Positions 1 to 64,000 of a stretch of 64,000 nucleotides of DNA are shown here, in pieces. The stretch's first letter is position 1; every line of letters starts with the position of its first letter. The notes beneath the pieces were generated by a model. That model made no database searches. It was not told where the DNA came from and saw only the letters and a list, made by a program, of their open reading frames with translations. The stretch is from Prostheceraeus crozeri (taxonomy: Eukaryota > Platyhelminthes > Polycladida > Euryleptidae): contig CAJQUW010009243.1 in the NCBI GenBank assembly GCA_907163375.1, forward strand, positions 260,501 through 324,500, given 5' to 3'. Made by a program: the position numbers and the translations under genes.

Positions 1-340
1 AAATTACAAATTCATGCATATTCTCATTAATAAATAAAATAAAATCTGCATCATCATCATCACTGTAGTTATAATATCTATATAACTTTCTAAGTAAGCT
101 ACGAAATACTCAAGAAGGAAACTTTGTTCTCTACAAGATATCTATGCAATATGATTGTGTCAACGTTGCGCTATGCAAAAGATCAACCATTGATTGAAGG
201 TTTCATTGACGCTAGCCGATTACATTCAAATTTTGAATCCTAGATATCTAAACCACGTGTGAATATTCGTACCTTTATATACTATGTCGATTTTGTTTCA
301 AATGTTTACTTCATTCGTTGATGGACGGTGAGATAGTGCC
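1..340. other. AT-rich stretch without recognised gene
   Basis: I see no coding, RNA or repeat signal beyond a short CAT-rich run near 50-60. It is upstream flank of the pseudogene that starts at 341. Confidence 0.5.
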
Positions 341-2340
341 ATGCCGAGAGAAAAACCAAGTCATGAAAATAATAGAAAACGGGTTTGCTTGCTTTGCTTT
401 AAGAAAACAAAAGAGATGAGAACAATAACTGATCAGCAAAAAACGACGATCGAAGAACATCTGATAAATGGACTTGACTGGAACGACGATCGACTACCCT
501 GCGTCCTTTGTGGATCGTGTAGAATTATGATTTTAGAATACTCCAGAGGAATATTCCATCACAGGATCGACGTTTTTACCGATTTTTCATCGCTATTGTC
601 GAGTCGACTTCCACATGTATTACGGTCAAATACATCGTGTACGTGTCTGATTTGCGCAATTGCCGGCTCAAAGATTGGTACCAACCTCGACTCATCGAAC
701 ACCTCATCAGCTTCTAGTGATCCATCTTCACGAGTTTCGTCATCAGGATATCCAGAATATAGTGACAAAAACAAAATGTTCTCATTTCGTTTCGTCCCAT
801 AAGCAATGAAGGTCTGCAGCTTTTGTTTGACTATCCTAAAGAAAGGAAAATCACACGTATGTACAAATACGAAGCGACATGAAAACTTGAAAGAGCTCTC
901 TTCACTTGGCGCTACAGCAAATCCTAGTGCAAAGTTAGCATCCGATCTAATCAATGATGTAGCAACGGACGAATCAACTGGTTGTGTAACTTTACCAACT
1001 CACACCGGTCGCCCTGTGAGATATCGACGGGATTCCACATGCGCAAAGTTGTTCGACAAGTGTCCTCAACGATTCTCATCTGATGACATGCTTGATATAC
1101 AAGTTGATATGCAACTCTCTAAGCGGCAAACTTTACGCTTGGCTTCTCATATTCGTGCGAATAATGATCGCTCTATTGTAGAACCCAGATTGAAAGATAG
1201 GCTTGACGACAGGAGTCAACTTTTGGATTCTTACTTTACTGAAAAGAAACTTGAATTCGTCGTGTCGTCGAATCAAAGTAGTGAAAGTCTTATCTTTTGC
1301 CACGACTTGGAGAGCTTTATCAACGATATTGTCCAGCGACAACGCATTTCAGAGCCGGTTCTGAAGTTTGGTGTTGACGGAGGAGGCGGCTTCTGAAAAT
1401 ATGCTTGAGTTTCGTCGAAACCGGTCAGCCAGAGAGCATGAATCAAAACTGTCGGAGGAGTATGTCCTCTTCGAAGGATACCGGTGTCAGGAAACTTTTC
1501 ATTGTGGCACTTGCTCCCAATGTAGACGAGAGCTATACGAACATGCTCAAAATATGGATTCACCTTCGCATGAGAGAGAGCTTTGGAATAGCACGCGCTA
1601 TCCTCTTCGTTTCGCTACGGATCTGAAGATGGCGAACATTCTTCTAGGACTTATGAGTCATTCGTCTAGTCACCCATGTTCTTGGTGCCGTGCCCACCGT
1701 GACAATCTGAAATCGAATGCTGCCCCACGCACACTCGGTAATATAACAGAACAATTCTGGAAGTTTTACCAGCAGAACTCCGACAGAACTGCCGCTAAAA
1801 GGTATGACAATGTCATCCATGTTCCGCTGTTGAAAGGTGAGCTTGATCAACGCGTTGTTGAAGTGTTGCCTCCACCGGAGTTGCAAGTGTTGTCATGTGG
1901 AATGTAGTGTTATTCATGGCGGTTCATTTGATGGAAACGCTTGCAAAAAGTTGTTGACCCGAACTGATTCTTTGCGGGCAATGTGTCCCCTTCGTTGTTT
2001 ACGATATGTCACTGCTTTGGAAGATTTTAATCTCGTTGTGAATTCATGTTTTGGAGAAACTTTGAATCCTCAATTTCGTAGACACATTGAAAAATTTCGT
2101 GATAGCTACATGGCTTTGGGGATTCAAGTTACTCCAAAAGTGCATGCTGTTTTTTATCATGTTGGAGAATTTTGTTCTTCGAACAATTGCTCTTTAGGTG
2201 TCTGGAGTGAGCAAGCCAGTGAATCGGTACATGCTGACTTCAAGAAAGTATGGAATAGGTATAAAGTTGTATCTAGTCACACGAATTATTTCGAAATGTT
2301 GCTGCGTGCAGTATGTGATTATAATTGCATGCATTTGTAG
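341..2340 (+). pseudogene. Broken cysteine-rich repeat-family protein of unknown function
   Basis: A single former protein can be followed through several frames. The first part (341-802) and second part (806-1396) share a frame and are separated by an in-frame TAA at 800. The match then moves to another frame near 1390, a third near 1600 (to 1907), and back near 1880, ending at 2340. Visible landmarks are paired cysteines at the N-terminus (VCLLC, LPCVLCGSC, CTCLIC, KVCSFC), the glycine-rich stretch KFGVDGGGGF near 1360-1395, a CSWC motif near 1680, and the C-terminal block GVWSEQASESVHADF near 2200. I recall similar proteins as multi-copy, transposon-like sequences in invertebrate genomes, but no biochemical role is known to me. 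At least three frameshifts and one stop make this copy dead. Confidence 0.6.
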
Positions 2341-3427
2341 GCAAACTTGTCTTTTATTTGTAATGTTTTGTAGTGTGTTTTTGTAGTAACGTGCGTGATT
2401 ATAATTGCATATATTTATAGACAGAGTTCTCTTTTCTTTGTAGTCTTCGTTTATGAATGTGAATTATATTGATTCGATCATTACTACATTGCTTTTATTG
2501 TTGCTTAATGGTTTTAATGCGGTAGCCTATATAGGTACCTACGATTTAACCTTAAATTTATGACTGCAAATATACAGGCCTACATGCATGTAATTTAAGT
2601 TTGATCATAAGTACATGTAATCATGATGATAGGATTGTCAGATAGCAAGCAGATGAGGCAGTAAAAATGATTGATTTATCCACAACATATGTCTTTACAA
2701 CTGGAACAAAGATTCTTATAAGTAAATCCCACTAAGCTTCGATATAACTCTAACGATGAGTATGCATGAATTTGTAATTTATGGCTTTTATTGATTTTGG
2801 CGGCCATCTTGGAAACTGAGAAGACTAGTTTAACCATTGAAATATATCTGAAAAATTGTGAAATATATTATTTACAATTTCTGTTACTTGATTAATGATT
2901 TTTTCGTAGCCAAAGGTTGGCCTGTAATCGATTAAATATAGCCAAGTAACCAAAAATTTCGAAAAAAGGCGCCATTTTGGATTTTCGTGGATTCCAAAGA
3001 AGGACACAAGCAGAAGATTTCGTTTTGGGTCGCAAATCACTAGTATGGATCCACTAAACACGATTGTGAAGGAATTTTGAATGGAGGAGTTGTGACCACT
3101 AATAGTCACGCCAGTGTTGCGAAAACATTTCATCAATCTATTGAAGATTTACAAAAATTGGCTCAATTCATTTATTTTTAAGCATTTAGACTTAATATGC
3201 AGTGATCGTCTTGTCCAACCTTTCCATCAAGCAATCAATTTCTCAAACCAGTCAATGCCAAAGCTACAATGCTGACTGTTGCACAACTCATCTCATGTTC
3301 ACTTCATGAATTACTTGTACTCAGCTTTATTCAACTTGACATTATTATTGACAACCAATGAAAAATATATAATGTTATAAGCAATCATCATTACTAGCTT
3401 CGTTTTATCCTTTTTCTAAATACTAGC
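2341..3427. other. No supported gene; AT-rich spacer
   Basis: The stretch is low in GC with short open frames only. A 103-codon minus-strand frame (2825-3136) shows no domain or composition that supports it. Two related phrases, GGCGGCCATCTTGGAAAC near 2800 and GCGCCATTTTGGAT near 2970, hint at a decayed dispersed repeat. Confidence 0.4.
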
Positions 3428-3795
3428 GATGGCGACTACAGAATACAAAGATCGAATACAAGCAGCCCGAAGAAAAATGGAGAGACGCATTGTCGGTATT
3501 TCCTACCGCGAACGAAAAAGTTACACTGAAATTGGTTCCATCAGTAAAGTGCAAGATGTGTGCGAGATAATAAAGAAACTGGAGTGAAGCTGGGCAGGCC
3601 ATGTCAGCCGCTACGGAGACGACCGTTGGTCCTAACGTTTGACTGAATGGACCCCTCATGGACTCGGACGTTCTGTTGGATGTCCAAGAAGGAGATGGAG
3701 ACGGGACATTGACAGCTTCTACGGCGCCGTCAACTGGGGTGCTGCCGTGCAGAATCGACGGCTGTGGAAGTCAGGGGGCAAGGCCTTTTCCTGAA
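3428..3795 (+). pseudogene. LINE reverse-transcriptase C-terminal tail
   Basis: The plus-strand frame from about 3474 reads MERRIVGISYRERKSYTEI and, after an in-frame TGA, SWAGHVSRYGDDRW, TEWTPHG, CPRRRWRRDIDSF and QNRRLWKSGGKAF before a TGA near 3794. The WAGHV...R.RRW.DDI...W pattern is the usual end of invertebrate non-LTR retrotransposon polyproteins, downstream of the RT domain. Two in-frame stops (near 3585 and 3630) show it is dead. Only the 3' end is present, as expected from 5' truncation during insertion. It lies downstream of the FMO exon at 4183-4014 on that gene's strand, so probably in its intron. Confidence 0.7.
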
Positions 3796-4013
3796 CCGAC
3801 GGGACACATATAGGCTGCCCTTAAGTAAATAAGTAATAGTAAAATAGTATAGTCAATGTGCTATAACAACCAATTTAACACTTTCTGCACATCTAGTAGC
3901 CTACCGTCTGCACAGTGCATACATGTGGGCTTCGCTGTGATATTTGTTAAGTGTTGATGTAGTCAAAATTTGTATGAACAGTAAAATAGAAGCATACACA
4001 ATCATCATCTCAC

Positions 4014-4183
4014 CTTAAATTTTTGTACATTGGACCGCCGTACTCATCGTAATTCCATATACCTCCAGCACGTGACGTCCTTTCATATATAGTTATGTGA
4101 TAGTTGGATGGCGGTCTCAAAAGCGATCGGAGGGCAATGATGCCAGCTGGACCAGCTCCAATGATACAAATACGCTTGCCAGC
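4014..4183 (-). CDS. Flavin-containing monooxygenase, N-terminal FAD-binding exon (second FMO copy)
   Basis: On the minus strand this exon encodes AGKRICIIGAGPAGIIALRS, then a segment ending RAGGIWNYDEYGGPMYKNL. The GxGxxG fingerprint (GAGPAG) with the downstream GGIWNY block is the FAD-binding start of class B flavoprotein monooxygenases, which oxygenate soft nucleophiles using NADPH and O2, usually at the endoplasmic reticulum. The exon is bounded by a TTGTAG acceptor at 4184-4189 and a GTGAGA donor at 4008-4013. It lies at the left end of the window while the C-terminal FMO exons are to the right on the same strand, so it cannot belong to that gene. Its own later exons must be left of position 1 or lost. 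The initiating exon was not found. A single-exon duplicate is the alternative. Confidence 0.8.
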
Positions 4184-4608
4184 CTACAATCAAAGGAATC
4201 GTTCTTCAATGAAATCACACTGACAAGAAAATAATTGAATTTCTTGATTAATGGCTCACATGAAGTGGCTATTAAATTTAGAAGTAATTATTGCATATAA
4301 TGAAATTCTTGGTCTAGCTGCGATTAAAACTTAAAATTGTATAATATTACAAAGTAGGTGTAATGTGGATCATTATTAAGCAAATCATATACACGAACTT
4401 AGTCAACTGAGCAAGTAAAAAGGGCTTTGCGCGCGTACAAATCTGCGGCATGCACGTAGAATTTTTTGTCTATGACATAGATGATCAACAAGCTTTGGGT
4501 CAACTCAAGTACATGCACAATTGATCATTCGCATCCATTCTTTATCTCCCAAACAAGGTTCTACCGATTTCGACTACTCTTTCAAAGGTATTCCCACCTT
4601 CAGCGCAC
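4184..4608. other. Spacer or intron next to FMO exon
   Basis: No coding or repeat signal recognised. It lies upstream of the FMO exon and may contain that gene's first intron, since no start codon exon is evident. Confidence 0.3.
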
Positions 4609-5337
4609 ATGCCGCACGCAATCGAGATGTGCAAGGATCAAATTATTGATTTAGACAACAATTATGTACCAAGGAAAGTTCTACAGGATGCTTGGGACCA
4701 GCGCTCAAAGGAGCTGCTTGGCGTACGGACTGATGACGCTACGCAGTGGATTAATGAAATTACATCGACGTACACAAGCCTTGTTGATGTCACTTCATCA
4801 AAGGTTCCAGAACCCGAGGTTCTCGCTGCATTCCGTATCTTTGACGACCTGATCGCCTCACTTACGCTGTCGTCGATCTTGATCTTTTGAGCTACAAATT
4901 CTCGATCGAAGACCCGGGCCAAGTTTTGCCGAGAAAGTCCTTCGAGTAAATTTGATTATCCTGCGTCCACCAGATGTGCAGGTGATGTATGCACGATGGT
5001 ACTACGCGACCCGATATATGAGACGATGTGGCCAAATATCGTTCATCTCGACAAAATCGCTCTGTCACTGTCATTAACGTCTGTCGACAATGAGGGCGGC
5101 TTCAGTGTTATGAAGTTAACGAAGACTCCCCACAGAAATCGATTACTCGATGGAACACTGTCCGCGCTTTTAAATGCTACCATCAATGGACCAGATGAGC
5201 TCTCAGAAGACGAAGCTAAAGAGTTTGCAAAAATCTGGTTAGAAAACAAGCCAAGGCGCAAAGTGACTGAAAGAGTTCGACAAAATATTGAAAAATTTGA
5301 GAAAAAGCGTGCAGAGCAAAGGGGAAAGAAGACATAG
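4609..5337 (+). pseudogene. hAT-like transposase, C-terminal remnant
   Basis: Two open segments in the same frame (4609-4890 and 4996-5337) are separated by a TGA at 4888. The second contains IALSLSLTSVDNEGGFSVMK followed by LTKTPHRNRLLDGTLSALLN. This has the form of the hAT dimerisation region, usually seen as CERxFSxMKxIKTxxRNRL. It resembles the ZNF862-like hAT-derived group found in many animals. The basic tail (RQNIEKFEKKRAEQRGKK) closes the protein. No N-terminal zinc finger or catalytic DDE region can be seen, so this is a 5'-truncated, stop-containing fragment. Confidence 0.6.
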
Positions 5338-5519
5338 CAAAGCAGACAGACCGATGACGCGGAAAGCAGAGACAATGATCACGACTACGACATTAATGAC
5401 ACGAGTGCAGTTCTTATGTCACAAAAGTAATAACTGATTTTGAGACAGAACGATTTTTCTTTTGACTACGATGAGGATGCGAAAGCAAAAATACGGCATT
5501 CCCTTTAGTAATGGCTTTA

Positions 5520-6134
5520 ATAAAAATGAGTAGCTAAAAATATTTACACGGCAAACGTTTCGCGACGCAGTCGCTGCTTCAGTGCACTAAAAAGAAGGTA
5601 AAAGCAGTCAGAGTGCGTGGTTTATATATCAGGATGATAATACCGTAGACAGAGTATCTCTCAGCCAACCAGCTCGTCTTTGCGATTCAACTGTGGTCTC
5701 CTATTTCTGATGTAGCGAGCTTCAGTCAGACGATTTTCAAGAGGCGAACTATGCTTGGCAATGATATTGATTGTGAAATCGAAAATGTCAAGGTTACTGT
5801 CGTGGTCATTTATCGAATGTTCGGAGAGGGCACTAGTATTGTTCTGCAAGCGCAAGCTACGTTCATGCTCCTCGAAACGAATTTTAAAAGGCCTATTAGT
5901 TTGCCCAATGTAACTTTTGCTACAATGTTTACAAACAAGTTCGTAAACCACAAAGCGCACATCGCAGGGATAAGGGTTGTCGAGAAGATTACAGAGGTTA
6001 CAGTTTACATGTTTTTTAGCAGATTTTTTAGAAAAGTATTGGCTAGTGGTTTTATTAGGTTTGCTTATCAAGGTTACAGGCAGTTTGTATTTTCTTATTA
6101 AATTATTGATTACACTAATTATCTTTTGACTACA
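5520..6134 (-). pseudogene. Penelope-like retroelement, GIY-YIG endonuclease end
   Basis: On the minus strand an open frame runs from 6134 to 5661. It encodes INNLIRKYKLPVTL, CNLCNLL, then VYELVCKHCSKSYIGQTNRP with KIRFEEHERS and a final RYIRNRRPQLNRKDEL. The cysteine pairs followed by the YIGQT..R...R..EH pattern are the C-terminal GIY-YIG nuclease of Penelope-like elements, which nicks target DNA for reverse transcription. Downstream, the non-coding 5520-5600 segment contains AGCGACTGCGTCGCGAAACG on the minus strand, resembling the 3' ends I know from this group. The RT domain is absent, so this is a truncated copy. Confidence 0.75.
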
Positions 6135-6277
6135 TTATTCATAAGTACGTATAATTACCATAAGACTTCATTCATTGACGATTATGTATTGTTGTAAATT
6201 GAATATTAATGAATTAATGAACGACTGACTTCTTGTACACAGCTTTCTTCAGACCATGTAGGCCTAAGGGTACTTAT

Positions 6278-6893
6278 GGTTTATCTCCCCTCCCCACGCT
6301 TTCAAATTTGTCTAAAATCCGTGAAAATGAATCAATCGTCACAAAACTTTAGAGACACGTATTTAAGTATATTTTCTACCCATATGCAAAAATTTAAGCA
6401 GATCGGACAAGTACTTTTGAATTAGGGGCGATAACTTGAAGAACGGCGATGTCTGCAGCTTGATTTGACTTCGTCTGACCCCATCTGAGCATAAAGCACT
6501 TAAGGTCAACAATAGTCATTTCCCGACAACTCGTGAAGTGATAATGACCACGCCACATTCTTTATACTAACATTTTCAGCTTAAGAAAGGTGTGGCAAGG
6601 TAGTGGTCGTGGGACGTGCTATTTGAAAGCAGTGGATGAGACGAAGAGGGAGAGAGAACAATGCACACACGAGTAACAATAATGCGTCGAACAAACAAGT
6701 CAAATGAAGCTGTTGATATCGCTACACTATACATTATCGCCCCTAATTCAGAAAGTGCTTGTCGGATTTGCATAGATTTTTGCATGTGGGTAGAAAATAT
6801 GCAGAAGTACGTCTACTTGAAGTTTGGTGACGATTGATTCATTTGGGCAGATTTTAGAAAAATTTGAAAACCTGGGGGGTGGGGAGATAACCC
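6278..6893. mobile_element. Foldback MITE with about 155-bp arms
   Basis: The left arm (about 6278-6434, beginning GGTTTATCTCCCC) and right arm (about 6733-6893, ending GGGGAGATAACCC) are imperfect reverse complements along their whole length. They share blocks such as ATGAATCAATCGTCAC and TTAGGGGCGATAA. No transposase lies between them, so this looks like a non-autonomous foldback element. A target duplication could not be decided. Confidence 0.7.
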
Positions 6894-7368
6894 ACAAATA
6901 CTGGCCTAAGATTGTTCGATGCATATTTTGTGCCGTAAGTGAAATGCATTTCTAAACTCAATCAGGACTGATACCTTGTACACAGATATCCACAAACCCT
7001 GCTTTATCGTTCCATAAAGACTTGTGTACTTGAAACGTTTTTTATTCATGCTCCTCGAATTGCGAAAATATGGATATGGATTTATGTGGACGATAGCATA
7101 AAGATAATAATAAAATATTGGAATAGGCCTTAATGACGAAATGAAATTTCATACAGCTTCAAGATGTATGCTAAATGAGTTTTTAATGATTTTTGCTTTA
7201 TCTGCCATAGTTACTACATTGAGGTTTCGGCTATTTTTGCGTGCGTGTAAGCAAATCCTTAAAAAACACTGAATATCATCCTTATCTATAACCTATAAAG
7301 AATCGGATCTAAATTAATCCATATAGCTGTGGGGCATTTTCTAATATTCCGCTTCCTATTCCTGTAGT
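6894..7368. other. No supported gene
   Basis: AT-rich spacer; nothing recognised. Confidence 0.4.
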
Positions 7369-7985
7369 TTCAAAACTGAACATACTCGGAGTTATCCTGA
7401 ATAACAAGCTGACATGGGACGATCATGTTTCCAATATTTTGTCAAAAGGTAATAGACGATTCTTCATCTTAAGGAAATTGAAGAAGTTTGTGACATCGGT
7501 TGAACTTCAGCAAGTTTACAACGGCTTGATCCGATCAATTTATTAGTATTCCTGTCTATGTATCACCCCACGAAAACCTCGATAGTAAAAAGAGAGAGAC
7601 TAGACATCGTGCTCAGCGGTCAGCCAAACCATCAGACTCATGACCAGCTCACACAACAACAACAACATCTCTACTCTTCGTCAGAAAGAGAAGAGATCGC
7701 CAAACGACTCTTCTGAGGCAGCTGTAAAAAAATAAAATCATCTTGAACATACATATACATACGAAATTCAAACAACACAGCAAGCACACACATCCAAAAT
7801 TACTCGTACTGAAAGGTATCAAGGATCCTTCTTTCCACGAGTCACTAATACTTTTAATTAATTGAAAATAACTATTTTTCTTTGATTTTCTTAACTTGTA
7901 ACTAACTTTTTTAGCTCTATGGTGATGATTCGTATATCAATATCCTATGTCTGTACGATTTTCAATTATTTTTGAAATAAACGCT

Positions 7986-8016
<31 letters not shown>
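7369..8016 (+). pseudogene. LINE 3' end with RT tail and (ATT)n terminus
   Basis: From about 7369 the plus strand encodes KLNILGVILNNKLTWDDHV, then LSKGNRRFFILRKLKKFV and VELQQVYNGLIRSIY before a TAG. This is the thumb region of jockey/CR1-type reverse transcriptases. A short tail continues to about 7720. The sequence then runs through a non-coding 3' region to an ATT microsatellite (7987-8014), the usual 3' terminus of such LINEs. The copy is 5'-truncated and carries stops. Confidence 0.7.
7987..8014. repeat. (ATT)n microsatellite
   Basis: About nine uninterrupted ATT units at the 3' end of the LINE fragment. Confidence 0.9.
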
Positions 8017-8086
8017 GCGTATTGCTAATTCAACAAAATCAGTCAATTTTTCTTCAATTCTTGCTCAATTAAAGAACATGCGTTGT

Positions 8087-8660
8087 CTATCTCGCTGATT
8101 TCTTCCCTTTTTTCAAAGCAGAACACTTCAGTGCATTTGACTTTGAAAGCAAGAATGAAATTATCGCACTTTCTCTACTTCGAGAGCAAGACAGTGAGCC
8201 TCTTCTGAGGGATGGTCCTGTTCTTTTGCGAGTCTTCTCTCGGACAACTCCTCCTGAGAAAAATAAATTCACATAAGGCAACATTAGTGAATAGCGCCTT
8301 TTTTATTTATATTTGCTCGCTTTCTTTTTAGAAGCCTATGTTGTTCTTGTATACGTCCTCGTGAGCATTCAATCGACAACGCTGCTCGATATGCTGCTCT
8401 TCATTGCCGCTGAATTCGCCTCAGATGGTCATCGATCGGAACCTCAGATTCATCTCCGCATTTCGACAACGCATCATGCATTTGAAATGAAATGAAATGA
8501 GATATGAAATGTCCCTTATTTTTCTGTGATTTACTTACATGGCGAATAACCATAATCGCCTTTCCTGACAATCCATCACGAAGTATCTTTTTGATGACAG
8601 AGAAACCTCTCTCAATGGAAGCTTGACCGTGAGAGAGGGTCAGAAAAAATGATTGCTGTG
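8087..8660 (-). pseudogene. Transposase-like dimerisation-domain remnant
   Basis: On the minus strand 8650-8510 encodes LTLSHGQASIERGFSVIKK followed by ILRDGLSGKAIMVIRHVSK. The HGQASxERGFSxxK core is a repeated, hAT-related C-terminal motif in invertebrates, analogous to CERxFS. A second open piece (8284-8087) ends in a lysine-rich FLLSKSNALKCSALKKGKK and may be the next exon or the frame-shifted end of the same protein. No catalytic region is present. Confidence 0.4.
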
Positions 8661-8699
8661 AGCAAGGGGAAGGAAGAACTTTTGTCTAATATCTAAGAA

Positions 8700-9545
8700 A
8701 GAAATCATCTAATCGTGGTTTTATCTCAGCATTTATCAAATCTCCAATGTGTATACAGCTTCGGTTTTATTAAATGAACTCGAGGTGAATACAATTGGAA
8801 TTGCTTCCAAATGTGAGACATGCTCATTTATGCAGTTTTGAAGAAATTAACACGGAATTAACTGATAATGATGGTATAAAGCAGGAAATGATATTATTTT
8901 ACAGATCCTCTGTGTCATGACAGCCTTGGAAAGGTAATGTTTGTTAAATTAGCAACTCGATGGGCTGCTATTGCTTTCATGCTGAACCTCAAGAGAATTT
9001 TCTTAAGCGTGATCATATCGTCAGCAACCTCCCACTGGTAGAGCAAAATAACTTAATCAAAGACAATGATTTTAATTGACTTAAAAAGACGTACGAGTAA
9101 ATGGTTCCACATCACTATTCAGATTCAAGAAATGAAACATATATTTAGTGAATCATAAAATCATACCGATGAAAATTGAATTAAAAACTTGAAATTACAA
9201 CCAAGAAGGCACAATAAGATGTTGACTTTTTCATGAAGACTTCCATTATAATGCCGTTCATTAGATTTCATTGATCATCAGCATAATTTCCGCTTAGTTA
9301 CGATGCTTGCTTGTTATCAAATATTCATTCCTTTTGATATGCAACTTGTTCCATACTACGTCATGTCGGTAGTACATAAATTGTCAAAAATTTAGCTTTT
9401 TCAAAACTGCTCAAATAATTTTTGGACCTCACAAACGCAATCTCCGCAAAAAACTGAATCTTTTCATGCAAAAAGTTTCACTGTATACAGATACTTTTTA
9501 AGTCGACACTCTACTTACATATGCTTACTCTATGATGGTATCCGC
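8700..9545 (+). repeat. Dispersed repeat, copy 1 of 3
   Basis: The segment matches 44095-44870 in the same orientation and 49370-50105 in reverse. Shared phrases include GTCATGACAGCCTTGGA, TTCTTAAGCGTGATCATATC and GTGAATCATAAAATCAT. It carries no protein-coding capacity that I can recognise. Confidence 0.75.
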
Positions 9546-10068
9546 TCCTAATTGAAACAGAACATTTTGAAAATTTTGGAAGCCTTAAGAATTTGTATAC
9601 TTGCTGTGTTCAGATTGATGTTTATCTGATGTAAATTAAAAAAATTGGCGAACAACAATGTTAATTGACAGAAAATAATTTAATTCAATATTAATATTCA
9701 ATATTTCGGCATGCGTCTTTGTCATGAACTATGAAAAGAAAGAACATAATGCAAGCAAAGTTAATATACAACATTAAAGTTCAGAAGCTGTCAAGAAGTA
9801 AAATATGCTTGGAAGTACATAAAGGACCACATAGAAATATAGTGAGAATAATCAAGATGGATTGCAAGATCATAGATCTGTAAAAGCGCTTTCCCCATCC
9901 AACCTCCCACAGTGTATCAGGCAAATTGCTTGTTGATTTCTGGGCTTAATTGCCAGATGTTGTTCATTTCAAACTTTTTTTTAAGTGTGGACCATGGGTG
10001 TGACCATGAGATGTTAGATATGATAAATGAAATATTAGAGATATTTCTGATGCTTAAAAACCTTTGAG
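9546..10068. other. No supported gene
   Basis: AT-rich stretch without recognisable features, immediately upstream of a LINE fragment. Confidence 0.4.
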
Positions 10069-10539
10069 CAAGAAACTAAAGATTCTCTAATTCCTGCATT
10101 CATAGGAGGAAGAACAGCTTCGAAAATTATGCGAGATGTTTATAGTCTTCCTGCGCGATCTGGTGGATTAGGAATAAACAACCTCGTTGAAGAGGCAGAT
10201 TTTGAATACCAGAAGTCCTTTGACATCAACTCTAAATTGATTGAAGCTATCGTCAACCAATGCCATTTTGCTTATGACATAAGCCGAAATCTTGATGCAA
10301 TGTCAATTGTTAAACTAAGAAAGAGCAATCATTTCAAGAAAAAATTGAACCAAATTAAAGATGAGTTATCAGAATCAGATTTAAGATTACTGCAATTATC
10401 CACTGAAAAAAGTGCCTATGGATGGCTGACGTCTTTACCCTTAAAAAAGTATGGCTTTCTCTTAAACAAGCAACACTTTGATCTTCGATACTTGATCAAC
10501 ACACTTGATATCGAACACTTCGATATTCCCAGATGATAA
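10069..10539 (+). pseudogene. LINE/RT-type polyprotein fragment
   Basis: The frame opens near 10069 (SLIPAFIGGRTASKIMRDVY) and continues SLPARSGGLGINNLVEEADF to a TGA after DIPR near 10537. The patterns LP.R.GGLGI and YGWLTSLPLKKYGFLLNK are characteristic of the region downstream of RT in a group of invertebrate retroelement polyproteins. The RT palm and any endonuclease are missing. The fragment is open over 150 codons but truncated at both ends. Confidence 0.55.
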
Positions 10540-11219
10540 GATTCATTCGACTGAGGCTAAGATTTGACATCCTCCGTGCATGCGCAATTTCTCTTGGCGG
10601 GAAGCGTCGCGAAAAGATACGTGATTCAACACGATAAACAAAATTCTTTTTATGATAAATATTTGCCTCCACAAATGCATCTGTCGTCACACTCTATTTG
10701 ATTTTGAGAATATTCGTATAAAATTTAAGTGTGCAGAGGCAAAAATTTATGTTACTAAAAGAATATTGCTTTTCATGTCGATTGCATTCATTGTGATTAT
10801 CTTTGTTGCTGAAACTCATTGAACTATATTTTTTCGCATAAAAGAATATCTTTAGCTGTCATCGTCTGATCATCTAATCCAAAAAGTTACTTTGCAGTTA
10901 CTGAACTTTAGACAACTGTCAGCATTAGGGCCTACATTATAGTTTAGTTGAATTCCACACTACATGACCAAGAAGTAATATAATGTCCTTTCTATCTTTC
11001 CGTCTCATTTTCAATTCCGATTCATACGTTTCCCATATCACCTTTGGCGGGGACATTTCATTTACAAAAAGATCAGAATTGTAGTGTATATATATTAGCA
11101 TACAGTCCGTTTTCTAAATCATTGCACAAGACGAAAAGCTCTTTTATCTCTTGTTCATTCTCATCAAATTTAACTGTATCTGCTCATTGTATTGATTACT
11201 GAAGATTACTAAACTTATT
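10540..11219. other. No supported gene; part of a dispersed repeat
   Basis: The last part (about 11095-11215, beginning CCGTTTTCTAAATCATTGCA) resembles 43705-43810. The rest shows nothing recognisable. Confidence 0.4.
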
Positions 11220-11327
11220 CAGGTCTGCGTAATATCCTCAAGAGAAAATTACCTCTGTCATTGAAAAGAAAGGTTTGCAATCAGTGCATCATACCTATTA
11301 CGAGCCCATAGCTTACCGAGCAGAAAC
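11220..11327 (+). pseudogene. LINE RT tail, upstream half (split by MITE)
   Basis: The plus strand encodes NILKRKLPLSLKRKVCNQC followed by IIPI, which resembles the K.K.S..TKRKVFNQCVLPV.TYG block of LINE polyproteins. The coding trace stops at the MITE boundary and resumes beyond it. Confidence 0.6.
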
Positions 11328-11969
11328 CAGGGCGGTGGTGTCGGTGTCGTGGTGTCGTGCCTTTTTTCCCGATGTCAGTGTCGTGAAAATAAGAACGACA
11401 CCGACACCGACCTGAAGGCATATACCATGTCACGCATATTGACAAGTTTTTGTCTTTTTTCATGCTTTGATAATTCACTATGAATAATAGCATTTACGTA
11501 TTACTCATTGCCTATCTAAAGTGTTATCATCTTGTAGTTGACGATGCGACGGGAGATCATTGCGGAATCAATAAGTTGAAAGTAAAACTCCCTCAAGTCG
11601 AAAAATTTATAAAAGCTAAAGAAAATCACTGACAGTACTTCGGCGTCCGGCGGCTTCAATGGTCGATGGTACAGCTGAGTTGTACCATCACGAACACAAC
11701 TCAGTTGTACCATCGACCATTGAAAGCGCGGGACGCCGAAGCATTGTCCGTAATTTTTCTTGAACATTTATAAATTTTCCGACGAGCAACTTGAGGGAGT
11801 TTTACATTCAACCTATTGATTCTGTTATCATCTTGAGTTACATGAAATTGTTACAAATCATTCCAAATTTTTAGAAACACAATTGTTATGATAATTCTAT
11901 TTTTCTCCGACGTCGGTGTGGTGCTCAAGCCCGGTGTCGGTTGAAAAACATCACGACACCGCAGCCCTG
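11328..11969. mobile_element. Non-autonomous hAT-type MITE with perfect 8-bp target duplication
   Basis: The element starts CAGGGCGGTGGTGTCG and ends with the reverse complement of CAGGGCTGCGGTGTCG. It is flanked on both sides by GCAGAAAC (11320-11327 and 11970-11977). A CAGGG terminus with an 8-bp duplication is the hAT signature. Inside lies a strong palindrome (about 11638-11745) centred on the repeated phrase GTTGTACCATC, with further arms around 11575 and 11810. No transposase is encoded. It sits in the middle of a LINE fragment. Confidence 0.9.
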
Positions 11970-12310
11970 GCAGAAACCCGGAGCATCACAAAGCCAATGG
12001 AGAATATGTTACACAGTGCACAAAGAAATATAGAAAGGATAATGCTGGGAAAAACGTGGAAAGACAAGAATGTGGATAAGAAACAAGACGAGATCAGAGG
12101 ATCTATTAGTCACAGTCAAATGAAGAAAGTGGGTGTGGGCAGGACATCTAGTCCCATGCAGAGAAAATAGATGGACGAAGACAACAACAGAATGGATTCC
12201 AAGAGATGTCGAAAAGGAAAGACGAAGGAAAACCAATGTAGAGACGAACTCGAGAACTTCTTGGGTTCAACGCGGAGTTAATGAACGGCCAACAGAGACG
12301 AATGCAAATA
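11970..12310 (+). pseudogene. LINE RT tail, downstream half
   Basis: Reading resumes with AETRSITKPMENMLHSAQRN, then IERIMLGKTWKDKN. After a frame change it gives WVWAGHLVPCRENRWTKTTT and EWIPRD. This is the AQR.ERAMLG...WAGH..R...RW...TEW.PR tail of invertebrate LINEs. Together with 11220-11327 it forms one interrupted fragment. Frameshifts show it was dead independently of the MITE. Confidence 0.7.
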
Positions 12311-14304
12311 ACTTGGGGAGACCTTTCTCCTGCAGTGGAGATGATCGTGCGGAAGGGTTGTACAAGCACACTCCAATGCGAGGGCTGATGATGATGTCGG
12401 CCTAATTAAGTGAAATAATTAGTGATTAGAAACTTGCTACTTCTTATGATCATAATAGGACTAGTATCATAGCTGATCATGTCATAACTTTACTCGTCTC
12501 CGATTATCATTGACTGAGTTGTTAAAAGTCTTGTCGATTCACTTATTGGACACCAGTCACGTTAATTCCTAATCCCTATTCCTTAAGTGACGCAAGAGAT
12601 TGCTGTTGTTTGTGAAAAGGTAGAGAGACAAGCCTTCATTTGGATTCGAAATTTTCTGAAATTCGAAACTCACCTAATGAGTGAGTATGGGAAGAATACA
12701 CACTTGAAGTTTGTCAGTGAACGTGTAGGACGAAATTGATAAAACTTACATATTCTTGGAAATGATAACACCAGCATTCTTTAAACCCAAACTCGAAAGC
12801 GCCAGCGTTAACACAGCAAAAGTTATCAAGTTGTGTACAGCTAACCGTCAAAAACATTGTTAAGGCGAAAAGTCATGTTAAGTCAGGTAAAAGTGTTAAT
12901 TGAATGAAATTGCACAAATTGTTGCCCGAATTCGAAAAAAATATATCATCTGAAAGCTAGACACGAGCCTGATTCGATGGCGATAATCTTAATTATCTGT
13001 TTTGCGTCTTTAGGCAACGGTGAATTAATTGACCAAAAAATCATGTTTTATGTCTGTAGAACACAACTAACCAGACACAACCTAAGCACTCTAGAATTTC
13101 AGAATTTCAATTTATTATAGACTGAGCTTCTTTGACAGCTCTACATATGAACTTTTTACAATACTAAATTATTTATTAACAATCGATCAGAATAATAAGA
13201 ACAAAAGAGAAAGGTCATCATTTAAGGTCAGTCACATTTGCTCCTGTCATCATCTTTCATAGTTCTTAGGTCACTGTCACTCATATTCATTCCTTCGTCT
13301 TGACTTAGTTTTAACTAGTTTAACTTGACTAGTTTTTAACTTTTTTGTCCTGTCTTCGATTTCTCCATCTTTTCCTAAGCGGCGATCCTTCTTCTCCTCG
13401 AATACAATTTTGCTCTAAAAATAATTTCCTTTCTTATTTACTCACTGTCAAATTTGATTTTTTTCCAGACTTGTTTCCACGTACAACACACCCAGCCTCC
13501 ACCTCATACACCGGACAATAGGTGGGCTTCTAACCCTGGCATGTACTCCTGCAACATATTGGAAATCATCATCATCTGCTTCTGCTCTTTTCAAATGATT
13601 CATTGTAAATGCTCTTTCGAAATTCCTCGCAATATTTCGTATCTATTATTCCTAAAGTTATTTCAGTTTCTAGTCCTTCTATATTAAAATGTTGTCTTTC
13701 ATTTTGGAATCTCTTGCATCTCGTTAATGCGCATTATATATCTTCCATTTCACTACAAACTTCGGATTTCTTATCATAATTACTTTTTCCTAATCGATCT
13801 CTTAGTAATGTTGCTCCACTGATCCATCTTCTCGCAATATAATCCCCACATTCTGTTGCATCTAATTTTTTTCATTCACATTCTTTCTTGTATTTCTACA
13901 GACTAAAAGACTATTTTATTTGAAAAATTTTTCCTCCATTCTTCATTTCTTTAGAATGGAATATTTCAATCATTTCCTTTTTCTTATAGTGTTGACGAAA
14001 GGGAAAACAATGTGTTCGTTTTTTTTCAAATGTCTGTAATTGCGACAACAATAGCCCGGTATTTATACTACCCAGACGGTCTCCGTAATTCTAATCAGTC
14101 TCACATAGATGAGGATCATGACGTTACAGTTAGAGTCTCAGAAAAGTCTTGTTCTCATGAAGTCACTCTTCAACAGAGTCAGATGAAATGCCCTGGAGAT
14201 GACAGATGGAGTGCTGCTACGATTATACACTCAAATACCAAACCAACCAACATGGATGATTAACAGCTCACGTCCCCACACCTCCCCCAGGTCCTGAGAT
14301 CTAA
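12311..14304. other. No supported gene; decayed repeats
   Basis: The part at 12400-12640 resembles 43850-44015, in the same order relative to its neighbour repeats. A T-rich stretch at 13150-14000 may be a very old minus-strand retroelement (reads such as ALTRCKRFQNERQ), but I cannot assign it. Short open frames at 13454-13687 and 14012-14263 have no recognisable domain. Confidence 0.4.
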
Positions 14305-15780
14305 CTAATAATGTACAAAATCGTCCCACCAGTTAGGACGCTCCCTAGCCTTACTACTACGACGAACAGCAGTACCGGTAGTCTCATGAGGCTCAGTGTC
14401 ATCACTCTCGTCATAATCATCAACTACGGCATCACCAATACTACAATCAGATTCATCAGAATCAACCGGCTCCCTTCCTGGAACGAATCTCAAGTGAGAT
14501 ACGTGCCTGGAAATATTATCGTCATCAACTACAACAGAAAAACCCTAGAACGAACAGACATTACCGTACCCTGTGAGGGCCACTCCACTCACTGTCACAC
14601 CTGCCATTCGAATCCCGCATGTACACGTAGTCACCAACAGTGAGCGGGTTATTTTCTATTGCTTTATAGTCAGGCAAAGACTGATCAACACAGCTATTGT
14701 TTATTCTATCTGTCTCCATGCGCAAACTATTCTCCCATGGTTTGCGTACTCTAGCTGAGAATACTAATTCATACGGAATAGCCTCCGTATCTCCGTTGTA
14801 TTGTTAAACCAAAACACCGCTTCTTCAACTGACCTGCCGCCCCTCCTAGCACCTCTCTTAATTGTTCTGTGCGCTCTTTCTACAATACCGTTGCCCTGAG
14901 AGCGATACTCACAGGAAAACTCGTGGGCCACGTGCCACTCAGACAAAAGAGCATGAATATCACGACTATGAAAAACCGCTGCATTATCACTAATAACAGA
15001 TCCCGGTGGTCCAAATTCACTCACCACTTGTAACAAACATGAACTTATCTCTTTGGCTGACTCTCTCTGTAAATTCTTGAAAATGCAAAACCCTGAGCGC
15101 GAGTCAACAATGCTAAGATACGGCAAACGGTCTACGTAAGTTACATCAATCGCTAATCTGTCCCAGACAGACTTTGTCTTCATCGACCCCGATCGCCATC
15201 TAAAGCGCATCGCAGGATCGACACGGGCGCATCATCTATCACATCGATTGACAACCCATTTAACCGTTTTCTTTGAAACATGGTTCCCAAAGCATTCTCT
15301 CGCTAACTCTAGCGTTCGATCGACACCCATATGATGCCTTTCGTGTAATTGTTTGATATCCTAAGAAGCACTGCTTTCGATTGCTGAGCCTGCTACAATA
15401 TTGTGCTCATGGGTCTCTGTGGAATGTAGAGAATTTTTTATCCATCTATCAGGGACTCTCGTAAGTTCATCAGCTCCATTATCAGCAGATTTGACTAACG
15501 TAACTGTAACGGACAGTTTTTCTTCTGAAACAATCTCTTTCACTGTGTCTAGCCGCCTTCGAATTAGCACCTCACTGAAGGCGCGAGTTCTTACATTGTG
15601 TGTTTTATCAATAACCGAATTCAACCAATTATATACTGTTGCTGAGTCCGTCATTATCTTTACCTTCCGACGACCCCACTTAAGAGCCATATTTAGACCT
15701 CGGACAATTGCGTCAAGCTCAACTCGATTAATATGTGCAGTGTTGTGCTTAGGTCTTACCCATGTCGCGTCTTCAATTAT
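14305..15780 (-). pseudogene. Ty3/gypsy-like LTR retrotransposon pol fragment (RNase H and integrase)
   Basis: On the minus strand, 15780-15361 encodes an RNase H domain with RVELDAIVRGLN and KIMTDSATVYNWL, carrying the expected acidic residues. About 15360-15215 reads a zinc-binding HHCC region (QLHERHHMGVDRT...CFG...VNRC). 15210-14764 is an integrase core: LAIDVTYVD, VISDNAAVFHSRD and GIVERAHRTIKR, with 35 residues between the second D and the E. The C-terminal end 14493-14305 reads RRSSKARERPNWWDDFVHY. Several frameshifts and stops separate these pieces, and reverse transcriptase, protease, gag and LTRs are missing. Family placement within LTR elements is by resemblance only. Confidence 0.75.
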
Positions 15781-16100
15781 TTCAATTATTTATAGTTATG
15801 CACATTCTATGTGTTGTAGTTGGCAATATGCATAAATTCCAAGTAGTTTTCCGAGTATTTGCTTGTCTATTCTGACACTTGAAGGTTACTTACTACAACG
15901 TTGAATTTCTCTATTTTTTACTTTTTACAAGAAGTGCTCTTTGAAAAAGTCTTTTCTAGAAGATATCTAAATAACCAAGCATTTCCTCTCATTTTTCTTT
16001 TTAATAGTGCTCACTTCAATCAATTTCTTCTCGTGTAAGACATGGTAGCCTCCCAATTCGAAAAAAATTTGTTTTTTTCCAACTTCTAAGAAATGCGTTT
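15781..16100. other. No supported gene
   Basis: AT-rich spacer between two retroelement fragments. Confidence 0.4.
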
Positions 16101-16363
16101 TTAGAAATTTATTATCATTCCTACTTTCTTTGCCTCTGTTATCATAGATGTCAATTTGTCATCAGCTTCTGCTACATAATTGGCGAAAATAAGACCATCT
16201 CCTACATGTATATTTGTTCCATCATAAGGCCATTTCTCATTCATTTCTCTCATTAGTTTGTCAATAATTATCATAAATATTATAGGTGACATTTTGCAAC
16301 CTTGTCTCATGTCTCTATCTTTATGAACTTTGCCTGTTTCTACTGTTTCTAGGAATACCTAAC
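16101..16363 (-). pseudogene. LINE reverse-transcriptase palm fragment
   Basis: The minus strand encodes TVETGKVHKDRDMRQGCKMS, then PIIFMIIIDKLMREM, then LIFANYVAEADDKL. These correspond to the VRQGC.LSP.LF...ID..MR block and the YADD region of LINE RTs. The catalytic YADD is altered to FANY, so it is inactive. It is bounded by stops at both ends. Confidence 0.65.
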
Positions 16364-17138
16364 ATTGTAAAGAAACAGCTGACAAATTTCATATACAAAT
16401 GTTTATATTATTGCAAATTAATCATTGCATTTAAAGAATAAAGTTGCTCACAAAAATGTCTGGATCCCCTTTTATTTTCAAGGCTTACTTCATTTTAAGT
16501 TAAAGCCGCGTCTCAACCGCAGATTTCTACTCTGGAACTTCCACTTTTCAGAATTGACTGATTTCTTCAGTCATTTGCAAAATCAAATCTACCGGCATAA
16601 AATCAAAGTTATTTCATTTGCTAAACCCCGGTCTTAGATTTCCAACACTACCTCAGCTGACAACATTGTTTCGCTGTCTCATCTGCCTATCTCCTGCAAA
16701 AGAGCCCAATATTACGCGAAATTTCGGACAGGAAACTTCGTAGCTCAAAGCCGACTGAAAATTCTGTCGGTTTCGGTGTTTTAACTTTGGTTTTACCTTT
16801 GTTCATGAACTCCAATAAGTCATATGCCGCAAAAAGTTTAATTAATTAATTATTCAGCCGCCGAAATTGTAGTTCTGAATGGCCTCAATCATACTTTATA
16901 ATCTCAAAGGTTTTGGTGTCGACAGGAACGACCAAAGATATGTAGTTGCTTAAAAAGGCCCTTTATGTATTAAATATCTTTGGGAAGTACAGCCGAATGC
17001 AAAATAGCACAACCTTAGAGTGATCACAACGCCCCATGAAACGACAAAAATTTCCTTGCACAACAAAAGACATAACAAAGCACACCGAATACAGTTAAGG
17101 TAGAGTAGCAAATCAGCATTTATTCAATCCCTAACATA
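16364..17138. other. No supported gene; left flank of Polinton
   Basis: Nothing recognised. The sequence leads directly to the CATGTA target duplication. Confidence 0.4.
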
Positions 17139-17144
17139 CATGTA
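17139..17144. repeat. Polinton target-site duplication, left copy
   Basis: CATGTA, identical to 34833-34838. Polintons/Mavericks are known to make 6-bp duplications. Confidence 0.95.
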
Positions 17145-17883
17145 AGTAGTATATAGTGTAACATCCAGCGCGACGCTTCGCTTTGCTTCGCTTCGCTTGC
17201 GCCGGATGTCACACTTTTGCGGGGTTTTTTCAAAATTTTCAAAAAATCAAAATTTCAAAAATTTAGGTAGATTTCAAATTTCACGTGGCCGAAGGCCGAA
17301 GGGCGAAAATTTAGGTAGTGACAAATTTTCAAAAAAATCAAAATTTCAAAAATTTAGGCGGTCTCAAAATATCCCGTAATCGAAAATTTAGGCGGTCTCA
17401 AAATATCACGTAATCTAAAAAATATCACGTGGTCGAAAATATCACGTAGCCGAAGGTCGAAAATGTAGGCAGATGAAAATTTAGGTAGCCCAAAAAATAT
17501 CACGTTGTCCTAATATAGCAGAAGATTGTATTCAAAATATTTATTCAAAATATTCATTTAAAAATGGAAGAAACAAAAGTGGATGAAACCGCAAGAATAT
17601 ATCCTTCGTTATCATATGAACGTAGTTCTACTTTAATGGACATTGAAAAGATAAACATCGAAAAGATGAATAAAGAAAAACATAAAGACAGAGTTAGGTA
17701 TATGAAAGATAAAGAATCTCAATTATTATTAAGATTAGAGCATTATAAAAAATTAAGAAAGAGATGGAGTAAAGTTAAGAATGTAACACAAGGAATTGGC
17801 ATATTCTTAACAATAAGTTTAGGTGCTTTAACAATTGTTATATCTTCAGGTGTTTTAGTAATTCCAGTAGTTGCTACAGCTTT
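17145..17883. repeat. Left terminal inverted repeat of Polinton
   Basis: It is inverted against 34041-34832. Near the tip is a run of alternating CTTCG units (17173-17200). Inward is an array of AATTTAGGCGGTCTCAAAAT and AATATCACGT units (17250-17510). The repeat continues through the first 110 or so codons of the first gene and stops at GCTACAGCTTT. The two copies differ by scattered substitutions and by about 50 bp of indels. Confidence 0.95.
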
Positions 17884-18259
17884 AACAGGTACGGGTGTTT
17901 TTGCAACTTCACTTGTTACAATGTCAGATAAATCTTTAATAACTAAGAAACGAAAATCATTAAAAACTAAAGATTTACATATTAAAGAAGTCTATGACAA
18001 ATTGCATTACTACTTTCAAAGAGTATGTGATGATAATGTTATTACGTTAGATGAGATTGAAAAATTTGATCAAATAGCTAATGAAGTAAATCAAATATCA
18101 TTTCAATTACAGTCAGAAAAAGTTGATGATAAAAATACAAAGGATGGCAAAATTTCGAGTGATGGTAAAATTTCTAATGAAGAAAATGATAAAAATTTTT
18201 CAGAAGAGCTAAAAACTTTAAGCGAAAACTTAAGCAAAACTTTATTAAACAAAACTTAA
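17564..18259 (+). CDS. Polinton protein with hydrophobic hairpin, unknown function
   Basis: A 231-residue open frame starting at ATG 17564, directly after the A-rich motif TTTAAAA. The N-terminal half is highly charged (KERK-rich, about residues 27-75). Two adjacent hydrophobic segments follow (about residues 83-125, rich in I, V, G, T), suggesting a membrane hairpin. The tail is acidic and lysine-rich with coiled-coil character. The first 110 or so codons lie in the TIR, so a truncated copy exists at the right end. I do not recognise a family with known function; a membrane or virion-associated role is inference. It is intact and precedes the capsid/packaging block. Confidence 0.7.
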   Translation: MEETKVDETARIYPSLSYERSSTLMDIEKINIEKMNKEKHKDRVRYMKDKESQLLLRLEHYKKLRKRWSKVKNVTQGIGIFLTISLGALTIVISSGVLVIPVVATALTGTGVFATSLVTMSDKSLITKKRKSLKTKDLHIKEVYDKLHYYFQRVCDDNVITLDEIEKFDQIANEVNQISFQLQSEKVDDKNTKDGKISSDGKISNEENDKNFSEELKTLSENLSKTLLNKT

Positions 18260-18380
18260 AACGAGAAGCCTTTAAACGAAAAGATGTCAGACAACAAAGC
18301 AATAAAAAAATAATTTGTTCAGTAAAATGTTTTTGCTGTATTCCAATGTTACCACAAAATTGAAATATTATATTTTAAAA

Positions 18381-19192
18381 ATGGATAAAATTAGAGCTGA
18401 TAATTTTAAAAGAATAAAACAATTAGAAGAGTTAATAAAACAAAGAAATATTATGAAAGAAAATCATCTTCAACATAGAATGATAAAAGCTGGTATTCAA
18501 TCTGATATGTTTGAAAAAATGCGGCAAACCGAGCAAGTAAAAACTGATTTTGAAAAAACTATGAAACCATTTAAAACTCTTGAAAAAGAAAGTACAAATA
18601 ATGATAAACAAATTGATATAACAGATCAAGAGCACAAAACTATATTAGATGACTATGGATTACTAGAATCAAACATTGATAAGAAATTACCAAAATCTAT
18701 GCAATTTGAACATTCTATTTCATTTATAGATGGAAAAACAATACCTAGATTTTATCTCGGACAAAAAGAAATATTTCCACAACCTTTTCGAGGTTTAATT
18801 TTTTCACCAGAAAATCTCCTTTTAATTTAGATAGAAATTTTGTTTATCTTTTAAGAGGAGCAGATTTAAATAATTATGCGTTAGAAGATCTCATAAAATA
18901 TAAAGCTATGTTAGATAGAGTTGGTGCACTAAAATCTCTTAGACGTTATAAACAATTAGAAAATTTATTATCAACGGGAGTTAAAGTAGGAAAAGGTTTT
19001 AAAACAGAAACAACTGTTTTTTTACCAGATGATCCACAAGAATTACTAAATAGATTAAATATTTTAATATCGGCAATAAAAGAAGGACATAATTCTAGTT
19101 TCAATGAAATTCATGCTATATTGAAAAGACTGTTAGAAAAGAAGATTCTAAATGAAGAGGATTATAAAAGTATAACGAACCGAATGTTCTAG
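18381..19192 (+). pseudogene. Polinton protein of unknown function, frameshifted
   Basis: The start is ATG 18381, preceded by ATATTTTAAAA as for other genes of the element. The first frame runs to a stop near 18828. The second, in another frame, continues from about 18830 to a TAG at 19190, and together they would be about 270 residues. The N-terminus is a charged coiled coil (IKQLEELIKQRNIMK). The middle holds a proline-containing block (FYLGQKEIFPQPFRG), and the C-terminus a helical region (DPQELLNRLNILISAIKEG). The position between the hydrophobic protein and the penton-like gene recurs in elements I recall, but no function is known. The single shift lies just after an A/T-rich stretch. 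Confidence 0.6.
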
Positions 19193-19206
19193 GGCTTCGC
19201 CCGTAG
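19188..19206. repeat. GC-rich hairpin at gene end
   Basis: GGGC-TTC-GCCC (19192-19202), a 4-bp stem with a 3-nt loop, sits directly at the stop codon of the preceding gene. It is a member of the hairpin family described under findings. Confidence 0.8.
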
Positions 19207-19271
19207 CTGAAATATGTTGTTGTTTTCAATTTTTTTTATAAAAGACATTTATTCAAAATTTTAACTAAAAA

Positions 19272-20060
19272 ATGTGTTCAGCAGATTTAGACAAAATTAA
19301 TAATCATTTAGAAAATTTGACAGAGATTTTGGGTTCATCAAAATTTAGTACGACGTTAAAAATTATAACAACTACTTCATCACACACTTGTAATTTAGAA
19401 CCCATTCTACATTTGGAACAAAATAAAAGTTATCAAATTGCATTGACTAGTTTCTCTACATTTAGCATTATTCAAAACGTTATCAAAGATGTGAATGATC
19501 AATTTAGATATTCTACTGATAAAGGCAAAACATGGAAAATATTAACTTTTCTTCCTGGTTCTTACGAAGTTGAATCAATATCAAATGAAATTAAGAGACA
19601 TTTAGGTATACCATTTAAAGATAAGAAACAATTACATTTCGAAGTTGAACCGGCAGTTAATAAATTTTCTCTTTCTTTAGACGAAAATCATCAAGTTGAT
19701 TTTAATCATGATAGATCATTGTCAAAGCTATTAGGATTTAATAAACAAACCTATAGTCAAGGTTATCATTTAGGTGAGAAGATTCCAAAAATAACTGAAA
19801 TAAATTCAATTGTTGTACATTGTGACATTATTGAAGGAGGATATATAAATGGTAAATTGTCAGATTTAATATTCAGTTTTCCAGCTTTTACTGTACCCAT
19901 TGGTTACAGATTAAATGTATTTCCCCAAACATTAATATATTTTCCTATTACAAGAAAAACTATTAACAACATTGGCATTAGAATCACTGATGAGAAAGGA
20001 CAAGAAATAAATTTTGGAGGTGAAGAGATTATGATAGATCTTTTGGTTCGAGAGGTATAA
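19272..20060 (+). CDS. Penton-like minor capsid protein
   Basis: A 262-residue intact frame with start ATG 19272 after AACTAAAAA. It is a beta-rich protein whose blocks match the Polinton/virophage-type penton: NKSYQIALTSFSTFSIIQNV near residue 55, FLPGSYEVESISNEI near 97, LLGFNKQTY near 155, and the C-terminal GYRLNVFPQTLIYFPITRKT followed by NIGIRITDEKGQEINFGGE. In this family it is a single jelly-roll protein at the five-fold vertices. It lies just upstream of the packaging ATPase, consistent with a morphogenesis block. Assignment rests on remembered family patterns. Confidence 0.7.
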   Translation: MCSADLDKINNHLENLTEILGSSKFSTTLKIITTTSSHTCNLEPILHLEQNKSYQIALTSFSTFSIIQNVIKDVNDQFRYSTDKGKTWKILTFLPGSYEVESISNEIKRHLGIPFKDKKQLHFEVEPAVNKFSLSLDENHQVDFNHDRSLSKLLGFNKQTYSQGYHLGEKIPKITEINSIVVHCDIIEGGYINGKLSDLIFSFPAFTVPIGYRLNVFPQTLIYFPITRKTINNIGIRITDEKGQEINFGGEEIMIDLLVREV

Positions 20061-20120
20061 ACTCCCGTTCGGGAGGTATAAACTCCCGTTCGGGAGGTAT
20101 AAACTCCCACGCGAAGCTAG
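20045..20120. repeat. Tandem hairpin repeat after penton-like gene
   Basis: Three tandem units of about 21 bp start at 20054 (GGTATAAACTCCCGTTCGGG); the third is partial. Each full unit contains the palindrome CTCCCGTTCGGGAG. The array begins at the stop codon of the penton-like gene (20058-20060). Confidence 0.85.
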
Positions 20121-20188
20121 AGAAGTTTAATATTCTTCTTCTTCTTTAAAAATAAATATAAAATAAAAATAAATTTTTTTATTAAAAA

Positions 20189-20955
20189 ATGAGTAAAGTA
20201 CCCCCATTAAATAAAAAAAAACTTAAATTTAATCATCATCCAAATTTATCTAATAAAGTTTTGTCAGTTATTTGCGGAAGATCAGGTTGTGGAAAAACAT
20301 ATCTATTATTTAAAATTTTCACGACACCAAATTTTTTGGATTATAACAATCTTATAATTTATACAACAATAGCAGAACAACCCGTCTATCAATTTTTAAA
20401 ATATGGATTTGAAAATAATCTTAAAAAACAGCAATTGCTTCATTATTCAAAGAATATGAAAAATCTGAAGATGAAGAAGAAATAAGTTCGCGGTGTGAAG
20501 AAGCAGCAAAAAATAATCAGTTAGTAGAAACCAATAAAAATAAGCATATAAAGATACAATTAATAGATGATAGTGGTAATATGCAAGATCCTAGTAAACT
20601 AGATAAAACAATGAAACATTGTGTAATTTTTGATGATTGTGTTAATGACAGAAATCAGTCAGTTCAGAGAAATTATTTCACAAGAGGTAGACATAATAAC
20701 TGTAGTGTATTTTATTTAACACAAAGTATGTATTAATTAGACGGAAGTGTTATTAGAAAGAATGCAAATATATTTATACTATTTGAAATAAATGCAAGAA
20801 ACTTAAGTGATTTGTTAAGAGATTTATGTGTAAGAAATAAAGATGAATTTAAACAATCGTGTAACAATGCTTGGTCAAAAGATTATGGATTTATCACAAT
20901 TAATATTGATAAAAAAATTCATGATAGAGTTATCGAACAATTGTTCTCTGACTGA
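20189..20955 (+). pseudogene. FtsK/HerA-like DNA-packaging ATPase, frameshifted and with a stop
   Basis: The start is ATG 20189 after TTTTTTTATTAAAAA. The first frame (to 20485) contains the Walker A loop CGRSGCGKT. Around 20430, in an A-rich run, reading shifts to a second frame carrying the Walker B segment HCVIFDDC and the block YFTRGRHNNCSVFYLTQSMY. A TAA at 20734-20736 interrupts this frame. It resumes (SVIRKNANIFILFEINARNL) and ends at TGA 20953-20955. The order P-loop, Walker B, RGRHxN...Q matches the A32-like packaging ATPases of Polintons. With one shift and one stop it cannot make a full protein unless the lesions are sequencing errors. Confidence 0.85.
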
Positions 20956-23600
20956 AAGTCGATAGAACATTTGTTTGCCGAGTGATAAAAATATACAAAT
21001 ATAGTGATATAATATTTTATTTTTTTATTTTATATATATATCAAATTTGTCTATCTTAGAAATTAGAAAATTAAAAAGGTGAAGTAGTTATTCCATCAGG
21101 TAAAATTTTTCTTTTATCATTAAATGGATCTAATGCTAATTTATGTTCTTCTTTTAAATACATTTTATGTTTCTTTGAATTAAGTCTATAATTACATGCT
21201 GTTTTTATTTCATTATTAAATAATACATTTTTATAATCTTGAAGTGTTATTTGATTAGCCACTGATGCCTTTGAAATTCCTTTTAATGTTTTATGTGTTT
21301 TAATATTATTAGTTGTATCATAACAGTAACATTTAGATTTTAAAAATATAGCTTCTGTTATGAAATCTTCATTTCCTTCTTTTACAATTCATCTTTTACT
21401 TTACATAAATCAGAAGGATGAATGATATCTTTTATTTTATCTATTTCTTTAACAAGTGTAGAATTATACGGTATTATTAATTCTAAGAAAACAGAATCGG
21501 TATCTGTAAAGTGTAATTTATAGTTTTTGCCATAAGCAGGTGCTAAATAATCATATATAAATCTATACATAAATAGTTTAGCTAATTCTAATATAGTGAA
21601 ACCAATAAAATTAAACTTATCATGTTTTACGCTAATTCGACGTAAATGTACAGCACATAGTTCATCACTAAATCTAGTAGTTCTTTTATATGTAGGTTTC
21701 CTTGTTAAATTTTGAAACCTATCTTTATCATAAACTATTTCAATATTTTGTCTATTACGCACATTTTCTGAAGTCTTACCATAAAATGCATTATTCATTA
21801 ATTTGAAGAACACATTTACAAAATCATCTTTATTTCTTTTAGCTATTTTACTTTTTCAATATTGAACTCTATATAATCTTTTAACCATTTAGATTTTTGA
21901 TAAAATAGTTTTCGATGTATTTTGGTGAGAATCATTCCATGTTCTAAATACCAATCTAGCATTCTTCCTTCAACAACATACTTTCCTTTATTACTTTGTG
22001 TTAACATAAGTTTTTTTGTTGGTCTGTATTTCTTAGGAATTATAGATTTTTGATAATCTGAAAAATCTTCTATATTGGGAATTTTGTTTTCGGGACAGAA
22101 AGGAAAATATTTTGTTTTATCTTTTATTTCATCAGGATATACTAAATCAACTTCATATATATAACCATGATTATAATTTCCATCATATGTTTTTTGATAA
22201 TCAAGAATATTACACCATTCCATCTCACCTGTTGGTAATTCTTGTATCATGCAAGAAGAATATAAGCTATTAAAATCATAATATAACAAATAGTTTTCTC
22301 TCATGAATTCATCAATTGCATTTTCACGTTTTACTCCTTCTCGTTTCGTTCGAAAAATTTCTAATATTTTTTTTTCTTCTGGAGATAAAGGTTTCACTAT
22401 TCCATATTCTTGTGTATTTACTTTCTTATTATAACATTTAACATATCTATTACCTAAAACTGATGAAACTCCACCTCTAATTCCAGATTCAAAAAATAAT
22501 GATTTATCATATGTATTCTCTTTATAATGTTTAAGTTTAACATTTGTATGTTTTAATCCTGCTAACCATGTTAAACATGGTGTAGAATAACAACAACATG
22601 GATCTATTCCGTAATATTCTATGCACATGTCACGAAAATTTTCAAAAAGATCAGTAAGGATTAATACATCTATCTGAAGATATTTCATTGTATAATCATA
22701 CATTGTTTTACAATTTAACTCTCTCCAATTCTTTTCAGCTTCTGCATAGTCTTCTTCAGATAATTGTGATTGTTTTAATGTTGATTTAAATTTATTTATT
22801 GGAGGAAGTTGTTTTTCTTCCATAATTTTATTCACAGAATTAAAATCAGTCTTCGACTGTGAACCACAGGTTTTATCTCCAGTTATGTACTCATACGGAA
22901 ATATGCCTTTTAAAGGTTTTAAATTATATTTATTTAATATTTTACATTGTTCAGATTTCAAAGTTTTTCCCATAACATCTAATGAATAAGGAGTAAAAAA
23001 TCTAAATGCATCTAAAATTCTAATACAACCTAATTGCATTGAAAAATATTCTTCTTCTGTTTTACATAGTACATTTATTTGTTGTTGTTGTAATTTTTCA
23101 GATGAAAATAAATCTTTAATTACTAGATGTAAATCATATTTAGAACCATTGTAGAAATATAGAGGAACAAAGTTATATTTAAATTCATTAGCATTAAGAT
23201 TACAAGAATTATGTGCTGCACCTCTATATAATCCATTTAGATGATCATGATCTTTTACCTTATCAAGATATCTACCTTTGCCATTTTTATAATTTTTTGT
23301 AAATTCTTTTCCACAGTAATAATAATTTGTTTCATTAATAAAATTTAATTTTTCTTTTTCTGTTAATGGTATCATTGGTATATTTGTTTCAAACAATTGT
23401 GAAAAATAATTTTGTAATTCTTCTACTTTCTTTGTAAACTTTTCTGAACTATCTTCACCATAGTATTGATAATATTCTGATTTAAATAATTCAGGATAAT
23501 TTGAATGAATGTACATTCCCCAACATAATGGTTTTTGTTCAAATAAATATTTTTCTTTACTTTGTTCAGCTGCACTTTTTTCATAATTATCATTTTCAGA

Positions 23601-23637
23601 ATCGGGCGAAGCCCTGGAAGACATCTCCGATGTCCAG
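23601..23637. repeat. Double hairpin inside polymerase frame
   Basis: GGGC-GAA-GCCC (23604-23614) is followed 5 nt later by GACATC-TCC-GATGTC (23620-23634). The pair is nearly identical to 25151-25188. It lies exactly where the polymerase frame switches. Confidence 0.85.
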
Positions 23638-25150
23638 TGCTTTTTGTGTCATATTAACATTATATGCTTCGAAATCACAATATATTGTAAAGGGTACTTT
23701 ATTTTTGAAATGCCATTTATTGTATTCTAAATAATCATCTTTAGGAAAAGTATTTTCAACTGCTTCGTTTTGTTGACAATTCTCCAAATGTCTATTCATT
23801 TCTTCTTTAGTTCTAAAACTTGTCATACATTGGAGACAAGGAAAATTAGCATTATCTGAAGTTTTTGTAAATATAGAAACATCTTTACACAATATAAAAT
23901 GACCCTGATAATATAATATATTCGCTTGTGCTGGTTGCTTTGTCTGTTCTAGTTTTTCAAATTTATCTTGATATATTTCATGTGTTTCATCAATTTCTGT
24001 TGTAAGATTAAATGTATTTCGATGAAAATTTTGATTTAATATTTGTAGCTGTTGTTCATATTCTTTATCATATTGTTCTTTATATTGTTGTTGACATTTT
24101 TTTAGACATTCATTTAATTCTTTATTTTCTTCATTATTTAATTCTTTATTGTCTTCATTTAATTTTTGAATCGTTTCTATCTTATTTTGATATTTATGGC
24201 CATATTCTTGTACTAATATTTTTGTTTGTTGTTGATAATCTGTTTTACATTTTTGTAAACTTTTATTTAAATTTTCTATTTTTTGTTGATATTCTAAAGA
24301 TAAAGATGAATATTTGTAATTATAATCATCATTACGTCCTTCATAATTATTATGATTAATCATTATTGGTGATAATGTTTTAACAATTTCAAATTTTTCA
24401 GTACATATTATTTTTCCTTTGTTAAAAAATATTATGATGCATGTAATTTCCTCTTTTATTGTATACTATTTCTGATTGACATAAATTTTTATTATTCAAA
24501 TAAAATTTTTTTGAATCTGAGTAAAGTGGAGTAATTTTACCAATAGAAACATAATTCACATTTAATTCAAAAACATTTACTTCTATTAAATTTTTATTCT
24601 TTTTATGAAATTTTATTAACCTATTATAATCATATGGAAATTCATCTAAACCATCCGAAAGATCAAATTCCTTTATGTATTCTTCTTTATTATAATGACT
24701 TAGTCTTTCTTTGTGATATTCTTTAGGATGTAAATGTGCTATAATACTCCACAGAAAACAATAATCATCTTCATTTTTTATGTTGATTATTTGTGGTGAA
24801 CTGAAAGGTAAAGGAACATAACTACCACCAGTATTATTTTTATATTTATCAATTACTATTTTCTTAGATAGTATTTTAACAAATCTCCAACCAGATTCAC
24901 GTAACTGGGCTTCAATTATACAATTTTCTAATTTAAGTATCATCGATTCTAATATGGGTTGTATATCATTTACATTATGAATTTCTTGTGAATTCGTAAA
25001 ATGTCCTTGTATTATTTCTTCAGGAATTCCATCAGGTCCATTTTTTGTATAAAGTACTTCTACATTCATATAACATTTGAAAGATTTCTTAAATATTTTG
25101 AAAAAGTTTTTTAATACATTATAAAAAATTTCATCGGTTTCATTATGTTC

Positions 25151-25188
25151 AACGGGCGAAGCCCTGGAAGACATCTTTGATGTCCCGT
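25151..25188. repeat. Double hairpin inside polymerase frame
   Basis: GGGC-GAA-GCCC (25154-25164) and GACATC-TTT-GATGTC (25170-25184). The reading frame passes through it, adding the peptide KMSSRASP, which recurs at the 23.6-kb copy. Confidence 0.85.
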
Positions 25189-25290
25189 GTACAGTCTGAT
25201 TAAATAAACATTTTATATTTACTAAGACTTCATCAAATTCATCTATTTCGTTAAATTCATCAGTATCATTAAATAAATATCTTTCATCGG

Positions 25291-25320
25291 GTACGGGCCT
25301 AGCCCTAGAACCTTCGGTTT
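25291..25320. repeat. Double hairpin inside polymerase frame
   Basis: GGGC-CTA-GCCC (25295-25305) followed by AACC-TTC-GGTT (25309-25319). The minus-strand frame reads through as TEGSRARP. Confidence 0.8.
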
Positions 25321-25679
25321 GTATGGACTCATCTTCAGTATTAAAAACTTTTTTATATTCCGAATGTGAATAATCATCAAACATTTTTTTAACTTTTATA
25401 TCAGTAGGCAATGTTTCTAGATAGTTTTTATAACTATTTAATTTTAATATATTTCCTTCATCAACTCGATCTACATTTTGTAAATGCAATTTACTATTTA
25501 AATGAGATTGATAACTTCTTTTTGTTTGCAACTTTTTTTACATAAGACACAATAAAACTTGGTATTTTCGATTTTTTTTATTTTTTAAAGAAAAAATTGT
25601 GTTTTAATTTTAGATATAAACGTTCTAATATCAAGGTCTTGAGAGTTATTTTATATTATTATATATTTCTCGTTCTTTA

Positions 25680-25790
25680 GTTATTTTATTTTCTTTATCA
25701 TATAATGTTTTATAATATTAAGTTTTATCATATTAAATTTTATCATATTAAGTTTTATCATATAACGTTTTATCAAAAGATAATTTAAAT
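25680..25790. repeat. Short tandem repeat after gene end
   Basis: Four to five tandem units of about 14 bp (TATCATATTAAGTTT type) span the end and 3' side of the minus-strand gene 25748-27151. Confidence 0.7.
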
Positions 25791-27151
25791 TTATTTTCAC
25801 TAAATATTGATTCTTCATCATCATAAGTTGATCCTTCATCATCATAAATTGATTCTTCATCGTCATCATAAATTACACTTTTTGGTATAGGATGCCATTC
25901 CCTGATAGGATACCATTCTCTTATTGGAATATCTAACTCTAAATTACATTTTTTATCTGATAATGATATAATAGAGAAAAATATTGGTCTTTGATCTCTT
26001 TTGGAAAATTTAATAACACCACCATAATCTGATTCATTTTTAGTTTTTATTAAAGATGATAAAATTTTAAATTGATTAGATGTAAATCCTAATTTAAATT
26101 TTGTAGACCCGACACATAGTTGTCTAACAGTATCTTTAACTATACCATCATTATTATTTTCAATTGTAAGAAAATGAAATTTAGATAAATTTTGATTATA
26201 TGTAGTATTAATATCATGTACATCAGTATGAGATATAAATTTTTCTTCACTTAAATTTTTATAATTACTCATATTTTTATAATCTTTTTTACCATTCACA
26301 CCTTTTTCAGATGCTTCAGGATCATCGTCTATGTTATCATCATCTATATTATCATCATCATTATTATTATAAGATTCTTTAAGATCGGGCAAAGCCCTAG
26401 AACCTTCGGTTCGTTTATTATGATTATGATTATGGTCATTGTTAATAGTATAAGGTGTAGTCCACGTATAAGGTGTTGTCCACATATAAAGTTTTTCTTG
26501 TTGAGCTAAACCATTTATATAAGATTTTAACAAATTAATATTTAAATTTGAATATAATCCTATATAAGTATCATCATCATATCTTTGGGGCATTTCTAAT
26601 GTTTCTTGTTTATAAATTGTATCTCTGTAATAAACTTGACATAATAATTCTTCATTATGTTTTTTACTTTCTATATGAATATTATATTGGTTTTGTTCAT
26701 CAACAAATAATCTAATTTTTTCCTTGGAAAACGATTTTAATTTTTTAACTAATTCTTTAATATTGATATAATTAATAATTTTATTTTCTATCCACTAAGT
26801 ATTACTAATCGGCAAAGCTGCTCTAATGAATCCATAAACATTATTATGACCAATGATTACCATATTTTCTTTATTCAATTCTACATACGCAACATCATTA
26901 TATTTACTTACAATCTCCATAAATTTTATAAATGGATTTCCTGGAAAAATACAATAATTAGTTTCAATAGAAGGTAAACCTTTAGTCTGTTCTCTAAATA
27001 TTTCTGCTTGTAATTCGAATAAAAGATTTACATCTATACATGTATTATTATTATTATCAAAACATTTATTATCAAATCCCGTTGATCTCGTCGAATAAGA
27101 AGAACAGGATGAAACGGGCGAATATAATTTTTTTAAATTTGGATTTTCCAT
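25748..27151 (-). pseudogene. Polinton protein of unknown function, possible clamp-like fold, with in-frame stop
   Basis: One minus-strand frame runs from ATG 27151 to TAA 25748-25750 (about 467 codons), interrupted only by TAG at 26795-26797. The N-terminal part contains GNPFIKFMEIVSKYNDVAYV followed by ELNKENMVIIGHN. The central part is low complexity (N, D-rich). A later part contains STKFKLGFTSNQFKILSSL and GVIKFSKRDQRPIFFSI. The pattern of two strand-rich segments with an acidic tail recalls PCNA/Rad9-type clamps, but no residue proves it. It lies beside and co-directional with the polymerase, which makes a replication role plausible. A hairpin pair sits inside the frame at 26387-26412. 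Confidence 0.5.
26385..26414. repeat. Double hairpin inside reading frame
   Basis: GGGC-AAA-GCCC (26387-26397) and GAACC-TTC-GGTTC (26400-26412). The minus-strand frame stays open and reads TEGSRALP, almost the same peptide as at the 25.3-kb copy. Confidence 0.85.
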
Positions 27152-27197
27152 TTTTTCATTTTTATTAGAAGAAATTTTATTTTTTTATTGTTAAAAA
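27152..27197. promoter_or_regulatory. Divergent promoter region
   Basis: Only 46 bp separate the start codons of the minus-strand gene (27151) and the plus-strand gene (27198). The segment is almost pure A/T and contains TTTTTTTATTGTTAAAAA right before the plus start and an A-run before the minus start. Similar TTTTTTTATTAAAAA phrases precede ATGs at 20189 and 30561. Confidence 0.6.
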
Positions 27198-28085
27198 ATG
27201 ATGTTACCAAATGTTGGTGGAGGTGCATTTATCCCGAATAATCGTGAATCAGAAATAGAAATAGAAAATTATATCATGAAAACTGGAGACGTTTTATCTG
27301 GTCCATTGCATCTTTCTATTCTTCCGCAACAAAATACAGAGTTAACAAATAAACAATATGTTGATACACAAATCAATGACTTACAAGAAAAATATATAAA
27401 CGATGTTTTGGTTCCACTGATGAATGAATTAAAGTTGCTTAAACTTAATGACAATTCATTAAACGAAAAATTATTAAAACTTGATAAAAAGGATAGAGAG
27501 CTAGAAGCAGATATAGCAAAACTTTTTAAAAAGATTTCAGAACAATCAAAAATTTTAATATTACTTTCTTTAAATTTAAAATCTGCTGTAATTAAAAATA
27601 AACATCAGATAAAAATGTTAAAAGAACAATTAGAAGATGAAATAGAAAAACTACCTGAAAGAATTTAAAAAAATTTAAAGCAGTTACAAACTACATTCCA
27701 AAAAAGTGTTGATGAATTAAGTTCCAAAATTACTCAACAAATGAAAAAGATGAATAGAATAATAAATGAAGTAAACTCACTTAATCAAAGAGTTGATAAA
27801 ATGAAAACTCTTAAAATCAATTTAGAAAATGAATTAAAGAAAGATTTACAAGAAAACTCTAAAGAAAATAAAGAACAGTTAGATTCTGTTAAAAGACAAT
27901 TAGATGTTCTTAAAATTAAGTTAAATGCTCTTAAAACGGCGTTGAAGATTAATCAGGAGAAAATGCAAGTTAATAGAAAAGAAATTAAAGTACATCACAC
28001 GCTGCTTGACGCAATAGATAAAGTGCAACAGTCAATTAATAAAGTTATCTCGAAGTTGTTGTCCATTCACAAACGTAAATCTTGA
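27198..28085 (+). pseudogene. Fibre-like coiled-coil protein with in-frame stop
   Basis: The frame from ATG 27198 to TGA 28083-28085 is continuous except for a TAA at 27666-27668 next to an A-run. The N-terminus has glycine-rich VGGGAFIPN, then NYIMKTGDVLSGPLHLS and NTELTNKQYVDTQINDL. The MxGxLxGPLxL...ATxKxYVD type pattern is known from phage tail fibres and from fibre-like proteins of Polintons. The remainder is long heptad-rich coiled coil (about residues 60-290), consistent with a trimeric fibre shaft. No knob domain is visible. By position, upstream of the capsid genes, it may be a vertex spike. It is broken at about residue 157. Confidence 0.6.
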
Positions 28086-28165
28086 TCGACGAAGTCTTGG
28101 GTTTCTGACCTATCGGAGCGAAGCTCCTCTGGCTTCAGCCGATCGGACCAAAGGTCCTGAGGTTA
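28086..28165. repeat. Hairpin cluster between fibre-like and next gene
   Basis: GGAGC-GAA-GCTCC (28115-28127), GGC-TTCA-GCC (28131-28140) and GGACC-AAA-GGTCC (28145-28157) follow the stop codon at 28085. They may act as a transcript 3' structure, which is inference. Confidence 0.8.
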
Positions 28166-28245
28166 TTACCTTATCATAAACGTAAATCTTAGCGCAAATA
28201 TTAACGTAAATATTTTTTCCCAAAAGTCAAATTTAATCTTAAAAA

Positions 28246-28812
28246 ATGCCTATAATTTATAAACACAATCTTAAACATTTTGCTTCAAATCAAAAAATTG
28301 CTCATGAACCATCTATCAAATCTGTTTACCATTATGACAGTGTAGAAACAATCGGAACACAAAAGTTCCTAGGCACCGCAGGTGCCGTTCAAAAAGAAGG
28401 GGATGGTATATTTTCTGGTATTGGAAGTATCGTTAACTTAATTAAAAATAATAAAGATTTGATTACATCTGCTGCTAAAGGAACAGCTGCTATAGGTAGT
28501 ACAGCTAGTGCAATATCAAATGCTGTTAAATCTCCAAACGAATTAAAACAACTAGAAGCTATTCGTAAACTTAGGAATGATTCTGAAGAACTAAAAAATT
28601 TAAAAAAAATTTCAGAGGAAACAAAAAACAAAATTGCTAACATAGCTGTGGGGAAAACCTTGAGGAGCGGAGCTCCGTCTGATAGTAAACATAAGAAGAA
28701 ATCAGGCGTAGCCATAAAACGTTCAATTGAAGAAATAAGAGGCAATGGCGTGAGCAGCAACCTTCGGTCTAACCAGCAAAGCTGTAGCGGAGCTGGTCTA
28801 GCAAAATTCTAA
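28246..28812 (+). CDS. Small Polinton protein with hydrophobic core, virion-protein candidate
   Basis: A 188-residue frame with ATG 28246 after AATCTTAAAAA. The N-terminal 50 residues are polar (HNLKHFASNQKIAHEPS). The centre reads GDGIFSGIGSIVNLIKNN, then an alanine/glycine/serine-rich stretch (GTAAIGSTASAISNAVKS), and the C-terminus is lysine/arginine-rich. Small proteins with this layout lie beside the capsid gene in adintoviruses and are compared with adenovirus core or membrane-active proteins; I assign it only by layout. Three hairpins interrupt the coding sequence in frame: GGCACC-GCA-GGTGCC (28372-28386), GGAGC-GGA-GCTCC (28664-28676) and the pair at 28774-28794. The C-terminal peptide may therefore be largely hairpin-derived. 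Confidence 0.5.
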   Translation: MPIIYKHNLKHFASNQKIAHEPSIKSVYHYDSVETIGTQKFLGTAGAVQKEGDGIFSGIGSIVNLIKNNKDLITSAAKGTAAIGSTASAISNAVKSPNELKQLEAIRKLRNDSEELKNLKKISEETKNKIANIAVGKTLRSGAPSDSKHKKKSGVAIKRSIEEIRGNGVSSNLRSNQQSCSGAGLAKF

Positions 28813-28960
28813 AATTATATTTTAGTAAGATTTTTTTTAGTAAATTATTTTTAGTAAAATTTTTTTGGTAAAATTTTTTTGGTAAAATTCTAAAATTATA
28901 TTTTAGTAAAAATTTTTTCTGGCTGTGAGAAAAACAAAAAGTCAAATTATTTTTTTAAAA
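28813..28960. repeat. A/T repeat upstream of major capsid gene
   Basis: Repeated TTTTAGTAAAATTTTTTTGG phrases (units of about 15-20 bp) precede the capsid start, and the leader ends TTTTTTTAAAA-ATG. Confidence 0.6.
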
Positions 28961-30302
28961 ATGTCTTCGCTTATCGAAAATAAATTTAGATTAGACGATC
29001 CTCCGTTCGTCAGTTACAATCAAAAAAAGAATGACTATATAAGAATTGCTATGAATCCCGGATCTTCCAGTAGAGTAAATACTGGAGGTGATTTAATTTT
29101 TGAAGTTGATAATCAGCAGAGTTATATATATTTACCTGATTCGTTTTTACATTGTGAATATTCTTTATATAGTGATGCTAATTTTACAACACCATTACCA
29201 GATACCGATAATATTGCATTAGAGAATAATTTCTTTCCAAGATTATTTACACAAATGCGTTTAGATGTTGCAACTCAAAATATAGAAACAATAAGTGATT
29301 CTCCAGGTGAAATTGATACAATGCTTAGATTTGTAACAATTGGTGAAAATAATAAAAAGTATGAAATCGAAGGTTGGTTTCCTGATACTAATGATGGTAT
29401 AATTGTTGATGATTTAACTCACGCTGGAACAGATGCCGCAGGAATTGCGAAAGATGTAGAAAATATTGCAAATGATTTAAATAAAACAAACAATAGTGCA
29501 TATAAAGAAAGACGTGAATTTAACAAGAAAAGTAAACAGACAGTTAATTGGTCATTGTCTCCATTATTCGGATATTTAGATTATGACAAAATATCGTATC
29601 AATTAAAATTTAAATTAATAATTCATCGTACAGCAAATAATGAATTAATCTTTTTTGGTAAGACTGGAAGAAAAGCATATTTAAAAATTGATAGACTTGA
29701 ATGGTGGATTAAGCATATTACTCCTAGTTTAGAGATTGAAACAGCTATTGCAAAAACTAAAAAGATTAAATACCAACAAACCAATTCCAGTAAATTTTCT
29801 AAAGCGAACTGCTAGTTCAGTAACTTTTTCCGAACAAAGATTTAACTGGAATTTTACTAGAACTGCGAATACTCCAAGATATTTATTACTAACATTTCAA
29901 AGAAATAATTCTCCAAGTTTTGATAAGAACAACAATCTTTTTCATATTAATACAATTCGAAGTTTACAAGTTTCATTAAATCAAACCCGATATCCAATTG
30001 ATCCATTAAGATTCGATGATACCAATAATCAATTTATGGAAGGATATGATTCTTATCGAAATCTTTGTATAGAATTTGGAGTTGAACCACAATTAACTCC
30101 TGGAGATTGGAGACATTTATATCCTGTTTTCTGTTTCGATTTAAGTGCACAATCTGAAGATATTATCAAGACTGGTTGTGATGTAACAATTAATATTGAA
30201 AAGAAAGATTCCACAACTTCATTGATGGCTTATGGTTTATTGCTAGAAGATGTAAAATATTCTATTGAAATTCTTAATGGAAAGATGGCTAGGATAGGCT
30301 AA
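28961..30302 (+). pseudogene. Double jelly-roll major capsid protein (hexon-like), one frameshift
   Basis: The start is set at ATG 28961 because TTTTTTTAAAA lies directly before it, as in sister genes. The first frame runs to 29815 and the second overlaps it and ends at TAA 30300-30302, about 445 residues in all. N-terminal landmarks are GGDLIFEVDNQQSYIYLPDS and SLSPLFGYLDYDKI. C-terminal landmarks are NNQFMEGYDSYRN, WRHLYPVFCFDLSAQSEDII and the closing AYGLLLEDVKYSIEILNGKM. The FDLSxQS and MxxY...YP.F.FDL patterns match capsid proteins of Polintons/adintoviruses, which form pseudo-hexameric capsomers. The frame switch is near 29770-29785, between the two jelly rolls. Confidence 0.8.
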
Positions 30303-30330
30303 AGCCCAAGACTTCGTCGATTAATTAATT

Positions 30331-30552
30331 TTTTTCATAACTAAAATAGATTAAAATTTTTTGGTAACTTAAAATTTTTTCATAACTAGAATAGATTAAA
30401 ATTTTTGATAACTTAAATTTTTTCATAACTAGAATAGATTAAAAATTCTTAACTTAAAAATTTCTCATAACTACAATAGATTAAAAATTTTCGTAACTTA
30501 AAATTTTTCATAACTACAATAGATTAAAAATTTTCGTAACTTAAAATTTTTT
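30331..30552. repeat. Tandem A/T repeat, about 5 units
   Basis: Units of about 45-58 bp containing CATAACTACAATAGATTAAA and TTCGTAACTTAAAATTTTT are repeated directly upstream of the start at 30561. The preceding gene ends with hairpin GGCT-AAA-GCC at 30297-30306. Confidence 0.85.
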
Positions 30553-30560
30553 TATTAAAA

Positions 30561-31043
30561 ATGTCGCAAGCGAAAAGTAATAATAATAAAACTGTTGAAT
30601 TAAAATTACGTAATATTGTTGACAAAAATACCCCTAAAACTATTACGATTAACAAAAAAAAGTATTACATAAGTAAACCAATGATAGAGAATATTCAATT
30701 ACAAGAAGAAAAGAATGGCGGGATTCTCCCATTAATTCCTCTAATAATAGGTGGCATAGCAGCAGCAGGAAGTGTTTTAGGTGGGACAGCTGGTATTGTC
30801 CAAGCAGTAAATAAAAATAAATCAGAGAAGGCAGCATTAGAAGAACAAAAACGTCATAAGAGAGAGTTAGGGAAAGTTGCTAGGGGTGAAGGAATAGTAG
30901 ATAATTTTATTAGTAAATTAAAATTAGTTGATGAAGGAAAACGAGTTCTTAAAAATATTCTCCACAATGTTGATGATTTAATTGAAATTAAAGAAACTAA
31001 AGATGGTTCTGGTATATATCTAAGTCCTAGTATGATTCGGTAA
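30561..31043 (+). CDS. Small virion-core protein candidate, adenovirus pX-like hydrophobic motif
   Basis: A 160-residue intact frame with ATG 30561 after TTTTTTTATTAAAA. Residues 1-50 are basic and polar. Residues 52-83 read GGILPLIPLIIGGIAAAGSV and continue into a glycine/alanine-rich stretch GGTAGIVQAVNK. A charged helix and a final GSGIYLSPSMIR follow. A GG-x-LPLI hydrophobic core with flanking basic residues is the pattern used to compare such proteins with adenovirus pX and related core proteins in adintoviruses. I see no enzymatic motif. Placement directly after the capsid gene supports a structural role. Confidence 0.5.
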   Translation: MSQAKSNNNKTVELKLRNIVDKNTPKTITINKKKYYISKPMIENIQLQEEKNGGILPLIPLIIGGIAAAGSVLGGTAGIVQAVNKNKSEKAALEEQKRHKRELGKVARGEGIVDNFISKLKLVDEGKRVLKNILHNVDDLIEIKETKDGSGIYLSPSMIR

Positions 31044-31100
31044 TAACCTCAGGACCTTTGGTCCGATCGGCTAAAGCCTCAGAACCTTTGGTTCTATTAG
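31044..31100. repeat. Hairpin cluster after gene end
   Basis: GGACC-TTT-GGTCC (31052-31064), GGC-TAAA-GCC (31069-31078) and AGAACC-TTT-GGTTCT (31081-31095) follow the stop codon at 31043. Confidence 0.85.
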
Positions 31101-31143
31101 GTAAAACATTTATTTTATCTTAATAATTTTTTTATCTTTTAAA

Positions 31144-32466
31144 ATGAATTCTACAAATTCCGAAAATTTAATTAAATTAAAAATTGCTAATTTAGATTTA
31201 TTGAATTATCTATTAAACAAAAATAAAAACTCAAATTGTCAGCATATTGGTGGTGACAAGAACAAAGTTCCATACCACTTCGGTGGTGACATACAAAAAA
31301 CATTAGAAAACTTTCCTGGATTTATTTGGAGTAAATATTCGAAAGAAAAACATCTTCCTGGTCATTCATATACCGGTCCAGGAACTCGATTAGATATAAG
31401 ACTAGATGAGAACAATAATCCGAAACCAGGTGAAGAACCAATGAATAGAGTAGATGCCGCCGCTTACAGGCATGATTTAGCTTATCGAAATCATGACCTA
31501 AGTTCTCGACATGCAGCTGATAAGAAGATGATTCAAGAATTAGATAGTATTCAGAATCCTACATTTAGAGAAAGAATTGAAAGAATGTTTGTTAAGAAAG
31601 CTTTACAAGCTAAAATATTATTCGGTCAGGGTTTAAATGAAACGACAGCAAAGCTGTCTGAGAGCAACGCTCGAACCTACGCGTCTGAAATTCACAAGGA
31701 ATATAGAAGGCCTAAATATTTATTGAAAGTAAAAGTATTTAATAAAGATGATATTTGGAGTGCTGATCTTATTCATATGCCGAATGAAGGAGGGTTTAAG
31801 TACGCATTGACCGTTATAGATTTATATACACGATACGCTTGGGTAAAGCCTTTAAAAAATAAAAGTGGTCTGTCAGTTAAATATGCGTTTGAAGAAATCT
31901 TTAAAGAAAGTAAGAGAAAGCCAAAAAAATTGTTTGTTGACAAAGGGTCGGAGTTTTATAACCGAAACGTTCAGCCACTATTTGAAACTGTTTATTCAAC
32001 TGAAAATGCAGGGAAGGCCGTAGTGATAGAAAGATTCAATCGGACGTTAAAAAATAAAATATTCAAGAAATTTACTGAGCAAAGAAATCAGAAATGGTTG
32101 AAGATATTACCAGGAGTTGTAGAAGAGTACAATAATAAAGTTCATTCTGGTATTGAAGAAACTCCAAAGAATCCTTCTGACGACCCTGATTTGATAAGAA
32201 AAAAAATATTCGAGAATAATTATTCGAATGAGAGTAATCCCAATTTGCAGAAACTTAAGTCGAAATTTAAAATTGGAGATAGAGTTAGAATATTTAAATA
32301 TAAGAATAAATTTGAAAAAGGCTTCGTCGGATACTGGACTAAAGAAATATTTGAAGTTTGTAAAATAAACCAAACTTATCCGATTACTTACGAAATCAAA
32401 GATTTAGATAATGAAGATATCAGAGGCCGTTTTTATCAAAATGAATTACAACGAACTGATTTTTAA
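31144..32466 (+). CDS. Phospholipase A2-like domain fused to retrovirus-type integrase
   Basis: A 440-residue open frame from ATG 31144. Residues about 40-155 resemble the parvovirus-type PLA2: GHSYTGPGTRLD (calcium-loop type YxGPG), then NRVDAAAYRHDLAYR with the catalytic HD pair, then AADKKMIQEL. Residues about 180-440 are an integrase: IWSADLIHMP (first D), LFVDKGSEF (second D), VVIERFNRTLKNKIF (E), and a C-terminal SH3/chromo-like block KFKIGDRVRIFKYKNKF. Spacing between the second D and the E is 29 residues, shorter than the usual 35 or so, suggesting a small deletion. The junction (31644-31672) is made of two hairpins, GACAGC-AAA-GCTGTC and GAGC-AAC-GCTC, so the fusion may be secondary. 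No HHCC zinc domain is seen. Confidence 0.8.
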   Translation: MNSTNSENLIKLKIANLDLLNYLLNKNKNSNCQHIGGDKNKVPYHFGGDIQKTLENFPGFIWSKYSKEKHLPGHSYTGPGTRLDIRLDENNNPKPGEEPMNRVDAAAYRHDLAYRNHDLSSRHAADKKMIQELDSIQNPTFRERIERMFVKKALQAKILFGQGLNETTAKLSESNARTYASEIHKEYRRPKYLLKVKVFNKDDIWSADLIHMPNEGGFKYALTVIDLYTRYAWVKPLKNKSGLSVKYAFEEIFKESKRKPKKLFVDKGSEFYNRNVQPLFETVYSTENAGKAVVIERFNRTLKNKIFKKFTEQRNQKWLKILPGVVEEYNNKVHSGIEETPKNPSDDPDLIRKKIFENNYSNESNPNLQKLKSKFKIGDRVRIFKYKNKFEKGFVGYWTKEIFEVCKINQTYPITYEIKDLDNEDIRGRFYQNELQRTDF

Positions 32467-32479
32467 TTATCATTATTAA

Positions 32480-32535
32480 CGTTTCGGGAATGAAATTCCC
32501 TTGTTAGGCGTAGCGATAGAACCTACGGTTCGTTC
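32480..32535. repeat. Hairpins between convergent genes
   Basis: GGGAAT-GAA-ATTCCC (32486-32500) and GAACC-TAC-GGTTC (32519-32531) lie between the convergent stops of the integrase and protease genes. The second overlaps the last codons of the protease. A bidirectional transcript-end role is possible. Confidence 0.8.
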
Positions 32536-32969
32536 AATTCTAACATAATATCAAGAAATGGTACTCCTTTTTGTAATTTAAATAAAACATAAAGACATAA
32601 TTGACCACAGTATGTAGTTCCCGGTTTTTGAATTTGAAATGTATTATAAATTCCATTTGCAAGTATTTCTCTTACTTCATTCGTAGGTGGAAGTCCGTAT
32701 GAGTCAAAATAATAATCATCTCCGTTTTTACTAAAGATACCTGCTGACCAATGTACGCCTTTTTGGTCTGAAGTGTGAAGATTCGTTATGAAATTTACAG
32801 ATGAAACTTTGTTCCGGGAACTGAAGGTTCCTGTTGGCTTATTTTTGATCAATTGTAATTCCACTCTCATTAGAACATGAAAATTCTTTATTACTAATTG
32901 ATTTGCGATCTTCTTTAGGTCGAAATTTGTCGTTCCATATAATTTAAAAAACTCGATCAGGTCAGTCAT
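32523..32969 (-). CDS. Adenovirus-type cysteine protease (Ulp1/C5-like)
   Basis: A 148-residue intact frame. I choose ATG 32969 because TTCATTTAAA lies directly before it, as in other genes here; an upstream in-frame ATG at 33011 would add 14 residues. Catalytic landmarks are in order: histidine in GVHWSAGIF, acidic residue in YYFDSYGLPP, and cysteine in TTYCGQLCLYVLF. The N-terminus contains NFHVLMRVELQLIKNKPTGT, also usual in this family. In adenoviruses and Polintons this enzyme matures capsid precursors. Length fits other Polinton proteases. All catalytic positions look intact. Confidence 0.9.
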   Translation of the reverse strand: MTDLIEFFKLYGTTNFDLKKIANQLVIKNFHVLMRVELQLIKNKPTGTFSSRNKVSSVNFITNLHTSDQKGVHWSAGIFSKNGDDYYFDSYGLPPTNEVREILANGIYNTFQIQKPGTTYCGQLCLYVLFKLQKGVPFLDIMLELNEP

Positions 32970-32974
32970 TTTAA

Positions 32975-33185
32975 ATGAAACAAAAATCCAAATTGAAAAT
33001 GTCATTGTCACTTTTCAGTCTCCACGCAAATAAGTTGCAATAAATGTTACTACTTGTTACTTATGAAGTAGAGTCCAACATTTATATGAAAACAGAAATC
33101 CAAATTGAAAATGTCATTGTCACTTTTCAGTCTCCACGCAAATAAGTTGCAATAAATGTTATTACTTGTTACTTATGAAGTAGAA
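32975..33185. repeat. Two direct copies, 112-bp period
   Basis: About 100 bp beginning ATGAAAMARAAATCCAAATT is repeated almost exactly at 32975 and 33086, ending GTTACTTATGAAGTAGA. The array fills the spacer between the protease start and the end of the next gene, so it may be promoter duplication. Confidence 0.9.
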
Positions 33186-33187
33186 TT

Positions 33188-33880
33188 TCACGTTTGCAAG
33201 TCTTCTAATTCCTGCGTGAGTCCAGTATGTTGCGCATGTTGTTGTTCAGTTTGTTGCACATTGGGTGAATCAAATATGGATTCTGCTATTCTTTGCTGTT
33301 CCTCCTCTTTTTCACGATCAATATAATCTTCAAGATGAGCAAAATTCTTCATCACAAAGTAAATTGATAGAGAAGAATTGGCTAAGTTTGGATAGTCCTT
33401 TGATAATTTGAATAATTTGATCAGTAATGTCACATATGAACGCGAAAACTTTATTTTGTGGGTCTCATTTAACTCTTTCACGAATTTTGTGTAATTCATA
33501 TTAGACAATAACTTCAGTCGCTGAAGCACTTCTCCTTGTAAAACATAGCAGCGTAGAAGATTCCGATGTGTAATTTTCTCAAAACCAATGAGTTTATTCA
33601 ATGAAGAGATGCACGATGATGTACTTATAATATCCTTTTTCTCGAGAAATACGGGTAAATTGCTGCTGTCAACATCCTTGAATGAATCTCGGATTATTTC
33701 AAACATTTCTCTCTTTTTATCTTCTTCGTTTCCACTCGTCTTCTGTTTCTTTCTTAGTGATTCAAGAATAAATTTTGTTGATATCGTTTTGAAGAAATCC
33801 AGATGGTCTGGTGAAATAAGAGGCAAAACTTGATCCACGAAGCAACAAAATTCTCTCTCTATTTTGCTGACGGAAGACAT
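33188..33880 (-). CDS. Polinton protein of unknown function, helical
   Basis: The best start is ATG 33880 (MSSVSKIEREF), giving 230 residues; an upstream in-frame ATG at 33967 would add 29 hydrophobic residues. The protein is predicted largely helical from its composition, with a charged central part (RKKQKTSGNEEDKKREMF), then HRNLLRCYVLQGEVLQRLKL and FSRSYVTLLIKLFKLSKDYP, and a glutamine-rich tail. The LQGxxLxxLK...SxSYxxxLIxFxxL pattern recurs, as I remember it, in Maverick proteins and could be a helix-turn-helix-like domain, but I cannot name a function. It is less AT-rich than the rest of the element, which may mean later acquisition. Confidence 0.6.
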   Translation of the reverse strand: MSSVSKIEREFCCFVDQVLPLISPDHLDFFKTISTKFILESLRKKQKTSGNEEDKKREMFEIIRDSFKDVDSSNLPVFLEKKDIISTSSCISSLNKLIGFEKITHRNLLRCYVLQGEVLQRLKLLSNMNYTKFVKELNETHKIKFSRSYVTLLIKLFKLSKDYPNLANSSLSIYFVMKNFAHLEDYIDREKEEEQQRIAESIFDSPNVQQTEQQHAQHTGLTQELEDLQT

Positions 33881-34035
33881 TGCAAATGAGAACTTTGCTT
33901 CTAGCGCACACGGAACAATGACAGAAGAGAGAGAAATGAAAACAGCTGCCAGATGCTTTGACGTCATGCGGTTGTGCTGACGTGCTGGTAAGAATTAAAA
34001 CAACTTGCCTAAAGTACAACTAAAATCTAATTGTA

Positions 34036-34374
34036 TCACAAAGCTGTAGCAACAACAGGAAGTGTAAGAACGCCAGATGAAATGACAATAGTGAGAGCGC
34101 CTAAAGAAATTGTTAAACATGCTCCAACGCCTTGTGTTACATTCTTAACTTTAGTCCATCTCTTTCTTAATTTTTTATAATGCTCTAATCTTAATAATAA
34201 TTGAGATTCTTTATCTTTCATATAACGTACTCTATCTTTGTGTTTTTCTTTATTCAATTTTTCAATGTTAATCTTTTCAATGTCCATTAAAGTAGAACTA
34301 CGTTCACATGATAACGAAGGATATATTCTTGAGGTTCCTTCCACTTTTGTTTCATCCACTTTTGTTTCTTCCAT
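34036..34374 (-). pseudogene. Truncated duplicate of first Polinton gene, created by the TIR
   Basis: The 112-codon frame repeats the N-terminal part of the 17564-18259 protein with about ten changes and a short insertion after residue 9, then stops (TAA-type end) just past VATAL where the TIR ends. It retains the A-rich start context and part of the hydrophobic segment. Whether it is expressed is unknown; it is probably a by-product of the TIR boundary. Confidence 0.8.
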
Positions 34375-34832
34375 TTTAAATGAATATTTTGAATAAATAT
34401 TTTGAATACAATCTTCTGCTATATTAGGACAACGTGATATTTTTTGGGCTACCTAAATTTTCATCTGCCTACATTTTCGACCTTCGGCTACGTGATATTT
34501 TCGACCACGTGATATTTTTTAGATTACGTGATATTTTAAGACCGCCTAAATTTTCGTCCACGTGATATTTTGAGACCGCCTAAATTTTCGATTACGGGAT
34601 ATTTTGAGACCGCCTAAATTTTTGAAATTTTGATTTTTTTTGAAAATTTGTCACTACCTAAATTTTCGCCCTTCGGCCTTCGGCCACGTGAAATTTGAAA
34701 TCTACCTAAATTTTTGAAATTTTGAAAATTTTGAAAATTTTGAAAAACCCGGCAAAAGTGTGACATCCGGCGCAAGCGAAGCGAAGCAAAGCGAAGCGAA
34801 GCGTCGCGCCGGATGTCACACTATATACTACT
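34041..34832. repeat. Right terminal inverted repeat of Polinton
   Basis: Inverted against 17145-17883, and about 50 bp longer because of extra AATTTTCG/ATATCACGT units at 34470-34640. The tip contains the alternating GCGAAGCGAAGC run (34771-34803). Confidence 0.95.
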
Positions 34833-34838
34833 CATGTA
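34833..34838. repeat. Polinton target-site duplication, right copy
   Basis: CATGTA, identical to the left copy. Confidence 0.95.
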
Positions 34839-37500
34839 GAGTAAGTATAGAGAGCAGCAATCAGGGGCGTAGCGTCCATTGGGGCATAGTGCCCCGAATG
34901 TATTTTTTAGATACATCCCGCAGCATATTTTAATCATGTACAATATGCGCCAGTGGCCAAACGTTATATCTTAGGCCTATCTCTAAGTCTTTATTTCATC
35001 TTTGCAACGGATGCATGTGTAATTATGGTTTTCTCTATCATTCTTCCTCTCTCAGGGGCAGTCGCCGGAGTGTCGCCGAGATTGTGCCTATTGGCAAAAT
35101 CTAACACGAGCCACACATAATCAGCAGGGTGATTCTCACAAATTATACAAAATCGATGTCCCGAATTTATAAAAGGAGATCTAAGCGATAGATAGTGGTA
35201 TTAATACATCCGGAGCTTCATGAGACATCTACGAATGTATCCCTGCCACATCAAGGGTCAATTTTGTATTAAAATTGAATAGCACCCAAATGTAAATTAA
35301 TAATCCCTAAAATCATTGAAATAGGGCTTAATCCTGTCCCAAAATTGACAGTCTCATGTTTCAACGATTCTTTCTTCCATAATATGGTTTCCAGCTGTAA
35401 GAATCTTGGTTTGTTATCACAATTGCATCTTATTTTAGACATCTATCTTGAGTTTAGGTGGAAAACAATTTTCCATCCCAATTTTAGGACCCACCATATA
35501 CCTGTCCCAGGAATTTTGTGTAACTCGTTCGATGCATAGTTAGTGAAACTTTTGTGAATTTTTCTCTTTGCATTCTATGTTTCAGAACATCTATTGAGCA
35601 CGAAATATTAACATAAGCTATGTGTGCATCAGAAATACAGGAGTTATTCTTGTGGCATTTAATGATTTGTATGATATCGGATCATATACATAACGATCTT
35701 TTTTAAGTGAGCAGAGAAACGTAACTCGGTCGATGCACAACCTGTCGCAGAATTGGAGAAGAATAGTTCAACCAGCTTGTGCCTAAGAAGCACCCTAGGT
35801 ATGCATAACAATCACATATCAATTTTCTCCGAAACCTCTTCAGCTTTGGAAGAAGACTCTAAAGATAGCACAAAATGTAACTCGTTCGATGCACTTGCAT
35901 CGACCGAGTTACGCTCGAAATTCAGATTTACTATTTTGTCTTTTATTCAACATGATATGACTCACATCATGTCCCGACTGTGTGATGAACAATGACTCAA
36001 TCATATTGCTTACCATTGCCAGTGTCGGGTCGCATAGATATCCACAAAATGTCCATTCTGATTGAGAGCCGACGCTCTCTTACGGTCGTGTCAGTATTTT
36101 GAATAGTCAAATGAATATCTATGCCTGCTTTTGCGTGGCAACAATTGTCAGCGAGATATCGGAACGTTTCGACATTCAAATATATTCTTCATTCGTCGTC
36201 TGTGTCAACGTCAACGAACAGTTAAACTCATTCTGATCGGAAACTGAGGAAGCAACGGCAAGTGTTAACATCTGGTGTTCTGTTTTGTTTAGAATCGAAG
36301 AGAATGATGTCTACACGCCATAATGCCGAAACAAAAAGGCCAACTATTGTATAATTATAGATTTCCTTAGTAAAAAGATGTATCATACTCGTACATGTAG
36401 CGTAGGTCTATCGATATATGCCTAAGAGTTACTATGGCAGATTGCCGATAGACAGACCTATACATAAAAAAGATGCTCCGAGAACAAATGACAGTTCAAT
36501 TTCCTTTTCGCTAGACGTTTTGCTCTCGACACTTGTTTCAGTCTGACCAAATGTTTGGTGTCAATCTTCAATGTAGCTCCTTTACCCGATTCTTGGGGGT
36601 AGGAGCTTCTCCACACCTCTCTAAGGTTAGCTGACATGTTAAGATTTAAAAAATATTTAAAATCTTTGACATGATGCTTTTTATCAATGAAATAATGAAA
36701 GCGTTATTCTAATTCTGAAATATTGTTAATATTCAGGAATGATTGCTTTCATTAAGATAGTTTCTCTACCACTAGATTCTATAGGCTACAACCATCCAGT
36801 CCAGGCTGGAATAAACACGCGTTTTAAAAGAAACGTATTAGGGCTCAAAGCAACAAATAAATTAAGAATATTCATAATCAAACTTCCCACATATATTTCG
36901 GCTTAAGTTGGTCTGATACTCAAAGAGATTTGGAAGAAGAATTCAGATGGAAAAAACTCGGTGCTAACTCACTATTTTACTATTTTAGTTGATACTACTA
37001 TCTCACGATTATAGATGGCGTCTCGCAAAGCTTATAAATAATGCAGGCCTATTTCAACATACTGGTACTGTACGTCAAATAAATGGACTGATAAATTTTT
37101 GTTTATATGTCATCAGCATGCCTCTGGTGTTGACCATGTGTTAAGTGAGCGGAACAAATTGGTTACCATTTAAGCTAACACCATTTAGTAGCTTTTCACC
37201 ATTTAGGTGTTGTAGCTCTTTCAGGCGCTTATAAGCTTATATGAAGCAAATAATAATTTTTTACCGAGATGTATTTCAGAATTTAAATAAACATAATTTA
37301 AAGTTCTTAACATTTCGCACTTAGGATTGTTCACGAGGTGAAATGGAATTGGTAACGAAGATATTTCTGTATTTATTTTGTATATTCTTTTAATGTAATG
37401 CTTTGGGCATCTTTTAGGACACATCTCTTCGATAAAATAGTAGGCATATATTATGAATATGTAGGCATAGCTACTACTACAACTCCTACCTTTTACAGAA
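34839..37500. other. No supported gene; dispersed repeats
   Basis: It contains CAGGGGCGTAGCG at 34862, a possible hAT-like terminus without a visible partner, and three copies of the phrase GTAACTCGKTCGATGCA (35520, 35721, 35877). The last pairs with its inverse to form a perfect palindrome (35877-35912). ATTTTGTATAATTTGTGAGA, the reverse complement of a phrase near 35130, recurs in near-identical form near 38935, so repeats here and there are inverted copies. No coding signal. Confidence 0.4.
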
Positions 37501-39017
37501 TGGCACGAAAGCTTACTCCAGAGCAGCGGCAAAGACAACTAGAAAGGGACCGAGAATCGGTGGAGGAAACCGGCTTCTTCCGGAGATCTGGCCTACTTGG
37601 AGAAGAAACGAGCAATCGATAGGAGATCCATTGCAACACATAAAGACCGTTAAGATTCTTGAGAAGCGAAAATTTCTACACGATAGAAAACTGTACATGC
37701 GCGAATATAGGAAAAACCGAAAGATAGAAGCCGATACGTCATTTTCGAGGACCAGCACTGTCAGTAAATCGACAACTGCACCTCTTAGAGAGGGGAGCAA
37801 ACCTTAAAATAGCAAATTATGCTAGAGACTTCGTTCAAGCAACACAGGAATGCAACATTACTATCGGCCTTGTTTCTGGTGATGATGAGAAACGACATGA
37901 AGATATGTTGTTGCTGAACGACCGGCTTGTTCCACCCGTTCCGCAAATAATGAGAATTTCCTTTTGCTGTACTTTTTACGTTGCTTTGTATGCTAATTGA
38001 TTGTAATTGATTTGTTAGTAATTAGTAGATCTATTGTAATTGACTGTTAATTGAACTTTGTATGCTAATTGTATGCTACTATTGTGAAATTCTTATAGTT
38101 GTAATGAAAATTGATTAATCATAACTGCTTTAGCTTGCTACATCGATTTCTTTCAGGATATTGCTAAATGTGCACATAACAAGGAACTGTTACTTTTGTC
38201 AGCAGCTGAAAACCATTGACAAGTAAGCTTATACACCAAAATCATGCATTGATGCATAAATTTTCCCATGATGCATTTTACCCGTATTCTTCCTTAATTT
38301 GACCTCTTCAGGCTCATAATATTAATGTGGAATGTGTTGTTGCGGTTATGCAAATGCAGAAGTGTCTGTGTCTGCTACAATGCACGCACGTGGAAACCAA
38401 GCATCCAAAAGGAGCCAGCAAGCATGGGGCCAAGTCCTGAAGTGGAGAATGATGATCGACAAGATGAAACTCGCCTTTGCAAAGCTGCAGCCCTCAAATA
38501 CTTCAAGACATTTAAATAGCCATTCCTCTAGTTTTAGATTGCATGCATACTTTTCATGGAATAAAACTTTGTTTTCAGAAGACTTGAATTTAAGCAAATG
38601 TCTAAGGAGGTGGTCAAGTTTATGAGAGATCCATGCAGCAAGCTACACTAGTTATGCGTAAAAATGTCACGAGACAATCTTATTAGAGGCAAAGTAGGGT
38701 CTTACATCAAAAAACGTTTCGCCAAATGTTTGTTCCACGATACGCAAATGTTTCATGCAAACTGTAACTCGTTCGATGCAACAAAATTTTGAATTTCACA
38801 TATATACTGAAATACAAAATTGGTGTGATCCCCGTTATACTCTCTGCTATTTGGTCGACATATACAGCCTTAAAAGTTAGGTTGCAAGAAATTGTGGAAT
38901 GGTGACCTTTCAAGACAAATTTCGATGCAAATTTTGTATAATTTTTGAGAATCACCCAGCAATGCCTCGTTGATGTCATCGACAAATCAGCCAATCTATC
39001 AATGTGTCGTTCCAGCG
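37501..39017. other. Unassigned; short decayed open frames
   Basis: A piece at 37501-37806 gives MARKLTPEQRQRQLERDRES and, in another frame, KRKFLHDRKLYMREYRKN. It looks like a broken basic protein but I cannot assign it. A fourth copy of GTAACTCGTTCGATGCA is at 38764. Nothing else recognised. Confidence 0.35.
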
Positions 39018-39026
39018 CGCCAGAGC
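39018..39026. repeat. MULE target-site duplication, left
   Basis: CGCCAGAGC, identical to 41332-41340. MULEs characteristically make 9-bp duplications. Confidence 0.9.
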
Positions 39027-41331
39027 GGACATAATGGATTTGCGCCACAATTTTCGGTTATGTAATGTAGGTCCAATGCTTTTGCGCCACAGATTCATTT
39101 TACTCGTAATGCATTTGCGCCAAAACAGATCTTGCATTTGCGCCAGTTTCTTATCAAGACAGCGTGTCACATTTTCTTGTTTACTTTCTGCATGGACAAA
39201 AGCGAGATAAAGGTGTTTGTATCAGAGATCACTGTGGTTTGCTTCAATTGGTCTGAACATATCTGTTTATTTTTCTTAATGAATGGCGTGAATCTTGTAA
39301 CCACCCGGTGACCGATGGTCTGTAACAAATCGAAAAATGTGATGCAATTATACAAATAAGAGTAAAATAACATTAGTTTGCAACATAATACAGCAGCTGC
39401 CAAATTAGAGGAAGTCAATTGTGGTTTTCAAACCCTTAAAAGGAAAGATTTTCGAAGCAATTTTTATTGTGAAGTATTATTATGGAAGCGAACACGTCTG
39501 AAAACTATTTTATCCACGACAATTACAAGTTTCGAGTGGGAAGTACATCGAAAGCTGGTACTACCCGATGGAGATGCTGTAAGAAGAATTGTTCAGCAAC
39601 ACTCTATACTATACGTCGAGAAGTAATAAACTTTACTGGTCCACATTGCCATGAGCAACCAAATGTACAGGCAGATGTTTTGAGACGTACATGCAAGAGA
39701 AAAGCGCTCGACGATCTGACGTGTAAACCGAGCAAAATTATAAAGACTGAACACTTCAAAAGTGGTGACATTCAAATTGAAGCCGGTGATTACAAACGCA
39801 TCCGCGAAGCTATTTACCGTGAACGACGAAAGAAATATCCCGTTCTTCCAAAATCACACGAAGAGGTGTTTCAATGTTTGGAATCAATTCCACTTAAAAC
39901 TGCCAAGGGTGAAGATTTCATACTTGAATTGGACGCAGGCAACTCCATGGTGTTATTCTCATGTAAAGAGAATCTGGAATTTCTATCTTCTTGCGAAGAT
40001 ATTCTCTGCGATGGGACATTTAAATGTGTCCCCAAACACTTCGAACAAATGTATGTTATTGTCGGACATCGCCAAGGATGGTATATTCCTCTAGTTTTCG
40101 TCTTGATGACAGAGCGAACTGAGGAGAAGTACAACTGCATGTGGTCCAAATTGAAAGGTCATTGTGAGAGTGCTGATCTGATTCTGCGACCATCCATTAT
40201 TATGATGGATTTTGAGAAGGCGGCAATGAATTCTGCAGTCTCCGCATTTCCTGCAGCCAAGCTTCACGGATGCCGATTCCATCTCGCTCAGGCATGGTTT
40301 CGAAAAATTCAAAGTCTCGGACTATCATCTCAGTACAACGCCAAGGAAAATGAGGTGTCGAAATGGCTATCATACTTCTTTGGACTTCCATTCTTGCGAC
40401 CGGGAGAAGTGAGCGACTGCTTCACGGATGACTTATTTGCCATCACTCCAAATGATGAAAGATGCGATCAGTTCGCCGACTATGTGCTGGTCAATTTCGT
40501 TGATAGCAACAGCAAATTTCCCCCGTCCCTTTGGGCATTTGATGACGCCTCCCTTCGAACGAACAATGGGTGCGAATCCTTCAATGGACATTTCAATACA
40601 GAATTTTATTCAACGCACCCGAACATTTATTCATTCATAGACGTGCTTGTGAAATATCAAACCGCTTCCTCTGCGAAAATGCGAAGTGCTAATATGGGAA
40701 AGGTGTCATACAAAGATAATGCCACGAAAGAACTGCAGAATCGGACTATGGACCTCATCACTCGTCGTAATGCTGGTGAGATAGAAACTTTTGCATACGT
40801 GAAATTATTAGGTTATACCCACAGAGTGTAGTCAGTCCTTTCACCATTTTCAATTTTATTATTCATGTAATGTACTGTACGGTGCGTGTAATAAATGTTA
40901 TGTCTGTATTACAATGTATTTTCTTCGCTAGTATATGGGATAATAGGTCTATTTTATTTAGTGAATTTGATAGATGTTTTCATACATGCATGTACAATGT
41001 ACATAATATGTGATTCTATAGATTACCATACAACTATATCCACAGATTACTGGTTGCCAAATATAATTTAGATACATTTTCGTGACAAAAGATACTTAAT
41101 AACCGTAAGTAATGTGAGCGATTTTATCTGCTTATCATTTTATCATTTTTCACAAGCGAATTACAAGACAGAGATCACATAACTTATGAATAGATAACAC
41201 ATTTGGCGCAAATGCATTATTTTTTTGGCGCAAATGCATGATTCCTTTTGGCGCAAAAGCATTGCTACAAAATTACATAACCGAAAAAAGTGGCGCAAAT
41301 GCACTGCCAAGTGGCGCAAATGCAAAAGTCC
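39027..41331 (+). mobile_element. Complete MULE DNA transposon, 2,305 bp
   Basis: It is flanked by perfect 9-bp duplications. The ends are inverted (GGACATAATGGATTTGCGCC at the left; the reverse complement of GGACTTTTGCATTTGCGCC at the right) with TIRs of about 120-130 bp. The motif TTTGCGCCA occurs four times in the left TIR and five times, inverted, in the right. One intact transposase fills the interior. Element looks recent and possibly autonomous. Confidence 0.93.
39482..40831 (+). CDS. MULE transposase with FLYWCH-type zinc finger
   Basis: A 449-residue intact frame with start ATG 39482. The N-terminus (about residues 8-60) is a FLYWCH-like finger with WRCCKKNCSATLYTIR and a final CHEQ. 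The catalytic core shows ILCDGTFKCVP (first D, about residue 177), IMMDFEKAAMNSAV (second D) and TNNGCESFNGHFN (E), plus the C/H block HGCRFHLAQAW between them. This is the DDE arrangement of MULE transposases, which cut and paste the element by binding its TIRs. No stops or frameshifts are present and residues look complete, so activity is possible. Position inside perfect 9-bp duplications confirms it as element cargo and not a host gene. Confidence 0.92.
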   Translation: MEANTSENYFIHDNYKFRVGSTSKAGTTRWRCCKKNCSATLYTIRREVINFTGPHCHEQPNVQADVLRRTCKRKALDDLTCKPSKIIKTEHFKSGDIQIEAGDYKRIREAIYRERRKKYPVLPKSHEEVFQCLESIPLKTAKGEDFILELDAGNSMVLFSCKENLEFLSSCEDILCDGTFKCVPKHFEQMYVIVGHRQGWYIPLVFVLMTERTEEKYNCMWSKLKGHCESADLILRPSIIMMDFEKAAMNSAVSAFPAAKLHGCRFHLAQAWFRKIQSLGLSSQYNAKENEVSKWLSYFFGLPFLRPGEVSDCFTDDLFAITPNDERCDQFADYVLVNFVDSNSKFPPSLWAFDDASLRTNNGCESFNGHFNTEFYSTHPNIYSFIDVLVKYQTASSAKMRSANMGKVSYKDNATKELQNRTMDLITRRNAGEIETFAYVKLLGYTHRV

Positions 41332-41340
41332 CGCCAGAGC
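41332..41340. repeat. MULE target-site duplication, right
   Basis: CGCCAGAGC. Confidence 0.9.
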
Positions 41341-42003
41341 AGCTCGGCGACGCTTTTCAGCTCGTCGCGGCCACTGCATGCAACTCACAAAGAAGCAATT
41401 ATCCATCTCTGTGATTCAGCCCGGGCGAAGACAGGGAAATCTTTGCGAGTTATACTTACACACACTGGCTATGGCTAATCACGGCGAGTCTGACCGGAGT
41501 TTGACTCTGACAAACGTGTTGCTAATATACAAGGTGTTTCAAAAGTAGGCTAACAGTAGAAATTGGCCTTGAAAAGCTATGTCTTAATGCTATAGATTAA
41601 TAAGCTATGTCATAATAATCTTTTTCACGATGCCACAGATAGCTAATATGCCTTGTATTCGTAAGGGGCAAAAATTCAATACTCTTTGACATCGCGTAAA
41701 TCATATTAAAATATCTCATGATCTCCAGTGTTTTCATGCCTACATATTTCACTACAACCCAATTTGAATCTATACCGATCATGAGAAGTCGAATAACTAT
41801 CCAACATCTATCAAAAAAAAATTATTAGGAAACCATGTAAACAAGATAGTAGTTGTTTCAGTGTTACTGCGGAGAAGGAAGAACAGCTGACATTCGAATG
41901 TCCTCCGCGCCCCTCAGCCTGGTGCACGAAGACGCTGTCGTCAACACAAGACAGGGAGGCGAAGAAGGAAGAACAGCTGACATCCAAATGTCCTTCACCT
42001 TTG

Positions 42004-42072
42004 TTAATTCCAGCCTCCTCTTAGACCATCGTCAGAAGCTTCTGACGATGGCCTAGAGGAGGCTGAAATTAA
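42004..42072. repeat. Long palindrome in mariner 3' region
   Basis: Arms of about 33 bp, centred on the AAGCTT at 42038, share CCATCGTCAGAAG and AGCCTCCTCT. On the transposase strand it lies shortly after the stop codon, so the RNA would fold into a strong hairpin. Confidence 0.85.
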
Positions 42073-42198
42073 TAAAGGTATTAACATTAAAACAACTACC
42101 ATTTTGTTTGCTTGGTTTCCTAACAAAAAAATGAACAAATGAATAACCAAGGCCTATTCAACATATCAAAAAATTAATCAACTTAAAGTTGCAAAAAT

Positions 42199-43263
42199 TC
42201 ACGAACGCAAATGCTCAAAATGTCCACCATGGACATCGGCACATTCTTGTAGTCTTTCGGCCACACTGTGGCACACAGTTCTGCATAAGTTCCTGTCATC
42301 ACTGATCTCTTGACAGGCATCTGTGATGTAGGAGCGGAGTTGAGAAAGTGTGTGAGGTTTTCGTCCGTACACTTTCTCCTTTACAACGCCCCAAAAGAAA
42401 AAGTCCATCGGAGTTAGATCGGGAGAGCGAGGAGGCCAAAGGATGCTACCACATCTCCCGATCCACTTTCCTGGAAAAGTGTCATTCAGATAGCTTCTGA
42501 CACTCACTGCAAAATGCGCTGGTGCACCATCCTGCTGAAAGTACAGCTCATTGAAGTTGTTCAATGACTGCATCTCAGGAATCGCAAAGGATTGGAGCAT
42601 TTGAAGGTACACCTCAGCCGTCACAGTTCTTTCAAAAAATACTGGCCCAATCACACTGTTGCTTGACATACCGGCCCAGACGGTTAAGCCAGGCTGGTTC
42701 AGCTCATTTGTTGATACCATGTGCGGATTTTCAGGGAACCAGTAGACACAGTTATGTCTATTTACGTGACCTGATAGTTTGAAACTGGCTTCGTCAGACC
42801 AAACTATCTTGTCAAGCAAATCTGGGTTCTCCCGAATTTCCGACAACATGAGCACAGCAAACTGCAAGCGTCGTTCAGCATCATCCGGTAGAAGGTGCTG
42901 CAACAGTCTGGGTCGGTATGGTTTCAACTCAACTTTCCTCATCAGTCTCCAAGTAGAGCTTAGAGAAATGTCCAACTCCAATGAGGCTCTTCTTGTTGAC
43001 TTCTTCGGACTTTGAACAAATGTTTGGGCCACTAGCTCCTCGTTTGATGTTATTGAAACTGATCGAGGGCGTCCTGACTTCGGTGCATTCTCTACCGAAC
43101 CGGTCTTTTCAAATTTATCTCGAATGCGATAAATAGCAAATCTTGATGGAGGATTGCTGTGAAAGGCATCTCTCCATTCCATTCGCACCTTTTCAGCATT
43201 CTTGTTTTTCCAAAAGGATTTCAAAATCCATTTTCTCTGATCATCTTTTAGATGACCTGACAT
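42199..43263 (-). CDS. Tc1/mariner-group transposase, intact, DD36D spacing
   Basis: A 354-residue open frame. The N-terminus is a helix-turn-helix region (DDQRKWILKSFWKNKNAEKV, then a second helical region ending GRPRSVS). Catalytic landmarks are WSDEASFKLSGHV (first D), FQQDGAPAHFAV (second D) and PPRSPDLTPMDFFFWG (third D). I count 36 residues between second and third D. The third residue is D, not E, which places it nearer mariner-like groups than Tc1. Intact frame and 28-bp TIRs suggest recent arrival. Subgroup naming would need a tree. Confidence 0.92.
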   Translation of the reverse strand: MSGHLKDDQRKWILKSFWKNKNAEKVRMEWRDAFHSNPPSRFAIYRIRDKFEKTGSVENAPKSGRPRSVSITSNEELVAQTFVQSPKKSTRRASLELDISLSSTWRLMRKVELKPYRPRLLQHLLPDDAERRLQFAVLMLSEIRENPDLLDKIVWSDEASFKLSGHVNRHNCVYWFPENPHMVSTNELNQPGLTVWAGMSSNSVIGPVFFERTVTAEVYLQMLQSFAIPEMQSLNNFNELYFQQDGAPAHFAVSVRSYLNDTFPGKWIGRCGSILWPPRSPDLTPMDFFFWGVVKEKVYGRKPHTLSQLRSYITDACQEISDDRNLCRTVCHSVAERLQECADVHGGHFEHLRS

Positions 43264-43601
43264 GACAGAAGCAGCAAATTCAAAAAAGCTTCAAGCTTGT
43301 TTAATTCACTTCAAGTCAAACTAACAGTGTTTGATTCAAATCAAATTAATTGAACATATCCATGTACGTAATGTCAGATTGGTGCTATATCTTGTCCATG
43401 ATAGATTTCAAAATTCCTTTGCCAATGGAATGCTACTGCATAGACTTCTAAATGATAGTAGCAATTACTTCGAAGTCTATGGCTCATGTTGGACTGATCA
43501 TGGATATCCATCGACTGATTCAGGTGTAAATCGCCAATAGAACGGTCAACATAGATTTCCTAGGGCAAAATCAACTGTTAGCCTACTTTTGAAACACCTT
43601 G

Positions 43602-44094
43602 TATATGTTTAGTTAACACGTGCATACCTTCAGTTCTTCATTCTTTCATCATTATTTGAGAAGATCAAAGTGAATTCTAGATTAGAGCCGGCCACTTTCC
43701 TATAAGGTCTGTTTTCTAAATCGTTGCACACCACGAAAATCTCTTTTATCTTTTGCTTATTCTCATAAAATTTAATCGTGAGCTCAGAATTGATTACTAA
43801 ATTCATTCACTTGAGCAGTCGTGACAGTAGGCTTAGGAAACAGTGTGGTCTGGCTAATTAAATGTAATTAATTAGTGATTGGAAGTTTGTTGCTTCATAG
43901 CTGCTGATCCTTACAAGTCGGCAATCGTCTGTCTTCCTGTCTTCCTTATCGGACGCCAGCGTCAGCAGCTACGGCGTGAAGAATTGCTATTGCTTGTGAA
44001 CAGGTGCAGAGCCCGTGATTTTAGCCCCGGCAACGTTATGAAGCACGATACGCCACTGGCAGCAACTAAGCAATAATTAAATCCCCTTTGTGTG
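43602..44094. other. Repeat-derived, no gene
   Basis: About 43705-43810 and 43850-44015 resemble 11095-11215 and 12400-12640, respectively, suggesting a larger dispersed repeat that is split on the left side of the window. Confidence 0.5.
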
Positions 44095-45240
44095 TACCAT
44101 ATCGGTGTGTACACAGACATAGAACACTAAGCATTGTGAGCTCAGCAATATGAGATAGACAAATTTTTTGCAGTCTTGAAGAAATTGTCACGGAATATGA
44201 TTGAAATGCAGAAGGAATGACAGATTCTCAGTGTCATGACAGCCTTGGAGATAATGTTTGTTAGTTTAGTAATTCGATGGGATCTTTACTTTCATGCTCA
44301 ACCTCATGAGTATTTTCTTAAGCGTGATCATATCATAAGCAAACTGCCACTGGCAGAGCAAAATCACACAATCAAAGACAATCATGATTTCAATTAACTT
44401 CGAGATTAAGCCTTATGTAAATGGGTCCACACTATTCAGATTCAAGAAAAGAAACATGAATTTAGTGAATCATAAAATCATGCCGGTGAAAATTGAATTG
44501 AAAGCTTGAAATTTCAGCCAAGAAAGAACGAATAATATCGCGACTTTTTCATGACGACTTCCATTACAATACGGATCATGAAATTTCCCTGATAATCAGC
44601 TTAATTTCCGCTTAGTTAGGATGCTCATTAGTAAGTATTCATTCCTTTTGATATCCAATTTGTTTCATGCTACTTAGGGACGTCATCACGGTAGGCTAAA
44701 TTGGCAAAATTTTGACTTTTTTCAAAACTGCTCAAATAATATTTTGGACCACGGGAGCGTAATCTCAGCAAAAAACTGAATCTTTTGATATTAAAATTTT
44801 TACTGTATATACAGATACTTTATTGAGTCGACACTCTACCTACATATCCCTGCTCCAAAGTCCAAACTAAAACATTATTTTTGCTCCAGATCTTTCTCAT
44901 TGCATGAAATTATACCCCTATTGTAAACCAAGGTTCACGTTATCCCAAACGGTGTCTGTGTGATAATTAATAATGCTAGCAAATTAGCACAAGCCACTAT
45001 TGGCAAAGGAATGCTCAAAAATCCATGGACGGGACTCGTGCTGCGATGCGATCGTTTCTATATCGATATAGTGATGAAATCAAGAGTTTTAGACCAATTC
45101 TATTGGTGTGTATAGGTGCCTCGACGGCTGTGGTGGTAAGCGCACAAATTATGTGGCATATCACAAAAATTCAAAATTTTCCAATTTTTATCTATAATTC
45201 TCCAATATTTTCATAATTCTCCACGGAAATTTATTCCAGA
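44095..45240 (+). repeat. Left arm of 6-kb imperfect palindrome
   Basis: Inverted against about 48830-50105, with shared phrases GGTTCACGTTATCCCAAACG, CATGGACGGGACTCGTGCTG and ACGATCGCATCGCA. The outer part is also copy 2 of the dispersed repeat at 8700-9545. Confidence 0.85.
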
Positions 45241-45654
45241 AAATTTTCATCCTACTGGTAAGGTAAAATAACATAATCAGAAGACAAAATTATTTTCCCT
45301 AAGGAGTCACCTGCAAATGTTGATGTCTGTGTGCTGTAGTGGGTTATTTAGCATGCTCTTTCCATTTATATTGATCATATTGGACCTGAAAATCCCACTT
45401 GTGTGATTTTTTGGGGTTCGGTGCATTACTCTATGTAGTCGCAAACTTGGTTTAGTCACAACACAGCGATGATAAAAACTGTAAAAATTCAAATGCATGG
45501 TCAGTTTTGTGGAAACAGGACTATATTGACATTGTAATCATACTTTCATTGGTTCGTTGCTTCTTTTTTATACTGATGTTGTCGAAATACAAAAATGAAA
45601 ATAGGAAAGCCATAACTGATGGCAATTGTGAAAAAAATGTGCAGACTCAATGTA

Positions 45655-46440
45655 AACATTTCAAAAGTAAGGGAATGCCAAGTTAGTTACTACATAATTT
45701 TATGAGAAAGTAAAATAATGGCAATTAATTTTTTGTCTTCACGAAGCTATCTTCATGAAGCATAAATATTATAGTCCGACAGTAAGAATGAATTCTGCAG
45801 GGGGCGAGACCGAAAATGAGGGAATGAGGCCCATGGGTACGACGAATGCACGTCTACCGAGTTCTAGTTTCTCTTGTTAAACAGGACCAAAGAAAAACAA
45901 ATGTTTTCCAATGGGACGCAAATTGAAGTTTTTTGGACAAAATGAAATTTTCTATGTTTTTTCTGATCAACTGAAAAGTACGAGTATTATGTCTAGAGCT
46001 ATAATTTTCGGCATGATATGTCTTCTGATCATTTCCTATCATGCCCATGTCAAAAATTATGGCTCTATGGTTTCAGTTGTTAAGAGAAAACAGAGAAAAA
46101 TCGCATTTTAACCAAAAACTTTGATCTGCATAAAGATTGAATTAACATTTGTTTTTCTTTGATCCTGTCTGACAAGAGGAACTAGCTAGAGCTCGGCAGA
46201 CGCGTTGATTCGTGGTAGATATCGGGTGTAGCCTGCATCATTCTGTGAAAACCTGATTTTCGGCCTCGTTCCCGGCAGAAGCTTCTGGTTGCCGGACTGT
46301 TAGTCTAACTTATAAATAATTAAACATGACCTAACATTTATGTTCTCTGAAGATAGCTTCGTGAGGAAAACAGAAATTAATTTGCATTTATTTGTTACTA
46401 AACAAATGTAAGCTAATTTGGCATTCCCTTACTTTTGAAT
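45655..46440. mobile_element. Nested foldback elements
   Basis: The outer arms start CAAAAGTAAGGGAATGCCAA (left about 45660, inverted at 46438). Inside them an inner foldback (45773-46298) has ends AGTCCGAC / GCCGGACT and belongs to the same family as 55493-56460. No coding capacity. Confidence 0.75.
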
Positions 46441-47700
46441 TTTTATCTGATGTAATTTATGCATGTGTAATTTAATGATGTGATTTATTCAGCCGTTATT
46501 GACCAACTTGGAATAATTTCAACTACAGAACGCAGTCATCTTCAGGGTATAAAATGATGACTGAACAGGGAATGCCTTGATGGAATTTTAGGAATTTATA
46601 GATATGCGAGTGAAGAATATACGTAAAGGTATATTTCTAAATGCTTAAAATTTCATTGATGCATTCTCATTTTTTATACCATGAAAATGGCTGCGCTCAG
46701 TATAATTGAAATTAATTGGTTCATGATCCCATAAATTAGCATCATATCGGCAATCCTATTTTCATTTTCATTTAGAATGTCCAACCAAAAAGGCATCATC
46801 TCTACGTGATTGTTTATAATTGTCTTAAAAGATTTCCAAATTAGACTTGACCCACCCTCTTAATTATGTTTACAAGTGGACAAGCATCTGCTATATTTCT
46901 TTTTCATAATTGTTAGCTGTTTGTAATTGTCTTTAAAGATTTCCAAAGTTGTATGGTCCACACTCGCAATCATGTTTCTTATATGGATATATATTAGTCA
47001 TACTTGTACTTCCTTTTTTATACTGATCGTCAGCTGCATATTTGCTTTTGAAAATTTCCAGACTGAACACTTTATCTCGTTCGTAATCATCCAAAATTTC
47101 GTTATTTGTTTTATGACACATTTTCCATCGGAGCTTGTCTAGTGCTCATGTAACACATATGGTGATTCTTGTCGTTTTAATATTTTTTGCCGGGAAATGA
47201 ATGTAACAATAGCTCGAGTAATTAATGTACTGTTATTGATTTTAAGCAGCATAATTTCATGAAGCGAATAAAAGCTACTGTCATTTTCCTATTTTTTTTG
47301 TTAAATGTATGTTCCTATTTATTGTTAAATTACAACTTCTTTTTATGCGTCAATAACATTCAATATTTTTTTGCATCAAGCAAAAAAGATGTCATCAATG
47401 GAGACCGGACACTACCAAGCCAGCACAACCGATGGCAGAGAAACATACCACTGTTCTGTAGGCCGACATTTACTTTTGAGGTGGGTCGCTAAAGTAATTT
47501 CTGGGGCGATTATTTATCACTGCCTCCGAATGCTTTGGTTTTAGTAGCATGAGTTTTTCTGCTGTTAATCATTGAAGCATTTCGTAGCAGGATGACTTTG
47601 ATCAACAGTATTCATCAATATCAGCAGCAAATTTCTTCAATATTTTTCTACAGCGTCAAGTAGTTGTAATTTCATCAAAGGAATGTGAACATATAATTAG
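46441..47700. other. Centre of palindrome; no supported gene
   Basis: AT-rich. Segments near 46800-46920 and 46920-47080 share GATTTCCAAA and AATTGTC phrases, suggesting local duplication. Nothing coding. Confidence 0.4.
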
Positions 47701-47702
47701 AT

Positions 47703-47839
47703 GTCGGGGAATTGTCGGAGGCTGTCGGGGAATGATCGGCGGCAGCTGTCGGGAATTGTCGGAGGCTGTCGGTAGCGTCTCGGTGAAGCTGTCGGGGAAT
47801 TGTCGGCTCATCGATGCGTCGGCAAACAGTCGGGGAATT
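47703..47839. repeat. GC-rich minisatellite
   Basis: Degenerate tandem units built from GTCGGGGAATTGTCGGAGGC, five to seven copies of the GTCGGGGAATTGTCGG part. Confidence 0.85.
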
Positions 47840-48150
47840 AGGGCCCTTGTCGTCATTAAACCGAGTCGGCTTCCCGACAATGGCCCGATAGCTCACGACA
47901 GTTTTTTTCACCGGGACCTTCATATGAAAACAAGTGTGCACTCAGTATGATCTGTTCCTTTTTTAATTCATGAAGGCTTAAACTAAAAAAGTATTTATCT
48001 TCCATAAATGTCGCATTAAATGCTATTATATTATTCAAATCTTTGTCATTGTCGTAAATTATTGAATGTCAAGAGATGTTATGAAAATTGATACAAGTAG
48101 ATTCTCTATATTCTTATCATTATCAAAGAATGATAGCCTGCACTTAATTC

Positions 48151-48660
48151 TTAGATAGATTAGACATATGTGGGTGATGGTGAGGAGGTGAGGGTGAAAA
48201 TAGAGCCTCGGCTGTAGAGGCGGATTACTAAAGAAAATAAGAGAGAAAGTCAAAAGTAAAAGATGGCATACAGAGCGCGAATTCGCGAATTGTCGCCGGC
48301 GAACTTCGCCAGCGAATATGCCAAAAATTATTACTGAACTATTGCATGATAATATGTAGCTGATTATCTGCCAGCTTTTCGCCAGATTCGTTCCCACAGG
48401 GTTCTTAGATGGATCATTGCCATGTGTGGGCAATGGTATGGGGGTGAGGGAGAAGATGGAGCTTCGGCAGTGCAGACGGATTACTAGAGAAAATAAGAGA
48501 GCAAAGTCAAAAATATAAGGTGGCATATAGAGCGCAAATTCGCAAATTGTCGCCGGCGAAATTCGCCAGCGAATATGCCGCAAACATGACTGAACTGTAG
48601 CATGATATTCTATAGCTGACATCCGCCAGCCTTTCGCAAGATTCGTTTCCACAGGGATAG
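48151..48660. repeat. Two tandem copies of about 254 bp
   Basis: Units at 48151-48404 and 48405-48660 share GAGAAAATAAGAGA-type phrases, the palindrome-rich AATTCGC...TTGTCGCCGGCGAA and the ending ATTCGTTYCCACAGGG. A 278-codon minus-strand frame crosses both and is best explained by the repeat. Confidence 0.85.
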
Positions 48661-50105
48661 TAATGAAAATTTTCCGGAAAAGTTTGGAAAAAATTGAAAG
48701 TTTTGATTTCTTGTGATAGGCCCCATATATAATTTGTGTGTTTACTACCACAGCCGAGGCAGCTAAACACCAATAAAATTGGTCTAAAACTATGATTGAT
48801 TTCACAATATTTTCGATATCGATCATGAAAAATGGAAAATTTTGAATTTTTGTAATATGATTTTTGCGCTTACTACCACAGGCGTCGAGACACACACCAA
48901 TATAATTGGTCTAAAACTCTGATTTCTTCACTATATCGATATAGAAACGATCGCATCGCAGCACGAGTCCCGTCCATGGATTTTTGAGCATTCCTTTGCC
49001 AATAGTGGCTTGTGCTAATTTGCTAGCTTTTTAATTATCACACAGACACCGTTTGGGATAACGTGAACCTTGGTTTACAATAAGGGCATATTTTTATGCA
49101 ATGAGAAAGATCTGGATGAAAGTTGTGCACTTTATTTTGGACCTTGTTTATAGCTTGAAAGCTAGCTTTATCATGCAGCATTGATTTATAGTGATGCAAA
49201 TTTTCCGTGTTGATGAACATGTGTGAAGTGTAGGCCTACATAGGCGTACATGAACGACCATATTAGAAGATACAAGGACTGTAAACCCGTGAGATATTTG
49301 GAAACTAAAGATATTTGTGATGAGTAGAATCATAGAGTAGGGATATGTAGGGAGAGTGTCGACTGAAGAAAGTATCTGTATACAGTGAAAATTTTTATAT
49401 CAAAAGTTCAGTTTTTTGCGGACATTTCGTTCCCGTGGTCCAAAATAATGCTTCCAAAATTTGCTTATTTATATACTATGGAGATGACTCTCCTATATAA
49501 GTAGCATGAAACAAGTTGGATATCAAAAGGAATAAATATTTGATAATAAGCATCCTAACTAAGCGGAGATTAAGCTGATTATCAAGGGAATTTCATGATC
49601 TGTATTATAATGAAAGTCTTCATGAAAAAGTCGCGATATTATTCGTGCTTTCTTTGGCTGAAATTTCAAGTTTTAAATCAATTTTCACCGGTATGATTTT
49701 ATGATTCACAAATTCATGCTTTATTACTTGAATCTGAATAATGATGTGGACCCATTTACATCTTTCAAAGTTGGTTGAAATCATTGTCCTTGATTACGTG
49801 ATTTGGCTCTGCCAGTGGCAGGTTGCCTGTGATATGATCACGCTTAAGAAAATACTCTTAATTAGGTTGAGCATGAAAGTAATAGCTACCTATCAAATTG
49901 TTACAAACATTACCTCTCCAAGGCTGTCATGACACGGACGATCTGCAAAATAATATCATTTCCTTGTGCATTCCGTTGTAATTTCTGAAATAAAAAATTC
50001 AAAAATTTGCATATCTCACATTTGGTAACAATTCCAACTGTATCTCCCTTGAGTTCATTTAATAAAATCGAGTGTATACACGTACACATTGGGGATTTAA
50101 TATAT
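48661..50105 (-). repeat. Right arm of 6-kb palindrome, dispersed repeat copy 3
   Basis: The part from about 48830 is inverted against 44095-45240, with an extra insertion of about 180 bp at 49140-49325. 48720-48830 repeats part of 48860-48960 in tandem (ATTGGTCTAAAACT phrase). Confidence 0.8.
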
Positions 50106-53063
50106 GCGGAGTTACCACTCTACCTAATATATCTACTCTATGAGTAAAATATCTATGATAGTTTCTAACTTCTGCTGTATTGTCCAATATCTTCGTTGAG
50201 GAAAAACTACTCATCTTCCATTTCTATTTCAGATGTAGTTCCAAATCGATTTCAGATCTACCAAAATGAATTTCAGACCTTTCCAGATGAATTGGAAATT
50301 CTCCAGTTGAATTTAAGATATTTTCAAAGTTGAGTTTCTGACAGATATATGAAATTCAATTAGTCGGAAATCCATTAAATGGCTGAAATTCACATGGAAA
50401 GATCTATGGAAAATGTGCAGTTGGTTCCAAGTTAACATGCAGGGACAGAGAAGTTTTCAGTCTCTGAATCTTACAGTCTTTTCAAAAGACTATGATAAGT
50501 GTCCAAAACAATGATTTAACAAGGCGAAAACGTCAATCACCGAAAAAGAATTTCAAAATTTTCCATTTGCATCACTACACAGGGAGGCCTACTATTTCAG
50601 GATAACTCATTTTACGTATAAGCATGGGTTGGTAGCATTAGTAAATCAATTGGAGATGTGCGATGAAATAGGCCTACCATGTGTACAATGCCTATGGACA
50701 GGCCAGCTAAGTTAAACAAGCAAATGAAAGTAGACCAATTTGATGTCCCCTTTTCGATTCGAATTGGAAATTTGACTTAGGCTACACTTCGGCCTATGAT
50801 TAGGCTACCTTGCACAAATACGACCCTTCTCTTGAAAAAAATAGGACTAAAGCTACTTGTTGGTTTTTACTTTCTTACTAAGCCAGAACCAAAAACGATT
50901 TCAAGTCGCTACAAAAATGAGCCAGCCTAAGTATCCGATTTGGCCTATGTTGAAATTTGCTCAGAAAGAAGCTCAGCGTATTAGACAATTGCTCACATTT
51001 CATGCGGATATATGATTAATACCATTTAGCACAGTGCGTAGGCTACTGACGATATTATAAACAAGATGATTTAGGCCTTGCAAATGGCCATGTTAATTAT
51101 AATTAAGCTTGCGATCAGCTATTGTATGTTTCCCTTTTGGATAACTCGGACTGGAAATTCCACAACACTAGTTAAATTGGATGTGCTATAACCTATGTTC
51201 CGAATGTAGGCAATACATTTTGGACCAACTTTACCGAGGAAGAAATAAATTTGATTCAGATAAAAAAATAACCAATCTTACCAAAGCATCTTCTCACAAT
51301 GCTGTAACGCAGACTTATCGCGATGATTTCCTACTGAATCCGTAGCACTTTAACATGCTGGCATGATCCACATAGCAATCGTTTTCAGGCGATTTGAAAA
51401 TTTTCTAAGAATAAAGCGTATAGGGTTTCAGTCTTTTAATGCCGCGTTTTGTGTATTTGCAAACAATCAGATTTCTTCAGATACGAATACCACTACGACG
51501 ATTGCGTAGATTTAGCGAAGGCTACGGTCCAAAGATTGGTTTGTCACGGCCACGGATTCTCAAGTAAAAACATTCTATTATTCTGAGTTTGTTACAAATT
51601 TATTACAATAAGTCACATTATGCAAAAAATACAATTTGTAAATCAGAAAGTTATCAAAAAAGGTTGACTTGTTATCAATAGAAAGAACACAAAAGGGAGC
51701 ATTGCATTTGTAGATGAGGTAGACATCATAGGGATACTGTACAACATTTGCTCTGTATATGTGCAGCTTTTTTGCAGGCAGGCTAAGTTCAATAAGTAAC
51801 AATCAGTGGCATCGCGTGCTCCCAGACCACAGGCCTTCGCTCGGCATTGGAATACTATTTCTATGCCAGACTTTTTGATGTTATAATATTAATTTTCATA
51901 AAAGATGAATTTTTAATAACAATTTCCCGAACATTTTTTAATGCCAAGTGAATGTGCACATGAGAAGTTGATTGCTCATGTCGCCTAACCGTCTTGCTCA
52001 AGGAGCTGAGATGACTATATCCCCTCTCTGTCCAGAACACATTTTCTCGAGAAAAAAGGAGGATGGAAAACAGTTCCTTGCGTTTCTCACGGCTGGTCCG
52101 CCACTCATGTGTTTGAACTTTGATGCATTAAAATGTCTTGTGTATTTCTTATTTCTTTCTCTGTGAGTACTTTCAATTTTTAAATCAGGTGTTGGCCTAC
52201 CTTGCTTGACGACTGTCATCTTTTCAGTATATTCCTTCGGACGAAAGGCGTGATTATGAGCTCATCTACAGTACTAAACATAGCGTCACATCAATCACGC
52301 AAAAGCAAATCATGGAATTCTACCGAATCTGGGTGTTCGAGTCAGATTACTCTGCACTCATTGGCGAACGCTCATCATCTGATCACAGTCTTATCTGAAC
52401 GTCAGTCAGCTGCTATTGTTGACGTACTGGCCTCTCCGACGAGAAACGAAGGACAGGAACAGTTGGGTTGCGCTTCCCTTTCTATATTTAGGTACCGAGC
52501 CTCGATCAAGAATAACGGAGAATTTCATTGTAAAAATTGGAGAAGGCAAAGCATTATGTCTATCGGGAAAGCCGATATCGGTGCGGGCGCGTGCGCTTGC
52601 TGCCTCACACGCACACAACTCTCTTTCGCTCCGTCTGAACACACGACTAGCATGTGTGTCTAATCGTTAGAAGAAAACAGCTGTGGTTCGTGCACGCGCA
52701 GGAAAACTGTTCACTCTAAGGTTGAGCGTCTCTGCTGATTTTGAGACGGACAGCTACCACGAGAAGCTATCGAATTTAAATGAAATATAATGAATGATGA
52801 CACTTTTCATTTTTATAAATGCTGGTAGATTATTATTTAGGATGCGCCGAAGGCCTCGCAGGTACGGAAAAGACGCCACTGGCCACAATTATGAAAAATA
52901 AGTCACACTTCAAGACAAAATTATAAAATTTCAGAGTGGCTGTCAGGTTAGAATCATATTTTTTTCCTCACTTAACTGATGATAGCCAGATTTCAAATTG
53001 TCTTTTCATAGTAGCCGTGATCAGAAACTAAAATACTCGACGACAGATATTTCCACATGAAGC
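50106..53063. other. No supported gene; 3' flank of FMO gene
   Basis: Several short open frames (51578-51802, 51972-52166, 52202-52663) overlap each other on opposite strands and show no domains. I see no RNA gene or structured repeat. The end should contain the FMO 3' UTR. Confidence 0.4.
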
Positions 53064-53690
53064 TTAAGCCAGCGTGTCGGAAAATTCAATTTCTGATATC
53101 ACATCAAAACGAGCGTCACGATAAGTGAGTAAATGATACATTCGACGTTCACCGCTTCTGGCATATATTTCTCTTAAGCAGTGTGGCACTTTTGGACAGC
53201 CTGCCATATCAGCCAGCTCGTCATAATAATTCCATTGTCGGTTGCGCAATAAATGTATAAGACTAGGTTTCTCGCCCGCAGCAACGACAGTACACTGAAA
53301 TTCAGTTTCGATATCTTCAAGCATTTTTTCTTCATCTGGTAATAGAAAATGATCGTCAATGATTTTTCGGCATAAAGCAGACTGAAGAGTAAACTGAGGC
53401 ATAGATGCTTCACAAAGTCCAATAAAGAACATTGATGGATGCTTCACATTCACAACATGTTTCCAGATTGGATGGCATCGTCCATCAGAAACAGATATCC
53501 CACATTCTTCATCCAGAAATGGGAAGTCGTAGCGATATCCAGTACAGAACATGAATACGTCAATATCTTTAATTCGCGTGCCATCCTTGCAAACAAATGC
53601 TCGATCATCGAATGCACAGACAGACGAAATTTCAGAGACATTGGAAGGCAGCTGAGTTGGAAGCTTATCTTTCCCGTGAGATAGCATCAC
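53064..53690 (-). CDS. Flavin-containing monooxygenase, C-terminal exon
   Basis: The exon begins after an acceptor CCTTGCAG (53691-53698 on the plus strand) with VMLSHGKDKLPTQLPSNV and ends at TAA 53064-53066, giving 208 residues. It includes the FMO landmark FMFCTGYRYDFPFLDEECGI, then FFIGLCEASMPQFTLQSALC. This part closes the FAD/NADPH domains and carries the C-terminal region. No strongly hydrophobic terminal anchor is visible (it ends ISEIEFSDTLA), unlike vertebrate FMOs, so it may be soluble or loosely bound. Phase 0 joins it exactly to the exon at 63802-63625. A second acceptor at 53748 would add unrelated residues, so I reject it. Confidence 0.93.
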   Translation of the reverse strand: MMLSHGKDKLPTQLPSNVSEISSVCAFDDRAFVCKDGTRIKDIDVFMFCTGYRYDFPFLDEECGISVSDGRCHPIWKHVVNVKHPSMFFIGLCEASMPQFTLQSALCRKIIDDHFLLPDEEKMLEDIETEFQCTVVAAGEKPSLIHLLRNRQWNYYDELADMAGCPKVPHCLREIYARSGERRMYHLLTYRDARFDVISEIEFSDTLA

Positions 53691-54542
53691 CTGCAAGGTA
53701 AAGGTTGAAGGAATGATGCTTTTCACTTGCATCCAACATTCAACTTTCTAAAGGAAATTTGCAACCGGTGCCGATAGGCACGAAGAGTCGTACATTTCAA
53801 AGTAAATTGGAATATTTTCATTTTCAACAGAAGCCCTGGATAAGCATAAAACATGTATAAATTAAAAGATCACTTTGGATTTAGGATGTAACTTATGAAA
53901 TTCATATAAAATCATGAAATGATCGCTACTAATGTTAAATGAGACTTAAGTTGGAAAAATACGTTGTGTTGCGTTTCAAGTGAGTTCACGATAATCTATA
54001 CTATATTGTCTACGTAGATCTACATTCATCCTGAACAGAATCTGACAGGGACGCGGGCTGCTTCCTCATGCAACGGTATATGAATGAAAATACTGATTGA
54101 TTGTCCCTCCGTTTCTACCTTTGCTATACCACATGCATTTTAAAATTAATCATCTTCAAACAGACACGATTATAGTTATTATACATTGGTGGTTAACATG
54201 ATGAACTATGATATCATCTTGTTTTGTCACAGTGAGAACGTTTTTATCATGTGACAAAACAATTTTAACGGTGGTCCATATTTTTTAATGGTTGTCCAAT
54301 TTTAACCAATTTACCAAATTAACCAATTTTAACCAATTTTAATGGTTGTCCATATATAAGACCATCGTGTGGTAGCAAATCTGTGAGGTTCGTTATCATT
54401 TATGATAAGACTATACTACCTGAAAGTTAAACTCTGTCGATAGACAGGAGAGACTGTCGATGTTAAATCTGCCGTCAGAACAATAAATAAATTGATGCTG
54501 TCAGCAAATATGCGCTAACTGCGCCGATAAGTCAGTGGCATA
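53691..54542. other. Start of long FMO intron; no repeat assigned
   Basis: The intron of the FMO gene runs 53691-63624. This part has no recognisable element except degenerate AACCAATTTT and GGTTGTCCA repeats at 54258-54352. Confidence 0.5.
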
Positions 54543-54795
54543 GAAATAGATTGTTTATCTGAAGTTGACTAGAATGGAAATTGACTCAAGGTCACGGCAC
54601 ATCCGGAGGAACTAAGTTGAGGCATGAAGAACCAATGAAAAGCTTGTAATTGCACATGTGACTGATTCTAATCCAATGATACAGTCGTCGACAAGTGTAT
54701 CTAAGTGAAAATGCGTGCGATTTATGTGCCACTATTGTGTATTGCTTGAAGCTTTACTTCCATTCTAGAGGTTTTATTGTTATCAATTTCTATGG
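54543..54795 (+). repeat. 250-bp repeat, copy A
   Basis: Shares ACTAGAATGGAAATTGACTC-type ends and AAATGCGTGCGATTTATGTG with copies at 55120-55372 (inverted) and 55792-56040 (direct). Confidence 0.85.
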
Positions 54796-55119
54796 TCAGT
54801 GGTGACATGTCATAGAGATAAATTGCAGTGTCTGCGTGCTTTTGTCCTCTAGAGATGACTTTCTTCAGTACTGATGATCACGGCTAGAACTACTCTTGAG
54901 GAGCAAGAAGATAAATTTTCAATTGAACGAAATGCAAATTCAAGCTTCAATTCTGACGAAATAGAACATTGACACATTAAACGCACACAGTCAGGAAATT
55001 TAGATCGATGGGTCGAACACTGAACAATATTTCCATTTGACGAATTTATCACTAACAGAAATTGAGTTAAAGATATAAACTTTTCACTTTTAAGTGCATT
55101 TTACCTGCCTGTAATCCAT

Positions 55120-55372
55120 AGAAATTGACAACAATAAAACCTATAGAATGGAAATTAGGCTTCATGCAATGCACAATAACGGCACATAAATCGCACGCAT
55201 TTTCACTTAGATGCACCTGCCAACGTCTGTATCATTGGATTAGAATCTGTCACATGAGTAAATCGAAGCTTTTAATTGGTTGTTCATGCCCCAACTTAGT
55301 TCCCTCGGATGTGCCGCGACCTTGAGTCAATTTCCATTCTAGCGAACTTCAAATAAACAGTTTATTTCTATG
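55120..55372 (-). repeat. 250-bp repeat, copy B, inverted
   Basis: Inverted relative to copies A and C. It contains a 66-codon frame nearly identical to one in copy C; this reflects repeat identity, not a gene. Confidence 0.85.
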
Positions 55373-55492
55373 CTGTAATCTGACCGCTGAGGTTCGTGTG
55401 TTCACTGATGCGAGCCACTTCTGCAATGGGCGCGCTTGGCCAATCACACAAGCCAAAGAGAGACGGATATCTATGTCAATCTCTTTCGTTTT

Positions 55493-56460
55493 AGTCCGGC
55501 AGCCAGAACGAGTTTCTGCAGGGAACGAGGCCGAAAGTGAGACTTTCACAGAATTATGTACACCCTATGCCTAGTACGAATCGGCACGTCTACCGCGTTC
55601 TAGTGAGTTCCTCTTCTTGTCAGACAGGATCAAAGAAAAACACATGTAAATCCAATCGGACGCAGATTGCAGTTTTTGGCTAAAATGAGATTTTGTGTGT
55701 TTTCTCCAATTAAACGAAAAGTACTAAGCCCAGAGTCATAATTTTGCCATGGAATGTCTTAAGGTCATTTCCTATGATGTGCACATAGAAATCAACTGTT
55801 TATCTGAAGTTCGCTAGAATGGAAATTGACTCAAGGTCGCGGCACATCCGAGGGAACTAAGTTGGGGCATGAACAACCAATTAAAAGCTTCGATTTACTC
55901 ATGTGACTGATTCTAATCCAATGATACAGACGTTGGCAGGTGCATCTAAGTGAAAATGCGTGCGATTTATGTGCCGTTATTGTGGATTGCATGAAACTTA
56001 ATTTCCATTCTATAGGTTTTATTGTTGTCAATTTCTGTGGATGTGCATGTGCTATTATCATACTTCTGATCGACCATGTATGTGAGAATGTGGATAAAGT
56101 TGTTCAAAATGTGTGTGTTTGCCGACATTAAGAGGCTCGCCAAATCTAGATGTGATAAGTTTTATAGACAGGGGTGCATGAAAATGAAAGGAAATGACCT
56201 GAAGACATTCCGTGCCAAAATTATGACTCTGGGCTTAGTACTTTTTGTTTAATCAGAGAAAACATGCAAAATTTCATTTTAGCCAAAAACAGCAGTCTGC
56301 GTCCGATTGGATTTGCATGTGTTTTTCTTTGATGCTGTCTGACAAGAAGAGGAACTCGCTAGAACTCGGCAGACGTGATGATTCGTAGGGTGTACATAAT
56401 TCTGTGAAAGTCTCACTTTCGGCCTCGTTCCCTGCAGAAACTCGTTCTGGCTGCCGGACT
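55493..56460. mobile_element. Foldback element with nested repeat copy
   Basis: The ends AGTCCGGCAGCCAGAACGAG and its inverse at 56441-56460 bound arms of about 290 bp (55493-55790 and 56165-56460). Between them, 55792-56040 is copy C of the 250-bp repeat, evidently inserted at the centre. The family also occurs at 45773-46298. Confidence 0.85.
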
Positions 56461-57654
56461 ATTTGCTACCATTGCATGTGATGGCTGGAAAATTGACAGG
56501 TTCGATTCCATCGAATGCCACTTTTTATGCTATTTAATTTGGCAGTTCAAAATCATTGACAGACAAAATTGAACTTTTTGGCATCTAAACACTGATGATT
56601 CCTTTCAGCATGGTTGAGACGTCGAAAAACATTCCGTAACTGTCAGTGCAATTATTCCCAAATTTTATAAAACAAATTTCTAACAAGCATTTTCTTAAAT
56701 TCTTTACTATTTGTCAGATTTGAGGGTTAAGCCTAATTACCCTTGATAGTTTGACAGTATAATCAGAGGGGAGTAGGATAGCTACCAGTTGTTTAGAAAA
56801 AAGGCATTTTTTCACTGCAAGAAGATGAAGTAAGCGCTCATCATGAAATAGATCGAAATCAACACATTTCCGCTTGCACTATCATTTGTAATAAAACAAT
56901 TGAATTCATATAATTTATTAATCGTATCATTATTCCGTTAAGTTTATGTGTGATGCAAAATATTAGCTTCCAGCTTTCTTTAATAAATTTGATTGATTTG
57001 GTAATTACATTTTCAAACGATTAGCAGCCTCCCATAATGCTAAGAATCAGCCGATCAACTGAAATTTCAAAATATTCCTAGCAGTTTTCTTATTTTGATT
57101 GATCGAATTAAGAAAACTTTCAAAATTAACGTTTACTGAAAAAATTATGCTTATTCACTTTCTGGTGAATTCAGTAAATTACACACATAGTACAAACTAT
57201 GTGCAAGAAGTATAGCCCTATGGCAAGAACTATGGTCTGTTAATCGCTATCAGATCCCATCAAATGCCCATCGCCTCTTATATGCAAGATTATATTGTTG
57301 AAACATTCATAAATGAAGTCTTGATGCAGGGATGAGATGAAGAGACTAAATCCAAAAGATCATTCTGTGGAAAATACCCTTAAGAGAACATAGTGTTGGT
57401 CATGAATCCCATAATGCTACGACAGCCAAGGAATTTTCATCCTTCACTGTTTGAGTCTGAGGAAATCCACTGGAGTTCTGAACTGTAAATATTTCAGAAA
57501 TACAGCTGATTGATGAGAGCTCAAGTAAAAAATATGACTGAGAGTTGAGACTTATCAATTTGACAACCAGCTAAAAAGTCATCTGAAATTTCATCGTTGT
57601 AAACATTTTTACTGAGGCCGCATGCTTTACTTTCTCTACTTTATCCGTTGAGCG
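56461..57654. other. Intron; no supported gene
   Basis: AT-rich, nothing recognised. Confidence 0.4.
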
Positions 57655-59330
57655 TCATCTTCTCCATCTCCGCTGGGTTGGACGATAATTTTTCATGGAA
57701 TGCCTCCAGATGTTCCAATCGAGGGCGTCGTCTACTTTGAGGCCAAATTGCCGACAGTCTGCGGACACTGTTTCTTCCCAGATCTTCTTAAGGTGGCCTC
57801 TTGGTATCAGCCTGTTGATCTTTATTTGCTTTCTTAACACAATCGCTGTTATCTTTCATGGCCATACCATCGTAATTTGCACCCCTGCATGGCCTCATTG
57901 TTCGGCTGCGTGTTCTGGCGCGCAGAGGGTCTTCGCTGGCCACTTCATCTTCGAGAGATGCTCCACACATCCGTCTGATCATCCTCCTGTCTGCTACATC
58001 TATTCTCCTCTATTCTACAGCTGTCATAGCCGATGTCATGCAGGCTCTGACACATGAGTCGTAAATCGTTCCTCTTATCCTATATGGAGTAGCACGTCTG
58101 GTCAGAATAGGTGATAGCTCTTGGGATTTCTTCCAACCCGATTGAATTCGCACAGTCACAGTTGCCTCCATTCCACGACCGGAGTCCAACATGTCTCCCA
58201 AGTAGCAGAAACGGAAAGCAGTGTAGCACTCGCCCTCCTCCAAACTGATCGTTTATATTGGGCTTCTGCTTCTCACAACGAGTGTGTCACCTGAGCATCT
58301 CCCACACAAAAAGTTCGAACACATTTTTTATGTTTTGGCCACATTAACTTTAAAACATTTTGATGCAAAGCAGTCACTCTACATCTCAAACTTTTCTTGC
58401 AGTTCTTCACTTTCTGCAGCCAATGCGAGATCGTTTGTATAGAGAATTTCGAGAGAAAGTCCTTCTGAAAAACCCGCACTGGTGGCATTCATGACGATTG
58501 CAAAGATCAGAGGGCTCAAAATAGAGCCTTGGTGCAAACTAACCTTTACTTAGAAAAACTTGTTACCACCTCCAAGGAGCACGAATGTTCTGGCGTCTTC
58601 ATATAATTTCGTAACTGTTTGAAAAGCCTTTCTTCACCTCCACGCTCTCACAACTGACTGATCTCCTTTTCGAGGTCGACAAAAGCAAAGTAGAGCACTT
58701 TCTTCTTGGCCAGATATTTCTCTTGCAACTGACACTGAAAATTGCATCTGTTATACCCTTACTAGGCAAGAGGTCAAATTGCATCTCTTCGATCTTTACT
58801 TGCGCTCTAACCTGCCTCTCAAGTAGGCCTGATCTTTTAAAAACTTTCAGAGAGTGGTCCGTGAGTTTCAGTCCTCTGTAGCTTCCACAACTGAATGAAT
58901 CTCCTTTGCCCTTATAAATAGGAATGAGGGTGCTCACTTTTCTCAGTTTCCAATCATCATGGATGCGGCCTTCAATCGGAATTTCATTCAAAAGCATCGG
59001 CATCCATTGCACGGCTGGACTTGAAGCTTTAAACATTACTCCAGTTATTCCAGATGGACCCGGTGCCTTATTCAACTTGCTATGTGTTAAGGACAACTGC
59101 TTCTCTTCAGACACCAACAAACACATCGGACTTTCAACAAGGTTACCATTGTCGATCCCACTGTGCTCGGATTCCACATTCATCACGTCGCTCATGTAAT
59201 GTTCCCAAACATTCAGGACTTGGGCACTCTGAGTGACAAGATTGTCTCATTGATACTTGATGTAGGACAAGTTGGTGACATCAATGTTGCCTGTCATGAT
59301 ATTTCGTTGCGCCACTTGTCTTCAACTTGA
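57655..59330 (-). pseudogene. LINE RT remnant within FMO intron
   Basis: Read on the minus strand from 59330 down: KLNKAPGPSGITGVMFKA, DWKLRKVSTLIPIYKGKGDS, then SCGSYRGLKLTDHSLKVF (fingers/palm of LINE RT). Near 58220 comes CYLGDMLDSGRGMEATVTVR followed by RIQSGWKKSQELSPILTRRA, near 57970 MIRRMCGASLEDE, and near 57790 RGHLKKIWEETVSADCRQFG. Order and motifs match invertebrate LINE polyproteins. The pieces are in different frames with stops, so the copy is dead. Confidence 0.8.
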
Positions 59331-59861
59331 AAATTCAAAGGTTCCTTAATCTTTTTCCTAGATTTTTGACATGTTCTTATGGTATTTCTCTCTGTGAAAT
59401 AAACTCATTTCTTAAACTGCTGCGAATTGTTGTGGGTCAAAATATATATGTTGTGGAGCAAAACCATAGAATCAATCTAATAATTTTATTGGATTGCAAA
59501 ATTTTACAGTCAGCATAACTTTCATATGCATGCATATCAACCAAGTCTTCTCAAAAAGAGCGGAAGCCACGAGATGCCCACAGAGATACATAGGTCACTC
59601 TGTCTTCATATTCAGTAGTGCGGTTTGGGAATTCTGCAGTTCATCAATATGAAAGTAGATTCAACAGAACAAACATAAGATACGCGTCCAAATATTCAGA
59701 ATGTATGAAAGTATATCATGAATGTAATGAAGGTAAAAATTTCTCAATTAAATTTTTTCTTGTTGAGTAAAACTTGAAAAATCATTTTTGAAATGGAAGT
59801 GAATAAGTAAGCTTTTATTTGAAATAATAATTGCAGTCTGAATAAAGTTCAATTTAACAAG
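59331..59861. other. Intron; no supported gene
   Basis: AT-rich, nothing recognised. Confidence 0.4.
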
Positions 59862-60041
59862 TCAATGCCTCCAGTTTTCACGAGGTGGAAATGAATGATA
59901 TTTCAATGCGCCTTGCCTATGGCACCACTATGAAAAATGGCTTGTCGGCTGGGAAACGAACCCAGTCCTTATGGTTTTGCCAAGAGCAAGGCGCATTGAA
60001 CTATCATTCATTTCGACCTCGTGAAGGCCGGAGGCATTGAA
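59862..60041. mobile_element. Small foldback element with tRNA-like T-arm
   Basis: Arms of about 55 bp (TCAATGCCTCC at the left, GGAGGCATTGA at the right, and AATGCGCCTTGC inward). The middle, on the minus strand, contains CTGGG-TTCGTTT-CCCAG (59949-59965), a perfect 5-bp stem with 7-nt loop that fits a tRNA T-arm/B-box. The rest does not fold as a tRNA. Confidence 0.55.
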
Positions 60042-60625
60042 TTGCTAGATCGATTCTCCGTGGTCGCCTGGAAGCAGTTGCTGTTGTTATATGAAAATTC
60101 AATTTACTACCCTACAGCTGATCAGCAGCGAAACGACTGACATTTGCATCTTAAGTTAGGAAAACATTTCTTGCCCGTCCTATTCTATTCAAGCACCTTG
60201 TACAATTTCGTGATTTTGTGCGAGGTGAGACTTGAAAGAATGAAATTCATGTCATTAACTTCCATATTCTAAATCAAATACATATCGACTGACAGAACAT
60301 TTCTTTCTTGCACATTTCACGCATGCCAAACTGTACATACTATTGAAATCTCTTCAAAATACTTAACCGACACAAAGCAAGACCTGCGTGGCCTAACAAA
60401 TGGTAAATAGGCCAACCGACATAGAAAGAATATTTTGTTTATCGATACACAACATCGATGAGAAAGCATCAACATATCTTCACGCTAGAAAATGAACTTA
60501 AGTTAGGAAAATATCATTAAGCATTCAGGTGTAAGTGCAAGAGACAATTAATAATAATGCATAAAGACTCTAGCTAGTGCTAATTAGCAACATTTTGAGA
60601 AAAGGATATAACTCTCACCGGGAGG
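60042..60625. other. Intron; no supported gene
   Basis: Nothing recognised. Confidence 0.4.
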
Positions 60626-61735
60626 GACAATTAAGGATCCCTCGTGTCGGAAACTGTTTATCACTTCGACATCGATATCGGTGTACTTCAAGGATCCTTT
60701 CTTAGCCTTCTACTTTTTGTCACTGTAATGGAAGAGGTGACCAAGGAATACCGCAGTGAAGGTTCATGGCAACTGCTGTGCGCTGACGAGCTTGTACTCA
60801 CTGCAGAAACAAGAGCAGAAGCCCTGTCCAAGTTTCAAAGATAGGAATCTGGCTTTAAAAACAGAGGTCTCTAAATCAACATGGAAAAGATAAAAGTTCT
60901 AGTCACGAGGAAGAAGCAAACTGAGATGATGCGAAAGGGTAGATGGCCATGCTCATGTTGCCGGAAAGGTGTAGGTCAGAACTCGATTTTGTGTACGGCG
61001 TCCAATAGTCGAGCCACTTCAGATGCTCCGGGTTAGCTTCAATCAGAGTGTTGACCTTTTTTGTATGTCCAAAATGTAGACGAGATCAAGGAAACACAGA
61101 AAAAGATGACGACTCGCTTACGGTGAATGAGTGTATTGTAAGGAGGTCCAACAATTCTGATATCTTTGAGACATGCTTGACGAGGATGCCGCTGTCGAGA
61201 GAGATGTGAGAACTCGCATAGCGACTACGTGGTCAAAATGGAGGAAACTTGCCATTCTCCTAACGAACAGAGGAATCCCATTGAAATGCCGAGGACAAGT
61301 CTACCAGTAATGCTTAAGATCTGTTCTCCTTTATGGTTCGGAAACATGGCCTCTTACAAGCAAACTGATGACCACCTTGAGTCATGAGACTTAAACGATG
61401 TTTCGCTTCATAGCAGGTGTAAAATGGAGAGACAGGATCCCAAATGAAGAAGTATTAAAACGATGAGGGACTTTGAGGTGACGATAAGTAAAAGTAGACT
61501 CTGTTGGTTTGGACATGTGAAGAGGGGACAATATCGTGAAAGAAGTTGAAGAGATGGAAGTAGGCGGTCGCCGACCAGCAGGAAGACAGAAGCATCAAAG
61601 AAGATCTCAAGAAGCTCGAAATCAATGAAGATCCTGCCTTGGACCGAAACAGCTGGAGACAAGCCATCAACCGTCCAACTCCGTCAGGGAACTCAAGGAC
61701 GCTAAACGAGGAGTGAGTGAGAATGACTGACTAAT
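60626..61735 (+). pseudogene. LINE RT remnant within FMO intron, plus strand
   Basis: It encodes IGVLQGSFLSLLLFVTVMEE, then WQLLCADELVLTAETRAEA, the region of the RT active site; YADD is replaced by CADE, so it is inactive. A cysteine-rich WPCSCCRKGVGQNSILC, known from the same LINE group, follows. Later frames give CWFGHVKRGQYRE near 61500 and the tail DPALDRNSWRQAINRPTPSG near 61640. Several stops and shifts are present. It looks like the same family as 57655-59330, on the opposite strand. Confidence 0.8.
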
Positions 61736-62726
61736 CACTGCCATTAAACGATTGCCTCCCATACACTCCCCGTTACTTCTATACTTACAGGCAGAATCAA
61801 AGACAGTGAGTATCAGCCATGTACGAATGATAAACAGCTGAAGAAGTAGGTGTGTCAGAAATTTATTAGTTGTATGTGGACCTTACGTATAGTGCAATAA
61901 TTTATGACTTTATTCAAGGACATAGAATACTGTGAAAGTAGTGTAAATAGGATAGAGGGAGCAAGTCACATAAAGTTGGCCAAGAGATGCATCAGTACGT
62001 CACTTTGAACCTCTCGAAACACTGGATCACACGGCGTTACCAGGTTAAATAGTTCAAACCTGATGCTTTCATCGTAGACTGTCATGCAATTTGATGTCAT
62101 AGTATACATTTGAACACTGACGATAATCAATTACGTCCGCTACAATTACAGATGTCTTGATTGCAAGAAGTCCACAACTTCGTAACATTCTTCGAAAATG
62201 CGATCCAAATCGCGACTGCATGAAATGTAAATAAAATTTGACTATTGTTATAAACAATCATCTGACTTATAAAATCAATTTGGGAGGGGGACACTTTCAT
62301 TTTGCCACGCATAAGACCTATAATAGAAAAAGCAAAAACATTTTAGAAATACAAAAGTACTTGGATTCCTAATTTATTATAATTTTTGCGTCCAGAAAAC
62401 GCGTTTTTCAAATCAATTTGATATTACGAATGCATTAAAATGCACGTCAATTATTGGTCCTTGTTGCAAACTTTCCGGTTACGTCCACGGTAAATATCAG
62501 TTCTGAAATCATATCGTTAATAAATAATTTCATGTTTTCAAGTATTACATAACTTGAAATGTTTAATTGAATTTGTCAAATTCACGGAACATATTGGTCA
62601 TATTTCACTGACATTATCGATATTTGAAAAGCTACACTCGAAATTTGATCAGCAAAACCTATAATAGTTGAAGAAAGTATAAATGCAGTTCAAATAAAAT
62701 ACAAAAATATTTGTTTCAAGCGTGAC
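61736..62726. other. Intron; no supported gene
   Basis: AT-rich; short minus-strand frames at 62069-62312 overlap each other and have no recognised domain. Confidence 0.4.
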
Positions 62727-62798
62727 TATGACTGCCGGACTTGAACCATCGATCGATGTCAATCTAAACTGTCGATTACGCAACTGAACCACCAATTG
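62727..62798 (-). repeat. tRNA-like sequence (degenerate tRNA or SINE head)
   Basis: The minus strand reads TGGTTCAGTTGCG (A-box-like) and GGTTCAAGTCC (B box). The distance from the U8-like position to the TTC of the T-loop is exactly 46 nt, as in a type I tRNA. The T-stem pairs four of five; acceptor and anticodon stems do not pair, so it is a pseudogene or SINE head with pol III promoter boxes. Confidence 0.45.
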
Positions 62799-63059
62799 AA
62801 ACTGTAACAAAATAAAATTGGTTCAACATATGAAGAAATAATTATGAATACAGTGTGTTTCAGTTGATCCTCCGGTGTTTGACATCAACAAAAATCGTTT
62901 TGCTGTGAAGTTTCATCTTAAATTGTTCAAAGTTGAATAAGTTGTTTTGAATTCTGTTTTTCAATACCCCAACATGCACTTTTTATCATAGAAATTGTTC
63001 GAAATACGAACCATATACTTCTATGAACTTCACACCTTTTGGCGGAATTTGCGTTAGCC

Positions 63060-63590
63060 CTGTGTATTTCTACAGACTCAAAAAAAAGTTTTGACATAAA
63101 TAAAAAAATAATGTTGAAAAAATGCCAGCCATTTCTTGAAGCGCATGGAGCTTAGTATTAGCATAACGGTAAACATAGTCTGAAACGCATCCCCAAATCC
63201 AAAAATTATTCATAGAGAAATCTGAACTTCTGGGTGGCCAAGGGATGTCACTACCTCATTAAGTGGATTTTCATTGAGAATATTTCTCACAGAAAGAATG
63301 AAGTGCATACGAGCGCCATCATGTGGAAAGATGTTTTTTTAAGGAGCAGAAGTGCCACTGCTTGCAGCATTTTTTCTCCACTGACATTGCTGATCAAAAA
63401 CATGGTGAATAATCATGGCGATAAGTGATCATTGTCATAAGAAATAGGGGGATTTCTTTGACTTTTATTCAGTGATGCGAGGGTTTGTTTCAGATCAGAA
63501 AACCGTTATTCATGCTCCCCCTGCCAGTCAAATTAAACGCTGCTTCGTCGGTAAAAGCAACAAACTAATTTTTAGATTAATAGTAGAATT
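63060..63590 (-). pseudogene. Tc1/mariner-group transposase remnant
   Basis: On the minus strand from 63570: FVAFTDEAAFNL resembles the first catalytic D block, and near 63200 SDIPWPPRSSDFSMNNFWIW followed by GCVSDYVYRY resembles the PPRSPDLxPMDFxLWG block. Between them are stops and shifts. The third catalytic residue region is altered (SSDFSMNN). It lies just downstream of an FMO exon in the intron, and is unlike the intact 42199-43263 copy in detail. Confidence 0.65.
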
Positions 63591-63624
63591 GTCATGACGT
63601 TCCACAAATGAAATCAAGACTCAC

Positions 63625-63802
63625 TTTTGAAGCGTATGTGGATAAGTCCACAGCTATATCCTGCCCTGAGGATAGAGCACCAAGAAGAAGAACATTCATG
63701 TCAGTGTATTCCTCCGGAGCACGATAATCTACACTATGCATTACCTTGCCACTGAAGTTTTTCAAGCCATCGATGGTGGGGGCATACGGAATACCATTCC
63801 GA
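63625..63802 (-). CDS. Flavin-containing monooxygenase, NADPH-binding exon
   Basis: A 178-bp exon with acceptor ATATTTCAG before it and donor GTGAGT after it. It starts in phase 2 and ends in phase 0, encoding 59 full codons: NGIPYAPTIDGLKNFSGKVM, HSVDYRAPEEYTDM, then LLLGALSSGQDIAVDLSTYA. The LxGxxxSGxD block is the second Rossmann site for NADPH in FMOs; here the middle glycine of GxGxSG is leucine. The FxGxxxHS block before it is the usual FMO landmark. Joining to 53690 downstream and 63938 upstream keeps the frame. Confidence 0.93.
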
Positions 63803-63937
63803 CTGAAATATAAATATCATGGTTTCTATAAGAATGAAATTTTGAGACTTTCTATAAGCATAACTTACTGGTGAAGCGGGACCCATCTCGATCCGCTTCT
63901 GTAGGAATTTCAGTGAAGTACTCGGAAGTCAACTTAC

Positions 63938-64000
63938 CCATTACAAACAAAGACGAAATCGAATTCTTCTGAAGAGTCTCCCGTCATATTAGAATACCCA
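63938..64000 (-). CDS. Flavin-containing monooxygenase, upstream exon (cut by window edge)
   Basis: The minus strand reads NMTGDSSEEFDFVFVCNG and ends at a GTAAGT donor (63932-63937), phase 2. FDxVxVCNG is the FMO segment just before the NADPH-binding region. The exon continues past the window end. Confidence 0.9.

Follow-up and report, generated by a model that had tools for sequence, protein, structure and literature searches.

Double-hairpin units of about 28 nucleotides, probably copies of a miniature mobile element, in a Polinton family of the flatworm Prostheceraeus crozeri

The window analysed here, a stretch of 64,000 nucleotides from the polyclad flatworm Prostheceraeus crozeri, contains a Polinton that carries numerous small GC-rich hairpins. 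Polintons are bounded by a 6-bp target duplication, and in this case CATGTA could be read in the sequence at 17139-17144 and again at 34833-34838, outside long terminal inverted repeats. The element extends slightly beyond the range given by an earlier sequence-only reading (17173 to 34803), from 17145 to 34832, with CATGTA on both sides. An integrase of the rve family, also a hallmark of Polintons, is encoded in the open reading frame (ORF) 31144-32463 (PF00665, E = 6.2e-11). The match of the capsid-like ORF to a DJR-like domain (E = 0.001, 18.8 bits) falls below the cut-off of 27, and Pfam gave no match at E ≤ 0.01 for the ORFs 21846-23624, 23599-24363 and 24425-25531, in which putative motifs were recognised by eye only. 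The polymerase ORF also has a weak endonuclease VII-like match (PHROG, E = 7.8e-4). No relatives were found in IMG/VR with the integrase, the gene 28246-28812 and the capsid-like ORF as protein queries or with a motif scan, and the integrase ORF had no match among phage records. In the 2.05-Gb assembly around the window, this Polinton family is present in very high copy number. A hairpin unit as the cause of the frame change near 23.6 kb in the window copy was considered and rejected, because other copies have the unit without the frame change. The features of the locus are listed below by window position and strand.

17145-34832, no strand: Polinton carrying the hairpin units, 17,688 bp (sequence reading, inverted repeats, rve domain)
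17145-17883, plus: left terminal inverted repeat, holding a short mini-hairpin at 17287-17297 (inverted-repeat detection and hairpin scan)
19176-19203, minus: 28-nt double-hairpin unit, by eye the source of the upstream frame's stop codon
20059-20109, plus: tandem repeats of 21 nt that contain CTCCC-gttc-GGGAG hairpins and lie at a stop codon, variable in copy number
23603-23639, plus: double-hairpin unit of 37 nt within the polymerase reading region (hairpin and double-hairpin scans)
25153-25189, plus: 37-nt double-hairpin unit in the minus-strand ORF 24425-25531 (copy comparison)
25294-25321, plus: 28-nt double-hairpin unit in the same ORF, with GTA on both flanks (copy comparison)
26386-26413, plus: 28-nt double-hairpin unit in the minus-strand ORF 25751-26593 (covariance model R1 and copy comparison)
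28083-28178, minus: array that can be read as three double-hairpin units with AT between them, located after gene 27741-28085 (inverted repeats, R1)
28353-28387, plus: double-hairpin unit in gene 28246-28812, net 36 nt (empty-site and protein comparison)
28650-28677, plus: unit in gene 28246-28812, net 27 nt (empty-site and protein comparison)
28703-28724, plus: shortened unit in gene 28246-28812, net 21 nt (R1, 13.1 bits, E = 0.21)
28749-28796, plus: composite insert, net 48 nt, lying ahead of the stop codon in gene 28246-28812 (empty-site and protein comparison)
30296-30319, plus: short unit that includes the capsid-like gene's stop codon (copy comparison)
31038-31095, plus: two 28-nt units, linked by AT, where gene 30561-31043 ends (inverted repeats, R1)
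31255-31287, plus: double hairpin in ORF 31144-32463, net 33 or 36 nt between copies
31643-31673, plus: 31-nt double-hairpin unit in the stretch that links the PLA2-like domain to the integrase domain (copies and proteins)
32485-32532, plus: hairpin and 28-nt unit after gene 31144-32463 (copy comparison)
34040-34832, minus: right terminal inverted repeat (inverted-repeat detection)

Some 20 GC-rich hairpins with short loops had been noticed by the sequence-only reading, and a perfect hairpin (stem of at least 4 bp with at least three G/C, loop of 3 nt) is indeed present at 20 of the 22 coordinates it listed, the exceptions being 25309 (AACC-ttc-GGTT, with too few G/C) and 28786, where the stem has just 3 bp. 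The count against shuffled sequence that it proposed shows a large excess, with 28 hairpins in 17145-34832 against a mean of 1.9 and a maximum of 4 in 40 dinucleotide shuffles; for hairpins with a 4-nt loop and a stem of at least 5 bp, 3 were counted in the element against 1.15 expected. Its statement that none were seen in the flanking host DNA has to be corrected, since the flanks hold 14 and 25 single hairpins in 46.3 kb (about 6.8 and 13 expected), and the raw density in the element is only about twice theirs (15.8 versus 8.4 per 10 kb). What distinguishes the element from its flanks is not the raw density but the hairpin family and the size of the excess relative to expectation. Equal density, which would have spoken against the earlier reading, does not apply to the 28-nt unit, as the strict double hairpin is absent from the window flanks; under looser criteria, the double-hairpin count is 8 for the element, where 0.02 would be expected, and 3 for the flanks, where the expectation is 0.6. 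When R1 is run on the window, its 14 highest-ranking matches all fall inside the element; 8 of them are the training set of the model and the other 6 are weak (E from 0.095 to 3.8). Loops of the form GNA or TNC are found in 14 of 28 element hairpins and in 4 of 39 flank hairpins.

The typical unit is about 28 nt long and consists of two short hairpins, mostly with 3-nt loops, which lie 2-3 nt apart. Units of either orientation occur at many sites. Their flanks are usually A/T dinucleotides, and the flanking dinucleotides agree in just 12 of 24 contexts. Each strand of the unit folds into two hairpins, and equally good folding was obtained in 2 of 200 shuffles. Differences between stems are paired changes (97.5% of 40 cells are paired), with two stem pairs altered on both sides, a number reached in 45 of 500 shuffles. 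Rfam has no match within 17000-35000.

Presence and absence with clean boundaries in related Polintons had been named as the sign of mobility, and this was found at many sites, both in DNA of the same genome and in related metagenomic proteins, from which hairpin peptides are missing in mosaic combinations. The gene 28246-28812 illustrates this well: its four sites (28353, 28650, 28703 and 28749) are each empty in 30 of 30 copies (L009-L038), which were picked with a hairpin-free query, and the unit at 28353 is present in 3 of 14 homologous proteins, that at 28650 in P0125, P0126 and P0129 and that at 28703 in P0126 and P0129. The insert at 28749, read as a 30-nt double hairpin nested within an 18-nt insert, has a 6-aa form in P0125 and a 16-aa form in P0127. 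The 25153 site is empty in L048 and has a different second hairpin in L043 and L045, and its peptide is missing from P0122-P0124 in the protein alignment; the 25294 site is occupied in the window, L043 and L045 and empty in L039, L041, L044, L047, L048 and L050, with 4 of 12 stretches giving no match in the comparison of these two sites. Left out were L002, L005 and L008 (wrong orientation) and L052 (unrelated). In L071 the unit at 26386 is absent, and in L067, L073 and L074 (3 of 8 copies) a 54-nt segment that includes it is duplicated. The second unit of 32485-32532 (29 nt net) is absent in L053, L056 and L057 of 7 informative copies. Arrays vary as well: that at 28083-28178, with two units at 28114-28141 and 28144-28171, differs in length and composition between copies, its part 28112-28178 being the inverted partner of the units at 31038-31095, and at 30296 other copies have units of 29, 30 or 31 nt, single or arrayed.

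Identical positions in all relatives, the outcome that would have pointed to a fixed role, were not seen for many units; the sites 23603 and 31643 are occupied in all copies that aligned at them. At 23603 these are 8 of 8, with the unit truncated in L061 and a different second hairpin in 2 instances, and the seeming lack of this unit in P0121 is weak, the tail of that protein reading in another frame. The 31643 unit is present in 7 of 7 informative copies, and its linker is shorter in P0001-P0003 and variable elsewhere. For 19176-19203, a 91-nt query matched across the unit in all 40 scored copies, the best 40 of 1,139. A fixed structural role was rejected as the main explanation, as many units are optional between copies.

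The cleanest site pairs have one copy of the target when empty and two when occupied, with a length of 2-3 bp (AT, GTA). This can be seen at a terminal-repeat site that reads TTACAATTTTCATTGC when empty and TTACAAT-[28 nt]-ATTTTCATTGC when occupied, with AT on both flanks at all 51 instances. A uniform duplication of 3 bp, first read from GTA, was dropped and the length put at 2-3 bp because the terminal-repeat sub-repeats show AT with a 28-nt core. In a hand tally of the best pair per site, which omits the tandem duplication at 27003, a slide of at least 3 was obtained at 10 of 16 sites as compared to an expected 5% of random placements. The duplication is uneven: several sites have 0-2 bp, and this is also what most pairs show at 28858 and 30296, where the best pairs reach 5-6.

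Hairpins inside reading frames that do not close them had also been described, and this holds for many units, which are moreover optional between near-identical copies. All 14 coding events have an insert length divisible by 3, as opposed to 4 of 16 non-coding ones (p = 2.2e-5); with one event counted per site, the figures are 12 of 12 versus 2 of 12, and adding two 30-nt terminal-repeat sites to the 16 non-coding events gives 6 of 18 (p = 1.1e-4). The tally omits shifted duplicates (27109, 28119, 28860), the tandem duplication at 27003 and the coding inserts 26901 and 27079; those at 27003, 28860, 26901 and 27079 are all multiples of 3 where coding. A 28-nt unit with a 2-nt duplication adds 30 nt and is neutral to the frame. 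The in-frame insertions show that the carrier genes were under selection when the units were inserted.

Across the 2.05-Gb assembly, one unit type has 5,277 pattern matches and the reversed control pattern none. All 90 sampled loci are Polinton or Polinton-terminal-repeat sequence, with 64 matching the element of the window (25 of 30 and 39 of 60) and 26 matching the terminal-repeat type only; L093 and L094, at a contig end, were omitted from the clustering. As 77 of 95 sampled copies of the counted unit sit at two shared sites, most copies must have been made by amplification of the Polinton and not by movement of the unit. The same unit was found at no fewer than six sites unrelated to each other, in either orientation.

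These counts leave next to no probability for chance palindromes, base composition or assembly artefacts, even though hairpins are hard to sequence and isolated GC palindromes are conspicuous in an AT-rich carrier: the shuffles and the reversed pattern refute this explanation, and identical alleles turn up on numerous contigs as well as in independent proteins from metagenomes. It is very improbable that the hairpins are cis-acting signals, for instance for transcript 3' ends or replication. By eye, units overlap or follow stop codons at 19176, 28083, 30296, 31038 and 32485, and there is a precedent in Noumeavirus, for which an enrichment of palindromes behind stop codons is reported and polyadenylation within the predicted hairpin was demonstrated for one mRNA (PMC5413956). 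Against this stand the many optional units that do not end the frames they lie in, the lack of an Rfam match and the lack of any such hairpin near the gene ends 18259, 20950, 24422 and 25748 (gene ends partly read by eye). A role in transcript ends or replication may be a side effect, and it would leave empty sites, inserts within genes and opposite orientations unexplained.

A rather unlikely alternative is that polymerase template switching and hairpin-templated repair make the units and that recombination or gene conversion spreads them without true transposition. This is consistent with the tandem arrays, with the duplicated 54-nt segment and with the second hairpins at 25153 and 23603, which are swapped among copies in a way that simple transposition does not predict; hairpin-templated repair could also yield the paired stem changes. 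Unit presence at 25294 contradicts the local tree, and therefore recombination or repeated gain and loss must be mixed in. Gene conversion, on the other hand, shifts alleles at one site and does not carry units to new sites, and the finding of one unit at six or more unrelated sites in both orientations, with a short duplication relative to the empty sites at the cleanest of them, argues for movement. Mobility of the unit is thus likely, and, judged from the sequence comparisons, the hairpins are probably copies of a miniature, roughly 28-nt mobile element living in this Polinton family, as the sequence-only reading had suggested; the clean empty and occupied sites in same-genome DNA and metagenomic proteins support it.

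For the movement of this element, a replication-linked single-strand route can be proposed tentatively. The unit would move during replication of the Polinton, when protein-primed strand displacement would lay single strands bare and a unit on the displaced strand could fold into mini-hairpins of high stability. The polymerase or a structure-specific nuclease might then copy or release the unit, which would be joined into a staggered break of 2-3 nt, leading to the short duplication, and precise loss by hairpin skipping between the flanking repeats would be likely too. Selection would purge copies that break frames or strike conserved genes, so that surviving units would be those in linkers, in variable tails and between genes. 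A class of nuclear elements of about 28 nt that parasitises a Polinton through its single-stranded replication intermediates, and that with a 2-bp duplication makes ten codons, colonises viral genes unbroken and adds peptides to them, is a plausible reading of somewhat less than even probability. If true, one mobile element would here parasitise another at near-minimal size, and its units would supply new linker peptides to viral proteins. The thousands of copies and the many empty and occupied pairs in a single genome allow comparative tests of how targets are chosen, how long the duplication is, how units are lost and whether they depend on the carrier's replication.

The analogy drawn earlier to Rickettsia palindromic elements, GC clusters and double-hairpin elements is borne out in behaviour and not in membership. 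No description of hairpin units in Polintons came up in searches of the open-licence PMC literature, with hits judged from listings and from passages of PMC5799277, PMC5413956 and PMC6431247, and "hairpin" and "palindrom" have 0 occurrences in PMC12220804. Unlike in MITEs, inspection of the units revealed no terminal inverted repeats of the whole element, each hairpin being its own palindrome. A target duplication, which MITEs also have, is seen with 2-3 bp at the cleanest sites and is lacking at others. The hairpin rule of mimiviruses and marseilleviruses (PMC5413956) shares hairpins after stop codons in a DNA virus genome; it is a proposed signal, whereas the Polinton units are optional and also occur inside genes. 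Palindromic repeats of Volvox organelles likewise have mostly 3-5 nt loops, selfish spread and nested units, and nuclear copies exist; they differ in having 11-79 nt, TAAA/TTTA loops and positions outside reading frames, and their nuclear copies are described as inert (PMC2670323). Rickettsia palindromic elements are also inserted in frame in many unrelated genes, as are the 14 of 14 coding events here, and are bacterial and about 150 bp long (PMC10969869), as opposed to two separate hairpins of about 30 nt net (21-48 nt at the tallied sites) in a eukaryote.

Like GC clusters and double-hairpin elements, the units consist of short hairpins, one or two in number, that are GC-rich within AT-rich surroundings, and they are present or absent at homologous sites; the organellar location is not shared, all 90 sampled loci being of Polinton type. 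Yeast GC clusters are mitochondrial and mostly intergenic, with GC42 measuring 42 nt (PMC4478555), whereas the units here have a Polinton as carrier, about 28 nt and two hairpins, many of them in frame inside genes. In Allomyces, the mitochondrial double-hairpin elements (Paquin et al. 2000, as cited in PMC2800124, PMC2670323 and PMC7218506) have been suggested, according to citing papers, to move through an RNA intermediate because flanking duplications are lacking. Like the Polinton units, these and the sponge elements come as paired neighbouring or tandem hairpins and are optional between close relatives, and the sponge mitochondrial elements include frame-keeping inserts in nad2 and nad5; by contrast, sponge stems have 10-18 bp, are very AT-rich in Vaceletia and are organellar (PMC2800124). 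Mobile double-hairpin DNA was thus found described from organelles and Rickettsia, and here a similar behaviour is seen in a high-copy nuclear Polinton.

The GC-rich hairpins combine into double-hairpin units, commonly of 28 nt and named here by their start position. The comparison of copies shows these units to be optional insertions that occur in two orientations, have a short duplication of the target where the site is cleanest and, in the sampled loci, are confined to Polinton-type sequence. Their carrier in the window was read directly from the sequence:

17145-34832, Polinton, starting with AGTAGTATATAGTGT and ending with the inverse of AGTAGTATATAGTGT, bordered on either side by CATGTA

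The terminal repeats of this Polinton measure about 740-790 bp in an inverted-repeat search of the window. ORF 31144-32463 fuses a phospholipase A2-like domain (PF08398) with a following rve integrase, and both domains are found in 99 of its 120 listed homologues (hand count). Other ORFs of the window copy are broken, the polymerase region being spread over several ORFs; these were taken as found, without frame repair. The Polinton also contains a 112-bp tandem duplication (90% identical) at 32967-33190, a 43-bp AT-rich tandem array at 30322-30575 and, at a stop codon (20059-20109), hairpin-bearing tandem repeats of 21 bp, which are 42 nt shorter in the related loci L004 and L006 and 21 nt longer in L007. 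Another copy, L041, has an unrelated insertion of a few hundred nucleotides within its polymerase region, near window position 25265. The host flanks hold a second rve ORF (14767-15210), a MULE-like transposase with a FLYWCH finger (39482-40828), a DUF4817/DDE_3 transposase (42202-43263) and a flavin-monooxygenase-like ORF (53067-53732). Together with the size of the genome, the genes in the flanks point to an animal host.

Under a strict rule, a perfect hairpin with a 3-nt loop is present at 20 of the 22 positions named in the sequence-only reading, and the shuffle comparison proposed there gave 28 strict hairpins in the Polinton vs 1.9 in dinucleotide shuffles, an excess mainly confined to loop length 3. 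That reading had also seen no such hairpins in the flanks, which does not hold for single hairpins (39 in 46.3 kb vs about 20 expected) but does for the strict 28-nt double hairpin, of which the same 46.3 kb contain none. The 14 best matches of a covariance model trained on eight units of the window all fall inside the Polinton; eight of them served as its training set, and the remaining six are weak hits (E 0.095 to 3.8).

The commonest unit, 28 nt long, opens with a single base (mostly C), followed by a hairpin of 10-11 nt, a spacer of 2-3 nt, a second hairpin of 13 nt and a single closing base (mostly G); longer units measure 31-37 nt and the shorter ones about 22-25 nt. The unit tested for folding forms two hairpins on either strand. 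Paired stem changes between units convert A-T to G-C in three of eight units and C-G to G-C in one of eight; the stem covariation score is matched by 1 of 500 shuffles, and 45 of 500 reach the observed number of pairs in which both sides have changed. Triloops of the form GNA or its complement TNC make up 14/28 in the Polinton vs 4/39 in the flanks (p = 5.5e-4, the Polinton hairpins being related and hence not independent), and a GNA loop closed by at least two G-C pairs is described in PMC4686876 as an extraordinarily stable DNA mini-hairpin. Units are found in either orientation and in tandem, often with AT as the joint (28083-28178, 31038-31095).

The presence/absence comparison suggested earlier for related Polintons was run, and matching sites are filled or empty both in DNA of the same genome and in homologous proteins. 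Site 25294 is filled in the window, L043 and L045 and empty in L039, L041, L044, L047, L048 and L050; the filled site reads GTA-unit-GTA and the empty one a single GTA (ATA in L039). At 25153, examined in the same 12 aligned stretches (four without match), one copy is empty and two have a different second hairpin; the second hairpin also differs between copies at 23603. The second unit after 32485 is absent from L053, L056 and L057 among seven informative copies, and other copies carry units at places that are empty in the window (27094, 28858, 30346, 25225, 23587). All four units of gene 28246-28812 are absent from 30/30 genomic copies (L009-L038), which, as the query was hairpin-free, attests the existence of empty copies and not their frequency. 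Site 31643 has a unit in 7/7 informative copies and site 23603 in all eight copies aligned there, one of them truncated; these two are therefore old in the window's Polinton subfamily.

In the sister subfamily, a single place equivalent to window 27079-27110 holds GC-rich inserts in L009-L038, whose lengths run from 15 to 90 nt and are always multiples of 3. The main insert there is 33 nt with ACT duplicated, and lies within an open frame of at least 100 aa in 10/12 copies.

Among 14 proteins homologous to gene 28246-28812, the peptide from unit 28353 is carried by three (P0125, P0128, P0131), that from unit 28650 by P0125, P0126 and P0129, and that from unit 28703 by P0126 and P0129; the combinations are mosaic. 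Six homologues (P0126, P0130, P0131, P0133, P0135, P0136) have an uninserted C terminus, GNG or GSG followed by (L/I)AKF; C-terminal extras amount to six residues in P0125 and 16 in P0127, with a different insert in P0134. Both hairpin peptides of ORF 24425-25531 are absent from the aligned P0122, P0123 and P0124 (identities 66, 43 and 43%). The unit of integrase ORF 31144-32463 lies within a linker that is shorter in P0001-P0003; among more distant homologues its length varies and is sometimes greater.

Distinct insertion lengths are multiples of 3 in 14/14 coding vs 4/16 non-coding cases (Fisher p = 2.2e-5), in a tally of events listed by hand, of which those at the same site are not fully independent. 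Counting one event per site gives 12/12 vs 2/12, and adding two terminal-repeat sites (both 30 nt) to the non-coding set gives 6/18 (p = 1.1e-4). The insertions were therefore subject to filtering at a time when the genes were in use.

Target duplication was measured as the slide distance of the insert; random placement would give a value of at least 3 in 5% of cases. It reaches at least 3 at 10/16 sites, taking the best pair per site (hand tally, with overlapping rows merged and a tandem duplication excluded), although at some of these sites, 28858 and 30296 among them, most pairs give a smaller slide. The duplication is seen most cleanly in a sub-repeat from the terminal repeats of a sister subfamily, where the empty site is TTACAATTTTCATTGC and the filled site TTACAAT-28 nt-ATTTTCATTGC; AT flanks the unit on both sides in all 51 instances of this site, and a second unit type at CACAAATTTGGGCG follows the same pattern. 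In 24 strict unit contexts, including one chance palindrome, the dinucleotides on the two sides agree in 12, and the left-hand dinucleotide is all A/T in 24/24. The duplication is thus given as 2-3 bp for the best sites, with no claim to a fixed length.

In the 2.05-Gb assembly to which the window belongs, one unit type with free loops gave 2,579 + 2,698 pattern matches, the reversed control none. Ninety loci were sampled from 100 places listed for this pattern: among the first 30, 25 match the window's Polinton over at least 150 nt, and among the remaining 60 there are 39 that match it once the unit is masked. The rest (5 + 21) match only the terminal-repeat type of a sister subfamily. Since 95 unit instances from 88 of the sampled loci fall into six site clusters, the two largest holding 51 and 26, amplification of the carrier has multiplied a limited number of insertions. 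The Polinton family itself is very abundant: a search with one 144-aa protein gave 9,010 first-look candidates, and 136 of the 150 best-scoring ones match it without an internal stop (hand count), which suggests recent amplification.

Presence of the unit at 25294 is discordant with the local tree, so that recombination, precise loss or repeated gain has to be invoked. Three of eight copies contain a duplication of 54 nt that includes a unit, and merging and shuffling are described likewise for yeast GC clusters in PMC4478555. As the units stay within their carrier, movement during its protein-primed, strand-displacing replication is favoured, when single strands would be free to fold; the hairpins could then be cut by a candidate endonuclease VII-like domain of the polymerase ORF (PHROG E = 7.8e-4) or by host resolvases. 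Units may instead move by an RNA route, as suggested for the Allomyces elements in work cited in PMC2800124, or with help from some transposase.

The Polinton units work like GC clusters, double-hairpin elements and Rickettsia palindromic elements (RPEs), but each of these has a defining location that the units do not share, and RPEs differ from them in length as well. MITEs possess terminal inverted repeats, whereas the units have none. The Polinton units are classed outside the GC-cluster, double-hairpin-element and RPE families, though they are similar to them in behaviour.
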